From Bacillus sp. FJAT-18017 (lineage in GTDB: Bacteria > Bacillota > Bacilli > Bacillales > Cytobacillaceae), in contig NZ_CP012602.1 of the NCBI RefSeq assembly GCF_001278805.1, positions 3,755,501 to 3,819,500 of the forward strand: a stretch of DNA of 64,000 nt, read 5' to 3'. Below, one piece after another: positions 1 to 64,000 of this stretch (position 1 is the first letter of the stretch; each line of letters starts with the position of its first letter). The translations under genes were made by a program, and so were the position numbers. The notes beneath the pieces were generated by a model, which saw only the letters and a program-made list of their open reading frames with translations, was not told the DNA's origin and searched no databases.

Positions 1-1127
1 CTTAAATATAAATTGCCTTCAGGCCCTTTTTCCAATGTTTGAATTGGAATAGGATTTCCGACAATCGGCAGTTGAGTTGTTTTTACTTTTTTAGTTTGCA
101 AGTTCATATACGTGACTTGGCCGCCGAATTGGACAGTAACTAAAGATTTGCCCGGCAAGTCTGGATCATTCTCTACTTCAACCCAAGCTGTATTCCGTAA
201 GAAAGTTCCGAACACGACTTTAGTATCGGTCGCGCTTAACGTATTCAAATCCACTTCCATTAATTTACTGCCTTGCAGGAAGTATACTTTGTTACTTCCA
301 GGCAAGCCATGTATTAATCGAATCCCTTTACTGTTTGTGTAGTACTTGTCACTCCATTGGCCAGTTTCTGTATCATAAAACAGGAGGGTGTTACTTCCGC
401 CGCCAACTCCTGCGACGATATATTTGCCTGCCGCATCCATTTGCCAAACACTGCTGCCAGGAACAACATGGTCAGGAACCTTAATTTTTTCATATTCGCC
501 CGTTTCTACATCCAATTTCACGATTGCATTCTCAACGCCAATGCCCAAATACAAGTACCCATTATGGTATGCTGTGGATCTGGAATAGCTTTGGCCTGGG
601 GCAATACTGCCATAATCCTTCATTTCGCCTGTTTTTGGGTCATAGCGGCCAGCTTTTGCATTTGGATATGAGCCAAAATAGACACGTCCTTCTTCATCAT
701 AGGACAAGCCGTAGACAACACTCTCACCGATTCCCCCTAGGTTCTTTACTTCCTTCGTTACAGGAGAATATTCATAAAGATATCCATTGCCTCCGATATA
801 GACGTTGCCATTCGGTACCGTGATATGTGTCCAAACAGCCCCTGTTCCTTCTAAAGGATAAGTTCTTAGGACTTCCTGGCTTTTAAGGTCTACAACCTGA
901 AAGATAGCCGGGCTGCCGCTTGAAGTTGTGTACATTATATCCCGTCCATCTTCAACCCCGTATGTAGAGTCATATACCGCTACACTTTGAATAAGTGAAC
1001 CTAGATTCGTTGGTTCTGAATTTCTCTTTCCTGATTCTGCATGGGCGGGATTACCCATAAAGAAAGAAGAAACAATTAACACAAATGTAGTTAAAAGAAT
1101 TGCGAACTGTTTTGAAAACGCCTTCAT
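1..1127 (-). CDS. exported beta-propeller-like protein, C-terminus off the window
   Basis: An open minus-strand frame runs from an ATG at 1127 to the left edge of the window without a stop, so at least 375 residues are present and the C-terminus is missing. The ATG follows a clear AAAGGAGTG ribosome binding site. The first 30 residues form a typical Sec signal peptide ending in NPAHA, so the product is exported. The rest consists of short repeated units of the type 'GNVYIGGNGYLYEYSP', 'GRVYFGSYPNAKAGRYDP' and 'GYLYLGIGVENAIVKLD', each with glycine turns and aromatic strands, which is the look of a PQQ/WD-like beta-propeller. I do not recognise a catalytic motif. It could be a binding or scaffold protein or a propeller-type lyase; the function is open. 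Confidence 0.8.
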   Translation of the reverse strand, partial: MKAFSKQFAILLTTFVLIVSSFFMGNPAHAESGKRNSEPTNLGSLIQSVAVYDSTYGVEDGRDIMYTTSSGSPAIFQVVDLKSQEVLRTYPLEGTGAVWTHITVPNGNVYIGGNGYLYEYSPVTKEVKNLGGIGESVVYGLSYDEEGRVYFGSYPNAKAGRYDPKTGEMKDYGSIAPGQSYSRSTAYHNGYLYLGIGVENAIVKLDVETGEYEKIKVPDHVVPGSSVWQMDAAGKYIVAGVGGGSNTLLFYDTETGQWSDKYYTNSKGIRLIHGLPGSNKVYFLQGSKLMEVDLNTLSATDTKVVFGTFLRNTAWVEVENDPDLPGKSLVTVQFGGQVTYMNLQTKKVKTTQLPIVGNPIPIQTLEKGPEGNLYL

Positions 1128-1499
1128 TTTGTTTCACTCCTTTTTATTTAATTTTTTCAGAAAGTTTATGTACCAATTTCACCTCTCCCTTTTTCCTAAT
1201 ATTCTAAAAATACCAAACCTGCAACTAGACTTACATGTCGAAAAATAGCCCGTATTTAATAAAGGAATATAGTCCTATGAGGATATCAGGCTCGTCTCGT
1301 TCTTTTGTACTGTGTTTAGGCTTTTATTGGAACACACAGTGGTTATCTTCATTTGCACATGAAGAAGGGGATGTTCATTTACGTTAAACTCGCTAACTAC
1401 ATTCCCGGAAATATCGATGAGAGAAATAATTACCTCGGTCCTTTTCAATTGTATAGTTTTGATTCAAATAGCAAAGATAAAAAAGCGGAGGTGACTGAA
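1128..1499. other. intergenic region, no gene seen
   Basis: AT-rich stretch between the start of the minus-strand propeller gene and the small plus-strand gene at 1500. The frame that extends upstream of 1500 to an ATG at 1353 has no ribosome binding site and no recognisable protein character. No repeat or hairpin stands out. Confidence 0.5.
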
Positions 1500-1643
1500 A
1501 TGCCTAGTAAAAACAACGATCAAAACAGCATGAAATATAGTATTTGGGAAACGAGAGTAGATGAAAAACAAAAAGAAAAAATTGAAAAATCTCCTGAATT
1601 AAATCATGAACACAATTTTGATGGTAAGAATTTAGGTAAATAG
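1500..1643 (+). CDS. small hydrophilic protein (47 aa)
   Basis: The frame is open from further upstream, but GGAGGTGACTGAA directly before the ATG at 1500 marks this as the real start. The 47-residue product is highly charged, rich in Lys, Glu and Asn, with no cysteine, no membrane segment and a Lys-Glu run in the middle. Bacillus genomes carry many such short hydrophilic proteins, some of them spore-associated, but I cannot assign this one to a named family. A good rho-independent terminator follows at 1714-1754, which supports a short monocistronic transcript. Confidence 0.6.
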   Translation: MPSKNNDQNSMKYSIWETRVDEKQKEKIEKSPELNHEHNFDGKNLGK

Positions 1644-1713
1644 CGTGAATTACCCGCATAATTTGTAAAGCTTGTCCTGGAAGCTGCATGGTGAAAAATC
1701 TCCATTTATGAAA

Positions 1714-1754
1714 ACAAAAGAAGCTGAGCCAGTAAATTGCTCAGCTTCTTTTGT
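1714..1754 (+). terminator. intrinsic terminator of the 47-aa gene
   Basis: A perfect 16-bp stem (1714-1729 with 1739-1754) around a 9-nt loop; the 3' arm ends in CTTCTTTTGT followed by TATT. It lies 70 bp after the small gene's stop codon. Confidence 0.75.
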
Positions 1755-1926
1755 TATTCGTACGAATAAGCGTTATTCATGAAAAAAAGAAACGGTTCTC
1801 CCCCACCGTTTGGCAAGTTAGAACAGTCCCTGTTTAAATGATTTGGATTGACATATCACTGGGAATCCAAGAATATTATTATCAGTCTTCCGTACACTAA
1901 AGCGAATGTCATTGAGAGTATTAATG

Positions 1927-2310
1927 TTATTTTTGGATGTTCTCATAGAAGACAATTCTATTTCCAAATGGGTCTCCAATCCTAACCTCACGAGTATTCC
2001 AGTCGGTAGTTTCGAGCCCGGGACGTGCGTACTTGTATTTCTTATCTAGAAGATTGGAATGAAGCATCTTCACATTTTCTACTTCAATTCTAATGGAAGC
2101 CCCCGGAGTCGCATCCCCATAATTCTCAGAAAGATGAAGGATACAATTGCTATGGGAAATTTGCATATATAGGGGGAGGTCTTCCTCAAATCGATGCTCC
2201 CAATCTACCTCAAATTCCAAAAATGTTAAATAAAATTCTTTGGCTTTCTCTTCATCAAAAATACGTAATATTGGTATGGAGCTTTTCATACTTATTTCAG
2301 ATGAGCTCAT
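1927..2310 (-). CDS. VOC/glyoxalase superfamily protein
   Basis: A 127-residue protein, the usual size for a single vicinal-oxygen-chelate domain protein of the glyoxalase/bleomycin-resistance type. It starts at an ATG preceded by AAGGGGG. After a short N-terminal tail it has the family's opening strand ('IPILRIFDEEKAKEFY'), a central strand with a histidine (CILHLSEN) that may be a metal ligand, and the closing 'RIGDPFGNRIVFYE' motif whose final Glu is a usual metal ligand. Members include lactoylglutathione lyases, dioxygenases and antibiotic-binding proteins; the substrate cannot be read from the sequence. It stands alone on the minus strand, and its neighbours give no clue. Confidence 0.85.
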   Translation of the reverse strand: MSSSEISMKSSIPILRIFDEEKAKEFYLTFLEFEVDWEHRFEEDLPLYMQISHSNCILHLSENYGDATPGASIRIEVENVKMLHSNLLDKKYKYARPGLETTDWNTREVRIGDPFGNRIVFYENIQK

Positions 2311-2640
2311 TATAACAACCCCCTTCTCGTGTACTTAAAATCATCTTCCCATTATTTTAGCAGTTTTTTCTTAAAGAAACCTGCCCCGTCTAAATAAGCT
2401 TTTTATTTTAAACAATAACTACCAACTAAACCTTTTATCAATCTCAGCACCTTAATTTGCAACACAAGCAGGTATTAGTGAAGGTGGAGTAGATTTTGGA
2501 CTTGTTAATTTTTTTACCATGTTCAAGCCATTGGACCCAGTAGAGGGAGTTATCCCTATAAATTTTAAAATCCAAAGTCTATTAATTTTATATATTACCT
2601 AATTGAAAACTCTATGGGATTTTACAATTACTCCGTTTTC
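2311..2640. other. intergenic region, no gene seen
   Basis: AT-rich sequence upstream of the GH3 promoter. I see no open frame with a ribosome binding site and no strong hairpin. The regulatory part begins at 2641. Confidence 0.5.
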
Positions 2641-2656
2641 ATTGAAACGTTTCAAT
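2641..2656. promoter_or_regulatory. LacI-type operator upstream of the GH3 promoter
   Basis: A perfect 16-bp palindrome, ATTGAAACGTTTCAAT, with the central CG typical of LacI-family operators. It lies just upstream of the -35 box at 2663. The same 16 bp recur at 28938-28953 in front of the second LacI gene. Confidence 0.8.
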
Positions 2657-2662
2657 TTATCG

Positions 2663-2691
2663 TTGACCACATAATTGAAAGCGTTTATAAT
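2663..2691 (+). promoter_or_regulatory. sigma-A promoter of the GH3-GH94 unit
   Basis: TTGACC (2663-2668) and TATAAT (2686-2691) are separated by 17 bp, a near-consensus sigma-A promoter. An imperfect operator or cre-like sequence (TTGAAAGCGTTTATA, 2675-2689) fills the spacer and touches the -10 box, so either a LacI regulator or CcpA could occlude it. It differs from the cre consensus at one conserved position. Confidence 0.75.
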
Positions 2692-2705
2692 ACAGTCAGA
2701 ATAAC

Positions 2706-2723
2706 AATCGAAACGTTTCGATT
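2706..2723. promoter_or_regulatory. LacI-type operator downstream of the GH3 promoter
   Basis: A perfect 18-bp palindrome, AATCGAAACGTTTCGATT, lying 15 bp after the -10 box, near or just past the expected transcription start. With the operator at 2641-2656 it brackets the promoter, a layout suited to repression by looping or roadblock. Confidence 0.8.
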
Positions 2724-2750
2724 AGTACACTTAGTATTGGAGGACTACCT

Positions 2751-4913
2751 ATGGATGAACAATTACATGCTTTAGTCCAGCAAATGACGTTAGACGAAAA
2801 AATCGGACAGTTACTCCAGTTGGCAACCCCCTTTTTTAAGGGTTCGGAACATGAAGGAGAAATTACAGGGCCAATGGCTGAAATGGGCATTAATGAAGAT
2901 GTTGTGCATAATGCCGGTTCCGTCCTGGGTGTGTCTGGCGCACAGGAGGTAATAACTATTCAAAAAGCGTATTTAGAAGCGAATCGCCTTGGGATCCCAC
3001 TGTTAATGATGGCAGATATTATCCATGGCTATAAAACTATTTTCCCTGTACCTTTAGCGATTGGATGCTCCTGGGATTTGGAACTCGCTGAGAAAAGTGC
3101 TGAAATTGCCGCCAAGGAAGCATCTGTATCGGGTGTTCATGTTACATTTGCTCCTATGGTTGACTTAGTCAGGGACCCTCGCTGGGGCAGAGTCATGGAA
3201 TCCACGGGAGAAGATCCTTATTTAAATAGCCTGTATGCACGTGCCTTCGTGCGGGGATTCCAAGGAAAAGACCTTAAAAATGACCCTGATCGGGTGGCCG
3301 CATGCGTGAAGCACTTTGCAGCCTATGGTGCACCCGAAGGCGGGCGTGACTATAACACCGTAAATATGTCTGAAAGGCAATTACGGGAGTCCTATTTACC
3401 AGCCTATAAAGCCGCACTTGATGAAGGCTGTGAAATGGTCATGACAGCGTTTAATACTGTCGATGGAATCCCTGCCACTGGAAACAAATGGTTAATGCAA
3501 GATTTGCTGCGGGACGAATGGGGATTTGACGGTGTCCTTATTTCCGACTGGGGCGCCGTGAAAGAATTAATCCCCCATGGTGTTGCCGAGGATGGCACTG
3601 AAGCAGCATTGAAAGCACTTCGGGCTGGTGTGGATATCGAAATGATGACAACTTGCTATATCGATAATCTAAAACAGCTTGTCGAATATGGGACTATTGA
3701 CGAAGCGTTGATTGATGAGTCAGTCCTCCGTATTTTGAAATTAAAGCAAAAGCTTGGTCTATTTGAAAACCCGACACGTGGAGCGGATGTAATGCGAGAG
3801 CAAGAAATCGTCCTCAGCGAAGAGCATCGAAGGGCAGCTCGCCAGCTTGCGGTAAAATCGTCTGTTCTTTTAAAGAACGAAGGACCTCTTCTCCCTTTGA
3901 CTCGCGAAAAGAAATTGGCTTTGATTGGACCGTTTGCTAATAACGGCGATATTCTGGGTCCTTGGTCCTGGCAAGGCAGGCAAGAGGATGCCATCACACT
4001 GCTTGAAGGAATTAAGACAAAAACAGAGCCTTCGAACCTTCTAACCTCAAAAGGCTGTGACATTGAAACGGGCACAGCGGATCAGCTCAAAGAAGCGTTG
4101 GAGACTGCCAGCCAGGCAGATATTATCATTCTTGCTTTGGGAGAAAGCTCGCACATGAGTGGCGAAGGAGGCAGCCGGGCCAACATCCGTTTGCCTAAAG
4201 TGCAACTTGAATTAGTTGACCAAATTAAAAAACTTCAAAAGCCAATAGTTGCCGTTTTGTTCAATGGACGCCCGCTTGATTTGCATGGGATTATCGATCA
4301 AGCTGATGCTGTTTTGGAAGCATGGTATCCAGGCACTGAAGGTGGTGCCGCAATAGCTGATCTCTTATTTGGGGATGAGAATCCATCTGGACGTTTGTCA
4401 ATGTCTTTCCCATATTCAGTTGGACAAGTTCCGGTTTACTACAATCATTTTAATACTGGGCGTCCTAAAGTGTCTGAAACATATGAACGCTATGTATCAC
4501 ATTACCTTGATATTCCTAATGAGCCCCGACTTCCATTCGGGTTTGGCCTAAGCTATACAACCTTCCAATACAGTAATGCTGCTATTTCTTCTCAAAGAAT
4601 GAAACAAGGAGACTCGCTCACTGTTTCTGTACATGTTACCAACACCGGACAATTTGCTGGCGAAGAAGTCGTTCAGCTATATATCCGCGATTTGGCAGGA
4701 GAAATTGTCAGGCCTGTAAAGGAATTGAAAGGATATAATAAAATTGCCCTGGAGCCAAATGAAACGAAGGAAGTACAATTCACAATAACTGAAGATATGC
4801 TTCGATACTATCATGAAGACCTTCAATATATAAGCGATCCTGGTACATTCATTGCTTATGTAGGGCCGAACAGCCACGAAATCACTGCTCTGACTTTTAA
4901 ACTAGAAGTATAG
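2751..4913 (+). CDS. GH3 beta-glucosidase (cytoplasmic)
   Basis: A 720-residue glycoside hydrolase family 3 enzyme without signal peptide; TTGGAGG precedes the ATG. Domains in order: an N-terminal TIM-like barrel with the KHF motif (Lys187-His188-Phe189) and nucleophile Asp266 in ISDWGAV; an alpha/beta sandwich with the probable acid/base Glu472 in SGEGGSRA; and a C-terminal fibronectin III-like domain. GH3 enzymes release glucose from the non-reducing end of beta-glucosides. It is followed after 19 bp by a GH94 phosphorylase; the same pairing occurs in Listeria innocua (lin1840 with lin1839), where as I recall the GH3 acts on sophorose and beta-1,2-oligoglucans. I infer a similar job here: finishing off short imported beta-glucooligosaccharides that the phosphorylase leaves. 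Specificity is not readable from the sequence. Operators on its promoter point to LacI control. Confidence 0.93.
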   Translation: MDEQLHALVQQMTLDEKIGQLLQLATPFFKGSEHEGEITGPMAEMGINEDVVHNAGSVLGVSGAQEVITIQKAYLEANRLGIPLLMMADIIHGYKTIFPVPLAIGCSWDLELAEKSAEIAAKEASVSGVHVTFAPMVDLVRDPRWGRVMESTGEDPYLNSLYARAFVRGFQGKDLKNDPDRVAACVKHFAAYGAPEGGRDYNTVNMSERQLRESYLPAYKAALDEGCEMVMTAFNTVDGIPATGNKWLMQDLLRDEWGFDGVLISDWGAVKELIPHGVAEDGTEAALKALRAGVDIEMMTTCYIDNLKQLVEYGTIDEALIDESVLRILKLKQKLGLFENPTRGADVMREQEIVLSEEHRRAARQLAVKSSVLLKNEGPLLPLTREKKLALIGPFANNGDILGPWSWQGRQEDAITLLEGIKTKTEPSNLLTSKGCDIETGTADQLKEALETASQADIIILALGESSHMSGEGGSRANIRLPKVQLELVDQIKKLQKPIVAVLFNGRPLDLHGIIDQADAVLEAWYPGTEGGAAIADLLFGDENPSGRLSMSFPYSVGQVPVYYNHFNTGRPKVSETYERYVSHYLDIPNEPRLPFGFGLSYTTFQYSNAAISSQRMKQGDSLTVSVHVTNTGQFAGEEVVQLYIRDLAGEIVRPVKELKGYNKIALEPNETKEVQFTITEDMLRYYHEDLQYISDPGTFIAYVGPNSHEITALTFKLEV

Positions 4914-4932
4914 AAAATTATGAGGTGAAAAG

Positions 4933-7900
4933 ATGATAAAACAAGATAACGCAACCATCCAGCTCGAAGCGGCCGGCTTGTCCTTCACATTTCTCAACAG
5001 CGGGGACATTTCCGTTGTATCCTACAAAAATGTGATGTTAAACCAGATCATAACAAATCCAATTGATGGTTCCTTAAATAACCTTTACTTGAGGCTATAC
5101 AAGAATGATGGAATCCAAGTTGTACCGTTACTGGGAGTTCATTCGAATAGTCGAATACACTACTCCGATTCACAGGTTTCCTGGGAGGGGGATGCAGACG
5201 AAGTCCGCTATAAAGTAACATTCAGGCTTTCTGACCAGGGTATTTGGTTTTGGGATATTCATCTTTTCGGAACCGACATTGAAGTCGATATCATTTATGG
5301 ACAGGATTTAGGGTTGGCCGATATTGGCGCGGTAAGATCGAATGAAGCTTATATGTCCCAATATATTGATCATAAAGTGTTGGAAGATGAGTCCCTTGGC
5401 CATGTCATTTGTTCCCGACAAAACCAGCCACAATCAACAGGACATCCATACTTGCAGCAAGGTTCCTTAACAAGATCAATCGGATTTTCCACTGATGGTT
5501 TCCAATTTTTTGGCCTTTCCTATAAAGAAACCAATAAACCGGAAGTCTTGACAAAACCATCCCTAGCAAATGAAGTATACCAGTATGAATTTGCTTATAC
5601 AGCACTTCAATCAGAAAAAGTGGCCTTGTCAGGACAGACTCAGTTCGTCTTTTACGGCCTTTTTAAAGCGGATCATTACGATGCAGTCACTGTTTTGGAA
5701 TATCATGAAGAAGTCCAGCGAGCATGGGAGCAAGTAAGGGACATTCACAGCCCAACGACTCCGGTCGTAAAAACATCGCTTTCCACTGAAATTGGAGAAC
5801 CATTAAAAACTCTTTCCATGGATTGTACTGAAATTAACAGCCTCTTCCCCCGCCGCCATCAGGAGGAATGGGAAGGCGACAGGCTTTTATCCTTCTTTAC
5901 AGACACGTATGAACATATCGTGTTAAAAGAAAAGGAATTACTTGTGGAACGCCCAACCGGCCATATAGTCATGACGGCCCAAAATGGTAAACTGAAAGAA
6001 AATACGATTACAACAACAAGTTATATGTACGGGTTATTCAATGCTCAGCTAGTGGTCGGCAATACTTCCATGAACAAACTGTTGACCAATGCCAGGAATC
6101 CGCTAAATGCATTAAAAACATCAGGGCAACGTATTTACGTTGAATTAGAAGGTGGGTATCAGCTCCTCACCATGCCTTCGCTTTTTGAAATGGGCTTTAA
6201 CTATGCTCGCTGGTTTTACAAGACTTCTGACGAAACGTTCATTATTACAAATTTCACAACAGTGGACACACCTGAAGTCCAGCTGAATGTCAAGTCTGCT
6301 AGCGGGAAAGCCTACCGCTATCTTGTTACAAACCAAGTGTCGATGAATAACAATGAGTACGCCGCTCCATTCCATATGGATCAGGACGGAGATATCCTAA
6401 CATTCCGTGCAGATTCTGCTTCTGACAACGCAAGGGTATATCCGAAACTCGCCTATCGGATGAAGGTTTCGGGTACTGAATTCAGCTTATCTGATGAACG
6501 GAAATTTGGTCAGCATTTTATCCCACAATCAGCTTCCCTCGTCGTTCTTGAATTAAGCGCAACACCGACATGGGAACTAACTGTCCAGGGTCTGCTCCAT
6601 GGCGAGGTTCTTCCATTCGTGGAAAGGGAAGCATTAAAGGAAATCGAGAAATATAGGGAACTCCAGCGCGATGTTATGAATGGTTTCAAACTATCCCAAA
6701 AGGACAAGACAACACCTGAACTTGAAAAAGTAAACGCACTTGCGTGGTGGTATACACATAATATGCTCATCCACTTTGCGGTACCGCATGGCCTTGAACA
6801 ATACAGCGGGGCTGCATGGGGAACAAGGGATGTATGCCAGGGTCCTACGGAATATTTCATGGCTACCCAAAATTATGAAGCGGTCCGGGAAATCATTAAA
6901 ACCGTTTTCTCCCATCAATACGAAGAAACCGGTAATTGGCCGCAATGGTTTATGTTCGATAAATACGTGAACATCCAATCCCACGAAAGCCATGGCGATA
7001 TTATTGTTTGGCCGCTAAAAATGATAACCGATTATCTAACTGCAACTGGTGATTTCAGCATTCTACATGAAGAAGTCCCCTATACAACAACAACTAGTTA
7101 TCAGTTTACGGAACATACAGCCCCTATCTGGGATCATGTACAAAAAGAAATCGATTATATAAAGGACAATTTCCTTCATGGTACTTATTTGTCTTCATAT
7201 GGTGATGGTGACTGGGACGACACGCTTCAACCTGCAAATGCGCAGCTAAAGCACTATATGGTTAGCAGTTGGACTGTTTCACTGACCTACCAGGTCCTCA
7301 ATCACCTATCCAGCGTATTGGAGTCTGCCAATGTAAAAGAAGCGGCCGAATTGAAACAGCTCGCTTCCGGGATTGAAGCCGACTTTAACAAATACATTTT
7401 GCAAACTGATGTAATTCCTGGCTTTGTTTATATGGAGCACCCGGAAAAAGCCGAATTAATGCTCCATCCGAATGATACCAAAACAGGCATCAACTACCGC
7501 CTCCTCCCAATGACCCGGAGCATGATCAGTGAATTGTTTACTCCAGAGCAAGCTGAAAGACATTATCAGCTTATCAAAGATAAATTATTCTGCCCGGACG
7601 GTGTACGGCTAATGAATCGGCCTGCAAACTATGTTGGTGGAGTCAGTGTAAATTTCAAACGTGCTGAACAGGCGGCTAATTTTGGCCGTGAAATCGGTCT
7701 TCAATATGTACATGCGCATATTCGATTCATTGAAGCAATGGCCAAACTGGGGAAAGTGGATGAAGTTTGGAACGGCTTACAGGTTATTAACCCGATTGGA
7801 ATAAAGGAAGTGGTGCCAAATGCAGATATCCGCCAGAGCAATACTTACTTTAGCAGTTCGGATGGAAAATTCAAATCACGTTATGAAGCACAGGAACGTT

Positions 7901-8274
7901 TCGACGAATTAAGATTAGGTACTGTTCCGGTTAAAGGCGGCTGGCGCATCTACTCCAGCGGCCCAGGAATCTATATGAACCAGTTAATTTCAAACTGCTT
8001 GGGTATTCGCTTCCAGGATACAGATTTAATAATTGACCCTATTCTTCCGGAACAATTCAATGGGTTGCATTTTGACTTTGAAATCTTGGATGTCCCTGTA
8101 ACCTTTGTCTATCATTCAGACTCCAAGGGCCGAAAAAATGTTGTTGTAAACGGTAATAGACTGGATGCAGAGATTGTTTCCAACCGTTATCGCGAGGGCG
8201 GGCTAAGAATTAACCGTAGCCAGCTTGCTGAAATCTTAAATAAAGCCGATAATGTCATTGAAGTCTTTCTATAG
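4933..8274 (+). CDS. GH94 phosphorylase, 1,2-beta-oligoglucan phosphorylase-like
   Basis: A 1113-residue GH94 (formerly GT36) protein with GAGGTG before the ATG and no signal peptide. N-terminal beta-sandwich regions (about residues 1-550) precede the (alpha/alpha)6 catalytic barrel. The barrel shows the family's motifs: GAAWGTRDVCQGP, 'NWPQWFMFDKY', SHGDIIVWP, and GDGDWDDT at residues 757-764, which carries the general-acid Asp (near Asp760). GH94 enzymes cleave beta-glucosidic bonds with phosphate, giving a glucose-1-phosphate-type product and saving ATP. The length is well above the roughly 800 residues of cellobiose phosphorylases and close to sophorooligosaccharide phosphorylases. The GH3 neighbour and LacI gene also match that system. 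Beta-1,2 specificity is therefore likely but inferred; cellodextrin or laminaribiose phosphorylase are the alternatives. A hairpin follows the stop. Confidence 0.88.
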   Translation: MIKQDNATIQLEAAGLSFTFLNSGDISVVSYKNVMLNQIITNPIDGSLNNLYLRLYKNDGIQVVPLLGVHSNSRIHYSDSQVSWEGDADEVRYKVTFRLSDQGIWFWDIHLFGTDIEVDIIYGQDLGLADIGAVRSNEAYMSQYIDHKVLEDESLGHVICSRQNQPQSTGHPYLQQGSLTRSIGFSTDGFQFFGLSYKETNKPEVLTKPSLANEVYQYEFAYTALQSEKVALSGQTQFVFYGLFKADHYDAVTVLEYHEEVQRAWEQVRDIHSPTTPVVKTSLSTEIGEPLKTLSMDCTEINSLFPRRHQEEWEGDRLLSFFTDTYEHIVLKEKELLVERPTGHIVMTAQNGKLKENTITTTSYMYGLFNAQLVVGNTSMNKLLTNARNPLNALKTSGQRIYVELEGGYQLLTMPSLFEMGFNYARWFYKTSDETFIITNFTTVDTPEVQLNVKSASGKAYRYLVTNQVSMNNNEYAAPFHMDQDGDILTFRADSASDNARVYPKLAYRMKVSGTEFSLSDERKFGQHFIPQSASLVVLELSATPTWELTVQGLLHGEVLPFVEREALKEIEKYRELQRDVMNGFKLSQKDKTTPELEKVNALAWWYTHNMLIHFAVPHGLEQYSGAAWGTRDVCQGPTEYFMATQNYEAVREIIKTVFSHQYEETGNWPQWFMFDKYVNIQSHESHGDIIVWPLKMITDYLTATGDFSILHEEVPYTTTTSYQFTEHTAPIWDHVQKEIDYIKDNFLHGTYLSSYGDGDWDDTLQPANAQLKHYMVSSWTVSLTYQVLNHLSSVLESANVKEAAELKQLASGIEADFNKYILQTDVIPGFVYMEHPEKAELMLHPNDTKTGINYRLLPMTRSMISELFTPEQAERHYQLIKDKLFCPDGVRLMNRPANYVGGVSVNFKRAEQAANFGREIGLQYVHAHIRFIEAMAKLGKVDEVWNGLQVINPIGIKEVVPNADIRQSNTYFSSSDGKFKSRYEAQERFDELRLGTVPVKGGWRIYSSGPGIYMNQLISNCLGIRFQDTDLIIDPILPEQFNGLHFDFEILDVPVTFVYHSDSKGRKNVVVNGNRLDAEIVSNRYREGGLRINRSQLAEILNKADNVIEVFL

Positions 8275-8280
8275 AAAAAT

Positions 8281-8307
8281 GGTCGGCGGTTTGGTGAACC
8301 GCCGACC
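8281..8307 (+). terminator. hairpin terminator/attenuator after GH94
   Basis: An 11-bp GC-rich stem (8281-8291 with 8297-8307) and a 5-nt loop, followed by CTCTTTATTG. The U-tract is short, so some read-through into the LacI gene 54 bp downstream is likely. Confidence 0.6.
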
Positions 8308-8361
8308 CTCTTTATTGTTGAAAACCCAGAAGTGTAAAGATGATCATGAGGTGATACGTGT

Positions 8362-9339
8362 TTGGTAAATATTAAAGATATCGCAAAACAAGCTGGTGTC
8401 TCAATTTCCACGGTTTCCTATGCCTTAAATGGAAGCCAAAAGGTTACCCCAGAAACGACTGCTAAAATTTTAGCCATAGCAAAAGAGCTAAACTATACTC
8501 CGAATGCAGCTGCAAGAAACCTGAAAAGAAGGGAAACAAAAATTATCGGAGCGTTTTTCGCTGAATATTCGGGCGCTTTTTATGGCCAGCTGCTGAAAGG
8601 AATGCGCCGGACGCTTTCCCAAAACGGCTATGATCTAATTGTCTGCAGCGGTGCACAATCACAGCGTTTCATACCTGAAAGGATGATTGATGGGGCCATA
8701 ATTCTAGATGAGGCATTTTCCACTGATGAAATTCTCCGATATGCGAATCTAGGCCACAAACTAGTCGTTCTTGATCGTGAGGTTAACCACCCTAATATTA
8801 CAAAAGTGTTACTCGATAATAAAAATGGCTCTCATCTGGCAATCGGGTACTTTGAGAAGCAAAATTTCAAGAACATTTACATTCTGTCTGGCCCGGAAGG
8901 TTCTTATGATACAAAACAGCGTCTTAAAGGCCTGCTGGAAGCTTTAGAAACAAGAAACCATATGAACATTGAAGTAATGGGCGGAGATTTTACAAAGTCT
9001 GCTGGAGAAGTAGCAGCAAAGCAACTGGTGGAATCCTATTCACATCCCGTCGCCATATTTTGCCTGAATGATGAAATGGCGATTGGCATGTACAATTACC
9101 TGTCAAAAACTGAATACCGAGTTGGAGAGCATTTTCATATTATCGGTTTCGATAACATCGAGGTTTCGAATTATCTTAAGCCACGCTTAACAACTATTGA
9201 TTATTCGAAGGAAGATTGGGGAGCAATCGCTGCCGGGCAATTAATGAGGCTGCTTACAAACGAGCCAGGCGAAGACCAGCAAATCCCCGTAACGCTCCTG
9301 GAGGGCAAATCGGTAAACAAATATAACCCATCTAATTAA
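8362..9339 (+). CDS. LacI-family transcriptional regulator (first copy)
   Basis: A 325-residue LacI/GalR regulator. The start is TTG, chosen because GAGGTGAT lies 8 bases upstream and the helix-turn-helix begins at once ('IKDIAKQAGVSISTVSYALN'). The hinge helix (AAARNLKRR) is followed by a periplasmic-binding-like effector domain with LDREV and SYDTKQRLKGLLEAL, regions that line the sugar pocket in this family. It sits behind the GH3-GH94 pair, beyond a weak terminator. It resembles the second LacI protein at 27905-28876 in the same pocket segments, so both may answer to related oligosaccharides. It is a good candidate to bind the TGAAACGTTTCA operators at 2641-2723; I cannot tell which of the two proteins binds which site. 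Confidence 0.92.
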   Translation: MVNIKDIAKQAGVSISTVSYALNGSQKVTPETTAKILAIAKELNYTPNAAARNLKRRETKIIGAFFAEYSGAFYGQLLKGMRRTLSQNGYDLIVCSGAQSQRFIPERMIDGAIILDEAFSTDEILRYANLGHKLVVLDREVNHPNITKVLLDNKNGSHLAIGYFEKQNFKNIYILSGPEGSYDTKQRLKGLLEALETRNHMNIEVMGGDFTKSAGEVAAKQLVESYSHPVAIFCLNDEMAIGMYNYLSKTEYRVGEHFHIIGFDNIEVSNYLKPRLTTIDYSKEDWGAIAAGQLMRLLTNEPGEDQQIPVTLLEGKSVNKYNPSN

Positions 9340-9352
9340 CGTTCAGTATACC

Positions 9353-9392
9353 AAAAGCCCGTTGACCCAATTTACCGTGTCAACGGGCTTTT
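9353..9392. terminator. bidirectional terminator between lacI and the GH144-like gene
   Basis: A perfect 14-bp stem (9353-9366 with 9379-9392), with AAAA on the left arm and TTTT on the right. It sits between two convergent stop codons (9339 and 9399) and can serve both. Confidence 0.8.
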
Positions 9393-9398
9393 CGCTTG

Positions 9399-10667
9399 TT
9401 ATGCTTTAACTAGACGCTCAGTAAAGAATGACATTCCACGTTTAAAAGCAGCTAACCCATAAAGCATGGAACTCCAATCAATAAGAGTAACCTTAGTTGG
9501 ATACCATCTCTCTGGCTGCTCGAGATGCCACCATGAATATCGGTGCAACCCATACTTATAGGCGTCTCTCAACTTTTGTTCATCTTCCCCATCCTCTGGA
9601 TTGGTATACCGATCATATGGAATATGAATACTATACAGCGCATAAAGGTCATGGATTCCGGCAGGATACACTGGCAAGAAACCTGCCACGATGTAGGCCG
9701 AAGCTATATTATGTGGTGCATTATTGATTTTATCCGCATGGTAGCCTCCAAACAATCCGTCATTGGGTCCTGCTCCATACCCCCAGACGTACGATGGAAC
9801 ATCATTCAATTCCTTCCACTTCAAACGGTCCGCCATGCAGGCATTCTCATAAAACTCTCGATACGTCGGGCTTTCAGCATATTCCGGCACTAGAAAAAAC
9901 GGGAATTGATGTACAAAGGATGACAAGAAAGCTGAAGCATCATGATCAGTAAGGACTGGAATGTCGCGATAGTGGATTTGCGGAAGCTTCCTAATTTGCT
10001 CTTCAGCAAAATTATTATTCCATAAATCCTGGATATCCGCGTCTTCAGGCTGGCAAAGCTTCGCAAGATAAGACACCAATACATATTCGTTGTAAGCAGG
10101 AAGCGGGAGAGTCCCCTCTCCATCCTTTACAACCATATTGATAATCCCCTTATCTTTATCATGAACAACGACTCGCCAATCAATAGATTTCAAAAGTTGG
10201 GCTGCCAGTTCGGCGACTTGGGGATTTTCTTTTTTGAAGTGCTGTCCCGCAAAAAGGGCCCCGGCAACTAGCAAGGACGTATCAATGGTCGAAATTTCCG
10301 AGTGAAGGTTCTCCCCTGTTTCCATATCAACGAAATGAGCAAAGAAACCCGTTTTCTCATCCCTTGCGACCCGGCAGCCTTCCACTTCACCAAGGCATGC
10401 TTTCAGTGTAAGGACGGCCTTCTCAGCTGCCTGCTTATCCCAGTCTTCCATATCGGCTACAGCAAGGCTTATAAGACCTACTCCAGTAGCAGCAATTGAG
10501 CACCGGTTATCGGGATTTTCACCTAAGGTCATGTAGCCATCAGCATATAATCCTGTTCTAGGGTTGCGGCTGGCCTCAAAAAGCTCATATGAATCCTTGT
10601 ACTGACGGTCAAAAAACACTTTCACCTTATTAGGCAGCTGCTGATAATCTTTTGTTACCTGGGACAT
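9399..10667 (-). CDS. glycoamylase-domain / GH144-like glycosidase
   Basis: A 422-residue protein without signal peptide. An ATG at 10685 also opens the frame, but it overlaps the ribosome binding site AAGAGGAG; the ATG at 10667, 7 bases after that site, is the better start. The sequence has the features of an all-helical (alpha/alpha)6 protein with the 'FFAHFVDMETGE', 'IDTSLLVAGALFAGQHF', VWGYGAGPND and final helical segments that I associate with the glycoamylase domain found in GH144 beta-1,2-glucanases. Known GH144 members include endo-beta-1,2-glucanases and exo-acting sophorohydrolases. Being cytoplasmic, this one would act on imported oligosaccharides. It is the last gene of the 12-gene operon, directly after the first GH35 (stop and upstream ATG abut). 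The family call is by motif memory and moderate; another six-hairpin glycosidase is possible. Confidence 0.6.
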   Translation of the reverse strand: MSQVTKDYQQLPNKVKVFFDRQYKDSYELFEASRNPRTGLYADGYMTLGENPDNRCSIAATGVGLISLAVADMEDWDKQAAEKAVLTLKACLGEVEGCRVARDEKTGFFAHFVDMETGENLHSEISTIDTSLLVAGALFAGQHFKKENPQVAELAAQLLKSIDWRVVVHDKDKGIINMVVKDGEGTLPLPAYNEYVLVSYLAKLCQPEDADIQDLWNNNFAEEQIRKLPQIHYRDIPVLTDHDASAFLSSFVHQFPFFLVPEYAESPTYREFYENACMADRLKWKELNDVPSYVWGYGAGPNDGLFGGYHADKINNAPHNIASAYIVAGFLPVYPAGIHDLYALYSIHIPYDRYTNPEDGEDEQKLRDAYKYGLHRYSWWHLEQPERWYPTKVTLIDWSSMLYGLAAFKRGMSFFTERLVKA

Positions 10668-10685
10668 GTCAACACTCCTCTTCAT

Positions 10686-13097
10686 TTACTTGAAATAGAT
10701 GGTCAGGCTGTCATCGACCTTTGAATGTTTATGGCTTTTAACTAGTGCAAGCCCGTCTGCTTTTTCTACAGAATAGTTTTTGTCAGGGAGAATCTCTTTG
10801 GACGTTTCAATAGCAATCCTGTCTTCGCTTTGGGTTAGACGGAACTCGATTGCCCCCTTACTTACCTTGCTGATTTCTGCAGTCGAGTACACGATCCTTC
10901 CATGCTCAGTCCCTACATTGATCGGCAGCATGACGCCATCCTTGCTTTGAAGAGTAATCGCCCTGCCCCCGAACAAGATCTCCTCTTGGTCATAGACGTT
11001 GAATTCTTTGTCAAATCCATCTAGGTTAAGGATATGAATGAATCTTTCTCCCTCAGAATTGGATGTGGACGTCATAAATATCCCGTGCTGCTTGCAATCA
11101 TGGCTTAGCTTCACCTTTGCCCCCAGTCTTTCAAAGGCCTCTTTAAAAAGTGAAATATCACAGGAATAGGCATTCGCCATTACTATCGCACGTCCTTTTC
11201 CAACTTCAGCTTCAAAGGAACATACTTCATCCGATCCATATACCTTCAAAAGGGGAATTGCCTCTCTGATTTCGAACGTTTGCGCAAAATGGCTCCTTAC
11301 TTCAGGGCGTGGTGCTGCCCAGTTGTCAGCATAGACGGATAAATAAAACAGATGAGAATCACGATGGATTCCTTTTACTATAACACCGAGGGCATCTGCA
11401 AGAATGGTACATTCCTTCCCTTCCATGTCATATTGAGGGACTTCTCCATACAGGAAAATGCCGCCCCCTTCGTTTAAATACTCAACCAACTTACTTTGAA
11501 TCTTGCTATCCATATATCTAGCAGAAGGCAGAGCAAGTACAGGGGTTTCACTTACTGAAATCGGCTTATTCTGGATATCGATGGCAGTGAAGCGATATCC
11601 GGCCAGGAGCATTGACTTGCCCATAATCTCCCAGGCTCCCCGATTCCGATGTTCCTCAATGTTAGTAAGAATTTCCTTCATTTTTTCGCTATGGGGGTAG
11701 CGATATTCTGTCATGTAATAATCAGGGATGAATGCAAATGAAACATCATCACGTTCTTCATCCATTGCAGCAACTTTATCTGAGACAGCCATCACTGTGC
11801 TGATTGCTCTAGCCATACGCGGGAACGTATAATTCAGTTCCCCTTCAGGACTTACTGGAGCGGCAAATCCGTGGCGTTCACCCGTGATCGCTATTCTGTC
11901 GTTCCCATCGCCTACTTTTGTATCAAGGCGGTAATTCCTTCCTCCCGTTAGTAGGTAATAGTTTATTAGGCGATTACCTTGAGCTATACACATTCTTGTT
12001 TTAAAATCGGCTGCAGACACATCATATCTCGAGCCGAGATTATCTCCGAAATTGCCATCCCCACAGTTGAATTCAACAGATGTCAACGGCTGGTCCGGGT
12101 TGTGGACCGCATCCATGAACCCATTGATTATGTATAGGTCCTGAAACGTTACCATATCCAAATCCCCGAAGTAAATGTCAGATCCGGAAAGATAACCCGG
12201 TGCTTGCGTATAGGACTCATACAGCTGGCTAATGCCAATTGGGTACGTAAATCCGCGGCCACCTCCAGTACCGTGAATATTGATAACGAAAGGAATGTCT
12301 TTGACTCCAAACTCTTCTGCAAACCCTCGGAGTGTATGGACATACTGGGCGAACCGATGCCGCATATAATAGCCTAGGTCCTTTAGTAATTCAGGTGCAT
12401 ACTCCTCTTTGGGCGAGCGGATTGCAGTATTTCTATCCTTTTTATCATGTAAATTAAATGGATAGCGGGAAGCCAATGTTTTCCCATCATACTTCTCAAG
12501 TAGCCAATTGGAAAATTCGTCCAGAACAAAATCTGTTAAGTCCGGGCAATTGCTGACCCAGGATAGCATACCTATCTCATTATCAAGCTGAAAAGCTATA
12601 ATTTTGCCGCCATTTGTATGTAGTCTTGGTGTTATGATTTCCATTAGTGCTTTATACCAATTGCGTACCTCCATTAAAAATCCCGGAGCGTTATAATCAA
12701 GAGTCGGAGTTGTTGCAGGAGTGCCGTCCCATGCTGTTGGAATGATTTCCGGATGTTTTTCGTACACCCAGTACGGGATTCCTTCGTTCTTCATTTCCGC
12801 CATTATGAATGGGCCTGGACGGACAAAAAAGTATAGGCCGTTTTCTGAACAAAGATCGATGAAACCTTCTAAATCAAGCTCTGGTCGGGTTTTCCCCTGT
12901 AAATCAACCTCCCCTTCAACGGGCTCATGAATAAGCCACGGAACATAAGTAGCGACTGCATTGCAGCCAGCCAATTTCAATTTATCTATTCGGTCCTGCC
13001 AGTCATCCCGGTCAAGGCGATAATAATGGATTTCACCACACATGATGATTTCCGGCTTGCCGTCAATAATGATTTGTTTATTTTTAATTTCAATCAT
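10686..13097 (-). CDS. GH35 family glycosidase (copy 1, end of operon)
   Basis: An 803-residue GH35 protein. The frame runs upstream to 13244, but that would overlap the permease gene; the ATG at 13097, behind AGGG, gives the family's canonical N-terminus (IEIKNKQIIIDGKPEIIMCG). The TIM barrel carries the probable acid/base Glu174 in QLDNEIG and the probable nucleophile Glu342 in SVEFNCG. C-terminal beta domains follow. No signal peptide, so cytoplasmic. GH35 is best known for beta-galactosidases, but the family also holds exo-glucosaminidases and, as I recall, an enzyme acting on beta-1,2-glucosidic bonds. Given the GH3, GH94 and GH144-like partners, a role in trimming imported glucans is plausible. 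A paralogue lies at 25523-27889 in the same operon. A terminator-like hairpin just upstream may lower its expression. Confidence 0.88.
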   Translation of the reverse strand: MIEIKNKQIIIDGKPEIIMCGEIHYYRLDRDDWQDRIDKLKLAGCNAVATYVPWLIHEPVEGEVDLQGKTRPELDLEGFIDLCSENGLYFFVRPGPFIMAEMKNEGIPYWVYEKHPEIIPTAWDGTPATTPTLDYNAPGFLMEVRNWYKALMEIITPRLHTNGGKIIAFQLDNEIGMLSWVSNCPDLTDFVLDEFSNWLLEKYDGKTLASRYPFNLHDKKDRNTAIRSPKEEYAPELLKDLGYYMRHRFAQYVHTLRGFAEEFGVKDIPFVINIHGTGGGRGFTYPIGISQLYESYTQAPGYLSGSDIYFGDLDMVTFQDLYIINGFMDAVHNPDQPLTSVEFNCGDGNFGDNLGSRYDVSAADFKTRMCIAQGNRLINYYLLTGGRNYRLDTKVGDGNDRIAITGERHGFAAPVSPEGELNYTFPRMARAISTVMAVSDKVAAMDEERDDVSFAFIPDYYMTEYRYPHSEKMKEILTNIEEHRNRGAWEIMGKSMLLAGYRFTAIDIQNKPISVSETPVLALPSARYMDSKIQSKLVEYLNEGGGIFLYGEVPQYDMEGKECTILADALGVIVKGIHRDSHLFYLSVYADNWAAPRPEVRSHFAQTFEIREAIPLLKVYGSDEVCSFEAEVGKGRAIVMANAYSCDISLFKEAFERLGAKVKLSHDCKQHGIFMTSTSNSEGERFIHILNLDGFDKEFNVYDQEEILFGGRAITLQSKDGVMLPINVGTEHGRIVYSTAEISKVSKGAIEFRLTQSEDRIAIETSKEILPDKNYSVEKADGLALVKSHKHSKVDDSLTIYFK

Positions 13098-13134
13098 GAC
13101 GATTCCCTGCCTTTCAAATTTAAATATGAAAAAA

Positions 13135-13166
13135 TCCATTAGTGCGGATAAAAAGGCACTAATGGA
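13135..13166 (-). terminator. intra-operon terminator/attenuator before GH35 copy 1
   Basis: Read on the minus strand, an 11-bp perfect stem (13135-13145 with 13156-13166) with a 10-nt loop is followed directly by TTTTTTCAT. It lies in the 79-bp gap between a permease stop (13177) and the GH35 start (13097), inside what otherwise looks like one operon. Confidence 0.7.
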
Positions 13167-13176
13167 ATTTTCAACT

Positions 13177-14124
13177 TTATTCGCCAGTAATGCCTGACCG
13201 GTCGACTCCCTCAACAAACCATCTCTGAGTGATAAAGTAAACAATCAGCAAAGGTAGTATGGAAAGGATCGTTCCGGCCATCTTGATTCCTTCATTAATT
13301 TGATTCCCCTCAAGCCCCATCTCTGCAGGGAACATCTTTTCGAAGGTTGCAACGAACTTTTGCAACTCCAATGGCAAAGTGGTCAGGTTATTACCAAAAT
13401 AAATTGCCGCCAGGTAGGTTTCGTTCCAGTACCAAACAAATGAGAACAGGAATGAAATGATAATTCCTGGCAAAGCCATCGGAAGGGCAATGGTAAAGAA
13501 AATCCGGAAGTGCCCGGCTCCATCAATTTGTGCAGCTTCTTCCAGTGCTTTCGGCACCATTTTAAAAAACTGGTAGAAAATCAGGATAAAGATTGCACTG
13601 TTCAACCCTTGGCCAAGAGATGCCGGGAGCATAAATGCTTTCAGACTCCCCAGGATATTCAACTCATTGAAAAAGATATACCTTGGGATGAGCGTAACCT
13701 GAGGGGGGATGATAAAGGTGGCAAGAACAAGGACAAATAGCACCTTCTTTCCCTTGAATTCAAATCTTGCCAAACCATACCCAACCACTGCCGCAACTGC
13801 TGTCTGGGCCACAGAAGGAAGAATGGTGACATACAAGGTTTCCCCAAGCGTTTTAAAGAAATCCAATACTTGATTTGCCTTCGAATAATTGTCCAGGTAC
13901 AACTGAGTCGGAATCCAATTGACAAGCGGATTCAGGAGATCATCAAGGCTCTTAAAGCTATAAACTCCCATATAAATGAGCGGATATAGATAAACAAATC
14001 CAATCCCAATCAATAGTCCATAAATGAGGAGTTTAAATAGAAAGCCGTCAGTTCCCTGCATCCCTAGAAAGAACCGCTTTATTTTCAAATAATAGTGGTC
14101 AAGCTGCTGTTTTTTGTTTTGCAC
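13177..14124 (-). CDS. CUT1 sugar ABC permease (MalG type)
   Basis: A 315-residue inner-membrane permease with six predicted membrane helices and the ATPase-docking EAA loop (EAAQIDGAGHFRIFFTIALP) in the last third, typical of the MalG/carbohydrate-uptake-1 family. It starts at GTG behind AAGGATGGG, with a roughly 30-residue charged cytoplasmic N-terminus. It forms a pair with the permease at 14141-15001, 16 bp upstream. Together they would make the channel for one of the two solute-binding proteins of this operon. No ATPase subunit is encoded in the window, so a shared MsmX-like ATPase is needed. Confidence 0.92.
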   Translation of the reverse strand: MQNKKQQLDHYYLKIKRFFLGMQGTDGFLFKLLIYGLLIGIGFVYLYPLIYMGVYSFKSLDDLLNPLVNWIPTQLYLDNYSKANQVLDFFKTLGETLYVTILPSVAQTAVAAVVGYGLARFEFKGKKVLFVLVLATFIIPPQVTLIPRYIFFNELNILGSLKAFMLPASLGQGLNSAIFILIFYQFFKMVPKALEEAAQIDGAGHFRIFFTIALPMALPGIIISFLFSFVWYWNETYLAAIYFGNNLTTLPLELQKFVATFEKMFPAEMGLEGNQINEGIKMAGTILSILPLLIVYFITQRWFVEGVDRSGITGE

Positions 14125-14140
14125 TTTGAACCCATCCTTT

Positions 14141-15001
14141 TTAAGAGTTAGTTTTCCTTCCCTTCAGTGTCATCGCTCCCACAGTTATTAAGAGTGCGAG
14201 TGCAATGATAAGAAAGTAAATCCAGGATAATGCCGATGCATACCCAAAACCGGTATCCACCTTGAACATATTTGTCTGGATGTGCTCGATAATAGGATTC
14301 AAAGAAAATATAGAATACATCACAATCGTATAGATGGTGTTCACGATAATCATCGGGAATAAACTTGGAAGTGTAATCTTCCAAAATGTTTCCCAGTTAG
14401 AGGCCCCGTCAATTTTGGCTGCCTCGTAAATTTGCTTGTCCATCTTCTGCAGCGCCGCAAGGAAAATCAGAATTTGCACACCGGAAAACCAAAGGATCAT
14501 GATCAAATTTTTGATTAAATAAAGCAAAATCCCATTGAAAAATCCGTCCGGATTGGAGTTTAATGCCTGATAAATTGCGTATTGTTCAATCGATGGGATG
14601 GTAGTAATCCCTTGATCGACCAGCTCCTTCATGACTGGACCGCTTGCAATGATAACGGGAAGAAAGAAAATTGTCCGGAACATTCCGCGAAATTTTACCT
14701 TCTGGTTAAGGAGCAAGGAAATAATCAATGAAAAAACAATAATGATTGGGACTGATATGACCAATTCTTCCAAATACTTGGTCATGCGATCAATAAATAC
14801 TGCATCGACGACAAATGCATATCTGAAGTTGTCGAATTTTATAAACTCCGTCTGAATCCCACTCGTTGTAATCTTTACTTTTTGAAAGCTTAAATATAAA
14901 GAATAGAATAAAGGAAAAGCGGTAAAAATCATGAAGCCTAGAATCCATGGTGAAACAAATATTAGTCCTACTAAGCTATTTCTTGCCTTTAAACCTTTCA
15001 C
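14141..15001 (-). CDS. CUT1 sugar ABC permease (MalF type)
   Basis: A 286-residue permease with the signature of MalF/LplB-like CUT1 proteins: N-terminal 'GLIFVSPWILGFMIFTAFP', six membrane helices and the EAA loop (YEAAKIDGASNWETFWKITL). The GTG start at 15001 sits 2 bases after the DUF5696 stop, so the two are translationally coupled. It is followed 16 bp later by its MalG-type partner. Its place right after the DUF5696 gene suggests this pair handles the products made or bound by that exported protein; that is inference. Confidence 0.92.
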   Translation of the reverse strand: MKGLKARNSLVGLIFVSPWILGFMIFTAFPLFYSLYLSFQKVKITTSGIQTEFIKFDNFRYAFVVDAVFIDRMTKYLEELVISVPIIIVFSLIISLLLNQKVKFRGMFRTIFFLPVIIASGPVMKELVDQGITTIPSIEQYAIYQALNSNPDGFFNGILLYLIKNLIMILWFSGVQILIFLAALQKMDKQIYEAAKIDGASNWETFWKITLPSLFPMIIVNTIYTIVMYSIFSLNPIIEHIQTNMFKVDTGFGYASALSWIYFLIIALALLITVGAMTLKGRKTNS

Positions 15002-15003
15002 CG

Positions 15004-17262
15004 CTATTCCCCACTTTCAATCACAGCAAAATCTTTTGCAGCTATTTCAATCGTATTTTTTCTAAAAGGTGTATCTGTATAATTGATGACTATTGTTTTT
15101 CCATTAGAGTAGGATACCTCTACTATTCCTGCTTTCGGTACAGCACGGGCAACAATGGACGCCCCCTCCACCTGCCCGAGGCTTTGTTCAACCTTTGCAT
15201 ACTGCTCAGCGATTTTATCCTTCCATACCGAAAATTCAGATGTGTACACATCCTTTGATGGTGTGCCGATTAATAGATTCGAAGGCGCATCGGTTAACAG
15301 GAACGATGGGTAGGCACCGTATTCAATCATCCTCAACACGTTCACCGTCGGATTGGCATTATAATTTGAGAATGGTGCGTAGTAAGGGACATATCCTTTC
15401 AAGACAATCTGCAGGAAAGGAACAGAATCGGTTTCAAAAACATAATTGGAAGATGACATCGGTATATCCAAGTACCGATCCGTCTCGTTCCATGCATAGA
15501 CATTTGGCTCATAAAGAGCGATGCTCCCCAACGATTTATTTAATTCATTGAATAATTTGCCATACGTTTCGATTGTCTTTGTGCGATCAGATGTCCTAGA
15601 TTTGTTAAAGTCAGAAAATGACGTGAATCCAGTGGTATCGATGGCCAGATTTGATATTCCATGTTCCTTGTATTCCTTCACATCGTCTTTCGCAATTTCC
15701 AGGGACTTGAACGGTGATAAATAAAATATGTTTTTATTTTTTTCCTTCAGCGTTATTGTCTCTGAACTTACCTTTTTCGCTACGTCCTTGCCTCCGGAAT
15801 ACCCCTTGGCCCCTTCAAACGCTTTAGTATAATCCGTTTGGAAATAGATTGGTATGTTTTCCTTTTTTAAGAGCCTTGTAGTTTCCTCGATGTCATCCTT
15901 GTTCCCAAGCTTTTTTTCAATCGGGAATTTAGATGGCAATGTTCCGGTTAACCCGCCCTTTGACCAGCCTTTGTAAATGACATGCATATTATTTACGCCT
16001 TGCTGCATCAATTCTTTTGTAAACTGAGGAATTTTCGTCACTTCTGTCATCGGGATGACTGTATCCCAAAGCAGTCGATTCTTGACTTCACCCCCAAAAA
16101 ATTCAAGCCTTACCTCAGCCTTGTCTTCCTGCTTTTCCAATTGTCCATTTTCAACGAGGTATTCCTGGTAACGCTTTGCCATTCCTACGTAATCAGCTTC
16201 ATTTTCATTCAAGAACATATAACGGAGTTTTATATCTACTTCATTCGCATTTTTTTGGTAAACATTAATCCCTTTCATATTCTTGCTGGTCGGCTGATAA
16301 TATTCGTAGCGATAATGGTACTGCGAAGAAATCCAGTTGAAATCAGTCGATATTCCCGCGGGATAGGCGACAATATTGCCATAGGCATATCCATCTTCAA
16401 TAACTGTCAGGAAAGCATTTTGTTTGACGCCATGAACGGCACCGAAAACAGGTATTTTAATTTGCTGGACCGGATTCACTCGCTCAGCCACTGCCCGTGA
16501 CCGTTTAAAGCCCTGATCCTCTCCAAAGATCGAACCAACAAATGGAGAGCCTCCTTTTTTGCCGCTCTGTTCATACCTTATTAAGGCTCCGCTCCCATCC
16601 GGCAAAAACATATACCCATTCACTTCATTTTTGTGGACAGCCCCGAAGAATGGATAAACCCTGATCGAAATTAACTTCGTCCGTTTATTTTCTTTGATTT
16701 CTTCCTTTGGAATTGACACTAGCAATTGATCCTCATGAAGTTCGACATTAATCTGGAAGGAGATTTTGGCCTGGTTCAGGAACACTTCGGCATTAAACCC
16801 CTTTTCAGTCAGTTTTACTTTAGGACGCGAATCGTTAGTTAAAATGCTTTCGCTTCTCTTCTTGCCCTGCCTGTCGGTATATTCAATGGTGATTGCGGAT
16901 TGAATCATTTGCTCCCATGTGTTGTTGATTCGATATTGATCAGGGTTATCCAGGCCGCTGTTCCATACGTAGCCAGTCTTTTTATCCTGAATCTTCAATG
17001 CCAATGATTCTTCATTTACATAAAGGATATATCCGTTGTTTTCAGCTGCCTTTTCAAAGCCCTCGAAAGTATTATCCTGTTTCACCGGTTCACCATTTTC
17101 CGTCTCTGGTTTGGTGAATGCCGCAGAAGTATATTTCATTTCGACTTGTTCATTTTCGTTGGTTACGGAGGGTTTCTCCTGATTTGACTGTAGCACCGAA
17201 TCTGCAAGAGCATGGATTGGCAAAATCAAAAGAATAAGCGCCAATATAAGTTTCTTATACAC
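15004..17262 (-). CDS. exported DUF5696-type protein, possible extracellular glycosidase
   Basis: A 752-residue exported protein: a GTG start behind GGAGG, a 21-residue signal peptide ending in HALA, then a charged linker. From about residue 75 there is a beta-rich domain with the family's LKIQDKKTGYVWNSGLD segment and 'FLPDGSGALIRY'. The middle part has alternating strands and helices that look like a TIM barrel ('VIYKGWSKGGLTGTLPSKF', 'IPIYFQTDYTKAF', 'ISNLAIDTTGF'), and a C-terminal beta-sandwich ends it (IVEVSYSNGKTIVINYTD). I recognise this as a DUF5696 protein. The barrel-plus-sandwich look is that of glycosidases, so it may be the missing extracellular depolymerase; no catalytic residue is assigned. 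The gene overlaps the NHL/YIP1 gene by 8 nt and is coupled to the permease below. Confidence 0.7.
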   Translation of the reverse strand: MYKKLILALILLILPIHALADSVLQSNQEKPSVTNENEQVEMKYTSAAFTKPETENGEPVKQDNTFEGFEKAAENNGYILYVNEESLALKIQDKKTGYVWNSGLDNPDQYRINNTWEQMIQSAITIEYTDRQGKKRSESILTNDSRPKVKLTEKGFNAEVFLNQAKISFQINVELHEDQLLVSIPKEEIKENKRTKLISIRVYPFFGAVHKNEVNGYMFLPDGSGALIRYEQSGKKGGSPFVGSIFGEDQGFKRSRAVAERVNPVQQIKIPVFGAVHGVKQNAFLTVIEDGYAYGNIVAYPAGISTDFNWISSQYHYRYEYYQPTSKNMKGINVYQKNANEVDIKLRYMFLNENEADYVGMAKRYQEYLVENGQLEKQEDKAEVRLEFFGGEVKNRLLWDTVIPMTEVTKIPQFTKELMQQGVNNMHVIYKGWSKGGLTGTLPSKFPIEKKLGNKDDIEETTRLLKKENIPIYFQTDYTKAFEGAKGYSGGKDVAKKVSSETITLKEKNKNIFYLSPFKSLEIAKDDVKEYKEHGISNLAIDTTGFTSFSDFNKSRTSDRTKTIETYGKLFNELNKSLGSIALYEPNVYAWNETDRYLDIPMSSSNYVFETDSVPFLQIVLKGYVPYYAPFSNYNANPTVNVLRMIEYGAYPSFLLTDAPSNLLIGTPSKDVYTSEFSVWKDKIAEQYAKVEQSLGQVEGASIVARAVPKAGIVEVSYSNGKTIVINYTDTPFRKNTIEIAAKDFAVIESGE

Positions 17263-19273
17263 GCAGGAGAGCCTCCTTCACAATGGAGTAGACAAAGTCG
17301 TAAACTTGGTCAAATAATACAAACATGATAAAAACAACAAGAATCATGATTATCATTCCGAATAGTGTAACGAAGATGTTCCTGACCGTCTCAGAGAAGG
17401 TGAAATTATGGATCTCCTTAATCATGATAAAGAGGATCAGTAAGCACCAGGCATATACAATGCGGATAGAAAATACATAAATGAACGATTCATTATAGGT
17501 TAGTACATTTGATATCAATGTAATTGGGATGATAAAGACGATATACGGAGCAAGTGAATAAATGGTGCCGATATAAATGTCCCTAAATCTGCCTTCCCCA
17601 TCATTAATGGTACTTACCATATAGTTCGCCAGAATGAATAATAGAATCGGAACGAAAACGGCCAATACTTCGATCAGCAAGCTGGCATCTTCACTGATAT
17701 AGGATGCGAATAGGAAACCTGTCTGGAATTTTGCTAGTAAATATTCGACAAACAAAACGATATAAAGGATAGTAGCTGATGTTATTGAAGCAGCCCGTTC
17801 CCTTTTTAAATAATAGAAACTATCAATCGGATGCTTGAAGAACTGAAATAAAAACAGCAGCTCTGACAATAGTTTGCGAGATTTCAGCTTCCTCCAGGAA
17901 TAACGCGGCCCGTTAAGGATATTCTTCCTTTTGTCCGCGTATTTGACCATGTAATAAATCATGGCAATGGCAATGAGAACCGTGAACACGGTACCAAGAT
18001 GTTCTTCCATCCATGTTTGGCGGACCTCCCAGAATGCGTCGGAATATCCCCAGGCGTCCTCTGCCAGTGTATATTCCTCTAACGATCTATCATAGTCCTG
18101 CTGCTTGTAATAAGCTTTCCCCATTGCTGAATGAGCCAGTCCAAATGAAGAGTTCAACTCCAGGACCGACTGCCAGTACGCTTGGCTTTCTACATATAAT
18201 CCTTCTTTATATAAAGCAATCCCTTTGTGGACTTGTTCGGAAAAGGCCGTTTTTTCAAACTCGGTAATCATGCCCCTTTCCTTGTCAGTTACAAATAGCC
18301 TGCCGTTGTGGTCAATCGCGATTCCAGTTGGCTGCTTGAACAAGCCAAGACGGTTGGACCCATCATCTGTTCCTCCAAACACAAACAATAGGTTCCCAAA
18401 ACTATCAAACTCGTGGATTTCACCTTTACTATTCAATGTGAACATGTTCCCATCACTGTCGACAGTAATATCCTGATAGGTTGCGTCGCGGGATATATAT
18501 GGGGATAACATATTTTTTCCGGCCACATTAAGTTTTTTGATCACTTCGTTTTCAGTTCCGCCCGTAACGGAGTAGATTAGTCCCTGGCTGTCGATGGCCA
18601 CATTATCTGGAGCTGGTGGAGTTTTCAGAAACATATTCGATTTTTGCGTTTCGGTAGTAAGCAAATTTCTAATAACCGAAGAAATGGAAACATCGGTATT
18701 GTTCACACCGTAATAACCTAAAAAAGTGCCTTCCTTGCTAAGCTGGATAATCCCGTTCGTAGACCCCTCACTTATAACATAAAGGTTTCCACGGCGGTCA
18801 ACCCCTACCTTTTGCGGCTTAAATGGAGACGTACTTCCAAAGAGCGGAGAGTCGGGCCTGCCATATTCCGCTTCAAGCTTTCCTTCAGAATTGAATCGGA
18901 AAATCTTCTCTTTTGAATAATCCGCCACATATATATCACCCAGTTCATCCACATGGACACCTGTGGGGGCCTCGAGAACACCTACCCCAATTTCCGCAAC
19001 TAGATTCCCTTTTTCGTTTGCCACCAATACCTTTTTCGTACCCGAATCAACTATATACATGAAGCCTTCCGTATCTGCAAAGATATCCTCAGGTGCCATG
19101 ATTTCCGTATCTGAGAGAAAATCCCCCACCGGCATAAATGCTGTTTGTGTCTCGATCAATTGTCCGTCGCTCGATAATGTTTCTGTCTTATATGGAGCAG
19201 AAGCCGAAGCAATTGGCTGAAAGGGAAGCAACAGTAAGATTAAAGCTGTTAAACTAATTATGAATTTTTTCAT
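17255..19273 (-). CDS. NHL-repeat / TPR / YIP1 membrane protein
   Basis: A 672-residue protein with a composite build. Residues 1-25 are a signal peptide; about 60-330 hold NHL-type propeller blades ('EDIFADTEGFMYIVDSGTKK', 'PTGVHVDELGDIYVADYSKE'); about 335-405 are tetratricopeptide-like helices; one membrane helix lies near 425; and from about 490 to the end there is a Yip1-like domain of several membrane helices. The propeller would face outside and the Yip1 domain sit in the membrane. GGGGGAGGG precedes the ATG. It overlaps the DUF5696 gene by 8 nt. I know this pairing from clostridial and Paenibacillus sugar operons but know of no demonstrated function; it may anchor or organise the uptake complex. 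That role is a guess. Confidence 0.75.
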   Translation of the reverse strand: MKKFIISLTALILLLLPFQPIASASAPYKTETLSSDGQLIETQTAFMPVGDFLSDTEIMAPEDIFADTEGFMYIVDSGTKKVLVANEKGNLVAEIGVGVLEAPTGVHVDELGDIYVADYSKEKIFRFNSEGKLEAEYGRPDSPLFGSTSPFKPQKVGVDRRGNLYVISEGSTNGIIQLSKEGTFLGYYGVNNTDVSISSVIRNLLTTETQKSNMFLKTPPAPDNVAIDSQGLIYSVTGGTENEVIKKLNVAGKNMLSPYISRDATYQDITVDSDGNMFTLNSKGEIHEFDSFGNLLFVFGGTDDGSNRLGLFKQPTGIAIDHNGRLFVTDKERGMITEFEKTAFSEQVHKGIALYKEGLYVESQAYWQSVLELNSSFGLAHSAMGKAYYKQQDYDRSLEEYTLAEDAWGYSDAFWEVRQTWMEEHLGTVFTVLIAIAMIYYMVKYADKRKNILNGPRYSWRKLKSRKLLSELLFLFQFFKHPIDSFYYLKRERAASITSATILYIVLFVEYLLAKFQTGFLFASYISEDASLLIEVLAVFVPILLFILANYMVSTINDGEGRFRDIYIGTIYSLAPYIVFIIPITLISNVLTYNESFIYVFSIRIVYAWCLLILFIMIKEIHNFTFSETVRNIFVTLFGMIIMILVVFIMFVLFDQVYDFVYSIVKEALLRV

Positions 19274-19290
19274 TTCCCTCCCCCTATCTG

Positions 19291-20166
19291 CTACTTGATT
19301 CCTGAATGAGCCATTGTATTCATTACCTGGCTTTGAAGAATGATAAAAATAATTAAGTTTGGAATGAACATTATCAATGAAGCCGCTGCTGCCAAACCCT
19401 GTCCAGCAACGCTATTGCCAGCCGTTGAAGTCAGCGTGGTCATGTAAAAAGCAAACGTCTTCAATCCCTCGTCATTAACGTACAAGGTTGAGCTTTCTGT
19501 GCTGTTCCAAACAAGCTGGAAAGACAATATCGCTACTGTAGCAATTGCAGGCTTTACCAAAGGGACAATGATCCGCAGAAAAATCTGAAAGTCCGATGCA
19601 CCGTCCAATTTGGCAGCTTCAATTAATTCATCCGGTATTTGATCGATGAACTGCTTGACAAGGAACAGCCCTATTGGCATTGCCAGCAGTGGTACAATAT
19701 GGACCAAAAAGTTATTGATCAAACCCATTTCTTCTATTAATAAATATCTCGGAATTGATACCGCTGCAGGTACGAACATTAAAGCAATTGTATTAATTTC
19801 AAAAATGATCTTTTTTGATTTAAATTCTTTTTTAGATAACGCATATCCGGCCATCGTGCTAATTAAAATCGTTAAGAAGACAACGATCAGGGTGATGACA
19901 ATGCTATTGAACAAATACCGGGACATTGGTACCCCTGTAGCGTTTGCCTGGCCGAACAAATCAGTGAAATTTTGCAATGTCGGCTTTTCGACAAAAAAGC
20001 GTGGCGGATAGGCGAATAATTCATCGATTGGCTTAAAAGCATGGAAAAAGATAAACACAATCGGCAAAGCCATGAAAACCGCCATCGGAATTAAAAACAC
20101 AAGAAACTTTATTTGGCTTTTATGGAACTTTGACGGATTCATTTTTGTTCCTTGAAAAGCAGACAT
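19291..20166 (-). CDS. CUT1 sugar ABC permease (MalG type)
   Basis: A 291-residue permease with six membrane helices and the EAA loop ([20 protein letters not shown]). A GTG at 20175 also opens the frame, but GGGAG overlaps it and sits properly before the ATG at 20166, which I chose. It pairs with the permease at 20185-21075, with 18 bp between them. Its position directly after the 980-residue solute-binding protein suggests these three form one importer, while the 13177/14141 pair forms the second. No ATPase is present locally. Confidence 0.9.
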
Positions 20167-20184
20167 ACCATTCACTCCCAGTTG

Positions 20185-21075
20185 TTAATCCTTTTCTCCA
20201 AACAGCCTCCACGCCACTTTTGAAAATGCATATACTACGATAAGCAGAACAACTGAAATAGCTGCAGCATATCCCATTTCATACCGGATGAATCCATAGT
20301 CCTCCAGATGATTGACCATTAACTGACCCGCGTATTGAGGCGTTGGGTTTGCCCCTGAAAGGGCAACGCCGATTGCACCGGCCTGGAATGTTCCTACAAC
20401 AGCCATTACCGCACCGAACAGCATCTGTGGTTTCATCGACGGGATGGTAATGTAGATAACCTCCTGGAACCGATTTCTTATTCCATCTATATATCCAGCT
20501 TCATAAATTTCCGTATTGATGTTCAAAATCCCTGACAGCATAGCCAGGAATCCGACACCCATGCTCCCCCAGAGCGTAACGAAAATCATGATTTTCATAA
20601 GGTATTCTGGAGACTGGAGCCACTGAATCGGCTCAAAGAGTACACCCATCGTAATCAGGATACTGTTTAAATATCCGGTCTGGTCCCCGCTAAAGATAAT
20701 GGTCCAGACGACAGCCATAGCCACACCTGCAGTCATTGAAGGAGAATAAATGATCAATGCAAGGAGTGTCCTTAATTTGCTTGGTACCTGTGCTAGTGTC
20801 CATGCAAGTATAAAAGAAAGAATGTACCCGCCTGGTCCTACTATTAACGCAAAAGTCAGCGTATTAGGGACTATTCGTTGCATAAAGACTTCATCTTGTG
20901 TGATCAGGCTGACATAGTTGCTCAACCCGATAGGCTTTGGCGTTTCGATTGCGTTGAAGTACGTAAACGACAACAGAATCGCCGCAACGACTGGGATTAT
21001 GATAAATGCCGTAAAAAATAGAATATATGGACCAAGGAAAAACCATTGGCTTAGGTCCCGCTTAGTTTTCTTCAT
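20185..21075 (-). CDS. CUT1 sugar ABC permease (MalF type)
   Basis: A 296-residue permease ('[20 protein letters not shown]' at the start, EAA loop [20 protein letters not shown]). The EAA loop is degenerate: the usual second Ala is Gly and the usual Ala-Gly after the Asp is changed. The frame is open to 21108, but the ATG at 21075 gives the normal short charged N-terminus ([10 protein letters not shown]). This start overlaps the end of the solute-binding protein gene by 14 nt, so translation is coupled. It would form the channel for the large 980-residue receptor together with the next permease. Confidence 0.88.
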
Positions 21076-24004
21076 TTTCTTCGCCTGCCCAACTTTCCAC
21101 CTGCTCAATGGTAGGGATTGGATATGGCTTCACGACCTTACCGTTCTTCATATAGCCAAACTCCTCCATTTTGCGGGAAATCTCTCTATCAATTGCGATG
21201 ATTGAATCGTCTACAGCAGATCTCGTATTCTCACCATCAAACACGATCCGATTCCATATGTTACTTAGTTCACGTTCTACCATGTAAGCTCCAGGGGTTT
21301 TCGGTACCTCCTGCAAATATTCCCATTGCTCTAAAATGGTCTCTTTGTGTTCTTCAGGCCATGGCAGTTCATTGAAAGCTTCCAAGTTGGCTGTGTTCCA
21401 CATATATTCTGGCCCGTACAGTGTTTGGAGGCTTGATGCATATTCTGTTTGCGTTTCAGTGGACATCCACCATTTTAAAAGCTCCCATGACTTCTCTTTA
21501 TCTTTAGTGCCCTTGAAAATCATTGCGGACTGGCCAGATCCTGTTGCCCACCGCTCAATTGTTCCATCCTCCTGCTTCACCCCAGGGTGAGGGGTGATGT
21601 CCCACCATCCGGCAATTTCAGGCGCGGCAGATGTCAATTGGACATAGGTTGTGAAATTTGAAATCCCTATCGGCATAGTGGCATACCTGAAGTGATTGTA
21701 AAAATTCGGAACCTGAAGCGGCAGACTGTAAATCGTATTGAGTTCTGCCATAAACTGAATACCCTTCAACGCTTCCTCCGTTCCAATCGCTGTTCTCATC
21801 CCATCTTGTTCATAAAGGTCTCCCTGGAACTGATAAATATATGGAGCGGTTGTTTGAAATGGCTTGAAACCACCGGCGCCAGAAATCGGAGTGTAGTAAT
21901 TCATACCGAATCTTTGCAGCTCCGGCAATATATTTACGACTTCTTCCCAATCATCAGGAACGGGAAAATTCATCGCATCCATGATGTCTTTCCTATAAAA
22001 CTGGACAAAGAAATCCTGTGTCTCCGGTAGAGCATAAACAGAATCCTCTATCATTAACGGTAGGAATGCTCCTGGTGAAAACTTCTTACTAAAAGCTTCG
22101 AAATCTTTGAATTGATGCAGGTCAACGGCCGCTCCACGGATGGACAACTCGTAAGGGAGCCAGTTGCTTATGCCTAGGGCAACGTCAGGCTGTTTATTTG
22201 CGGCACTAGATAAAATCAATTTGGATTCGTCAGGCATTAGTGAAAACTTAACGGGAATACCCGTTTCAGGGGTAAACGTCCTGTCGGCTAAATTCTGCAG
22301 CTGCTCCACATATTGGCGGGGGCGATTGACCCATATCTCAATCGTTTCATCGTCTGTATTGTCAACAGTGTAATTTCCTGATGTAAAGGAAAGTGCAAAG
22401 CGTTGAACGCTGCTCCATGCCTTTTCAATAAAATTAATCCTTGCCGCCGGAAGTTCTAGATCCCCATGAAGGTAAAAGCGATCTACAAGAAGCGGCTGTT
22501 TCGGCAAATCCACCAATAGATTACCAAGGAGCTGAGCTACTGAGGAGGATCCTTCTGACAGCTCCGTCATCCTATTCGGGATTTCATCCGGTTTCTTGCT
22601 CAATTCCTTAAGTTTTTGGACAGCCAATTGAAGGGAAACGATTTCGCTGGAATCGTTATCTGTATCACTTAAACTTTTTAAATAACTTCTTTCTTCATCC
22701 AAAATTACGGCCCACCGCTCGACACGGTCCTTAATATCCGGGATATACTCGCTAATTTTCCAACCACGGGCACGATTTGTTTGGTTGCCTGTCAACTTTT
22801 TAATAGAAAGAGAGAGTGCTTCAATTTCCTTCATAACCTCATTTGTTGTATGAACTACCCTTTCAATTTGGGAAGCATCTGCTTCCAGGCCAATAGTGTG
22901 GTTGCCTTTAGTCAAATAAAAGAGGAACGGCTCGCCTTTTTGATCTGACAGAGTCACATTTGACCACTTTTTGTTAAATTCGAATGTATAGGGAGCCACT
23001 TCCGAAAAAGGTATTTGGCCATCAATCGATACCTTTCTAAAAACAGGTGCCCCGGTGTTTTTATTCTGCTGGACTTTAAAGGTCAATTGATAAAAACCGT
23101 CTTTTTCAATTTCTACGTTCCAATTAACACTCTGGCCGCTCGTTGCCCATGAGTCCCCGCCAAGGGTATTCAATAATAATGTCTTGGGATTGCTTGGCAC
23201 GGCAGAAGCGTCAGTAGAAGCAAATGGCCTAATGTATGAGCTGTTTTTCGTATAATTCGTTTCGGCCTCGTTAATTATTAAATCCTTAACTTGCTTGCCC
23301 TCGTAATTCTTCACATACTCGTTATATGAAGGAAGAGTTGTAACCGAAGTCACCGTAAGTTTTCCAAGGAGCATTTCTCCCCGCAAATTGGAAAGCTCAA
23401 TCACGTTTGTTCCTTTTTTCAATAAGTACTTCAATGCGCCTGGCTGCAAGCCACTTGCATCCTCGGCTTTAGCGCTTCTCCATTTGTTTACAGTTAGTTG
23501 CTGCGGGATGATTTCGTTGCCAAAACGGTCTTTCTCAAAATCATCTGTTTCGTTCTTCCACTCGACTGGGAAAACGATACGCCTGCTTTCATAATAAGGG
23601 AACTTTCCGTTTACCAGGATTGCGCCCTCTATTGGAATAACCTTGTTACTCAAAGGGTAATAATCAAATGAAAGTTCGTATAAACCCTCTTTAGGCACTT
23701 GAATTTCATATGTTACGGATTGCCGATTATGCCAATAGAAAACACTATCCCCATATCCTTTGCTCTCAGAAGCTGTCAAAAGATCCTGTTTGTCACTTCC
23801 AATTGAATTGGAAGAAGGGACGGACACCTCAAAATTCGAGGCGTCCAGAACTCCTTGCTCCTTCCATTGTTCAAGGACGGAATGATAGCGTTCTTCTACG
23901 ATATTTTCGGCCGGCACTGTTTCATTATTGTCAGCAGATGCAAACCCGTGTGGAAAGATGAAGAACAGCACCATTACCGAATATATAAGTATCTTAGACT
24001 TCAT
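21062..24004 (-). CDS. large extracellular solute-binding protein with N-terminal carbohydrate-binding-like modules
   Basis: A 980-residue exported protein, about twice the size of an ordinary sugar receptor. A signal peptide (ending near FASAD, without a lipobox cysteine) is followed by two beta-rich segments at about residues 85-230 and 280-380. Both contain the pattern '[12 protein letters not shown]' / '[12 protein letters not shown]' and look like repeated CBM-type modules. A helical region at about 385-520 follows, then a bacterial extracellular solute-binding domain from about 540 ('[18 protein letters not shown]', '[18 protein letters not shown]', [15 protein letters not shown]). It probably captures long or wall-bound glycan chains and hands them to the permeases whose first gene overlaps its stop codon. 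How it stays at the cell surface without a lipid anchor is unclear. GGGAGG precedes the ATG. Confidence 0.85.
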
Positions 24005-24029
24005 ACTATCAACCTCCCAAATTCCTTGG

Positions 24030-25412
24030 CTACTTCCCTTCTAAAGCTGCCGCTGCTTCAGCGCTCTTTTTGTCAGCCAATTCGTCCAATTGTTTCGCAT
24101 AGTCTTCAACTTTCAATTCTCCCTTTACGAAAGCATTGACAAGCTGAGCTGTATTTGCATTTTCCGCTTCAGATGTTTTCACGCCAGTAAGTGCTTCCCA
24201 ACGTGCATCAACATAACCAGGTACGATCTTAACAGGTTCAACAATTGCTTTATCTAAATTCTCATATGCTGTGCGGATGCCAGGTACATCAAGAATTGAA
24301 AAGAATTCATCAAGTACTTCTTTATCTGTTGTAATTGGCAGTGTATTCAAAGCCTTGCCTTCTTTATCAGCGATTTCCAAACGTTTCATGAATCCTTCTT
24401 TGCCAAAAGACATGAATTTAGCAAACAAGTACGCTTCTTCTGGATGCTTGCTAGTTTTTGAAATTCCCAGGTAGTCATTTGCAATTGCTGTTACACCGCC
24501 AGGCAAGCCGATGAAGTCCCACTCGAACCCAGCCTTTTCACTGATGTTTGACGCTGCCCAAGTACCATCCCACCAAAGGCCAATGCTTCCCGCAAGCCAG
24601 TTTTCATTTCCTTCTTTACCTGTAAACTTGGCCTTCTGATCTTCTGTTAACGTGTCATAAGCATAACCGTTCAAAACAAATTCCTTCGATACATTTACAC
24701 CATTGATATACTCTTTGCTATCAAGCGCGTATTGTCCATCCTTCAATGTGTACCAGCCCATATCAGGATTCACTGCAGATGGATACCAGTCTACGATGGT
24801 GAAAGGATTGTTAAGTCCAACTACCCCGTTATTTACATTTGTTACTTCTTTTACTCCGGATACGAAATCTTCAACTGAAGAATCGAATTCAGGATGGTCA
24901 AGGTTTGCTGCATTGAAGACATCCTTGTTTACAAAGTAACCCAGGAAATGCTGCGCAGCTGGCAGTGCAACCAGCTTGCCGTTAACTTCAGCGGAGTCCC
25001 TGACAATTTCCGGCACTGCTTCAAAATCCTTATCTTTTGATGCCAATTCAGTAACATCCAATAGCCAGTCATTTGATAATGCTAGAGGAATCTGTGGCAA
25101 TGCAAATACATCCGGCATTGTTCCGCCACTCGCTGCTGTTGCCAATGTGCCATTCCAATCACTTGTATTAACTGTTTCATTGAGTTCGATTTTGATATGT
25201 GGGTATTCTTCCTTGAAGGATTCAAGCAACAAGCGTTCCAAATTGTTTTCTTCTTCCGTACCCAAATTCCAGTTGGCATAGGAAAGAGTTACTTCTTTTT
25301 TCTTTTCAGTTTCGTCTTTTTTGTCTGAGTCAGCTTTTTCTGCATTGTTACAAGCAGCCAGAGTAAAAACGACAGTAAATGCAGCAAGAATAGAAACTAG
25401 CTTCTTTTTCAT
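24030..25412 (-). CDS. sugar-binding lipoprotein of ABC importer
   Basis: A 460-residue solute-binding lipoprotein. The frame extends to 25481, but GGGAGA before the ATG at 25412 and the lipoprotein signal peptide (MKKKLVSILAAF ... LAAC) fix the start. The lipobox cysteine is residue 20. A charged linker leads to the two-lobed binding domain ('VTLSYANWNLGTEEENNLER', 'GGTMPDVFALPQIPLA', 'LWWDGTWAASNISEKAGFEW'), a CUT1-type oligosaccharide receptor. In Listeria innocua the matching locus encodes a receptor for beta-1,2-glucooligosaccharides of similar type; that this one is its counterpart is inference. It is encoded between GH35 copy 2 and the large receptor. It has no permease pair directly beside it, so it may use either pair. 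Confidence 0.9.
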   Translation of the reverse strand: MKKKLVSILAAFTVVFTLAACNNAEKADSDKKDETEKKKEVTLSYANWNLGTEEENNLERLLLESFKEEYPHIKIELNETVNTSDWNGTLATAASGGTMPDVFALPQIPLALSNDWLLDVTELASKDKDFEAVPEIVRDSAEVNGKLVALPAAQHFLGYFVNKDVFNAANLDHPEFDSSVEDFVSGVKEVTNVNNGVVGLNNPFTIVDWYPSAVNPDMGWYTLKDGQYALDSKEYINGVNVSKEFVLNGYAYDTLTEDQKAKFTGKEGNENWLAGSIGLWWDGTWAASNISEKAGFEWDFIGLPGGVTAIANDYLGISKTSKHPEEAYLFAKFMSFGKEGFMKRLEIADKEGKALNTLPITTDKEVLDEFFSILDVPGIRTAYENLDKAIVEPVKIVPGYVDARWEALTGVKTSEAENANTAQLVNAFVKGELKVEDYAKQLDELADKKSAEAAAALEGK

Positions 25413-25522
25413 AAATGACTCTCCCTTAAAATTTTTAGGTTTTGTGCTGTGAAGATAAATGTTTTCCTTTAATAACAGCATAAATCTGTTCCTGGGACGG
25501 TTTGACTGAGAGTCCCTTTCCG

Positions 25523-27889
25523 TTACTGCTTGCGCTGGAACTTAATCGTTTGTTTATCTCTGTTTGAGGTTACCACCACCTTAAATTGTTCATGATTTAG
25601 GTTTACGAGTTTTGTTGTTTCCGATAAAGAAGGAACCCATTCTGAAGAATTGAAAATGAACTCTTCCTCTTCCTGAGTGACCCTAATAGTCAAAAGAAGC
25701 TCGTCCTCATTTTCTTCAACTCTATATATCTCTCCAGTTCCATAGGAAATGGTTAAACCTTTTTGCAATTGAACATCCACTGGAAGCATTAGCCCTGTTC
25801 GAGGAGGAACAACAAGTTTCTTTCCTCCAAAAAGCTCCTGTCCTTCATACCTGAATGAAGTAACTTTCTTGTATTCATCAAAATTTTGAACAAAGAGAAA
25901 TTTGCCTCCATCTGAATCCTGCCGAACCGTAATATCAAGTTCTTCCTCAATATTGAACCTGCTTGATATACCTGCTTTCTTCGCAAGCTCAATGACACAG
26001 TCGAATTGATGGTTGAAATTGAACTCCATTCCAATCCCGAACATGATGATTTTTCCTTTTCCAAGCTGCTTTTCAAAAGCAATTGTGTTTCGGTCCGTAT
26101 CTTCGCTCCAAGCAAAAGCTCCGTCCTGGATATTATAAGTTTCCATATACTCAGCCTGTACATTGTCTACTTCCCCAATATGAGCAAAACCCCGGGTTTT
26201 ATGACCTGAAACTTCAACACCGATAAAATCCTTCAACACGGTACAAGGCTCGTTTTTCATCGTTTTAATAGGCATTGTTGGGAACATGATCAACTGGCCG
26301 CCATTTTCGATATAGCTGACAAGCTTTTTCTGAACTTTTTCGTCCATCCACTCAGTTGTGAACATCCACAAAACCGGAACTTCATTAGGGGTAATCTCGG
26401 CTTCATCCATAACGTTGACGCCTTCAAAGATGATGTTATTCGTTCTTAGTCCCTTAGCGATTCCGTTATAGAAGTATACTTCCCGTCCGTGCTGAAGCTT
26501 GTCCACCATGCTTTTTGTATGTTCATCATAGAATTCTGTCATGTAATAATCAGGATAAAAACCAAGATGGGTGTCAATTACTTGCTTTGTACGAGAAAGT
26601 GGTTGTTCAAATGTTTTGAACATTTCACCTAGATGTTGAATGACAAAGTAGTGAGGCCGTCTTTCACCTTTAGTTGAGAGTGGTGCCTGCCATTCATGAC
26701 GTCTTCCAAACAGGCCGATATTTTCGTAATTCTCACCACCAGCAAACATGTAATAATTGACGCCGTTCATCCCATCTGCAACACAAAGCCTAGTGGTCAA
26801 ATCAAACGTTGTCGGCTGGAGCCTTGGTTTATCATGAATTGAGCCACCCTGGAATTCTGCCGAAAACAATGGTTGTTCTTTCCATTGAATAGCCTTCGTA
26901 AATGCATTAGCTAGAACGATATCAATGTAGTTATCGTATTCAATGTTTCCTATATAGTAATCACCCGCCATCAATACGTTTTCAATTTTCGCTGCTTCCA
27001 AAAGCTGTGAAAGCCCGATTGGATACATCGTGCCCCGCTTCAGAATATCAACAGTGTGAAAACCATGGACATTGACGACGAATGGAACATTGATTCCTTT
27101 TGCTTCTGCAGAATGTTTCAGAATCTCCAGGAATTTACGATAGTGCTCCCGCAAGAACAACCCAAATTCATTTCTGAGGGCGTGTGCGTTTATTGCATCA
27201 GGTTTTTTGACGGCTAAATGTGAAACCTCGTTCATTTTGTTATAAGGGACTTTGAAAGTATTTTCAAAGTTGTCGTATGTATATTTGTCCTTTAAATACT
27301 CTTCAAATTGGGTTAACGTCGCTTCATTATAATCAGGCTGATTGGTGACCCAATGGAACATTCCTACCTCGTTATCAATTTGAAAAAGAATGACCGGTCC
27401 ACCATTCGTAACCTGGTAAGGTGAAATAACTTCACAAACCTCGCTATACCAGTTCTCAGTTTTTTCAAGGAAAACGGGATGCGTATAACTAGCTACCCTT
27501 GTCGGATGGTTATTACCATCATTTGTTTTAGCTACAGCTTCCGGATACTTGTCAATGAACCAGGTAGGAACTCCGTGATCAACAACTTCAGCCATCACAT
27601 AAGGGCCTGGCCGAACAAGGCAATACATTCCTTCCTCGTTTACGAGCCGCAGAAATGTCTCCAAATCTCTCTCAGGCAAGGTTCGCCCAGTCAGATCAAC
27701 TTCACCTTCTTCGAATTCATGAAAAATCCAGGGTACATAGGTGCTGATCATATTTGCACCCGCCTCTTTTATCAGGCGGATCCGGTTTCTCCACTCCCCT
27801 TTTGGAACCCGGAAGTAATGAAGCTCCCCGCCAAAAAGAATGACGTCTCTTCCGTTAATGACTACTCTTTCATCCTTGATTTGAATCAT
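25523..27889 (-). CDS. GH35 family glycosidase (copy 2, start of operon)
   Basis: A 788-residue GH35 protein, cytoplasmic, with GAGGTGGG before the ATG. It is a clear paralogue of the GH35 at 10686-13097: both open with the 'I.I....I.G....I..GE.HY.R' pattern and share the barrel motifs. The acid/base candidate is Glu174 in QIDNEVG, at exactly the same position as in copy 1, and the nucleophile candidate is Glu345 in SAEFQGG. The residues right after each nucleophile differ (QGG here, NCG in copy 1), so substrate preference may differ. It is encoded 15 bp after the LacI gene and is the first structural gene of the operon. The likely role is cutting an imported beta-linked oligosaccharide; galactose or glucose specificity cannot be told. 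Confidence 0.88.
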   Translation of the reverse strand: MIQIKDERVVINGRDVILFGGELHYFRVPKGEWRNRIRLIKEAGANMISTYVPWIFHEFEEGEVDLTGRTLPERDLETFLRLVNEEGMYCLVRPGPYVMAEVVDHGVPTWFIDKYPEAVAKTNDGNNHPTRVASYTHPVFLEKTENWYSEVCEVISPYQVTNGGPVILFQIDNEVGMFHWVTNQPDYNEATLTQFEEYLKDKYTYDNFENTFKVPYNKMNEVSHLAVKKPDAINAHALRNEFGLFLREHYRKFLEILKHSAEAKGINVPFVVNVHGFHTVDILKRGTMYPIGLSQLLEAAKIENVLMAGDYYIGNIEYDNYIDIVLANAFTKAIQWKEQPLFSAEFQGGSIHDKPRLQPTTFDLTTRLCVADGMNGVNYYMFAGGENYENIGLFGRRHEWQAPLSTKGERRPHYFVIQHLGEMFKTFEQPLSRTKQVIDTHLGFYPDYYMTEFYDEHTKSMVDKLQHGREVYFYNGIAKGLRTNNIIFEGVNVMDEAEITPNEVPVLWMFTTEWMDEKVQKKLVSYIENGGQLIMFPTMPIKTMKNEPCTVLKDFIGVEVSGHKTRGFAHIGEVDNVQAEYMETYNIQDGAFAWSEDTDRNTIAFEKQLGKGKIIMFGIGMEFNFNHQFDCVIELAKKAGISSRFNIEEELDITVRQDSDGGKFLFVQNFDEYKKVTSFRYEGQELFGGKKLVVPPRTGLMLPVDVQLQKGLTISYGTGEIYRVEENEDELLLTIRVTQEEEEFIFNSSEWVPSLSETTKLVNLNHEQFKVVVTSNRDKQTIKFQRKQ

Positions 27890-27904
27890 ATTCCCACCTC
27901 GAAA

Positions 27905-28876
27905 TCATCCAGAATTTCTTGACATTAATTCAATCCTTAACGGTTCCGGTACATAATCAAACTGTTTATCAAGGAGTTTAAATAATGTTTGGGCGGCAAT
28001 TATCCCCCACTCTTTCCGAGGAACCCTTATTGTTGTTAAAGATGGGGTGAAATATTGAGCAACATAAATATCATCAAAGCCAATGACTGCGATATCCCCA
28101 GGTACATCCAGCCCCTTTTCCTTTACAGCCCTTATTGCTCCCATCGCCATCTCATCATTGGCGCATACGAATGCGCTCGGTAAATCGCTGCCCATGCGCT
28201 CCAAGTACTCACTCATACTTTGATAACCACTTAACTCGGTAAAATCCGCTCTCAGGATATCCTGTTCCTGAAAACTTAGTTTTTGTAGCTTAAGCCCTTC
28301 CAAGAAACCGTTAAACCGGGATTCGCCATCATACGATAGCTGTGAACCCGAGATAAAGCCAATCCTTTTGTGCCCTTTATCAACAAGATAGTCCACGACT
28401 CTGACCGAGCCCAGGGCATTTGGAAGGAGGATATTCCTTATAAACGGGCTCTTCACCTCCCTGTCCATGACAATCAGTGGAAGCTTTTCATTTGCTATAG
28501 ATAGGAGTAATTCATCATCCATATGGAAATTCAGAATAATTGCTCCATCCACATAGCGTTCTATCAGCAACCGGTGCTTATCGACTGAAGCGCATACAAC
28601 CAACTCATATCCGTTCTTTATGACTTCATCCTGAATGCCTTCAACCATTTCCGAGAAAAAAGGTCCTGTAAACCCACTCAGAAACAAGCCAATAATATTA
28701 GTCTTCCTTTCCTTTAGGTTTTTTGCCAGCCCATTCGGGCGGTAGCCTATCTCCTTTACAACCTCCAGAACCTTTTGCCTAGTTTCTTCTGAAATAAGGC
28801 TGCTGCCATTTATTGAATAAGACGCAGTAGAAACACTGACACCAGCCTGTTTTGCCACATCTTTTAACGTTACCAC
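27905..28876 (-). CDS. LacI-family transcriptional regulator (second copy)
   Basis: A 323-residue LacI/GalR regulator. The frame is open to 28924, but the GTG at 28876 behind AGAGGGTGGAG gives the standard N-terminus (VTLKDVAKQAGVSVSTASYS). The hinge region NGLAKNLKERK is followed by the effector domain with MDREV and SYDGESRFNGFLEGL. It is the first gene of the 12-gene operon, and its promoter and leader carry four copies of the TGAAACGTTTCA operator, so autoregulation is very likely. It is similar throughout to the LacI protein at 8362-9339. The operon's sugar transporters and glycosidases would be induced when an imported oligosaccharide binds it; this follows from family knowledge. Confidence 0.93.
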   Translation of the reverse strand: MVTLKDVAKQAGVSVSTASYSINGSSLISEETRQKVLEVVKEIGYRPNGLAKNLKERKTNIIGLFLSGFTGPFFSEMVEGIQDEVIKNGYELVVCASVDKHRLLIERYVDGAIILNFHMDDELLLSIANEKLPLIVMDREVKSPFIRNILLPNALGSVRVVDYLVDKGHKRIGFISGSQLSYDGESRFNGFLEGLKLQKLSFQEQDILRADFTELSGYQSMSEYLERMGSDLPSAFVCANDEMAMGAIRAVKEKGLDVPGDIAVIGFDDIYVAQYFTPSLTTIRVPRKEWGIIAAQTLFKLLDKQFDYVPEPLRIELMSRNSG

Positions 28877-28892
28877 CGTTCTCCACCCTCTA

Positions 28893-28908
28893 ATTGAAAC
28901 GTTCCAAT
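28893..28908. promoter_or_regulatory. LacI operator O1 (leader of lacI copy 2)
   Basis: ATTGAAACGTTCCAAT, the 16-bp operator with one mismatched pair, lying between the promoter and the ribosome binding site of the LacI gene. Confidence 0.65.
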
Positions 28909-28937
28909 TTAATAAAAATCTCAATCCATTTTCTTTT

Positions 28938-28953
28938 ATTGAAACGTTTCAAT
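28938..28953. promoter_or_regulatory. LacI operator O2
   Basis: A perfect 16-bp palindrome identical to the one at 2641-2656. It lies in the leader, about 55 bp downstream of the inferred transcription start of the 12-gene operon. Confidence 0.8.
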
Positions 28954-28993
28954 AGAGTCGTAAAAAAATATTTATAAATCTATCTTTTTAACT

Positions 28994-29007
28994 TTGAAAC
29001 GTTTCAA
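28994..29007. promoter_or_regulatory. LacI operator O3, at the transcription start
   Basis: A perfect 14-bp palindrome TTGAAACGTTTCAA that begins 8 bp downstream of the -10 box at 29015-29020 and so covers the expected start of transcription. Confidence 0.75.
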
Positions 29008-29014
29008 TAACTCT

Positions 29015-29043
29015 ATTATAAATTCGAAGGAAAACGTTTTCAA
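29015..29043 (-). promoter_or_regulatory. promoter of the 12-gene operon with operator O4 on the -35
   Basis: On the minus strand TTGAAA (29038-29043) and TATAAT (29015-29020) are exactly 17 bp apart. A 12-bp palindrome GAAAACGTTTTC (29030-29041) overlaps the -35 box and is probably a fourth operator. Repressor bound here and at O3 would block polymerase directly. Confidence 0.75.
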
Positions 29044-29106
29044 TAGGGTTTTTGAAAAAAATTAAAAAGTTTGTCGAATTTGGTAAAACTGTGATTTAGT
29101 ACAAAT

Positions 29107-29604
29107 TTATATAATTTTTTGCAACTCAATGCGGCTATGGGTATCGAGTAACTGAGTATTTGGAATTTCACAGCGTTTCCCGTCCATATCGGTAATAACA
29201 AGTCTATCTCGTCCAATGAACTGAATATGCTCATGGATATTCGGCATAATCAGCTGCACGTCCCCACGGTCAGTCTCAAGTTTAAACAGCCAAAGTCCCG
29301 TTTCTTCGCTTATAGTCTTCACTTTCAAAACAGTAGGAATTATATAGCGTATACGGAGTTCTTTCTTTACTTCAAGCCTACTCTCCTGATCGAGTTCCTC
29401 TATGTCGCGAATTACCCCAAGCTCTTGCTCACTTTTATGCCAGACGGATATGAACATTGCCGGCTTTTTAAAAGGAAAAGCCTGATACAGCGTTATCCCC
29501 GAATAAGAAGTACCATCTATAACAGCACACAGGATTCCTCCAGGGTTTCGCTTAAAGGAAATGTCATTTGGCTCGAATATGGTAATGTCAAATGGGTCTT
29601 TCAT
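29107..29604 (-). CDS. DUF1854 protein, partner of the ABC exporter
   Basis: A 165-residue soluble protein of the DUF1854 type. The ATG at 29604 overlaps the exporter's TGA by one base (TGATG), with AAAAGGAG upstream, so the pair is translationally coupled. Visible features are the N-terminal 'FDITIFEPNDISFKRNPGGI', a YxGITLYQAFPF segment, and a C-terminal 'QFIGRDRLVITDMDGKRCEI'. There is no signal peptide or membrane segment. DUF1854 proteins are usually encoded beside this kind of ABC transporter and are sometimes labelled cyanophycin-associated; no cyanophycin gene is present here. The function is unknown; a regulatory or accessory subunit of the exporter is the simplest guess. Confidence 0.8.
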   Translation of the reverse strand: MKDPFDITIFEPNDISFKRNPGGILCAVIDGTSYSGITLYQAFPFKKPAMFISVWHKSEQELGVIRDIEELDQESRLEVKKELRIRYIIPTVLKVKTISEETGLWLFKLETDRGDVQLIMPNIHEHIQFIGRDRLVITDMDGKRCEIPNTQLLDTHSRIELQKII

Positions 29605-31790
29605 CAAACCTCAACTCCTTTTATTTTTGACAATTCCTTTTGAGCCTCCACCAATTTAAAATATATTCCTTTTTCATTGAGCAATTGGTCATGTGTCCCA
29701 ACCTCTGCTATATTCCCATTATCAATAACGACAAGCCTGTCCGCATTCCTTAGTGTCGAAAGACGATGGGCAATTGCGAAAGTAGTTCTTCCCTTTACAA
29801 GGCGGGAAATCGCCTCCTGTATTTTCCGTTCCGTTTCGGTATCAACAGAAGCAGTCGCCTCATCTAAAATTAAAATCCGTGGGTCATGAAGAATGGCACG
29901 AGCAATCGCAATCCTCTGCTTTTGCCCCCCGGATAAACGTTGTCCGCGTTCCCCTACCTGTGAATCATACCCATCTGCCATTTTTACAATAAAGTCGTGA
30001 GCATTGGCGATTTTAGCCGCCCTCATAATTTCTTCCGGAGTAGCATCTGGCTTTGAATAGGCAATATTTTCAGAGATAGTCCCCGCAAACAGGAATGTTT
30101 CCTGCAGGACAACACCGATATGTTTGTGCAAATCCTCTTGTTTAATATTTCTCAAATCGATTCCGTCAATCGTTATCTTTCCCTCATCGGGATCATAAAA
30201 GCGATTAATCAGGTTGATCAATGTCGATTTACCTGCCCCAGAATGTCCTACAAGACCGATCATCTCACCTGGCTGGACTGATAGATTTAGATTTTTCAAG
30301 TTGGGATTATGTTTTTCGTATCCAAAAGTTACCCCTTCAATTTTTACGGCCCCTTTCACTCTCTGTAAGGATACAGCCTCCCGGCTATCTGGTACTTCTG
30401 ATGCAGTATCCATAATCTCAAATATACGGTCGGCAGCCGCTATCGCCTGGCTTAGCCAGTTAATCATTTGATTGAACCATTGCAGCGGCCCAAAAAAGAT
30501 CCCCAAGTAAGCAACAAATGCCATAAGCGTACCAAGTGTAATCTCTTCCCGCAGAACGGAAGCGCCCCCAAAATACCAGACCATGAGGATACCTATACCT
30601 GTCAGGAACGAAAAAAGCGGGAAAATTGCTTGCCACATTCCATCCGTTTTGATTGTTTGTGCAATAAGTTTGTCATTTCCAGCCATATATCGATTTCTTT
30701 CCTGGGCCTCCTGGCCGAATGCCTTAACAACCCGAATGCCTTGGAGTGAATCACCTACGACAATATTTAAACGATTTATCGCTTGCCATTGCTTATACCA
30801 AAGGGTGTTAATTTTTGGCCAGATTTTCAGAGAAAACAGGATAACTATTGGTGTTGGCAGGATTGCAAGCAGCGCAAGCTTCCAACTCAAACTGAACATA
30901 AGAAACACAATGGCAATCAACATAATGAATTGCCCGCCTATCCATAGGATCCCGTCTGTCAGAAACTGCCTGATTGCCTCTGCATCACTATTAACACGCC
31001 CGATAAATTGAGAGGTCTGTCTCCGGTCAAAATAGCTGAGTGACAGCTTCATCAAGGATTGGTAGATATCTTTGCGGATATCTCCCATGATGTTACTGCC
31101 AATCCAAACACCCAATATACCTCTTAGCGTTTGCATTACGGTTAGAAGCAAACTGGTTACACCGAGTGCAAGGACAAAGGTTCCCAACGCCCCGCCAAAG
31201 TCTCTTGGTTGAAGGACATCATCAACTATGATTTTGGTAATGTAAGGCGGTGCCAGCTCCAACAGTGTTGCCATAATGAGCAGAATGACCGCTATAATCG
31301 TTTTGTTTCGATAAGGCTTGGTATAGGTAAATAAACGTCGTATTACTTTCTTCTTGTCCACACAAACCGGACAAACACTCGAACCTTCCTGGAGCGGCCT
31401 TTTACAGCCTGGGCAAATCCTTGGAAAATCCTTGGAAGAGATGACAGGGATCGGCTCATTATTCACCAGGCTGATAATCATTTTTACCGCAAATGAAAAT
31501 GTACTTGTCAATGATGAGGTAAAACGAACAAGGGCGACATCTTCATCTTTGTACGTTTCTATTACTAGACAGCCTCCCCCTATATAGTGGTCCAAAATAG
31601 CCCCTTGGATATAAGCAACGGGGATTTCTTTCAGCAACCTCCCGTCAGTTCCATACACCGCAACCTTTACCTCATCAATAACTAACCAGTTTCCCTCAAA
31701 ATTGCCCTCCTCGTTTATGTCTGCTTTTGCTGAAAATAACACAGGCCTATCAAATACAATGTTTTTTGGAAGTGAGTCAAGTACGGGCAT
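29604..31790 (-). CDS. ABC exporter (fused membrane and ATPase domains) with N-terminal zinc ribbon
   Basis: A 728-residue half-transporter of the LmrA/MsbA type. The frame opens at 31823, but AGGAGG before the ATG at 31790 decides the start. Residues 1-110 form a beta-rich domain; 126-143 hold two Cys pairs (CPGC ... CPVC), a zinc ribbon; six membrane helices follow from about 160; the C-terminal ATPase has Walker A GHSGAGKST, signature LSGGQKQRI and Walker B ILILDEATASVD. It pairs with the DUF1854 gene overlapping its stop. Such exporters move lipids, peptides or glycans outwards. The family has cyclic beta-1,2-glucan exporters (NdvA/ChvA) as distant relatives, which is suggestive here but not evidence. 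It is divergent from the sulfatase gene and shares its intergenic region. Confidence 0.88.
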   Translation of the reverse strand: MPVLDSLPKNIVFDRPVLFSAKADINEEGNFEGNWLVIDEVKVAVYGTDGRLLKEIPVAYIQGAILDHYIGGGCLVIETYKDEDVALVRFTSSLTSTFSFAVKMIISLVNNEPIPVISSKDFPRICPGCKRPLQEGSSVCPVCVDKKKVIRRLFTYTKPYRNKTIIAVILLIMATLLELAPPYITKIIVDDVLQPRDFGGALGTFVLALGVTSLLLTVMQTLRGILGVWIGSNIMGDIRKDIYQSLMKLSLSYFDRRQTSQFIGRVNSDAEAIRQFLTDGILWIGGQFIMLIAIVFLMFSLSWKLALLAILPTPIVILFSLKIWPKINTLWYKQWQAINRLNIVVGDSLQGIRVVKAFGQEAQERNRYMAGNDKLIAQTIKTDGMWQAIFPLFSFLTGIGILMVWYFGGASVLREEITLGTLMAFVAYLGIFFGPLQWFNQMINWLSQAIAAADRIFEIMDTASEVPDSREAVSLQRVKGAVKIEGVTFGYEKHNPNLKNLNLSVQPGEMIGLVGHSGAGKSTLINLINRFYDPDEGKITIDGIDLRNIKQEDLHKHIGVVLQETFLFAGTISENIAYSKPDATPEEIMRAAKIANAHDFIVKMADGYDSQVGERGQRLSGGQKQRIAIARAILHDPRILILDEATASVDTETERKIQEAISRLVKGRTTFAIAHRLSTLRNADRLVVIDNGNIAEVGTHDQLLNEKGIYFKLVEAQKELSKIKGVEV

Positions 31791-31846
31791 AAGACCTCCT
31801 ATAAAGTTATTTTTGATCCTCATTCTTTAAAGATGAATCGGTTCTA

Positions 31847-31875
31847 ATTATATTTTCAAAATAGTCAGTTAACAA
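31847..31875 (-). promoter_or_regulatory. sigma-A promoter of the ABC exporter-DUF1854 unit
   Basis: On the minus strand TTGTTA (31870-31875) and TATAAT (31847-31852) are separated by 17 bp. No operator palindrome overlaps it; the nearest one, at 31973, is about 100 bp away on the sulfatase promoter. Confidence 0.6.
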
Positions 31876-31938
31876 GCCCCTATTTTAATTCTTTTGTCGT
31901 TATAGATAAGTAGGGGATGTCACGTGCATGACTATTTA

Positions 31939-31967
31939 TTGAACTATCAATATTTTCTGTATATAAT
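31939..31967 (+). promoter_or_regulatory. sigma-A promoter of the sulfatase gene
   Basis: TTGAAC (31939-31944) and TATAAT (31962-31967) are separated by 17 bp, upstream of the sulfatase ATG at 32027. Confidence 0.7.
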
Positions 31968-31970
31968 CGA

Positions 31971-31984
31971 GTGAAACGTTTCGA
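31971..31984. promoter_or_regulatory. LacI-type operator on the sulfatase transcription start
   Basis: GTGAAACGTTTCGA contains the 10-bp perfect core GAAACGTTTC (31973-31982). The core begins 6 bp after the -10 box, where transcription should start. It matches the operators of the GH3 unit and the 12-gene operon. Confidence 0.7.
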
Positions 31985-32026
31985 TAATTTTGGAATAATT
32001 TTTTACTAATCTGGAAAGGAAGTATA

Positions 32027-33496
32027 ATGGGAATGAAGATTCTTTATATCGATGTGGATTCCTTAAGACCTGACCATATAGGTGCATACGGCTATCATCG
32101 TGACACAACTCCAAATATTGACAGCCTTGCTGAGCGCGGCGTCCGATTTACAAATTATTATGCATCTGACGCACCGTGTGCTCCTTCACGGACAGCACTG
32201 TTCAGCTCTCGTTTTGGAATACATAATGGTTTGGTCAATCATGGAGGGACCCAAGGTGATGTTAGAAGAATTGGACCTAATCGGCCTTTTAACTATCATC
32301 ATACGGAATATCAGGCATGGGTGGATAAATTAAGATTCAGAGACTTCCATACTGTAATGATTAGCCCTTTTCCCGGGCGGCATGCGGCTTGGCACGTGAC
32401 TGAAGGATTTCTTGAAGTCCATGATACAGGTAAACATGCCGGAGAGACTGCGGGTGATGTTTCGAAGGAAGCAATCCGATGGATAAAAGAAAAAGGCTCT
32501 GAAAAGGAAGACTGGTTCCTCTATCTTAACTTTTGGGATCCACATACTCCTTACCGAACGCCGCCGGATTATGGGAATCCTTTTAAGGATGATCCGCCAC
32601 CAGAGTGGCTCACGGAAGAAATAATCGCTAAGCAGCGTGACAGCTATGGACCAATGGGGGCACGAGACTTGATTCAGAGAAACCTATGGCCCGGCCTTCC
32701 TAAGGAAATTGCTTCCCGAGAAGATTTCAAAAAATGGATTGATGGCTATGACACAGCCATCCGACATGTCGATGACCATATAGGAGTGTTATTTGACGCT
32801 CTTGAAGAACAAGGGATATTAGAGGAAACCATTATCATAATTTCAGCCGATCATGGGGAAAACCAGGGTGAACTGAACATTTACGGCGACCATCAAACCG
32901 CAGACCATATAACAAGCCGAATTCCGTGCATCATTGCCGGGCCTGGAATCAAGCAAGGCCATACAGATGAGGACTTTCATTATCAAATCGACTTCGGCCC
33001 GACCGTTACTGAGCTAGTTGGCAGTGAAGTGAGTAAAAGATGGGATGGCGTGAGCTTTTTGCCTGCCATCACGAAGGGCGAATCTGCTGGGCGTGAGTAT
33101 CTTGTAGTCAGCCAGCAGGCATGGTCATGCCAGCGTTCGGTCCGTTTCGATAACTGGATGCTAATCCGTACCTATCACGATGGATTAAAGGAATTCCCGG
33201 ACATCATGTTATTTGATATTGATCAAGATCACCATGAGACAATTAATCTCGCGGATGAACGCCCTGATGTGGTCGGCAAAGGACTGCGGCTCTTGGATGG
33301 CTGGGTAGCGGAACAGATGAAAATCGCTGACATCCCTATTGATCCAATGTGGAATGTAATTCACGAAGGAGGCCCATTCCATACTAGGGGAGACTTCACC
33401 CTGGACGGTTATTTGGATAAACTTCGTAATGAGGGGCGCAATGCTGCTGCAGAGCGATTGGAGCACCGCTATCGTCCGGGAAAATTTACAGTCTAG
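32027..33496 (+). CDS. Cys-type sulfatase (cytoplasmic)
   Basis: A 489-residue type I sulfatase, with GGAAAGGAAGT before the ATG. It has the metal-binding DVDSLRPDHIG near the N-terminus (Asp9, Asp11) and the sulfatase signature CAPSRTALFSSRFG, whose Cys51 is the residue turned into formylglycine; the second metal site lies in SADHGEN. There is no signal peptide, so it would remove sulfate from molecules inside the cell. The CxPSR form can be matured by anaerobic sulfatase-maturing enzymes, and one is encoded convergently just downstream. Its promoter carries the same operator as the glycoside-hydrolase operons, so it belongs to that regulon; I infer a sulfated sugar among the imported substrates. 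A phosphonate-hydrolase-like or phosphodiesterase activity is the main alternative. Confidence 0.88.
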   Translation: MGMKILYIDVDSLRPDHIGAYGYHRDTTPNIDSLAERGVRFTNYYASDAPCAPSRTALFSSRFGIHNGLVNHGGTQGDVRRIGPNRPFNYHHTEYQAWVDKLRFRDFHTVMISPFPGRHAAWHVTEGFLEVHDTGKHAGETAGDVSKEAIRWIKEKGSEKEDWFLYLNFWDPHTPYRTPPDYGNPFKDDPPPEWLTEEIIAKQRDSYGPMGARDLIQRNLWPGLPKEIASREDFKKWIDGYDTAIRHVDDHIGVLFDALEEQGILEETIIIISADHGENQGELNIYGDHQTADHITSRIPCIIAGPGIKQGHTDEDFHYQIDFGPTVTELVGSEVSKRWDGVSFLPAITKGESAGREYLVVSQQAWSCQRSVRFDNWMLIRTYHDGLKEFPDIMLFDIDQDHHETINLADERPDVVGKGLRLLDGWVAEQMKIADIPIDPMWNVIHEGGPFHTRGDFTLDGYLDKLRNEGRNAAAERLEHRYRPGKFTV

Positions 33497-33511
33497 TTAT
33501 CTGCTGACAAT

Positions 33512-33545
33512 AAAAAGCATTGGAGAATTTGCTCCAATGCTTTTT
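33512..33545. terminator. bidirectional terminator between sulfatase and maturase
   Basis: A perfect 14-bp stem (33512-33525 with 33532-33545), loop of 6, with A5 on the left arm and T5 on the right. Its right arm reaches the maturase stop codon at 33544-33546. Confidence 0.85.
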
Positions 33546-34815
33546 ATTTATTTGATGTGCTGACAGCTTTAAGAGGCTCACAGCATTTTTTGAATTTTTT
33601 TCCGCTGCCGCACACGCATGTATCGTTTCGGTCCGGCAGTTTTAAGCCTGTTTCAATATACTCCTGCAGCCAGCGCCTTTTTACGTTTTGCGCCACAATT
33701 TCCATTCGATCATGCGCATAGGAATAGATTTGTTTGTAGCTTTGGCAGAAATAATCCACATCCACAAGTGTTTCATCTTCCCCAAAACTCCACGTCCGAT
33801 TCCGCGGGCATCCACCGTGGCAAAGATTGATATATTTGCAGCTTAGACATTGTTTCGGCAAGTTGGGTTTAAGTTTGAGGAATTCATCATAAAGTGGGCT
33901 GTTTAAGATATCTGTTAAATTGTCACTTCCTACATTGCCAAGCTTATACTTGTCATTGATAAAAAAGTCACAAGGATAGGCATCGCCATTTTGTTCAAGG
34001 ATCAATGTTTTGGGACATGACTTACGGTGAATGCACAGTTCTGCTTCACGGTGAACATAAACGTTCAGCATATTATCGAAAAAACGGACAGATGTCACCG
34101 GCTCACCATCGTTATACCAGACATCAAAGGCCTCGCAAAGGAAGTTTCCATATTCAGCCGGAGTAATCAAATACTCACCTTTTGCATCCGTCTCCTGAGC
34201 CCTAAAATCCATACCTGGTATAAACTGCACAAATGAAAACTTTTCTTGCTTATAAAATTCCATTAACTCCCTTGCTTCTGTTACATTGCCTTCAAGTATG
34301 ACTGTAAGGATATTAAAATCAACATCATAGTTACGCAGGGAGGCAATTCCCCTCATAACACGGTCATAGCTGCCTGCACCTGAACCAGTGACACGTCTTG
34401 AGTCATTTATTTCCTTTGGCCCATCAAGGCTTACCCCAACTAAAAAATTATATTGTTTTAAAAACCGGGCCCATTCATCATTGATTAAAGTGCCGTTTGT
34501 TTGTAACGAGTTACTGATCATCGTATTGGGAGGCGCATACTTTGCCTGAAGCTCGACAATCCTTTCAAAAAAATCCAGGCCTGCCAGCAATGGTTCCCCC
34601 CCTTGCCAGGCAAATTTGGCTACTCCGTTCGATAGTTCCATGTATTCTTTTATAAACTTTTCAAGTACAGCATCATCAATCCGGTCAATCCTACCCGGTT
34701 TCCCTCCACAACGGCTGTAATAGCAGTAATCACACGCTAAATTACATGCTTCCGAAACCGTTTTCCACATTACACCGATATTTCCATTATCGGATGTAAG
34801 GCATCCTGCTGACAT
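33544..34815 (-). CDS. radical SAM anaerobic sulfatase maturase with SEC-C tail
   Basis: A 423-residue radical SAM/SPASM protein. The SAM-binding iron-sulfur motif is Cys24-x3-Cys28-x2-Cys31 (EACNLACDYCYY), followed by WQGGEPLLAG and VGVSLDGP. The SPASM region has 'CIHRKSCPK', 'CDFF' and the cluster 'CLSCKYINLCHGGCPRNR'. All of this matches anaerobic sulfatase-maturing enzymes, which oxidise the sulfatase active-site Cys or Ser to formylglycine. The last 25 residues are an extra SEC-C zinc motif (CVCGSGKKFKKCC), which may help in protein binding. AAAGGGGG precedes the ATG. It is convergent with the sulfatase, the obvious client. Confidence 0.9.
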   Translation of the reverse strand: MSAGCLTSDNGNIGVMWKTVSEACNLACDYCYYSRCGGKPGRIDRIDDAVLEKFIKEYMELSNGVAKFAWQGGEPLLAGLDFFERIVELQAKYAPPNTMISNSLQTNGTLINDEWARFLKQYNFLVGVSLDGPKEINDSRRVTGSGAGSYDRVMRGIASLRNYDVDFNILTVILEGNVTEARELMEFYKQEKFSFVQFIPGMDFRAQETDAKGEYLITPAEYGNFLCEAFDVWYNDGEPVTSVRFFDNMLNVYVHREAELCIHRKSCPKTLILEQNGDAYPCDFFINDKYKLGNVGSDNLTDILNSPLYDEFLKLKPNLPKQCLSCKYINLCHGGCPRNRTWSFGEDETLVDVDYFCQSYKQIYSYAHDRMEIVAQNVKRRWLQEYIETGLKLPDRNDTCVCGSGKKFKKCCEPLKAVSTSNK

Positions 34816-34986
34816 CTGTTTTCCCCCTTTATGTCCAAGCTGTAACTTCCATTGCCCAATTTACAGAATATTAATGTTCAAGAACTTTTTTCTATTGTAA
34901 CATTCTTGCTAAAATATAAATGCGTTATTTGCCAAAAGTCAGACAGACTGCACTTACTAGTAAAAAACTGCAAAAAAGGAGACAAT

Positions 34987-35757
34987 ATGGACTTTCCAAT
35001 TATGACTTTTAATTTACGAGTGGATATTCCAAGTGACCATGAAAATAGCTGGAAATATCGCGCTGACAAAGTTGCAGCAATGATTGCAAAACATAACCCT
35101 GTTATTTTTGGAATACAAGAAGGGCTTTCTTACATGTTGAATGGAATAGTCGATCGTCTGCCTGCCTATAAATGGATTGGACAAGGCCGTGATGGCGGGG
35201 AAAAAGGAGAATACTCAGCAGTCTTGTATCATCAAGATATTTTGTCAGTTATTGATCAAGGGCAATTTTGGTTATCTGAAAAGCCGGAAGTAGCTGGCAG
35301 TAAAAGTTGGGGAACAGCTTTTCCTCGCGTATGTACATGGGGACATTTCCAATTCGTAAAATGTCCGGGGAAGGAGTTTTACTTCTACAATACTCACCTG
35401 GATCATGTAAGCCAGGAAGCTAGGGAAAAAGGAATTCAATTGATTTGGGATTTTATGTTCTCCTATGATGCAAAAACAAACCCAACGTTTTTAACGGGAG
35501 ATTTCAATGTAAACGCCGACAATAATGTCATTAAGTTTTTGCAGAGTAAAAATAATCTGGTTAATGCTTATAGCATTTTCCAAGGTGAGATTGGCTTAAC
35601 TTTTCATAGCTTTTCAGGTGGAGCATCCGGAGAACCAATTGATTATATCTTTGCAACAAAGGATGTCGAATTCAAAAAAGTCTCAGTTGATAGGAGCAAG
35701 ATACATGGTGGCTTTCCATCCGATCATTACCCGGTAATTTTAACGGTTACCATATAA
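34987..35757 (+). CDS. endonuclease/exonuclease/phosphatase (EEP) family protein
   Basis: A 256-residue EEP-fold protein. The frame opens at 34852, but AAAAGGAG seven bases before the ATG at 34987 fixes the start and yields the family's usual opening (FPIMTFNLRVDIP). Conserved catalytic segments are GIQEG (Glu metal ligand), FYFYNTHLDH, LTGDFNVN and PSDHYPVILT. The fold is shared by DNases, sphingomyelinases, inositol phosphatases and similar phosphodiesterases; this short cytoplasmic type is often found with sugar genes, but its substrate is unknown. It is divergent from the sulfatase maturase gene, with 171 bp between the starts. Confidence 0.88.
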   Translation: MDFPIMTFNLRVDIPSDHENSWKYRADKVAAMIAKHNPVIFGIQEGLSYMLNGIVDRLPAYKWIGQGRDGGEKGEYSAVLYHQDILSVIDQGQFWLSEKPEVAGSKSWGTAFPRVCTWGHFQFVKCPGKEFYFYNTHLDHVSQEAREKGIQLIWDFMFSYDAKTNPTFLTGDFNVNADNNVIKFLQSKNNLVNAYSIFQGEIGLTFHSFSGGASGEPIDYIFATKDVEFKKVSVDRSKIHGGFPSDHYPVILTVTI

Positions 35758-35793
35758 AATCCCACTTCTGCCGTCCACCTTCACTTGTAAAAA

Positions 35794-35820
35794 AAACCGC
35801 TTGCGGTTAGCAAGCGGTTT
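35794..35820 (-). terminator. terminator of ahpCF (also after the EEP gene)
   Basis: An 11-bp perfect stem (35794-35804 with 35810-35820) and a 5-nt loop. On the minus strand it is followed by an unbroken T-run, so it mainly ends the ahpCF transcript. Confidence 0.8.
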
Positions 35821-35861
35821 CCTGTAACTCTCCTACAAAGCTGAAACAGCTTGGGGACAGT

Positions 35862-37391
35862 TTAGTTGCGAATGAGATAATCGAATGCACCCAACGCTGC
35901 GGTAGCACCTGATCCCATCGAAATGATGATTTGCTTGTACACACTGTCGGTACAATCTCCTGCAGCAAACACGCCTGGGATGCTGGTAGCACCGTGCTTG
36001 TCTACTACAATCTCACCGAATCGTGTGCGCTCAAGTGAGTCTCCAAGCCAGTCAGTGTTTGGAACAAGACCGATCTGTACGAACACGCCTTCGAGCTCAA
36101 CATGATGCTCTTCCTCTGTTTCACGGTCAATATAGGAAATTCCGTTGACTTTGTCTGTTCCGGTAATTTCTTTTGTTTGAGCGTTCTTGATGACAGTCAC
36201 GTTTGGAAGGCTGAAAAGACGATCCTGAAGAACTGTATCGGCTTTTAGCTCTGACATGTATTCAAGTACTGTTACGTGCTTCACAATGCCTGCCAGGTCA
36301 ATTGCCGCTTCAATTCCTGAGTTGCCGCCGCCGATTACAGCAACGTGCTTTCCTTCAAATAATGGGCCGTCGCAATGCGCGCAGTAGGCCACACCTTTGT
36401 TTTTAAACTCAGCTTCGCCTGGAACGCCGACATTCCGCCAGCGTGCACCAGTTGAAAGAATAACGGTCTTGCTCTTCAGCACTGCCCCATTTTCGAGCTG
36501 AAGTTCGATAAGGTCTTTCTTTTCAAGGCCAACAGCACGCTGAAGGTTCATGATATCAACATCGTACTCTTTCACATGCTCTTCAAGGGTGGCAGCAAGC
36601 TTAGGACCTTCTGTATATTTGGTGCCAATGAAGTTTTCAATGCCGAGTGTATCCATTACCTGGCCGCCAAAGCGCTCAGCGACAATACCGGTGCGAATGC
36701 CTTTACGCGCCGCATAAACAGCTGCACTTGCACCAGCTGGACCGCCACCGACAACAAGCACATCAAATGGCTCTTTATCAGCGAATTCGGATGCATCCGG
36801 AGCACTGCCAATTTTGGAAAGTATTTCTTCCAAGGACATGCGGCCGCCCCCGAACGATTCGCCATTAAGAAATACGGTAGGAACAGCCATAATGCCTTTG
36901 CTTTCCACTTCTTCCTTAAATGCTCCCCCATCGATCATCGTATGAGTAATCCCAGGGTTAACAAGGCTCATTACATTCAATGCCTGGACAACGTCAGGAC
37001 AGTTATGGCAAGTCAGGCTGATATAGGATTCAAAATGATATTCACCCTTAATGCTTTTCGCCTGGTCAAGCAGCTTCTGGTCCACTTTCGGAGCCCTTCC
37101 GCTAACCTGCAGGAGAGCGAGAACAAGGGAAGTGAATTCGTGTCCAAGCGGAATCCCGGCAAAGACGATTCCAGTGTCTTCACCAATACGGTTGACACTA
37201 AAGCTTGGAGTTCTCTCCAATTCTGCTTTCTCTACTTTAATTCTCGGTGACATGGTTGCAAGTTCATCAACGAGAGCCAGCATGTCGCGAGATACATCAT
37301 CAGACCCTGCACTTACTTTTAACAGTACATCCCCCTCCATCATCTGGAGGTATTGTTCCAATTGTGCTTTAATATCTGCATCTAACAACAT
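35862..37391 (-). CDS. ahpF: alkyl hydroperoxide reductase subunit F
   Basis: A 509-residue flavoprotein disulfide reductase, the full AhpF length. The N-terminal double thioredoxin-like domain has its redox pair in [11 protein letters not shown] (about residue 130). The FAD-binding motif [19 protein letters not shown], the active-site pair CAHCDGP and the NAD-binding [17 protein letters not shown] follow. It passes electrons from NADH to AhpC, which reduces peroxides. The gene lies 15 bp after ahpC in the same operon, with GGAG before its ATG. Confidence 0.96.
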
Positions 37392-37406
37392 GTTTTATCG
37401 TGCTCC

Positions 37407-37970
37407 TTAAATTTTACCTACTAGGTCAAGGCTAGGCTTAAGTGTTTCTCCGCCTTCCTGCCATTTAGCAGGGCAAACTTCGCCTGGATTGTTGCGTACG
37501 TATTGTGCCGCTTTAATTTTGTTTACAAGCGAGCTAGCGTCACGGCCGATACCATCTGCATTGATTTCAACAGCTTGAACAATGCCGTCCGGATCAATGA
37601 TAAATGTACCGCGCTGTGCAAGTCCTTCTTCTTCATCAAGAACATCAAAGCCGCGGGAGATCTTTTGGGAAGGATCGCCGATCATGATGTACTCAATTTT
37701 GCCGATTGTATCAGAATTGTCATGCCATGCTTTGTGAGTGAAATGTGTATCAGTAGAAACGGAGTAAACTTCAACTCCAAGGTCTTTTAGTGTTGCATAT
37801 TGGTTTTGAAGGTCTTCTAGTTCAGTTGGGCAAACGAATGTGAAGTCAGCTGGGTAGAAGCAAACAACACTCCATTTACCTGTGAAGTTTTGTTCAGTTA
37901 CATCGATGAACTCACCTTTTTGGTAAGCTTTTGCAAAAAATGGCTGTACTTGTTTTCCGATAAGAGACAT
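37407..37970 (-). CDS. ahpC: alkyl hydroperoxide reductase subunit C (peroxiredoxin)
   Basis: A 187-residue 2-Cys peroxiredoxin. The frame extends to 38090, but GGAGG before the ATG at 37970 gives the standard AhpC N-terminus ([11 protein letters not shown]). The peroxidatic cysteine is Cys47 in FVCPTE; the resolving cysteine is in EVCPAKW near residue 166. It reduces hydrogen peroxide and organic peroxides and is recycled by AhpF, encoded downstream. The upstream region has a TTGACA -35 box and a PerR-like box, so peroxide induction is expected. Confidence 0.97.
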
Positions 37971-38023
37971 GTATAGTTCCTCCTTCAAATTCTTCGGTGA
38001 TGTGTTATCACTTTCACAACTCA

Positions 38024-38051
38024 TTATTATAAAATAATTATTGTTTGTCAA
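38024..38051 (-). promoter_or_regulatory. ahpC promoter with PerR-like box
   Basis: On the minus strand TTGACA (38046-38051) is followed 16-17 bp later by an AT-rich -10 region (TAATAA, about 38024-38029). In the spacer, 38029-38043 reads CAATAATTATTTTAT, which matches most of the PerR consensus TTATAATNATTATAA (10 of 14 defined positions). Confidence 0.55.
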
Positions 38052-38106
38052 GAATAATGCTAAATAAGCAATGTTTTTAATACACAGCAAGTGTTAATCC
38101 CATAAA

Positions 38107-38147
38107 AGAGGCGGTCCTTTGCTTTAAATCAGCATAGAACCGCCTCT
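38107..38147. terminator. hairpin upstream of ahpC
   Basis: A 9-bp GC-rich outer stem (AGAGGCGGT at 38107-38115 with ACCGCCTCT at 38139-38147), a possible inner TGCT/AGCA pairing, and TATTTTTC on the plus strand, TTTTATG on the minus strand. It isolates the ahpC promoter from upstream transcription; no gene obviously ends here. Confidence 0.55.
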
Positions 38148-38551
38148 ATTTTTCATTGCGGAATTCCCTTAATTTGCGGACTAAATTATTGCTGACTATA
38201 TTATTATCGTATCATTCGTTCTCATTTATGCAAGCAATTGGACTTTGAACTAATAATCCACCATAAGCTAAAGTGACCGGAATTTTGGTTGGAGAAGAAA
38301 ACCATTTAAGACAATATGGCTGCTCTGGATTAGTTAATTGTTGACTGGCTTTTCTGGTGAGTTATTCTTCCCTATTCTCATTAGCGAATTCATGTAAGGG
38401 CACTTTTAACCAAAATGAACCGGAAAAACCAGATGTATTAAAATTACGGAGCATTAATGAAACAACTTTTCGGGAATAATGGTAAAATAGAAGGTAAGGA
38501 TTAATACCTTGGACAAATTTCTGAAAGTGAATTGGAGGAAGGAAGTCACTT
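38148..38551. other. intergenic region, no gene seen
   Basis: About 400 bp between the ahpC upstream hairpin and the small TTG-start gene at 38552. No open frame with a ribosome binding site and no strong repeat were found; AT-rich tracts near 38200 could hold a plus-strand promoter. Confidence 0.4.
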
Positions 38552-38800
38552 TTGTCTACTATGGCGAAAAGGAGAATGATGATGACTACAATGACTACAC
38601 TCACTTTTGCGAATAACCAAAAGGAATTGGACCGAAAGATCGAGCAAATCACGGAAAACCACCAAAGACTAAATCCGGAAAGCACCGTGGAGATTTCTTA
38701 TGTAGACCCCAAGTTAAATGAAATTCATTTTCTTCCTCATCACACGACCCAATTATTAATCGGAATAAAAATACTGGATAAGGCCGATCAAGACTTTTAA
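38552..38800 (+). CDS. small protein (82 aa, TTG start)
   Basis: An 82-residue protein. I place the start at TTG 38552 because GGAGGAAGGAAG lies just 6 bases before it; a second possibility is ATG 38582, behind AAAAGGAG, which would give 72 residues. The sequence begins with a Met/Thr-rich stretch (MMMTTMTTLTF), then a charged helix (NNQKELDRKIEQITENH) and a short beta-rich end. There is no signal peptide or membrane segment. I do not recognise the family. It is followed 42 bp later by another small gene on the same strand, probably co-transcribed. Confidence 0.6.
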   Translation: MSTMAKRRMMMTTMTTLTFANNQKELDRKIEQITENHQRLNPESTVEISYVDPKLNEIHFLPHHTTQLLIGIKILDKADQDF

Positions 38801-38842
38801 CAAAGAGAAACGCGTTACATATTGCAAAAGAGGTGTTAAGTA

Positions 38843-39019
38843 TTGTCTGGAAAAAACAAGTATCAAATTGGAGATAAAGTAACGATAAAAGCAACTGATG
38901 AAACAGTAACAATCAGTAAACTTATGTTTGTAAAAAACATGAAGAAGTATTCTTATACCATCAAAGAAAATCCTTCTACTTTTTACTTCGAAGATGAGTT
39001 AGTTAAAAAGGACATTTAA
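38843..39019 (+). CDS. small KOW/SH3-like protein (58 aa, TTG start)
   Basis: A 58-residue protein starting at TTG, 7 bases after AGAGGTG. The protein reads MSGKNKYQIGDKVTIKATD, then 'ETVTISKLMFVKNMKKYSYT', 'IKENPSTFYFEDELVKKDI'. The opening 'YQIGDKVTI' and short alternating strands suggest a small SH3/KOW-like barrel, a type common among uncharacterised Bacillus proteins. The function is unknown. A terminator at 39113-39135 follows. Confidence 0.6.
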   Translation: MSGKNKYQIGDKVTIKATDETVTISKLMFVKNMKKYSYTIKENPSTFYFEDELVKKDI

Positions 39020-39112
39020 ACAAAGCACACTTAAAGCTACACATTTTCAAACTCAGTATGATATACTGAAAAAGCCTTTTAGCAAAAACCTTTTCCTTTA
39101 CCGGAACCATCT

Positions 39113-39140
39113 CCCTACTCGTACTTTGAGTAGGGTTTTT
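39113..39140 (+). terminator. terminator after the two small genes
   Basis: An 8-bp perfect stem (39113-39120 with 39128-39135), 7-nt loop, followed by TTTTTATTT on the plus strand. Confidence 0.8.
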
Positions 39141-39308
39141 ATTTAGTAGGAAACTCAAGAAAAAGAAAATTAAACCTTGTCCTCCCATTCACCGAATGTT
39201 AACGTTCGGTATGCCGGCGACTTTTACAAGCTTCCATGTCACACCGGACACCCTTGCCTTAAACCAAAACACCCCCATGGTTATTAAAATCTCATTCACA
39301 CAAAAGAA

Positions 39309-39336
39309 CTCGGCCACGATTTTACAAGTGACCGAG
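39309..39336 (-). terminator. probable terminator of the GcvP-like/ABC operon
   Basis: On the minus strand a stem CTCGGTCA / TGGCCGAG (39309-39316 with 39329-39336, one mismatch) is followed by TTCTTTTGTG. It lies about 80 bp after the last permease stop at 39415. The rest of the gap between 39141 and 39414 shows no convincing gene; short open frames on both strands lack ribosome binding sites. Confidence 0.5.
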
Positions 39337-39414
39337 CCCCACGTAGATGGCAATATTCTTTTTAATCGTAAAAAATACTCCATATATTAATGTTTACAAC
39401 TTCCAAATTTAAAA

Positions 39415-40245
39415 TTATTCTTTTACCGCCCCACCTAAAATCCCGGAAATAAAATGTTTTTGCAGCATTAAGAAGAAGATCATGATCGGTATCGTGGATA
39501 ATGTTGTCCCTAGCATTAGCTGCCCATAATCAATCCGGGCCATACCAATTAAACTAGATAAAGCGACCGGCAACGTGAACATATCGCTGGAATTCATCGT
39601 TATTAGCGGCCAGAGCAAACTGTTCCATTGGGACATAAACAGGAAAATGGCAACTGCCGCGAGTGCCGGTCTCGTAACAGGAAAAATAACAGAAAAGAAT
39701 ATCTTAAGCTCACCTGCACCATCGACTCGTGATGCCTCAATAATCGAGTCTGGGACAGCCTTCATATTTTGCCTCATCAAATAAATTGCAAAAGGTGAAG
39801 CCAACGTTGGCAGAATAATCGCCTGATACGTATTAAGCCAATTAAAGGAAACCATCATTTCAAACAACGGAATTAAGGTTACCTGGGAAGGAATCATTAA
39901 TGTACATAAGATAATGAAGAAAAACAACTGCTTTCCTTTAAACTTAAATTTTGCAAAGGCATAGCCTGCCATTGCACTAATCAATGTTCCAAAACCTGTA
40001 TAAACAAGGGCAACGAACAAGGAATTCCAAAAAATTCTGCCTATGTTTAAAGATTCATTTAAACTCTGGAAGTTTTCCGCCAGATGTGTCCCTGGAAGCA
40101 GCTTGGGAGGAAGATGAAACAACTCTCCTGAAGGCAAGGTCGAACCAACAATCATCCAATAAAAAGGACCAATAGATAGCAGGACACCAATCATCAATAA
40201 ACCATACAACACAATTTTTGAAACCAATTTCCTGGATGCAATCAC
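39415..40245 (-). CDS. CUT1 sugar ABC permease (MalG type)
   Basis: A 276-residue permease with six membrane helices and the EAA loop (IIEASRVDGAGELKIFFSVI), ending with the family's GAVKE tail. It starts at GTG 40245, overlapping the upstream permease's stop by 4 bases (GTGA). Last gene of the operon that begins with the SDR gene; with the MalF-type partner and the lipoprotein at 41239 it forms a complete CUT1 importer minus ATPase. Confidence 0.93.
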   Translation of the reverse strand: MIASRKLVSKIVLYGLLMIGVLLSIGPFYWMIVGSTLPSGELFHLPPKLLPGTHLAENFQSLNESLNIGRIFWNSLFVALVYTGFGTLISAMAGYAFAKFKFKGKQLFFFIILCTLMIPSQVTLIPLFEMMVSFNWLNTYQAIILPTLASPFAIYLMRQNMKAVPDSIIEASRVDGAGELKIFFSVIFPVTRPALAAVAIFLFMSQWNSLLWPLITMNSSDMFTLPVALSSLIGMARIDYGQLMLGTTLSTIPIMIFFLMLQKHFISGILGGAVKE

Positions 40246-41162
40246 TCATCATCACCTACCAGTTTCATTTGAATCCATGAGACAAAAGCTGTAATCATAA
40301 CTAGGACATATGCAATTGCCGAAGCATAACCAAAGTCAAAAAACTTAAAGCCAGTTTCATATAAATAGAGAGTTATCGTCATTGTAGCTGCATTTGGCCC
40401 GCCATTTGTTAAAATGAACGGTTCATCAAAAAGCTGCAGAGTTCCAATTGTTGACATGACAACAGTAAAAATAAAGACGGGCTTTAATTGAGGGATTGTA
40501 ATCATGAAAAATTGCTTTATCTTGCCAGCCCCATCAATACTCGCTGCTTCATATAACTCTGAAGGAATATTTTGCAGGCCTGCAAGAAAAATGACCATAT
40601 TATAGCCTGTCCATCTCCAAGTCATAACAAGAATGACGGACATTTTTGCCCAAAAAGGTGTATTCAGCCATGAAATAGGATTAACCCCAATTAAGGACAG
40701 AAAATAATTAATAAGCCCAAACTGTTCGTCCAATAAAATCATAAAAACAATCGACGCGGCAACAAGAGCTGTGATTGATGGCATAAAATAAGAAATCCTA
40801 AAAAATGCTTTCCCCTTTAACATAGAAGAATGAAGTCCTACCGCAATCAACAAGGCGAAAAAAAGCATAATTGGGACCTGGATAACCAGAATTTGAAATG
40901 TGTTTATGAGTGACTTATAGAATATTGGATCCTGAAACAACCTTATGTAATTGGCTAAACCTACAAATGTTTTTTGAATGCCGCGCACTTCCTGAAAGCT
41001 TAAAATAAATGAAGAAAAGAATGGATAGACGGTAAATAATAAAATGAGAAGAAATGCAGGTGCAAGAAAAAAATAAGGAGCACTTCTTGGAGTTATTAAA
41101 GGCTTTTTCGTTTTTACCTCAATGTTCATTACCGTTGTTGTAACCTTTTCAGTTTGGTCCAC
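40242..41162 (-). CDS. CUT1 sugar ABC permease (MalF type)
   Basis: A 306-residue permease ('APYFFLAPAFLLILLFTVYP' near the start, EAA loop LYEAASIDGAGKIKQFFMIT, six membrane helices). It starts at GTG behind AGGAGG. A stable stem-loop separates it from the receptor gene upstream, and its end overlaps the next permease by 4 bases. Confidence 0.93.
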   Translation of the reverse strand: MDQTEKVTTTVMNIEVKTKKPLITPRSAPYFFLAPAFLLILLFTVYPFFSSFILSFQEVRGIQKTFVGLANYIRLFQDPIFYKSLINTFQILVIQVPIMLFFALLIAVGLHSSMLKGKAFFRISYFMPSITALVAASIVFMILLDEQFGLINYFLSLIGVNPISWLNTPFWAKMSVILVMTWRWTGYNMVIFLAGLQNIPSELYEAASIDGAGKIKQFFMITIPQLKPVFIFTVVMSTIGTLQLFDEPFILTNGGPNAATMTITLYLYETGFKFFDFGYASAIAYVLVMITAFVSWIQMKLVGDDE

Positions 41163-41192
41163 CGGTGTCGCCTCCTGCCTTTATAAAGTGAT

Positions 41193-41228
41193 AGAGCTGA
41201 GAGGATTGGCATACAACCTCTCAGCTCT
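41193..41228 (-). terminator. intercistronic stem-loop between receptor and permease genes
   Basis: A 12-bp perfect stem (41193-41204 with 41217-41228), 12-nt loop. On the minus strand no T-run follows (ATCACTTTATAA), so it is more likely an mRNA-stabilising or partial-attenuation element that keeps receptor mRNA above permease mRNA, as between malE and malF. Confidence 0.6.
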
Positions 41229-41238
41229 TTTCCTTTAC

Positions 41239-42534
41239 CTATTTTTTAGTTTCATTTTCAAGCTGCTTCCCGGCATCTTTTAACGCCGATTTAACAGGTT
41301 TATTTTCCAGTAATATTGCCGCCTGGGCATTGCTATTCAAACTGCTCGCTTTAGCAAAATTTTCATTAACATGAATTTCAGGTACCTGATCTACAATATC
41401 AGCAAACTTTTTGAAAATTGGACTATTATTAAAGTACTCACTATTGCCTGTAAATTGAGGGGCACTATAGGTTTCTTTCAATGATGGAAACAGGCCATAT
41501 TTTTCAAATCCCAACAGCTGTGAATCTTTGTCGGTTGTAAAAAATTCAACAAAGGCATAAGCTGCAGATTGATTTTTGCTTGTAGAAGGGACCAAAAGCG
41601 ATGAGCCTCCCACATTCGCATATCTAGTGCCGCCTTCTTCAAAGCCTGGCAGATAAAAAACGTCCCATTTACCCTTTAAATCTGCTGCCTGGTCCATGAT
41701 AGTGCCTGCATACCAGACACCATAAGGTATTGTAGCAACACTGCCATTTACAGTTGCCGTTACAATCCCATCCCAACCTTTATTGTTTAAAATCAAATCC
41801 TCGTCATGAAGCTTTTTGATTACTTCCATCGCTCGGATCGCTTCCTCTGATTGCAGCGTAATATTCCCTTCCTTATCAAAATAGGAGAGGCCCTGCTGCT
41901 GCATCATCATCTGAAAGACGCCATCGTAATTTGGGATATCAATTGGGAGTAACTTCGCACCCGTTGCTTCCTTAATCTTTTTTCCGGCTTCGATATAGTC
42001 ATCCCATGTTTCAATAGAGTTAGGATCAATATTTGCTTTTTTAAAATAATCGACACGATAGAACACTCCTGCCGGCCCAATATCCCATGGCGCGGCGATA
42101 AAATTTCCATCCTTATCCTGAACTGCAGCTACTTTAGCGGGGTTGAACGAATCTTTGTATTTGTCATAACCCAATTCATTCAGTTTTAAAAATCCTTCAG
42201 GAAACTGATAAAGGTAACCCGGTATCCGCTCATCTTCCATTAATACAACATCAGGCAGTCCAGAACCTCTGGCTGCAAGGCCGACTGTTAACTTATCATA
42301 TAGATCGGAGCTGTTAAAATCCTCTACTTTTACTTTTACATCAGGATGTTTTTCCTGAAACTTGTCTACTGCTTCTTTCATCGTAGCAGCAGCCACATCC
42401 CATCCCCAAATAGTAATCGTCCCCGATGGATTCTTTGAATTTCCTTTGTTCCCTTCATCGCCAGATGCATTATTGGAGCATGCAGATAATAAGACTAGAA
42501 CCACAACCATCAGAAACGATACGTACTTTTTCAT
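41239..42534 (-). CDS. sugar-binding lipoprotein of ABC importer
   Basis: A 431-residue solute-binding lipoprotein: signal peptide with the lipobox LLSAC (Cys19), then a Ser/Asn/Gly linker and a two-lobed domain ('GTITIWGWDVAAATMKEAVD', 'GLPDVVLMEDERIPGYLYQF', 'WDVFYLPGFEEGGTRYANVG'). AGGGGG precedes the ATG. It belongs to the CUT1 class, whose usual ligands are mono- to oligosaccharides and polyols. It lies 28 bp after the GcvPB-like gene, so the importer feeds the pathway of the GcvP-like and SDR enzymes; the ligand cannot be read from the sequence. Confidence 0.92.
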   Translation of the reverse strand: MKKYVSFLMVVVLVLLSACSNNASGDEGNKGNSKNPSGTITIWGWDVAAATMKEAVDKFQEKHPDVKVKVEDFNSSDLYDKLTVGLAARGSGLPDVVLMEDERIPGYLYQFPEGFLKLNELGYDKYKDSFNPAKVAAVQDKDGNFIAAPWDIGPAGVFYRVDYFKKANIDPNSIETWDDYIEAGKKIKEATGAKLLPIDIPNYDGVFQMMMQQQGLSYFDKEGNITLQSEEAIRAMEVIKKLHDEDLILNNKGWDGIVTATVNGSVATIPYGVWYAGTIMDQAADLKGKWDVFYLPGFEEGGTRYANVGGSSLLVPSTSKNQSAAYAFVEFFTTDKDSQLLGFEKYGLFPSLKETYSAPQFTGNSEYFNNSPIFKKFADIVDQVPEIHVNENFAKASSLNSNAQAAILLENKPVKSALKDAGKQLENETKK

Positions 42535-42562
42535 ATTACAGCCCCCTATTTTCTATAAACAT

Positions 42563-44137
42563 TTACTTAGCTGGTTCATATACTTCTGTCTTTTTTAAAT
42601 AAGAACGCCAGGTAATGCACCATTTTTCAGGGTTATCTAGAAAATCTTGCTCGTCCATTTTATGAATTGTACTATTTTGAGGTGCAGCCTTAACTATTTC
42701 CGGATTTTCATACGCTTCTTTTGATATCTGTTCCAATGCATAAATGTATTCATCCAAATCCTCTTTGGAGTAGGATTCGGTCGGTTCAAGGGTGAATGGC
42801 TGCTTTACGATATATGGATGGTGGCTCGTCCAGTAATGGAGTCCAAAATCAGCCATTCGCAGCGTAACATCCTCGGTTGTAACACCTGTTTCTCTCGTCA
42901 GCTGCTCCCAGCTATAGCGGACCTGCTCAAGCCGGTGCCCTTTTATATATGGCGCTCCAGCCCCGCGAATTGCCAATACACGATGGTACATGTAGTTATT
43001 ATTCAATACAGCAATTTTCGCTACTTCCTTCAGCCCCTCAGCTCCAAGTGACCGAATCCAGGCATATGCTCGAAGCACTGTTTGGGCAACTCCATGGAAG
43101 GAGCGGACCTTTCCTACCGAGTGTTTTAAATCATAACAAAGCGTATATCTCCCGTTAGAAGATTCAACAATTGGTACAGGTAAATACTCTCTCAGTTCAG
43201 CGGTTACCCCTAGTGCACCCGTTGCCGGTCCTCCGCACATATGTGGTGCAGCGAACGTTTTATGAAGGTTAAAGAAGCACATATCAAATCCTGCTTCTTT
43301 CGCCCTTGTAATCCCCAAAAGTCCGTTTGCATTTGCCTGGTCATAAAAGCAAAGGCCGCCCGCCTGATGGACGATATCCGTAAACTCTTTAATTCTTGGA
43401 TTAAAAATCCCCGTATCTTCAGGGTTGGCAACTACAAAACCTGCCGTTCTTTCGGATACTGCCGCTTTCAGCTTCTCGATATCAGGAAACCCATTTTCAT
43501 CGGGGTGCAGGGTAATGATTTTATAACCTTTTACAGCCGCGGTTGCCGCCTGGGATGGATGGGAGAATATCGTTGTAATGATTTCATTGCGCTGCTCCCC
43601 TTCCCCCCTTTGCTCGTGATATTTTCTTACGATCGATGCCATTGCAAATAGTGCCTGTGTCCCGCTGCTTGGCTGGAATGAAAAGTAATCCATTCCGGAG
43701 ATTTCCCTCATGCATAAATCCAGCTTGTGAAAAATTTCAAGCATTCCCTGAACTGTTTCCTCGTCCTGAAGCGGATGAAGTTCTGTCATTTTTGGATCAC
43801 GGACAAGCATTTCATTAATTTTGGGAATATATTTCATCGTACAGGTTCCCTGTCCGATTTCCACGTTAAAATCTGAACCAAGAGTTTCCTGGGACAGTCT
43901 TAGGTAATGCCGTAGAACGCGTGCTTGACCGATTTCCGGAAGATTCGGCTTAGCTTTCCTCCTCATTGCTGCCGGAATTGCCGAAATGCCATCCCCAACT
44001 GCCATTACTACTTTTTCATTGGCTGGCGGGAGTTCGACGCCCTTTTCACCAGGCTGATGAAGTTCAAAAATAATTGGTTCATTCCATTTTGCCTGATGAA
44101 AATCACGGGTTTTACTTGTGCGTTGAATCCTTTTCAT
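42563..44137 (-). CDS. GcvPB-like protein (glycine decarboxylase P-protein subunit 2 homologue)
   Basis: A 524-residue PLP-dependent protein related to the C-terminal half of glycine decarboxylase P-protein. The second ATG (44137) is better spaced from AAAGGAG than the first (44143). Conserved: the GTCTMKYIPKINE segment and the PLP lysine Lys293 in NLHKTF. Changed compared with what I remember of true GcvPB: the usual AHGTNPASAA reads SHPSQAATAA, and the glycine-rich stretch after the lysine reads APHMCGGPATGALG instead of TPHGGGGPGAGPVG. These are active-site neighbourhoods, so glycine may not be the substrate. The partner GcvPA-like gene lies 9 bp upstream. No GcvH or GcvT is nearby. Located in a sugar-import operon, it may act on an amine-bearing sugar derivative, or supply glycine cleavage with H-protein encoded elsewhere. 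Confidence 0.82.
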   Translation of the reverse strand: MKRIQRTSKTRDFHQAKWNEPIIFELHQPGEKGVELPPANEKVVMAVGDGISAIPAAMRRKAKPNLPEIGQARVLRHYLRLSQETLGSDFNVEIGQGTCTMKYIPKINEMLVRDPKMTELHPLQDEETVQGMLEIFHKLDLCMREISGMDYFSFQPSSGTQALFAMASIVRKYHEQRGEGEQRNEIITTIFSHPSQAATAAVKGYKIITLHPDENGFPDIEKLKAAVSERTAGFVVANPEDTGIFNPRIKEFTDIVHQAGGLCFYDQANANGLLGITRAKEAGFDMCFFNLHKTFAAPHMCGGPATGALGVTAELREYLPVPIVESSNGRYTLCYDLKHSVGKVRSFHGVAQTVLRAYAWIRSLGAEGLKEVAKIAVLNNNYMYHRVLAIRGAGAPYIKGHRLEQVRYSWEQLTRETGVTTEDVTLRMADFGLHYWTSHHPYIVKQPFTLEPTESYSKEDLDEYIYALEQISKEAYENPEIVKAAPQNSTIHKMDEQDFLDNPEKWCITWRSYLKKTEVYEPAK

Positions 44138-44152
44138 TGTCATAACTCCTTT

Positions 44153-45547
44153 CTATTTCGCAGCAGATACAATTTCATGAATGGATTGAACAAGATAATC
44201 AATATCTTCCTTCGTATGAACCTCAGTTACACAAAACAAAGCTGCCTGGCCAAATTCAGGGAACTCCTGTGAAAGATCCTTTCCTCCAAAAATTTTCCTT
44301 TCCAGCAATTGTTGATTAATCTCACTAGCTTGAAGGCCTGAGTTATTAAAATCTACGATGAATTCCTTAAAAAACGGCGAAGCGAGGCGGGATCCTTTTA
44401 TACCCTCAATCTGATTTAATTGTTGGACTGCATATTGGCTATTTTGCATGATCGTTTGACCAACTTCCTCAATGCCATCAGGTCCTAGCAATGCTAAATA
44501 TACGCCCGCGGTTATCCCCCATAGTGCGGTCTGGGTACCAACCGACTCCTTTCCATTTTCCCTTTTCGCGAAGGATGTGCGGTCGTAGGCGACATCTCCA
44601 AACCCATACTCACCTTCCTTTACGGTCGGGACAATCCCAAACAACCGGGAAGGGTATTCCTGAACAAACTTCACCTCATCACGGGTTGCAATGAAACCAG
44701 CCTGCCCGCCGCTATAATTCATGTGCATGCCAAGCGGCTGCAAATCGCCGCATACGATGTCGGCTCCGTAGTGGCTAGGTGGCGCAAGCACTCCAAGAGA
44801 TATAGGGTCAACACCCACGACCAGAAGTGATCCGTTCCTTTTTAATAAAGATGAAATCTCTTCACCCTGTTCCTCGATAAACCCAAGATAGGAGGGATTT
44901 TCAAAATAAATGGCTGCAACATCGTCAGTTAATTTTGCTTTCAAATCTTCCAAATCCATTGCGCCCGATTTTATGTTAAAGCTGATAAACTCGAATTCTA
45001 GCTGTGGGGTTCCATAATTAATGATAATTTTGCTCCGCTCAGGGGCTACCGTCCTTGCCAGCAAAACCCTATTCCTTCCGGTAATCCTTCCAGCCATCCT
45101 GATTGCAGTAGCTGCAGCTTGTCCCCAGTCAAATGTAGGTACATTAACAACATCCATGTCAACCAGTTCAGCTACCAGGCTCTGATATTCAAAAAGAGAC
45201 TGAAAACGCCCATGATCCTCGTAAGGTTCTCCAGCATATGCTGTTAAAAATTCCGAACGCTGGTTGATTTCGTCACAAACAGCCGGGATAAAATGCTGCC
45301 AACAGCCGGCTCCAAGAAAATTGATAAATTCCTTAGTGCTTGTATTTTTATTGAGGACTCCTTCTATATGCCGCCTCAGCTCATACTCTGTTAATGCCGG
45401 CGGCAAGTTTAGCGTTTCCTTAAGCTGGAGCTCTTGTGGAATGCCTGCATATAAATCCATGATTGATTCCGCTCCAATTACCTTCAACATTTCAGCTTGA
45501 ACTTCCGGTACCATGTTTGGTATGTAAGGATGAACCTTCTGTCCCAT
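44153..45547 (-). CDS. GcvPA-like protein (glycine decarboxylase P-protein subunit 1 homologue)
   Basis: A 464-residue homologue of the N-terminal half of the P-protein, with AGGAGG before the ATG at 45547 (a TTG at 45553 also opens the frame). It keeps the family's NFLGAGCWQHFIPAV, 'SEFLTAYAGEPYEDHGRFQS', FDWGQAAATA and 'GADIVCGDLQPLGMHMNYSG' segments. In authentic GcvPA the corresponding pieces read about FLGAGAYDHYIP, YTPYQPEISQG and MYDGGTA, so the substrate-side residues (YEDHGRFQS for QPEISQGELQ, FDWGQAA for YDGGTAL) have diverged together with those of its partner. It would form a heterotetramer with the GcvPB-like protein. It lies between an SDR gene and that partner. Confidence 0.82.
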   Translation of the reverse strand: MGQKVHPYIPNMVPEVQAEMLKVIGAESIMDLYAGIPQELQLKETLNLPPALTEYELRRHIEGVLNKNTSTKEFINFLGAGCWQHFIPAVCDEINQRSEFLTAYAGEPYEDHGRFQSLFEYQSLVAELVDMDVVNVPTFDWGQAAATAIRMAGRITGRNRVLLARTVAPERSKIIINYGTPQLEFEFISFNIKSGAMDLEDLKAKLTDDVAAIYFENPSYLGFIEEQGEEISSLLKRNGSLLVVGVDPISLGVLAPPSHYGADIVCGDLQPLGMHMNYSGGQAGFIATRDEVKFVQEYPSRLFGIVPTVKEGEYGFGDVAYDRTSFAKRENGKESVGTQTALWGITAGVYLALLGPDGIEEVGQTIMQNSQYAVQQLNQIEGIKGSRLASPFFKEFIVDFNNSGLQASEINQQLLERKIFGGKDLSQEFPEFGQAALFCVTEVHTKEDIDYLVQSIHEIVSAAK

Positions 45548-45595
45548 CTTCAATTCCTCCTAACAATCTAGTGGTTTTGATTACTTTGAAACTAG

Positions 45596-46369
45596 CTAAG
45601 CAAGCCCGCCTCCATCGACTATTAAATCTGACCCGCTTACCCATGTTGATAAATCACTTGCCAGGAACAACACTCCATTAGCAATATCTCTTGGTGTCCC
45701 AAGCCTTTCTAACGGCCGGCCTTTTGCGGACGATACAAGGAAAGCCTTTTCTTCCTTGTTTAGTTGTCTCGCTTCATCCCTCAAAAGGGGAGTATCCGTA
45801 TCTCCCGGGCAGATGCAATTTACCCGGATATTTTGCGGCCCATGGTCTATAGCCATTGCTTTGCTCAAATTCACGACACCCGCTTTTGCTGCGCAATAGG
45901 CAGCCGCTTGGTCTCCGCCCTTTATCCCCCAGCCTGAGCCAGTGTTAATAATGCTTCCACCCCCGCCGCTGGCCATTAGCGGGATTAAATATTTTGATAG
46001 GAGATAAATTCCTTTAAGCGATACGTCAATGACCAAATTCCAATCTGATTCATCCAAATCTACTACTGATTTCCTTCTGATCACACCTGCATTGTTAAAA
46101 AGAACATCTACTCGTCCATAGTTTTCTTCTAGGTAATTTCTGACTGATATGCAATCGGAAGCTTTTGTCACATCACAACGGAAGAAATCAACTTTATAGT
46201 TTTTCATTTGCAGGTCCGCCGCTGCCTTTTGTCCTTTGTCTTCGTTAATATCCAATAAAACAACTTTTGCTCCGACTTCAGCCAGAAGTGTGCCTGTTGC
46301 CAGTCCAATTCCTGATGCTCCCCCTGTCACTACACAAACCTTATTTTCCAAGCCAAAGTAATCCACCAT
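45596..46369 (-). CDS. SDR-family NAD-dependent dehydrogenase
   Basis: A 257-residue classical short-chain dehydrogenase. The nucleotide-binding GGASGIGLATG, an Asp after the second strand (VVLLDINED, indicating NAD rather than NADP), NNAG, catalytic Ser in NTGSGWG and YCAAK (Tyr-x3-Lys), and the PGDTDTP loop are all visible. Such enzymes oxidise sugar alcohols, sugars or gluconate-type compounds. AAGGGG precedes the ATG. As the first gene of the operon with GcvPA/GcvPB-like proteins and a sugar importer, it probably oxidises the imported compound, perhaps producing the substrate of the GcvP-like enzyme; that order is inference. Confidence 0.93.
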   Translation of the reverse strand: MVDYFGLENKVCVVTGGASGIGLATGTLLAEVGAKVVLLDINEDKGQKAAADLQMKNYKVDFFRCDVTKASDCISVRNYLEENYGRVDVLFNNAGVIRRKSVVDLDESDWNLVIDVSLKGIYLLSKYLIPLMASGGGGSIINTGSGWGIKGGDQAAAYCAAKAGVVNLSKAMAIDHGPQNIRVNCICPGDTDTPLLRDEARQLNKEEKAFLVSSAKGRPLERLGTPRDIANGVLFLASDLSTWVSGSDLIVDGGGLA

Positions 46370-46439
46370 ATTGATTCATCCCCTTCAAAATGTTATATAT
46401 ATGACTTGAAATTATGTATCACCCTTATAAATACGTGAT

Positions 46440-46562
46440 TTCCGCTTCAGGCGCTTCGCTTTCCGCGGGCGGCCTGGGAGCCTCCTCGGCGCGTACGCCT
46501 GCGGGGTCTCCCACTGACCTTTTCTCCCGCAGGAGTCTTCGCGCCTTCCGCTTCAATCACTA
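46440..46562. repeat. GC-rich intergenic repeat (Bacillus-type palindromic unit)
   Basis: An abruptly GC-rich block in an AT-rich gap, with CGCTTTCCGCGGGCGG, GGGAGCCTCCTCGGCG, CCTGCGGG (46498-46505) and its inverse CCCGCAGG (46526-46533), plus outer AGGCGC/GCGCCT. I recognise this wording from many Bacillaceae intergenic regions, where near-identical units recur as a dispersed inverted repeat. The remaining bases of the 450-bp gap (46370-46821) show no gene. Confidence 0.75.
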
Positions 46563-46821
46563 GGAATCTGTAGAATAGTCTTTAATTAATTCAAAATGTA
46601 TAGAAGAACTTAATATTTCCTTAGTTGGTTTGTTGATTTCCGTTCCACAATGGGAAGCTTCTTAGAAAAATTATTACAGAGAAACAAAGGAAAATTCTTC
46701 CGAATAAACATTGTAGTGACGGACACCCTTTATCTGTCACAGGCGTTCTTTGCATGTCACGAGGTACATCGCGGACCTTGTTTTATGCTCAGGGAGTCAG
46801 TTTAACTTCTCACTTCATAAA

Positions 46822-48087
46822 CTATTTAAGGTAAATCTCTGAATCTTTTACTGCCTTATTCAGGAGCGTTTCAGCATCCTGCTCCAGCATAATTGCGTTG
46901 ATGGCTGAAGAAAGATTTCGATTGATTTCATCCCAATTTTTATTAAGATGGAACGCCGGGGTATCATTTGACCTTTCAAGCATTTTGTAGAATGGCTTAA
47001 TCAATGGATCTTCCTCGGTCTTTATATCTTTTACAACACTTATGCGGACCGGCAGATCGGCGGTTCTCCTTTTAATCGCCTCTGCTGAGGAATAGAATTT
47101 TACGAATTCCCAGGCCAGTTCCTTGTTTTTTGAATCCTTTGCTATTGAAACCGCGGAGGATGCAATGACTCCTTTCACAGATTTCCCTGAAAAAGCAGGC
47201 ATTTCCACTGTTCCAAAGTTTACTTTTGCTTCTTTAAACTCTTCCAATGGCCAAATACCGGTTTCCCACATCGCTATCTTCCCTTCTTTGAAAAACTCTT
47301 CGCCACTTTGCTGATTTTTACCGCCAACCAGAACTGCACTCTTATCCTTTAGCATGTCAGCAAAGACGTTAATTGCTTCAATCGTTTCAGGGCTATTCAT
47401 ATAACCTTCAACTTCTTTTCCATCTTCACTTATAAAGCTTGACTCATTACTCCAGATAAAACCTTGCAAATCATACGTATCCGGTTCAGGCCTTATTCCG
47501 AATCCATACTGTTTTTCCGATGGAACGGTCAGTTTTTCCGCAGCCGCTTGGAAATCATCCCATGTCCAGCCTTCCTCAGGATAAGGCATGCCGGCAATGT
47601 CGAATAAATCCTTGTTAAAATAAACTACCCTCGTCGTAAAACCCGCTGGGATTCCATACAACTTTCCATACATACTTGAATAATTGAACAAGCCTTGGTA
47701 AAAATCGTTCAAGTCTAGTTCAGAATCGTTATTTACAAACTGGTCAAGCGGTTCCAGTGACTGAAAATAGGCTGGGAAGTTCCACATATAAAGGACATCC
47801 GGAGGATTTTTCGTACCAAAGGACGTAGCCAGCTTTTGATCAAATTCCTCACCATATGCTTCAACCTGGACCTTTACATTCGGGTTTATCTCCTCAAATC
47901 TTTTAGCAATTTCCTCCTGGATTTTCAACGCTTCCCCTGAATCCCATGATGCAAAACGAAGAACTGTTTTATTTCTTTCTTCTTTCGTCTCCTCATTCGC
48001 TTTGGGGCCGATCGTTTCTCTGTTTGAGCATGCACTGGCAGAAAAGATAAACAGGAGTGCTAGCAAAAGCATCGTTAATTTCTTCAT
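46822..48087 (-). CDS. sugar-binding lipoprotein next to the YesMN-type pair
   Basis: A 421-residue CUT1-type solute-binding lipoprotein with lipobox SASAC (Cys20), a charged linker, then 'VLRFASWDSGEALKIQEEIA', 'NPPDVLYMWNFPAYF', 'GWTWDDFQAAAEKL' and 'WETGIWPLEEF'. GGGAGA precedes the ATG. No permease is directly attached: downstream lie a repeat-containing gap and then the SDR-GcvP-like operon, which has its own receptor. It follows a sensor kinase and response regulator. It may therefore be a second receptor for the same permeases or a ligand-binding partner of the sensor kinase. Confidence 0.9.
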   Translation of the reverse strand: MKKLTMLLLALLFIFSASACSNRETIGPKANEETKEERNKTVLRFASWDSGEALKIQEEIAKRFEEINPNVKVQVEAYGEEFDQKLATSFGTKNPPDVLYMWNFPAYFQSLEPLDQFVNNDSELDLNDFYQGLFNYSSMYGKLYGIPAGFTTRVVYFNKDLFDIAGMPYPEEGWTWDDFQAAAEKLTVPSEKQYGFGIRPEPDTYDLQGFIWSNESSFISEDGKEVEGYMNSPETIEAINVFADMLKDKSAVLVGGKNQQSGEEFFKEGKIAMWETGIWPLEEFKEAKVNFGTVEMPAFSGKSVKGVIASSAVSIAKDSKNKELAWEFVKFYSSAEAIKRRTADLPVRISVVKDIKTEEDPLIKPFYKMLERSNDTPAFHLNKNWDEINRNLSSAINAIMLEQDAETLLNKAVKDSEIYLK

Positions 48088-48120
48088 CCAAGTCTCCCTT
48101 TTTTCCTAATTAAATTGGAA

Positions 48121-48152
48121 ACCGCTTTCATTTTAACGTGAATGAAAGCGGT
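48121..48152 (-). terminator. stem-loop between response regulator and receptor genes
   Basis: A 12-bp perfect stem (48121-48132 with 48141-48152), 8-nt loop. On the minus strand TTTCCAATTTAATT follows, a poor T-run. It probably attenuates or stabilises; it separates the two-component genes from the receptor gene, whose ATG is at 48087. Confidence 0.55.
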
Positions 48153-48222
48153 CTTGAACCTAATCCTATCTTATTCTTTTTGTATTATTGTTTGAATTTT
48201 TAAAATTTAAGGAGGAAATTTG

Positions 48223-49359
48223 TTAGATAAAATTCTCCTTTTTGTTTTGTCGATAATCAGACGGTGTTTTACCTGTACATTTTTTAAACCATTTGCTGAA
48301 ATACTTTCCATCTTGTATACCTATTTTTTCACTAATCTCCTGCTGAGTAAGTGAAGTATTCTCTAGGAGATCGCATGCAGTGTTTATTCTCATTCTCTCA
48401 GTAAATTCAATAAAGCTCTCTCCAACCGTTTTTTTGAACATCGTGCTAAAATGGCTCCTGCTCAAACCTACTTTAGCTGCTATATCGCTTGATGACAGTG
48501 GCTGCTCTAAATGCTCAATCATCATTTTGGTTGCCTGCTGAATTGGTAATGGCCATTCCTCGGTCGAGAATTTAAACTGCTTCTCAATTTTTAATAGTTT
48601 ATAAAGATATAAAACACCTTCCATCCATTCTTCAGAACCTTTAAAAGGGCCTCCCACTCTCCAGTTAACCGCTGAGTTTTCACTTTTTTCCTTAATTAAA
48701 CACTTTTCCAACGTTTCTTTTGTTTCCGCCGGTATGAAGATAAATGCCTGTTCCTGGCCGCATGGAATTTTAGCAAATCGTTTTTGCTCAGAAAATAGTT
48801 GGATATGCTCATCGCAATCCATCCCACTTAGTAAAAAAATATAATAAGGTTCCTTCTTCCAATTCCAGTCAGCAACAAAAAGGTTCTGGAGCATTTTTGG
48901 AAAAGAGTTGGTAAAACCGCAAAGCCATGCATAAAATTCCTTCCTTAGAAGAGCAGAGTCATCCTGCCCCTGTCCTTTGGAGTAAGACAATTCTTTTTGG
49001 AACCTCTCCAAATAGTCTTCAAATTCCTGGTCTTGAAACGCAGTTTTCAAAATATAGCCTGAAGCCCCAATATTCAAGCCTTCTTGTGCGTACTCGAAAT
49101 CACGATGGCAGCTAAGTAATAATATTTTTGCAGAAGGAGAATGCTGTTTAACTTTTCTAGCCAGTTCAATTCCATTCATCTCCGGCATGACGATATCCGT
49201 AATTATAATTTCAGGAGAATGTTCCAAAAATAGTTCCCATGCCCTTTGTCCGTTGGAAGCATCACCAATGACTTCCATACCGAATTTATTCCAATCAATG
49301 GTTGCGATTAACCCTTTTCTGACGATTCTCTCATCATCAGAAATTAGAACTTTTATCAT
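48223..49359 (-). CDS. response regulator, AraC type (YesN-like)
   Basis: A 378-residue response regulator. The frame opens at 49446, but AGGAGG before the ATG at 49359 and the receiver start (MIKVLISDDERIVRKG) fix the N-terminus. The receiver domain has the acidic pair DDE, the phosphoacceptor Asp in IIITDIVMPEMNG and the late Lys (YILKT). After a middle linker the last 100 residues are an AraC-type double helix-turn-helix ('IAAKVGLSRSHFSTMFKKTV', CTGKTPSDYRQNK). The start overlaps the kinase gene's end by 23 nt. YesMN-type pairs usually control nearby sugar-uptake operons; here the targets would be the receptor at 46822 and perhaps the SDR-GcvP-like-ABC operon. Confidence 0.93.
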   Translation of the reverse strand: MIKVLISDDERIVRKGLIATIDWNKFGMEVIGDASNGQRAWELFLEHSPEIIITDIVMPEMNGIELARKVKQHSPSAKILLLSCHRDFEYAQEGLNIGASGYILKTAFQDQEFEDYLERFQKELSYSKGQGQDDSALLRKEFYAWLCGFTNSFPKMLQNLFVADWNWKKEPYYIFLLSGMDCDEHIQLFSEQKRFAKIPCGQEQAFIFIPAETKETLEKCLIKEKSENSAVNWRVGGPFKGSEEWMEGVLYLYKLLKIEKQFKFSTEEWPLPIQQATKMMIEHLEQPLSSSDIAAKVGLSRSHFSTMFKKTVGESFIEFTERMRINTACDLLENTSLTQQEISEKIGIQDGKYFSKWFKKCTGKTPSDYRQNKKENFI

Positions 49360-51070
49360 CAGGCAGCCTCCTTTTTGGCCATATAATAGTAAAAACCGTC
49401 TTTTTACCCACAACAGATTTAATAGATAACCCAAACTCTGTCCCAAAATGAAGCTTTACGCGCTGATCTACGTTATATACGCCGATTCCGCCCCTTCCTT
49501 TTTCTTTTTGATTCATCGGCTTAAGATGATTTTTAATTGTATCTTCATCCATCCCTTTTCCATTATCCTCAAGAGTGAGTTCCAAATTGCCGCCCTTTGC
49601 AATAAGCATGAGTTCAATTCTTCCTATTCCATCTTCAAATGCATGGAAAAAAATATTTTCAAATAATGGCTGAAGCGTCATTCGAGGGATTAAATAGCTA
49701 AGGCAATTTTCCTGTATATTTTCGATATATTCGAAGGTTTTCCCATAACGGGCCTCCTGTACCTTCAAATAATGCTGAATAGTTTTCAATTCCTTTTCCA
49801 ACGTTATTAACTCATCAGAAAAATTAAGGTTTTCATGAAGCACCTCAGTCAAATGGTAAATCATTTGCTGGACTTCTTTTGCTCCTGAGAGCCTGGCTTT
49901 CCATTGTATCGAATTTAATGTATTGAATAATAAGTGGGGATTGATTTGATAATGAAATGCCCTTAATTCGGCTTGTCTTTTTAATCTCTCTGTATAGCTA
50001 ATCTGTTCAATTAATCCTTTAATTCGATTAACCATTTCGTTAAAGCTTTGTGCCAAAACTCCCAATTCATCCTTTGAAGTAACCTCCACTTGAGTATCCA
50101 GGTTTCCTTTACTAACCAATTCCATTGAAGATTTAAGGCCTTTAATCCGTTTTGTAAGCGGGATAGATAAGAAAGCTGCTAAAAGAGTAACTAGTACAAT
50201 TGAAAAAATAATGCCCATAATTGTATATCGGTAAATGACATTTGAGGATTGATAATAATATTCAACAGGGATCCGGATATGAATGTCCCAGCCAAACCCA
50301 TCAAAATTGTTATTCCAGACAATATCAGTTTCCTCTTCCTTCGGGGCATTCCCCGTCTTATAAACGACTTGATTCGCTCCATTTTTAAGAGTAATTGAAG
50401 CATGAAGCTTATTTTCGAGGAAATTTATATAAGAAAACAGTTCCTCGGCATTTGTCTCGATTAATAATTTGCTTCCTTTTAAGACGCCAAACTGGCTATC
50501 TATCGGAAAAACCATTCCCATTACTTTTTCAGTCTTTTCACTATTATAATAATGGTCTGTATTGTAGAAACCGATCCAAAGCTCCCCTTCGTTCAAGCTA
50601 TTTACTTGTTTCCAGAACGGTTTTTGAAAGAGCTTATGGATATTAAGGCGGCTGTTTCCATAATAATAGCCTGTATTTGTAATTAAATAGATTCCTTTTG
50701 TATTATAGGTTTTATGGGCTTCGAGGTATCTTTCAAAGTTTTTATTTTCGATGAAATCTGTATAGGAATGGGGAATTTCTTCTTTTAAGATAACCAGTGT
50801 CGGGTCGGATAAGTAATGATTAATATCGCTCGATATAACAAACATCTGTTCAAACGTGTTTTCAAGTTGGTTATTCAGCTGTGATACAGCAAATTCTTCA
50901 TATTCATTATATTGATCATTAATGATTTCAGAGGATTTTTCATAGGAAAGCACACCAAACAATAGTAATGGGATAAGCGCGACCATGAGGAAAAAAAGAA
51001 TCATTTTGGTCCGAATACTGCCGAAAGGAAGGTTTTTCATTTTTATGGATAACTCTTTAAGTAAATTCAT
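49337..51070 (-). CDS. sensor histidine kinase (YesM-like, LytS/HPK7 type)
   Basis: A 577-residue membrane kinase. Membrane helices lie at about residues 17-42 and 280-305 and enclose an extracellular sensing domain of roughly 240 residues. Then come a HAMP linker ('IPLTKRIKGLKSSMELVSKG'), the phosphoacceptor region LRAFHYQINPHLLFNTLNSI (His in FHYQINPH) and a GHKL ATPase with LEDNGKGMDED and GGIGVYNVDQR. This is the YesM family, which phosphorylates YesN-type regulators. The extracellular domain probably senses a sugar or a loaded sugar-binding protein. It overlaps the regulator gene by 23 nt. Confidence 0.93.
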   Translation of the reverse strand: MNLLKELSIKMKNLPFGSIRTKMILFFLMVALIPLLLFGVLSYEKSSEIINDQYNEYEEFAVSQLNNQLENTFEQMFVISSDINHYLSDPTLVILKEEIPHSYTDFIENKNFERYLEAHKTYNTKGIYLITNTGYYYGNSRLNIHKLFQKPFWKQVNSLNEGELWIGFYNTDHYYNSEKTEKVMGMVFPIDSQFGVLKGSKLLIETNAEELFSYINFLENKLHASITLKNGANQVVYKTGNAPKEEETDIVWNNNFDGFGWDIHIRIPVEYYYQSSNVIYRYTIMGIIFSIVLVTLLAAFLSIPLTKRIKGLKSSMELVSKGNLDTQVEVTSKDELGVLAQSFNEMVNRIKGLIEQISYTERLKRQAELRAFHYQINPHLLFNTLNSIQWKARLSGAKEVQQMIYHLTEVLHENLNFSDELITLEKELKTIQHYLKVQEARYGKTFEYIENIQENCLSYLIPRMTLQPLFENIFFHAFEDGIGRIELMLIAKGGNLELTLEDNGKGMDEDTIKNHLKPMNQKEKGRGGIGVYNVDQRVKLHFGTEFGLSIKSVVGKKTVFTIIWPKRRLPDDKSSNF

Positions 51071-51258
51071 ATGATAACCACCGATTTAGGAGTAATAAGA
51101 TAACATCATCATATCAAATTTTTAAAATAGTAAGAATATTATTTTAAAAAAGAAAATAATTTCTATTTTTGTAGTCATATTTCCTGCCTCTCCTAGGAAA
51201 ATAATGGTTACTTATTGTTTTAAAACTATTTATAATACCTGTTAAAAGAAAACACAAA

Positions 51259-51287
51259 AAAACAGACCCTTTTACGGGGTCTGTTTT
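51259..51287 (-). terminator. terminator of the cold-shock gene
   Basis: An 11-bp perfect stem (51259-51269 with 51277-51287) with a 7-nt loop; on the minus strand a run of T follows the GGGTCTGTTTT arm. Confidence 0.85.
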
Positions 51288-51302
51288 GGTCATTTAAGAG
51301 TA

Positions 51303-51503
51303 TTAAGCTTTTTGAACGTTTGCAGCTTGAGGTCCACGTGCACCTTGCTCAACGTCGAAAGTTACTTTTTGACCTTCGTCTAATGATTTGAAACCTTCAG
51401 ATTGGATTGCAGAGAAATGAACGAATACATCTTCTCCACCTTCGCGCTCGATGAATCCAAAACCTTTTTCTGCGTTAAACCATTTAACTGTACCTTGTTC
51501 CAT
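51303..51503 (-). CDS. csp: cold-shock protein (CspA family)
   Basis: A 66-residue CspA-type nucleic-acid-binding protein, the normal family length. Both RNA-binding motifs are visible: KGFGFI (RNP1) and VFVHFSAI (RNP2), with the opening [16 protein letters not shown]. It binds single-stranded RNA and acts as an RNA chaperone at low temperature or during growth transition. AGGAGG precedes the ATG. A 120-nt leader between promoter and start is typical for this family and may respond to temperature. Which Bacillus paralogue (CspB, C or D) it matches cannot be settled here. Confidence 0.97.
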
Positions 51504-51628
51504 GTTTGTTGCCTCCTAGTGCTAAAGCACATTGTATTACTATCCCTGCCCAAAGTGATCATTAAGACGAAAAGACGAAAAGTCGAACTTTTTGCATCCT
51601 TTACACCGAACAAAAATAATTCTTATTT

Positions 51629-51657
51629 AGAATAACATATATTAGAAAAAATAGCAA
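51629..51657 (-). promoter_or_regulatory. promoter of the cold-shock gene
   Basis: On the minus strand TTGCTA (51652-51657) and TATTCT (51629-51634) are 17 bp apart, giving a leader of about 120 nt before the csp ATG at 51503. Confidence 0.6.
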
Positions 51658-51667
51658 CTGAACTTAT

Positions 51668-51707
51668 GTGGGACAGTTCCTGTTTCCAAATACAAACCGG
51701 AACCGTC
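51668..51707. repeat. short inverted repeat of the GGGACAGT type
   Basis: GGGACAGTTCC and GGAACCGTCCC face each other across an 18-nt spacer (one mismatch). Related fragments (GAACAGTCCCTG, GGGGACAGTTTA, AGGGACAGTGTT) occur at about 1821, 35852 and 56086. It looks like a degenerate dispersed intergenic element. Confidence 0.4.
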
Positions 51708-51880
51708 CCTCTTTAGCCAATTTTGCAATTAATTTTCATCCAGTTTATAACACAGTTAACCGCAATTCCCTTCAGCTGCCCTTAAGAAATGTAACAAAGG
51801 AAAGTTTCTTGCTGCTGCCAGTCCGGAACCTTTCCTCACTCATATTTGCGATTTTAGTGATATAAAAATCAGCTTCTCCC

Positions 51881-52018
51881 CTATCTCTCTACCTCACTAT
51901 GCTGGTAGCCGTTTTCTGTTGCATACACTTCATACCAGCGATAGCTTGGTTCCTTGAATCACGAGTAGCTGGGCAAATATACCAAGTACCTTGTATTGTC
52001 TTCACCATCATCTACCAT
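51881..52018 (-). pseudogene. decayed coding remnant with in-frame stop
   Basis: On the minus strand an ATG at 52018 opens a protein-like frame, MVDDGEDNTRYLVYLPSYS, then a TGA at 51959-51961, then FKEPSYRWYEVYATENG and further residues to a TAG at 51881. Aromatic-rich, strongly protein-like composition on both sides of the stop suggests a former gene. Upstream, a neighbouring frame continues the coding look (KKGIVVFHLVAKLRV), hinting at a frameshift as well. I do not recognise the family. The rest of the roughly 690-bp gap (51660-52351) has no gene. Confidence 0.35.
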
Positions 52019-52351
52019 TTTGAAATACTCTTAGTTTTGCGACTAAGTGAAATACAACTATTCCCTTTTTTGATTTTATAACCATTGTGTCTTTTGTTTT
52101 ACGAAGATTGGTTGAGGGAAACCTTTTAAAAATATATTTTCCCAACTTCATGTAGAAATTTAGGCATTTTAAAATACTACTGTTCCTATTCCTATCCATT
52201 AGTATCTTTTAAGAAGTTTCAACTTTCACCATAATCCTTCACAATCTCCATTTTTCTTACATACTATTCTAAACATTTCCCAATTTAAAAAGTAAAAAAA
52301 TGGTAGTAAGATAAAAAAGTACTACAAAATAATATATGTGGGGGAAATGGT

Positions 52352-53052
52352 ATGAAAAAATGGTTGGTAAATCTGTTAGCATTATTTTTAATTTTTCAAC
52401 AGTAGGGGGAGTCTCAGCTTTGGCTGAGGTTGGTGGAGAGAATTTCACTGTTATTGCTGAACACGAAGTTGCAGGCAACCCAAATGCATCAGTGGATTTT
52501 ATTGATCCAGTCTTAGCAAAAGAAGGTAAGCGGTTGAAACAATCAAAAGACTCTAAAGGTATTGGCACTCTTGGTGCAATTTACGAGGTCTATAGCCATT
52601 CAACCTATGTATGGGATTCAAGCACAATTACAGAATATAACTCCGGACCTAGAACGAATGATAAGTTTTTGGTTAGTGTTGCTTTGGGTCAGACCAAAAC
52701 TCTTAGCCAATCTCTCAACATAAGCGGAACAGTTACATATAGTGCGACTGTAAGCGGGGATATTGCTAAGGTAATTAATGTCGGCTTAACAGGAAGCGCG
52801 TCTGGGACAATTGGCTATACTTATAATACAACCACCCAATATTCTGGCCCGAGCTCTCCTTATAATACCCGTGATTATTATGGTGCAATACAATTTGATA
52901 CTCATAGCACCAAAGTAAAAAAGTACAACTATTATAAAACCTATAATGGCAGCATTTATACTGGCCTAGTGTCCTACTATGCTGGAATTATAACGACAGA
53001 CAATGTTAAAAAACCAAAGGCCATAACTTACAGCAAGGATTTCACAAACTAA
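52352..53052 (+). pseudogene. exported protein with a frameshifted signal peptide
   Basis: A ribosome binding site (GTGGGGGAAA) leads to an ATG at 52352 that encodes a classic signal peptide start, MKKWLVNLLALFLIF, but this frame stops at 52403. The next frame, open from 52336, continues with STVGGVSALAEVGG and about 210 further residues to 53052. Adding one T in the T-run near 52392-52396 joins them into an unbroken 233-residue protein with a perfect ALA cleavage site. The mature part is Ser/Thr/Gly/Tyr-rich with alternating strands (SLNISGTVTYSATVSGD, VGLTGSASGTIGYTYNTTTQ), reminiscent of beta-hairpin regions of aerolysin-like proteins, but I cannot place the family. Phase variation, true decay or a sequencing error are all possible. 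Confidence 0.65.
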
Positions 53053-53058
53053 ACATCT

Positions 53059-53091
53059 ATGCAGGCAACTTCCAAAAGACGTTGTCTGCAT
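53059..53091 (+). terminator. hairpin after the frameshifted gene
   Basis: An 11-bp stem with one G-U pair (53059-53069 with 53081-53091), 11-nt loop, followed by TTACTATTC. Moderate terminator. The remaining gap to 53453 is AT-rich and holds only the hairpin CCCGAC/GTCGGG (53347-53352 with 53362-53367). Confidence 0.5.
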
Positions 53092-53453
53092 TTACTATTC
53101 TAATCCATAAAATATTGATTTCACTTGGTTGACAACCTTATATTAATATTAAATAAACTATTTAAGAACCACTATTTCTATAAATTATCTAAACAAGAAT
53201 TACACTTGAATTGCAAATCAGCTTAAAAATTATGGAAATCTTCGAGCTTGAGTAACGGATTTTGTCATATTTAGTGAATTCAGCATAAGAACTTTTGAGA
53301 TGACTTAAATATTTTATCTCGACGTTACTAGCCAACCACATTAAAACCCGACTGCTTTAATGTCGGGCGTTTAAGATAATAAAAGGTATCACCACGTATT
53401 GTAACAGTGTATTAAATGTAAAAACGCAAATAGAATCTAAGGGGACATCCAAA

Positions 53454-53984
53454 ATGAAAAAAATTATAATCATTTTAAGTTTTTCTTTAATTCTTATCCC
53501 ATTTGTAAAAGGGGGTTTTAATTTTATTCATTACAATAAGGATGTTGATCATGCGGTTTCCACTCCAAAGGCTAATGCCGAGAAAAACCAAGAAAATACA
53601 AAACAGCCAATCTTCAAGGTGCAATCTATAAAAAGCAAAATTTCAACTTTGAATGAAGCACCCTCAACGACGAAGGAAAAAGGGATTATTTATGAAGTAG
53701 CTTTATTTTCTGAAAAAGAAATCGATACTGAAATGTTAAAATCTCTTTTGTTTGAAATAGACTCACCAGCCCTTAATGAATACCTAGGTCCGATACAGCC
53801 ATTAAGACTTGCAAGCACCTTGGATAAAGGATATTTGTATTCACTTCAATTCGAAACTATGTATAAAATCTATAATCCGGAAGAACTTAAATTTTTGAAA
53901 GACTATCGCGAATTTTTAATTAAAATCACTTCAGATAATTATAAGATTCCTATTTATCTTTCGGCCAACGATAGTAAGTTTTAA
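53454..53984 (+). CDS. exported or membrane-anchored hypothetical protein (176 aa)
   Basis: A 176-residue protein with a hydrophobic N-terminal segment (IIIILSFSLILIPFV) that acts as signal or anchor, no lipobox, and AAGGGG before the ATG. Residues 30-70 are a hydrophilic linker rich in Lys, Glu and Asn. The rest is a small mixed alpha/beta domain (IIYEVALFSEKEIDTEMLKS; DKGYLYSLQFETMYKIYN). No family is recognised. The AT-rich composition and lack of co-directional neighbours suggest an accessory gene. Confidence 0.75.
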   Translation: MKKIIIILSFSLILIPFVKGGFNFIHYNKDVDHAVSTPKANAEKNQENTKQPIFKVQSIKSKISTLNEAPSTTKEKGIIYEVALFSEKEIDTEMLKSLLFEIDSPALNEYLGPIQPLRLASTLDKGYLYSLQFETMYKIYNPEELKFLKDYREFLIKITSDNYKIPIYLSANDSKF

Positions 53985-54136
53985 CAAGATAATACTATTT
54001 TGAATTGATGAATATGTTTCAGGCTCTGTATATCGAGTAAGGAGAAAAGGGTTTTACCTAACCTTCGACTTAGCAGGCACAAGCGCTAGCGTGGCGGTGC
54101 TGCGGATACAAAGTCAAAACACGCAGCAATTGGGCT

Positions 54137-54301
54137 TATAAAAATATCGCAGAGTTCTATGGCCCGGACAACGGCAAAATCCGTACAAATATCATCGCTT
54201 CAAGTTCAATCATTACTGGGATGACAGCTGTCTTGGGAAATGTCGAAGCAGCGTTCAGAGACCTTGCACCATTTAACAATTTGATGAATCCATGTTTATG
54301 A
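54137..54301 (+). pseudogene. C-terminal remnant of an unidentified gene
   Basis: A plus-strand frame of 54 codons reads as a well-formed protein end (YKNIAEFYGPDNGKIRTNII, then ASSSIITGMTAVLGNVEAAF, RDLAPFNNLMNPCL) and stops at 54301. It has no start codon or ribosome binding site, and the preceding 130 bp do not continue it. I judge it a fragment left after deletion or recombination. The family is not recognised. The rest of the gap 53985-54355 has no other gene. Confidence 0.4.
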
Positions 54302-54355
54302 ACGGTAAAGTTGTTATACAGTTTGATGCAGGAAAGCGAATTTTTTTAAAAAAAT

Positions 54356-54385
54356 GCCCGAATGCTTTAAACAAGCATTTCGGGC
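54356..54385 (-). terminator. terminator of the NCS1 permease gene
   Basis: Stem GCCCGAATGCTT / AAGCATTTCGGGC (54356-54367 with 54373-54385, one bulged base); on the minus strand ATTTTTTTAAAA follows. Confidence 0.75.
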
Positions 54386-54450
54386 GTTTTCTGTATTATC
54401 CTGTGAAGCATTTTGTTAAACGAGATTATTCAGACGGTACGAGGTCCCCT

Positions 54451-55875
54451 TTAATTGGTTCTTTCTTTTGGAGAGTTGTAAATCGGTCTTTCTTTTTTTT
54501 GTTGAATATCCTTTACGTTAGCTAAATTTTTACTGTAGTATTTGCCTTTTGTTTTAACCGCTACGACTACTGTAAGAATTGAAGCTAATATGGCAGCAAA
54601 GAAAGTTGCTGTATTTTGCAGGAACGTACCCATGTATCCTAGTGCCGCGATGGTTCCAATCACACTTGAGATAAGCAGCGGAACAACCCCAGCTGGATTC
54701 CATTTATATAATTTTTCTTGACTCGCTTCATATTCTTTCGGGACAATCTTTAACATTTTTTTCACGACTAATGCATCCGTGACTAAAATAGCTGCCCACG
54801 CCATTAGGAGAACTCCCTGGAAGGTCATCGCACTGGCTAAGTGATCCAAAATGCCTCCAAGCATTAACGCCATCGATACGACAGCTGAGATAACAACCCA
54901 AAAACGTCGATCAGGTTTGAAATGAAATACATTCTCAAAAAAGTTGGACAATGACAAGGAAGCACTATAAATATTTGTAATGTTAATACGTAATTGCGTT
55001 AACATTGTAAATACGACTCCGCCTAGTCCAAGAAGTGTGACAATGTATACTCCTGGGTTTGATTCCGCCAACGTTACACCAAACCAGATTCCGAGTAAAC
55101 CCATGATACCAAAACAGAAAACTTGTGGAATGAATCCAATCATAATTGACCCAATTTTAATATCCTTAGGTTTAAGAAAACGCGCATAATCTGATGCGAT
55201 TAAAGCTGTTAACCCCATAATGCCATGCTGCATTCCTATACATAAAAGTAATGCTGTTCCGCCGATTTGAACGCCATCCGGCAGATAAGTCCAAAATTGC
55301 CCATTGAATGAAGATGGGGTATTGAACGCGACGATTATTGTGATAATTAAGAAGATACCGAAGATCGGTAATGACCATTTTTGCAGCTTGTCTAATTGTT
55401 TTATACCGAACCAATTTAGAGGAATAACAATTGATCCAAAAACGACAATTAGAAGCCATAATGGAATTTGGGGGAAATATGCATGTACAGCGGTAACGAG
55501 AATCATACCTTCGAATGCACAATACATGATGAAATTGGATGCGTAAATTAAGGAGGTTAACGAAGCACCAATATATCCAAAACCCTGTCTAGACATTAGA
55601 TTTACGTTCATCCCTGATTTCGCGGATAAATAGGCAATGACTGTACCTAAAAGTCCTGCAATCACGATGGCATAAATGGCTGAAATAATGGCGTTCATTG
55701 CGCCAAACTGAAGTGCCATAACACTACCTGTTTGAAAATAAAAAATTGCGGTGGCGATACCAAACGTTATATTGGTTACACTAAACCACCCCATATTCCG
55801 TTTTTCTACCGGAACCTGTTCAAATGAATAATCGTCTTTTTCTTCTTTAATCTCCAATGTCTGATTCAAACTCAT
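54451..55875 (-). CDS. NCS1-family purine/cytosine (nucleobase or cofactor) permease
   Basis: A 474-residue membrane protein with about 12 predicted helices. The N-terminal 'SFEQVPVEKRNMGWFSVTNI' and the SARQGFGYIGA-like stretch (MSRQGFGYIGASLTS) identify the nucleobase:cation symporter-1 family (cytosine permease CodB and relatives). Other members carry hydantoin, allantoin, thiamine or vitamin B6. AAAGGAT precedes the ATG. No purine or pyrimidine catabolic gene is beside it, so the substrate stays open. It appears to be a single-gene transcript ending at the hairpin 54356-54385. Confidence 0.9.
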   Translation of the reverse strand: MSLNQTLEIKEEKDDYSFEQVPVEKRNMGWFSVTNITFGIATAIFYFQTGSVMALQFGAMNAIISAIYAIVIAGLLGTVIAYLSAKSGMNVNLMSRQGFGYIGASLTSLIYASNFIMYCAFEGMILVTAVHAYFPQIPLWLLIVVFGSIVIPLNWFGIKQLDKLQKWSLPIFGIFLIITIIVAFNTPSSFNGQFWTYLPDGVQIGGTALLLCIGMQHGIMGLTALIASDYARFLKPKDIKIGSIMIGFIPQVFCFGIMGLLGIWFGVTLAESNPGVYIVTLLGLGGVVFTMLTQLRINITNIYSASLSLSNFFENVFHFKPDRRFWVVISAVVSMALMLGGILDHLASAMTFQGVLLMAWAAILVTDALVVKKMLKIVPKEYEASQEKLYKWNPAGVVPLLISSVIGTIAALGYMGTFLQNTATFFAAILASILTVVVAVKTKGKYYSKNLANVKDIQQKKERPIYNSPKERTN

Positions 55876-56403
55876 GTAATCATCCTTTCATGATGTTCTA
55901 CACAGACTGTATCCTTCCCGCGAATAAGGTTTCACATTCAATATCCCTTCCAAGAATAATTGCTGCTTTTGAAGGATTACAGAATGTGCATTTATTAACA
56001 TACTTATGGAAGATAAACTATTTAACCTCCCTTCTTCCGTAAAATATTTTTCCACAATAATACTAGTATAACATAAAAACAACTCAGGGACAGTGTTAAT
56101 CACAAAAAATGAGGATTATCCTCATTTATTTTGCTCAAAACAACCTATTGTATGGAACATTCCCAGGATTTGCATCATAAATGATACAGCTGGGAAACTG
56201 AGTGGAAAAATGAGAAGTGATGGTATTTTTGCGAAGTAATTATATTCATAAAAGAAAAGCATGCGATGCTCATGTTTGTTCTGGTTGGAGATTAAACAAA
56301 ACACAAGGTGCATACTCTTCTTTTTTATTGTTTTTATAAGGGATCGTCTTAAAACCATCGTGCAGCGAATTTACCCTTCCCACTCAAACAGAAATTGTTT
56401 CTT
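55876..56403. other. intergenic region, no gene seen
   Basis: About 530 bp between the NCS1 permease start and the MurR stop, AT-rich. Two minus-strand frames (55888-56103 and 56122-56358) are open but lack ribosome binding sites and protein-like composition. A GGGACAGTGTT fragment lies at 56089-56099. Confidence 0.4.
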
Positions 56404-57252
56404 CTATCTTTGTTTTGGTTTTATATGGTCTCTTAGGATATCAATAATTTCTCTTGTTTCGTCCAGATGTTTTACGGTCTGGGCGTATGCCTGTGATGCC
56501 ACACACATAAATAAGATATCAATCACATGAAGCTGGGCAATACGCGAGGATGTGGCCCCGCTTCTGAATGTGGGCTCCCTTGTTGCAGATGTATACAGCT
56601 TAATATCCGCCTGTTCAGTGACTAAAGATGAGCCATACTTCGTCAAGCTAATAGTATGGGCACCTTTTTTATGTGCCAGTTCAAGAATTTTTGCAACCTC
56701 AAAGGTTTTTCCTGAAAAAGAAATCCCGACAACAACATCATTTTCTTTTGCATTGGCCACTAGCGTTGCGGCCATATGGAAATCTTGGAAAGCCGTTGCT
56801 TTTTTGTCAATTCGCAAAAACTTTTGTTGGGCATCCTGGGCAATGATGCTCGATGCTCCCACACCAAAAAAATGGATAGTTTCAGCATTTTGGCACAGCT
56901 TTACAGCTCGTTCAAGTTCTTCGTGATCCAATAATTCCGCAGTTTCCCGTATCGTTTGAATACTGTTACTCGTCATCTTTTCTATGATCGATACAGCATT
57001 TTCATTTGGTTCAATATCACGAAACCCAACAGCCCTATTTTTCTGCAAGTCTCCGGCAATCCGGAGTTTCAGTTCCTGGAAACCTTTTAACCCAAGTGAC
57101 TTGCATAGCCTGATGACTGCAGCACTGCTGGTTGAACTTCTTTTCCCAAGCTCATTGGCAGTTAAAGATACCGCTGTTTGAGGATTTTCGAGAATATATA
57201 ACGCTATTTTCTCTTCAGAAGGAGGAAGTGTCGAATGCATTTCAGACAGCAT
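56404..57252 (-). CDS. murR: MurR/RpiR-family transcriptional regulator
   Basis: A 282-residue RpiR-type regulator. AGGAGGG before the ATG at 57252 decides the start over the longer frame. The N-terminal helix-turn-helix (SLTANELGKRSSTSSAAVIR) is followed by a SIS sugar-phosphate-binding domain ('IHFFGVGASSIIAQDAQQKF', VVGISFSGKTFEVAKILELA). In Bacillus subtilis MurR controls MurNAc utilisation and senses MurNAc 6-phosphate. Here it is the last gene of an operon with NamZ- and AnmK-like enzymes, so the same ligand is likely. The gene symbol rests on this context, not on sequence alone. Confidence 0.88.
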   Translation of the reverse strand: MLSEMHSTLPPSEEKIALYILENPQTAVSLTANELGKRSSTSSAAVIRLCKSLGLKGFQELKLRIAGDLQKNRAVGFRDIEPNENAVSIIEKMTSNSIQTIRETAELLDHEELERAVKLCQNAETIHFFGVGASSIIAQDAQQKFLRIDKKATAFQDFHMAATLVANAKENDVVVGISFSGKTFEVAKILELAHKKGAHTISLTKYGSSLVTEQADIKLYTSATREPTFRSGATSSRIAQLHVIDILFMCVASQAYAQTVKHLDETREIIDILRDHIKPKQR

Positions 57253-57313
57253 TACGAGCCCTCCTGTCATATATGACATATGGCATCAACTCTCTTAACA
57301 GATTCGTTTTATT

Positions 57314-58261
57314 CTATATAGATTTCTTCATCACATGAAATCGGCGTGTGATTTCAAAACCAGTACTTTTATAAAGATGGCCGGCAGCACTTTTTTCTCC
57401 GGTCCAAAGGAACCAGGCGCCATGAAGGCCCAAGGAACGCATATTTTTCAAGCATTCATGCAACAGAATCTTCCCAAGGCCCTTTCCTTGTTCTTCAGGA
57501 TCTACACCAAACGGCCCAAAACGGTCAGGGATTCCTTCATAGCTGCCATGAAGGCAAAATCCAACCAGTTTGCTGGCGTTTCTTGCAATCAACACCTGAT
57601 TGAGCGGAAGCCCCTGCAGCAGCCCTTCCCGAATCGCCCGGCCCCAGTCCGGGTTAAACTCGTTGTTGGCAAATTGTATCACTTCATATATGTCTTTGTC
57701 TTGGGCAATCGCAAAGGAATATCCCTCTTGCTCACGTTGTTTCTTCAATTGAAGCACCGGTTCCGGATACGTATAACCAACTAGCGTCTTGTCCATGGCA
57801 ACAGGTGAATATTGTTTCTCAAACCCCTGCTGCAAAAGAAAATCGTATCCCTCCGGATATGCAGCCTCATCTATTCCAGGCAAAATGTAATTTGGAGCAT
57901 ACGACGCGAAAAATACATTTTTCCGGCCTTCAGCAGCAAGAAAGTTGATGGCTGCTTCCATTAACACATTTCCCACACCAGACCGGCGGAAATCCCGATG
58001 GACAAAAAAGAAGGGAATCCAGCCATTTTCCGGTTCCAGGTCCGCACCGTACATTGGCAACAGTCTTCTTACTGCATAAACACAGCCTATTACTTTGCCA
58101 TCTTCCACTGCCAGCTGAAGGCCTTTCGGATCAAAATTGGCATCCAGCAAAACAAGGTTGCGGAATCTCTTGGAAGTAATCGGGTCCAGCGGAAGGATTT
58201 CATTCCAAAGCTCGACGATTTGCTCTTCATCGCCGGGTTCATAACAACGGTATGATATCAC
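57314..58261 (-). CDS. tandem GNAT acetyltransferase (YbbJ-like context)
   Basis: A 315-residue protein with two GNAT domains. The first (about 5-150) has VHRDFRRSGVGNVLMEAA, the second (about 180-310) VDPEEQGKGLGKILLHECL, both being the acetyl-CoA pyrophosphate-binding R/Q-x2-G-x-G/A pattern. I place the start at GTG 58261, nine bases after AGGAAAGGG; GTG 58267 is too close to that site. A GNAT gene also lies in the B. subtilis mur locus (ybbJ). A role in acetylating an amino sugar or muropeptide is plausible, but no substrate is shown. Confidence 0.85.
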   Translation of the reverse strand: MISYRCYEPGDEEQIVELWNEILPLDPITSKRFRNLVLLDANFDPKGLQLAVEDGKVIGCVYAVRRLLPMYGADLEPENGWIPFFFVHRDFRRSGVGNVLMEAAINFLAAEGRKNVFFASYAPNYILPGIDEAAYPEGYDFLLQQGFEKQYSPVAMDKTLVGYTYPEPVLQLKKQREQEGYSFAIAQDKDIYEVIQFANNEFNPDWGRAIREGLLQGLPLNQVLIARNASKLVGFCLHGSYEGIPDRFGPFGVDPEEQGKGLGKILLHECLKNMRSLGLHGAWFLWTGEKSAAGHLYKSTGFEITRRFHVMKKSI

Positions 58262-58304
58262 AAACACACGCCCTTTCCTAAGTCCGGCTCAAATACAAAT
58301 TGGT

Positions 58305-59456
58305 TTATTTATAAAGAAGATATGGGTTTCTTTGTTTTTTGAAAGCTTCTGATTGCTGTTCACACTGTTCCAGGAAATCCTTTACTTGCCCATTCAGGAT
58401 TATATTTCTTAAACGGTCCGTGCCAGCCAGCAAATCAAACATGTATCTTTGATTTTCCCCGTACTGGACGTACGCAAAATCATTTGGAAATAACTCAGCA
58501 ATAATTTCGAGCAAAGCCAAGCCGGTCTTTAAGGAATGAAGCTCCCTTCTGTCAACAACATGAAGCTGTACACCCTCGCACGCTTCTTCCTTATGTTTCT
58601 GATAGGTAGGAATAAATGAAACCGGGCGTGCCAGAACACCAGGCAGCTGTTTATCATTGAACGCCCTCGCCAATTTGTAGCCATCAATATAAGGAGCTCC
58701 GACATATTCGAATGGACGCGTTGTCCCCCTGCCCTCCGACAGGTTCGTACCCTCCACTAAACATGTCCCTGGATACAAGGTAGCCATATCGATGCCAGTT
58801 GTATTGGGTGTAGGCGGGATCCAAAACAACCCAGTCTCGTCATAATAAAGCTCGCGGTTCCAGCCTTCCATAGGAATCACGGTAAGATCACAGTCAATCC
58901 CAAATTCATGCTTGTACAGCAGGGCAATTTCCCCGACCGTCATGCCGTGTCTGTTCGGAATCGGATACAGGCCAACGAAAGAACGAAATTGTTCTTCCAC
59001 TAAATTGCCTTCGACAGTGATTCCTGAAATCGGATTGGGGCGGTCAAGGACCACAAAGTGTTTTCCGCTTTCGGCACAAGCCTCCATCATAGAAGCCATC
59101 GTATAAATAAACGTGTAATACCTTGCGCCAATATCCTGTAGATCAAAGAATACAACATCAACTGATTCCAACATTTCTTTAGTTGGCTTTTTCGACGCTC
59201 CGTATAAACTATAAACCGTCAATCCTGTATAGGGATCAATTGCCGACTGAACCTTCTCTCCCTCTTTGGCACTGCCGCGTATCCCGTGTTCCGGTGCATA
59301 CAGTGCTGTCAAATGAAGGTCCGGATGCCCATGAAATAGGTCAATCGTCGGGACAAGCCTTTGATTGACTCCTGTCATATTCGTGACAAGACCGAGTCTT
59401 TTTCCTGTAAACTTCCCAACATATTTTTCAAAAAAAACATCAAGGCCAATTCTCAC
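58305..59456 (-). CDS. namZ: NamZ-like exo-beta-N-acetylmuramidase (DUF1343/GH171), no signal peptide
   Basis: A 383-residue DUF1343 protein. The frame is open to 59537, but the upstream codons carry no good ribosome binding site or signal peptide; the GTG at 59456 gives the family's opening 'VRIGLDVFFEKYVGKFTGKR'. Typical motifs: 'GLVTNMTGVNQ', ALYAPEHGIRG, VDVVFFDLQDIGARYYTFIY, VLDRPNPI, 'NRHGMTVGEIALLY', EGTNLSEGRGTTRPFE. NamZ removes MurNAc from the non-reducing end of peptidoglycan chains and, in B. subtilis, is secreted. This copy seems cytoplasmic, so it would cut MurNAc-GlcNAc-type fragments after import by the ABC transporter encoded just upstream. Assignment to the pathway is supported by MurR and AnmK in the same operon. 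Confidence 0.88.
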   Translation of the reverse strand: MRIGLDVFFEKYVGKFTGKRLGLVTNMTGVNQRLVPTIDLFHGHPDLHLTALYAPEHGIRGSAKEGEKVQSAIDPYTGLTVYSLYGASKKPTKEMLESVDVVFFDLQDIGARYYTFIYTMASMMEACAESGKHFVVLDRPNPISGITVEGNLVEEQFRSFVGLYPIPNRHGMTVGEIALLYKHEFGIDCDLTVIPMEGWNRELYYDETGLFWIPPTPNTTGIDMATLYPGTCLVEGTNLSEGRGTTRPFEYVGAPYIDGYKLARAFNDKQLPGVLARPVSFIPTYQKHKEEACEGVQLHVVDRRELHSLKTGLALLEIIAELFPNDFAYVQYGENQRYMFDLLAGTDRLRNIILNGQVKDFLEQCEQQSEAFKKQRNPYLLYK

Positions 59457-59641
59457 ATTTGTACCTACTTTCACAAGCAAATTGAAAGAGAAAATCAGGT
59501 GAAAGGTATCATATTCCACATGATGATTAGAATCCAATCGGGACTTACAAACAGTTAATCAATCCCCGCCTTTTCTTCACAAAAATTCCGAATGGCAGGC
59601 AGGGGTTTAACTGCATATGAATAACACTCTTTTCACTGTCT

Positions 59642-60598
59642 TTATTCTTTTACGCCGCCCAGAGTCAGACCTTTTACAAAATGGCGCTGGAATAAGATGA
59701 AAACAATAATCATCGGAACAGATGCAATCGCCGCTCCGCTCATCAGCAGCTTAAAGCTTGCCAGGTTCGCATCTTGCAGCGTCTTCAATCCTACTGGGAG
59801 CGTATAAAGGTTCGCATCATTCAAGACAATAATCGGCCATAAGAAGGAATTCCACACATTCATAAAGGTGAATATACCCAATGCGGCCAAACCAGGCCTT
59901 GCCAAAGGCAGAACGATTTTCCAGAATGTTTTCCATTCGCCTGCTCCATCAATTTTCGCAGCGTCCAAAAGTTCATCTGGAATGGAGTACATAAACTGCC
60001 TCATAAGAAACACACCAAACACCATTGATAAGTCAGGAAATATCAGTGCCCAATGCGTGTCCATAATCCCCAGATTTTTAACCATCATAAACATTGGGAC
60101 CAATGTTACTTGCCCTGGAATCATCATTGTCCCGACGATGGCATAGAAGATCAGGTTTCTCCCTGGAAACTGCTTTTTGGCGAGTACATACCCGGCCATT
60201 GAGTCGAACAGCAAAATCCCCACTGTTACTACTACTGCGATATAAATGCTGTTTAAGAACCAGCGGCCAATGTTATTTTTACTAAACAATGCGGTAAATC
60301 CGGAAAAAGTATCATCCACTATCTGGCCCATGATTTCGCGGTGATACACTTCAGCATTCTCATCCCCGGCCTTGTCGGCATCACGGGCTTTGCCCCAGTG
60401 CTCAAAATATTCCGGGATACCCATTGGATACATTTTTGGCGGATTTGAATCCACGTATGAAACAGGTTTTTTTAATTCTTCATCCTGGTATTTGCTTAAT
60501 TGTAAGGAAGTACTGAACACCCAATACAACGGCAGAAGGGAAACGATAGAAAAGACTAGCAGAAGTGCATAAGTGACGGCTTTATTTAATTTCATCAT
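59642..60598 (-). CDS. CUT1 sugar ABC permease (MalG type), MurNAc operon
   Basis: A 318-residue permease. AGGAGGGG seven bases before the ATG at 60598 decides the start. Between the first and second membrane helix it has an unusually long extracellular insertion (about residues 30-110, with KPVSYVDSNPPKMYP), then six helices in total and the EAA loop (LLDAAKIDGAGEWKTFWKIV), ending in GGVKE. It pairs with the permease at 60612. Together with the receptor at 61626 it would import muropeptide sugars or MurNAc-containing disaccharides. Confidence 0.92.
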   Translation of the reverse strand: MMKLNKAVTYALLLVFSIVSLLPLYWVFSTSLQLSKYQDEELKKPVSYVDSNPPKMYPMGIPEYFEHWGKARDADKAGDENAEVYHREIMGQIVDDTFSGFTALFSKNNIGRWFLNSIYIAVVVTVGILLFDSMAGYVLAKKQFPGRNLIFYAIVGTMMIPGQVTLVPMFMMVKNLGIMDTHWALIFPDLSMVFGVFLMRQFMYSIPDELLDAAKIDGAGEWKTFWKIVLPLARPGLAALGIFTFMNVWNSFLWPIIVLNDANLYTLPVGLKTLQDANLASFKLLMSGAAIASVPMIIVFILFQRHFVKGLTLGGVKE

Positions 60599-60611
60599 CT
60601 TGTTTCCCCTC

Positions 60612-61541
60612 CTAATCATCATTCCGAAGGACTCGGAATTGAATTATCGAAAATACTAAAATTATAAAGAACAAAACGATTGATTGCGCGGCAGCATAAC
60701 CAAATTCAAAATCCCTGAATCCTGTTTTATAAATGAGATGGACGAGCGTTTCCGTGGACGTTCCGGGCCCACCGCCAGTCATCATAATGATCTGAGTGAA
60801 AACCTGGAAGGAACCAATCGTACTTAACAATACCAAATACAGAGTAGTTGGTTTCAGCAACGGAATCGTAATTTGAAGCCATTTCTGAAGACTGCCCGCA
60901 CCATCTATGGTTGCAGCTTCATATAAAGAGTGCGAAATGGATCCCATCGCTGCCAGGTATAAAATAATTCCAACCCCAAATGGAATTAAACATTGCATTA
61001 TAATCAGTGACCATAATGCTGTTGAAGTTTGTCCGAGCCAGTTAATTGGTTCTACTCCGAACCAGCTAAGCACATAGTTGAATAAACCGAAATCATTGTT
61101 ATACATCCAGCGCCACACCATTGCCACGATAACCATCGAAGTAACGGTTGGCAGATAAAAAGCTCCCCTGAAGAAGCTCTGTGACCATTTGCCAAGCGGA
61201 TGAATAAGAGAAGCGATGATGAGTGCGCTAATCACGTTGAACGGTACAGTTACTACCGTAAAGAGAAACGTGTTTCCTAAAGCATCGAAAAATGCTTCGC
61301 TTTTAAAAACCTTTACATAATTGTCCAATCCTGCCCATTCACTTCCAAAAATTTTATATTCCTGGAAGGATAAAATAAATGCCCATATCACGGGAATCAC
61401 TATAAACGCTGAAAACAGAATTAATTTTGGAAGTAAAAAAAGGTAGGCGATATAATTCTTTTTGATTTGAGCCAAAAGGGATGTTTGTTTAGTGGCAACT
61501 TTAACATCGGCAGCTGTGTGTGCCTGGTGAACGGGTTTCAA
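60612..61541 (-). CDS. CUT1 sugar ABC permease (MalF type), MurNAc operon
   Basis: A 309-residue permease starting at TTG behind GGGGGAG. It has an N-terminal cytoplasmic stretch, 'AYLFLLPKLILFSAFIVIPV', six membrane helices and the EAA loop (LYEAATIDGAGSLQKWLQIT). It lies between the receptor and the MalG-type partner. As for the other importers, no ATPase is encoded in the window. Confidence 0.93.
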   Translation of the reverse strand: MKPVHQAHTAADVKVATKQTSLLAQIKKNYIAYLFLLPKLILFSAFIVIPVIWAFILSFQEYKIFGSEWAGLDNYVKVFKSEAFFDALGNTFLFTVVTVPFNVISALIIASLIHPLGKWSQSFFRGAFYLPTVTSMVIVAMVWRWMYNNDFGLFNYVLSWFGVEPINWLGQTSTALWSLIIMQCLIPFGVGIILYLAAMGSISHSLYEAATIDGAGSLQKWLQITIPLLKPTTLYLVLLSTIGSFQVFTQIIMMTGGGPGTSTETLVHLIYKTGFRDFEFGYAAAQSIVLFFIILVFSIIQFRVLRNDD

Positions 61542-61566
61542 GTTAACTCCCCCAATCTTGATAAAA

Positions 61567-61614
61567 CTTGGGCTGCCTCACAAAGGTTCTGATCCCTTAT
61601 AAGACAGCACCAAG
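61567..61614 (-). terminator. stem-loop/attenuator between receptor and permease genes
   Basis: On the minus strand CTTGGTGCTG pairs with CAGCCCAAG (one bulge) across a long loop, followed by TTTTATC. It lies between the receptor stop (61626) and the permease start (61541) and probably lowers permease relative to receptor expression. Confidence 0.45.
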
Positions 61615-61625
61615 CCAGTAACTAC

Positions 61626-62948
61626 TTATTCTAGCAGCTCATCCACTTTCTTTTGAGCATCGTCCATTCCTTGCTTGGCGGTTTTTTCGCCATTGAATAC
61701 AAGCTGGAGTTCTGTCTGGATGGCTTCATCGATCTTTTTCCATTCAGGATGGCGTGGAAGCATCACAACTTGTGAAGACATTTCCTGTGCACGCGCCATT
61801 TGTGGATTATCTTTATATGGATCTTTATCAGCTGTGCTGATTCGTGCAGGGAACGTTCCATATTTCTGTGCCATTGTGAATTGTTCGTCTGTTGTATTGA
61901 TAAACTTCATAAATTCGCCAACCATTGCTTTCTTGCCTTTATCTTCTTGATGGAACATAGTCCAGCCGCCTACACCGCCAATTGTAACTGGTTTGCCGGA
62001 TTTTCCAGTTGGATAGTTAGCAACTGCGAAATTAGTAGGGAATTTGCCTTGTGCTGCACCAATTGCCCATGTTGCCCAAGCCTGCATCGCAACTGTTCTT
62101 TGCTGTTCATTTGCCCATGCTTGGAACGTACCGCCTACGTCAGCTCCACCTGATGATTCAGGAGAAACCTTATCCTTCAGTTTCAAGTCAGCCAAGCGTT
62201 GAATGGCTTCAACTGCTTCAGGACTATTGAAAGTAAATTTCTTCATATCATCACTAAGCGGGCTGCCGCCATCAATATAGAAGAAAGGCCATGCTTCATA
62301 ATATCCAGGCAAAATGTAAGTAGAAAATCCGTAAACGTCTGTTTTGCCATCGCCATCGCGGTCAAATGTCAATTTTTCCGCAGCGTCCATGAATTCATCC
62401 CAAGTCCATTCGCCATTTGCAGGTGGCTCAACGCCGCGCTCTTTAAACAGGTCAAGATTCAATAGCATAGTGTGAACCGTCATAGAGTTCGGAATGCCGT
62501 ATAACTTGCCATCATACTTGTATGCATCAAGAGCGTTCGGATAGAAATCCTTCAGTTCATCTTTTGAATAAAGATCATCAACCGATTCAATAACACCCTG
62601 GTCGATTTGATCGATGCTGACAGCACTTCCGCTAATGTCTACCGGTGCAATATCAGGCCAGGATTTCCCTGCAATCGAAACACCAAGTTTATTTGGCAGT
62701 TCAGCCCAAGGAACTTGGACAAGCTCCACTTTGACACCTTCATGTTCTGCTTCAAATTGCTTGATTTTTTCTTCCATCCAGTGATATTTGTTATCTTTGT
62801 CATCCGGCCAGCGCGGGCCGTCCCATACGGTGATGGTTCCTTTCCAATCTTTGCCGCTGTCGGAACCCTTTGTACTGTCACTGCTGCATGCTGCCAAAGC
62901 TCCAATACTTAAACTAGCCGCAAGAAATAAGTTAAGCATTTTCTTCAT
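61626..62948 (-). CDS. sugar-binding lipoprotein, MurNAc operon
   Basis: A 440-residue CUT1-type receptor with lipobox ALAAC (Cys21), preceded by AGGGGG. Binding-domain segments are 'GTITVWDGPRWPDDKDNKYH', SWPDIAPVDISGSA, 'GEWTWDEFMDAAEKLTFDRD' and 'WATWAIGAAQGKFP'. Many tryptophans (WDGPRWP, HWMEE, WAELP) fit a carbohydrate pocket. It lies between the AnmK gene and the permeases, so its ligand is probably a MurNAc-containing sugar released from the cell wall; that is inference from context. Confidence 0.92.
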   Translation of the reverse strand: MKKMLNLFLAASLSIGALAACSSDSTKGSDSGKDWKGTITVWDGPRWPDDKDNKYHWMEEKIKQFEAEHEGVKVELVQVPWAELPNKLGVSIAGKSWPDIAPVDISGSAVSIDQIDQGVIESVDDLYSKDELKDFYPNALDAYKYDGKLYGIPNSMTVHTMLLNLDLFKERGVEPPANGEWTWDEFMDAAEKLTFDRDGDGKTDVYGFSTYILPGYYEAWPFFYIDGGSPLSDDMKKFTFNSPEAVEAIQRLADLKLKDKVSPESSGGADVGGTFQAWANEQQRTVAMQAWATWAIGAAQGKFPTNFAVANYPTGKSGKPVTIGGVGGWTMFHQEDKGKKAMVGEFMKFINTTDEQFTMAQKYGTFPARISTADKDPYKDNPQMARAQEMSSQVVMLPRHPEWKKIDEAIQTELQLVFNGEKTAKQGMDDAQKKVDELLE

Positions 62949-63056
62949 TGAATTTCCCCCTAAATTTTTTTAAAAATAAAATGTCCTTATGAGATTCAGC
63001 AAGATTGTCACCGATTATTTCCGGCCCTCGCCTCCTTTCCGTATCAATTGCCTTTC

Positions 63057-64000
63057 CTACCAGGCGATTTTTCCCATAATAACTTCACTTCTCGCCCCTG
63101 TAGCCGATGGCAGATTGTTGTATCGTTTCATCAAACACTGGTAACCCAGCAGGGCAAATACGACAGCTTCTTTCGCATCGCCTGGAATACCAAGCTCTTC
63201 AGTGCTGCCTATCTTTATCGCATTAGGAAGCTGGATTTGCAGCCGTTCTATTAAAGTACGGTTATGCCATCCTCCGCCGCTGACAAATACTTCTTTAATT
63301 TTGTGGCTTTCTATATATCTTGAAATATCCGAAGCTAGCGTCCTTGCTGTTAACTCTGTTATGGTGGCCAATTTATCGGCTGCAGACAAGCTGGATTCTT
63401 CCCAGCATTTTCTCGCATACTCAATGCCAAACAGTTCCCTGCCCGTGCTTTTCGGGGGTGTTTGTTTGTAGTAATCATGGGCAAAAAGCTTGTTGAGCCA
63501 ATTTTCATCGACATTTCCGCCTGCCGCAATCGTGCCATTTTCATCAAAGCTTTGCTTTCCATTTGTAGCCCAGCCGGCAAAGGCATCGATGATCATATTG
63601 CCTGGCCCCGTATCAAATGCAAGGATGCTTTCTTCGCTGATTTCAGGCGGCAAAACTGTAATGTTGGCAATCCCGCCGATGTTCACCAATACACGGCCGT
63701 ATTCTTTTTCCCGAAACAACAATTGGTCGGCATACGGTACCAAAGGTGCCCCTTGTCCCCCCGCCGCCATGTCTCTTGTTCGAAAGTCACCGACCGTTGT
63801 AACGCCGGTGCGTTCAGCAATGAGGCCAATATCTCCGATTTGCAGCGTCGAGGAAACGGAATGTCCAGCAATTTCAGCATGTTCCGGCTGGTGAAATATC
63901 GTTTGGCCATGTGAACTTATCAGGTCAATTTCATCCATCGTCTTGTTTGCCTCAGTTACGACTTTTTTGGCAGCATCAGCAAACAGTTCGCCAAGCAGCA
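63057..64000 (-). CDS. anmK: anhydro-N-acetylmuramic acid kinase, N-terminus off the window
   Basis: An AnmK-family kinase. The frame continues past the ATG at 63938 to the right edge (LLGELFADAAKKVVTEANKT precedes it), so roughly the first 70 residues of a protein of about 385 are missing and the true start is outside. Motifs: SSHGQTIFHQP, 'TVGDFRTRDMAAGGQGAPLV', VLVNIGGIANITVLP, AFDTGPGNMIIDA and VSGGGWHNRTLIERL, all typical of AnmK. It opens 1,6-anhydro-MurNAc while phosphorylating it to MurNAc 6-phosphate, the ligand of MurR and substrate of the MurQ etherase. MurQ is not in the window and may lie further right. It is the most upstream visible gene of the operon. Confidence 0.93.
   Translation of the reverse strand, partial: LLGELFADAAKKVVTEANKTMDEIDLISSHGQTIFHQPEHAEIAGHSVSSTLQIGDIGLIAERTGVTTVGDFRTRDMAAGGQGAPLVPYADQLLFREKEYGRVLVNIGGIANITVLPPEISEESILAFDTGPGNMIIDAFAGWATNGKQSFDENGTIAAGGNVDENWLNKLFAHDYYKQTPPKSTGRELFGIEYARKCWEESSLSAADKLATITELTARTLASDISRYIESHKIKEVFVSGGGWHNRTLIERLQIQLPNAIKIGSTEELGIPGDAKEAVVFALLGYQCLMKRYNNLPSATGARSEVIMGKIAW

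Follow-up and report, generated by a model that had tools for sequence, protein, structure and literature searches.

The lin1839-lin1841 region of Listeria innocua comprises a GH94 phosphorylase, a GH3 enzyme, a binding protein, permeases and a LacI regulator. We found the same combination in Bacillus sp. FJAT-18017, in a window of 64,000 nucleotides (contig NZ_CP012602.1, positions 3,755,501 to 3,819,500): a GH94 of the 1,2-beta-oligoglucan phosphorylase (SOGP) type, a Lin1840-like GH3, permeases, LacI and a Lin1841-like binding protein, the last as one domain of a 980-aa protein. It differs from the Listeria locus in having two permease pairs, a giant CBM-bearing binding protein, a DUF5696 protein, an NHL/YIP1 protein, two GH35 enzymes, a predicted intracellular glucanase-like protein and a sulfatase with its maturase, the sulfatase gene being preceded by the operator shared within the locus. 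A second group of related loci, the type A SOGP loci of Bacillales (for example L081, L116, L117, L124 and L126), shares the GH3, the GH94, the first LacI gene and the operator palindrome. These loci differ in having a single binding protein of about 420 aa and a single pair of permeases. An exported glycoamylase/DUF3131-type protein is often present as well (Pfam-tested in L116 only), and within the fetched stretch the loci lack the seven-gene cassette described below. The initial annotation had proposed an expanded beta-1,2-glucan locus around a Listeria-type GH94, GH3 and LacI core. What we observe supports this proposal: the genes present, the families to which they are assigned, the way they are linked and the operator sequences they share. 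With substrates, directions and enzyme activities predicted from sequence, we think it likely that the locus is a regulon for the uptake and degradation of beta-1,2-glucan chains that other bacteria produce, such as cyclic or linear periplasmic glucans.

All genes named in the initial annotation were found in the window, close to where it had placed them. The plus-strand unit consists of a probably cytoplasmic GH3 beta-glucosidase (2751..4913, 720 aa), the GH94 (4933..8274, 1113 aa) and a LacI-family regulator recognized by Pfam, LacI 1 (8362..9339). The GH3 matches the Pfam GH3 N-terminal, C-terminal and Fn3-like domains, and its best solved match in the PDB is Lin1840 (E = 1.5e-242). In the GH94, the SOGP N-terminal, supersandwich and C-terminal domains and the GH94 catalytic domain all score over the Pfam cut-off (SOGP_N, SOGP_2nd and SOGP_4th being among the four models), while the general GH94 supersandwich model, PF06165, matches nothing in the FJAT-18017 genome. 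The protein aligns with 5h3z over residues 3-1098 at 1036 bits; its next matches are cyclic beta-1,2-glucan synthases at 39 bits and cellobiose phosphorylases at about 23 bits, with no laminaribiose phosphorylase named among the eight matches. By these bit scores the enzyme is of the SOGP type and lies closer to SOGP than to the cellobiose phosphorylases, the opposite of the clustering with cellobiose or laminaribiose phosphorylases that had been named as grounds for abandoning the proposal. Its length, described earlier as oversized, is normal for an SOGP-type GH94, as the 1122-residue chain of 5h3z illustrates. The resemblance of the GH94, GH3, LacI and receptor combination to that of Listeria was recognized from the start, and the matches to 5h3z, Lin1840 and Lin1841 agree with it. 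A hydropathy scan of the GH3, the GH94, both GH35 enzymes, the 428-aa protein and the sulfatase found no hydrophobic segment. Because the degrading enzymes lack a hydrophobic N-terminus, glucan breakdown is probably intracellular.

A 12-gene minus-strand unit faces the GH3-GH94-LacI unit, as had been described, and converges on it across a gap of 59 bp; a search of this region found no consensus terminator or promoter between the operons. Starting at 28924 and ending at 9399, the unit comprises, in order, LacI 2, GH35a, 483-aa binding protein, 980-aa binding protein, permease pair, NHL/YIP1, DUF5696, second permease pair, GH35b and 428-aa protein. Pfam shows no ABC ATPase among the products of the 12 genes. 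Of the two ABC importers that had been proposed, the two permease pairs are indeed present, but both lie inside one cassette that has no ATPase gene beside it in the unit. The feature had been ended at 28876, which leaves out an operator-bearing sulfatase gene at 32027-33496. It reaches at least to this gene and probably on to 35757, taking in the genes for an anaerobic maturase and a phosphoesterase-fold protein.

The GH3 gene is preceded by a TTGACC/TATAAT promoter-like sequence with a perfect operator palindrome (WTYGAAACGTTTCRAW) on either side, at 2641-2656 and at 2707-2722. Three further sites, spanning 28893..29008, lie at the start and promoter of LacI 2 (27905..28924, minus strand, assigned by Pfam): one at 28893, with one mismatch and inside the longest LacI 2 frame, and the others at 28938 and 28993. 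A site at 31970..31985, also with one mismatch, stands 41 bp before the sulfatase start. At no more than one mismatch there are seven sites in the 5.27-Mb genome, six of them in this locus, and four sites for the reversed pattern. When the window was shuffled 100 times, a count of six sites at up to two mismatches was never reached. At that same tolerance the operator occurs at the loci of 25 of the 26 SOGP genomes, the exception (G014) being a 5.6-kb contig. The sequence has the character of a LacI-type operator, and we predict that palindromes resembling TTGAAACGTTTCAA are bound by LacI-type repressors at the three promoters.

The last gene of the minus-strand unit encodes SGL428 (9399..10685, 428 aa), a candidate intracellular beta-1,2-glucanase. 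It resembles a solved member of the 8xuk-type family over nearly its full length (E = 1.2e-34 over residues 24-422 for 8xuk, 1.1e-9 for 8xul), differing from these structures in having no hydrophobic N-terminus; 8xuk (H744_1c0222) and 8xul (XCC2207) are, we assume, beta-1,2-glucanases. Residues D135 and E200 are invariant in 18 aligned relatives. Relatives of SGL428 occur in 9 of 151 genomes, and all nine also carry an SOGP-type GH94, which is present in 26 of the 151 overall (hypergeometric p = 3.5e-8, phylogeny ignored). In 4 of 11 loci (L032, L034, L035 and L036) the SGL428 ortholog is isolated from other locus genes within 10 kb. The initial annotation called this protein glycoamylase/GH144-like. 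We set aside a PF10091 glycoamylase assignment, since no Pfam family, PF10091 included, matches SGL428 up to E 0.01, and it has no direct match to the GH144 structure 5gzh up to E 1. What survives of the description is a distant likeness to GH144, together with the GH144-like proteins that relatives encode at this end of the operon: one lies between permA and GH35b in G003 (1.8e-42 to 5gzh, "Endo-beta-1,2-glucanase"), and proteins similar to it adjoin permA in G112 and G136. PF10091 itself is matched by proteins of L062, L071 (8281-9597) and L116.

GH35a (25523..27889, minus strand, 788 aa) is most similar to 7vkx, which we take to be the GH35 beta-1,2-glucosyltransferase of Ignavibacterium album, at 311 bits versus 232 for the next GH35 type. 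For GH35b (10686..13097, minus strand), the variant structure 7vkw is best (1.3e-51, 178.8 bits), barely above other GH35 enzymes at 165.4 bits. Its length of 803 aa is counted from the ATG at 13097, a likelier start than the first-listed TTG, which overlaps the upstream gene. In comparison with I. album, FJAT-18017 has two paralogs, 31% identical to each other. Glucosyltransferase-type GH35 enzymes occur in 11 genomes, ten of which also have an SOGP-type GH94, compared with the 26 of 151 overall. Since the solved structure nearest to each is that of a beta-1,2-glucosyltransferase, if narrowly so for GH35b, it need not be assumed, as it had been, that these enzymes lie outside the pathway.

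The sulfatase-family enzyme (32027..33496, plus strand, 489 aa; Pfam and PDB matches) is probably cytoplasmic and carries the formylglycine motif C-x-P-S-R as CAPSR. Its neighbor (33544..34815, minus strand, 423 aa) scores as an anaerobic sulfatase maturase (NCBIfam TIGR03942, 396 bits, cut-off 349), and a possibly associated 256-aa protein of the endonuclease/exonuclease/phosphatase family (PF03372) follows at 34987..35757 on the plus strand. The sulfatase is an addition to the known pathway, as first noted, but because the same operator precedes it, it is probably part of the system and not a bystander. A two-mismatch operator site is also present at the sulfatase start region of G019 (L114:15200). 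Elsewhere, in five loci (L030, L033, L037, L068 and L071), the ortholog of the sulfatase gene belongs to one operon with the SGL428 gene, which it directly precedes in the first three (72-76% identity), and FGE is found near the orthologs in L030, L037 and L068. No such operator stands ahead of the L030 and L033 operons, where an AraC gene is seen instead (by Pfam in L030, by inspection in L033), so shared operator control is not universal. G001 encodes a sulfatase at 51% but lacks SOGP. In the PDB, phosphonate monoester hydrolases match the enzyme about as well as sulfatases do, and the sequence did not decide between a sulfatase and a phosphonate/phosphodiester hydrolase; the substrate may be decorated with sulfate or phosphodiester groups. 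The phosphoesterase-fold gene has linked relatives, at 84% and 51%, in G019 and G141. As a specific marker we rejected it: the family occurs in 18 of 151 genomes, and only its three best matches (G000, G019 and G141) are near SOGP.

Between the two GH35 genes, all on the minus strand, lie the importer genes. The 483-aa lipoprotein-type solute-binding protein (24030..25481) matches 22hh (1.8e-97), an entry named only "Extracellular solute-binding protein family 1". Next to it is a seven-gene cassette, SBP980-permD-permC-NHL/YIP1-DUF5696-permB-permA, whose order is identical in all 15 genomes examined. The 980-aa binding protein (21062..24004) combines two CBM-like beta-sandwiches, a helical part and the solute-binding domain for which Lin1841 is the best profile match; this solute-binding half has low confidence in the predicted structure. 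Permease pairs C/D (19291..21108, 294 and 307 aa) and A/B (13177..15001, 315 and 286 aa), both BPD_transp_1, enclose a membrane protein with NHL repeats, TPR and YIP1 (17255..19273, 672 aa; Pfam and membrane segments) and the DUF5696 protein (15004..17262, 752 aa), which has an N-terminal hydrophobic segment and a GH129-like fold. The cassette is also found beside arabinofuranosidase/xylosidase-type genes, with GH43 or arabinofuranosidase in L073 and L074; in L075, L076 and L077 the few neighbors tested gave no clue to the polymer. These associations suggest that DUF5696, NHL/YIP1 and the 980-aa protein are parts of a general importer cassette seen at loci for other polymers, and not, as DUF5696 and NHL/YIP1 had been counted, extra enzymes. 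Because the cassette occurs at GH43/arabinofuranosidase loci, we do not read DUF5696 as a plain beta-1,2-glucan enzyme.

It may nonetheless be catalytic. DUF5696 has the fold of the GH129 family (5wzn, 5opq, 8rzk) with weak sequence similarity (3.5e-7 to 5wzn), and the PHROGs library returned nothing for it. It differs from GH129 in being an importer-cassette component with a hydrophobic N-terminal segment, a putative pseudo-glycosidase. In 26 aligned members, E647 is the only position of the barrel region occupied by D or E throughout. If the protein were instead active outside the cell as a glycosidase, representing a new family related to GH129, it would trim the polymer before import. We consider this doubtful, as the protein keeps its cassette position at loci for other polymers and its acidic barrel positions vary even between close orthologs, with E, G, R and Q at the LY-x-PN position.

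The nature of the substrate invites two further alternatives. The locus might serve ordinary unsubstituted sophorooligosaccharides or cyclic beta-1,2-glucan, with the sulfatase, maturase and phosphoesterase-like gene acting on another compound that shares the regulator. We know of no sulfated beta-1,2-glucan, a sulfatase of this kind is present in only 1 of the 17 Listeria-like (type A) SOGP loci fetched (L072, 50%), and the L030 and L033 operons do without the operator. We find this reading possible but less than probable, given the five loci in which a sulfatase ortholog shares an operon with the SGL428 gene and the operator before the sulfatase both in the window and, with two mismatches, in G019. 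Alternatively, the substrate could be a mixed polymer, such as a beta-1,2-glucan, or a glucomannan, that carries galactosyl or glucosaminyl side groups, and the GH35 enzymes exo-beta-galactosidases or glucosaminidases and not beta-1,2-glucosyltransferases. The nearly equal matches of GH35b to glucosyltransferase and to exo-glucosaminidase/galactosidase structures would fit, but the clear preference of GH35a for the glucosyltransferase and the way its type tracks SOGP across genomes make a mixed polymer improbable.

A regulon for beta-1,2-glucan chains could work as follows. Outside the cell, the 980-aa binding protein, the exported GH129-fold DUF5696 protein and NHL/YIP1 would capture the polymer and pass it to one or both permease pairs, presumably energized by a shared ATPase encoded elsewhere. 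Inside, SGL428 would cut the chains, and the cytoplasmic formylglycine-type hydrolase, activated by the adjoining maturase, would remove substituents. The GH94 would phosphorolyze the chains to glucose 1-phosphate, the GH3 would split the remainder and the GH35 enzymes would transfer or trim glucosyl groups. More tentatively, we speculate that the cassette is a Gram-positive polysaccharide importer that moves long chains into the cell, built from a giant receptor bearing CBMs, a membrane hub of the beta-propeller/YIP1 kind, a pseudo-glycosidase with the GH129 fold and two pairs of permeases. Here it might import intact decorated beta-1,2-glucans of Gram-negative bacteria, and the chains might be stripped ahead of the intracellular glucanase and phosphorylase by the formylglycine hydrolase, which could be a phosphodiesterase that attacks phosphoglycerol substituents along with the neighboring phosphoesterase-fold enzyme. 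We know of no such importer cassette in the literature.

The shared operator offers a simple genetic handle on the membership of each gene. If our reading is true, it connects beta-1,2-glucan metabolism with an enzyme of the sulfatase family, a connection otherwise not known to us, and DUF5696 and NHL/YIP1 proteins gain a testable role in polymer import. It would also show how Gram-positives of the Bacillus group feed on the glucans held in the periplasm of Gram-negative neighbors.

The genome that contains the window is a single 5.27-Mb contig, and the genes named in the initial annotation were all found about where it had placed them, in the window. The unit of GH3, GH94 and LacI1 genes (2751-9339, plus strand) is convergent with a 12-gene minus-strand unit that runs from a second regulator gene, LacI2 (28924), to the gene for a 428-aa protein (9399), leaving a gap of 59 bp. 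Pfam domains specific to 1,2-β-oligoglucan phosphorylases (SOGPs) are present in the GH94, which scored 1036 bits against the structure 5h3z in an alignment covering residues 3-1098; cyclic β-1,2-glucan synthases scored 39 bits and cellobiose phosphorylases about 23. Lin1840 is the best solved relative of the GH3, and a profile built from the 980-aa binding protein together with related proteins had Lin1841 as its best solved match (5.5e-28). Lin1840 and Lin1841 are, respectively, the β-glucosidase and the binding protein of the Listeria innocua β-1,2-oligoglucan locus. Between GH94 and LacI1 lies a strong hairpin (8281-8307; -22 kcal/mol, z -4.8) without a long T run, which may lower LacI1 expression or stabilize the GH94 message.

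The 428-aa protein, a candidate intracellular β-1,2-glucanase, had no Pfam match up to an E value of 0.01. It matched 8xuk across residues 24-422 (1.2e-34) and 8xul weakly, both of which are β-1,2-glucanase structures. Matches to it occur in 9 of 151 genomes, its own included, and all nine encode an SOGP-type GH94, which is found in 26 of the 151 overall. Six of the nine have nearly full-length orthologs (71% identity or more). The partial-length matches in G003, G112 and G136 (29-35%) occupy the corresponding end of this kind of operon, and the G003 protein is GH144-like (5gzh, 1.8e-42; 8xul, 8.6e-58; PF10091). The genes for these partial matches lie between the permease gene permA and GH35b at two loci (L062 and L066) and after permA at a third (L064); the order in the window is permA, GH35b, 428-aa gene. 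Counter-evidence comes from 4 of 11 loci (L032, L034, L035 and L036), where the 428-aa gene has no other locus genes within 10 kb. The solitary orthologs in L032, L035 and L036 (about 9000-11300) follow an opposite-strand gene that looks AraC-like by eye.

For GH35a, one of the two GH35 enzymes of the minus-strand operon, a β-1,2-glucosyltransferase structure scored 311 bits versus 232 for the next type; for GH35b the same activity was narrowly ahead (178.8 versus 165.4). GH35a has matches at 1e-30 in 11 of the 151 genomes, 10 of which have an SOGP.

The sulfatase has a CAPSR motif and is adjoined by an anaerobic maturase that scores above its cut-off. Export was judged by hydropathy scan rather than by a signal-peptide predictor, and the scan found no hydrophobic segment in the sulfatase. 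At 1e-20 it has matches in 13 of 151 genomes. Orthologs (71% or more) are confined to four of the 151 (G000, G019, G122 and G141), each with the 428-aa gene on the same contig within about 25 kb. The sulfatase gene is immediately 5' of the 428-aa gene in L030, L033, L037 and L068 (G141), and in L071 (G122) sulfatase, GH35a and the 428-aa gene are consecutive; L030, L037 and L068 also encode a formylglycine-generating enzyme and carry a phosphoesterase-fold gene. Looser matches (48-51%) are flanked by GH35a and a maturase in G014 (L111), lie about 8 kb from the SOGP in G148, and stand beside a maturase in G001 (L110), a genome without an SOGP. Among the genomes with a sulfatase at 48% or more, 6 of 7 have an SOGP (hypergeometric p 9.5e-5, phylogeny ignored), a p-value that is only indicative because the genomes in the set are related. 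Among solved structures the sulfatase matched a sulfatase-family protein, a phosphonate monoester hydrolase and a galactose-6-sulfatase best, and it may either remove sulfate or cleave a phosphodiester.

Several Listeria-like (type A) SOGP loci are adjoined by esterase-family genes, called by Pfam in L079 (7409-8176) and L072 and by similarity in L119, L121, L123 and L127; these may take acyl groups off substituted glucans. Others have alpha-amylase-family genes between GH94 and LacI1, called by PF00128 in L117 (7176-8837) and by eye in L080, L116, L124 and L125. In the window and in G019 (L114), the locus also encloses a gene pair (29107-31823 in the window), an ABC exporter with a DUF1854 gene, whose best matches are cyanophycin-associated NCBIfam models, below their cut-offs.

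The palindrome WTYGAAACGTTTCRAW occurs before GH3 (2641 and 2707), by the LacI2 start (28893, 28938 and 28993) and before the sulfatase (31970). Shuffling the window 100 times never gave as many as 6 sites (mean 0.49), and with at most one mismatch the whole genome has 7, 6 of them in the locus, versus 4 for a reversed control pattern. A TTGACC/TATAAT pair lies between the two sites upstream of GH3, and the site at the sulfatase is downstream of a TATAAT. With at most two mismatches, a site lies close to GH3, GH94, the binding protein or LacI in 25 of 26 SOGP genomes. L027 represents G019 in this count, and the one genome without a site so placed, G014, is a 5.6-kb contig; at this loose threshold the scan sources hold 100 sites versus 18 for the reversed control (hand sum). 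Nineteen of 26 SOGP genomes contain perfect sites, versus 21 of 125 others (hand count), compared with 0 of 26 and 13 of 125 for the reversed control. In 4 of the 19 they are distant from the SOGP genes: on other contigs in G014 and G148, about 1 Mb off in G096, and at a second, cassette-bearing locus in G136. The operator is not a universal rule, because in L030 and L033 the scan found no site before the sulfatase-428 operon, which an AraC gene precedes instead (Pfam-confirmed in L030, by eye in L033). The cre-like sequence TGAAAGCGTTTA (2676-2687) overlaps the -10 region of GH3 and is also present upstream of GH3 in several relatives, suggesting carbon catabolite control.

We observed the gene content, the linkage and the shared operator sequences of the locus; with every enzyme activity, regulator binding and the substrate predicted, its most likely role is polymer import followed by cytosolic breakdown under LacI control. 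The seven-gene importer cassette would capture and import the polymer, and in the cytosol its substituents would be removed, its chains cut and phosphorolysed, and glucosyl groups transferred.
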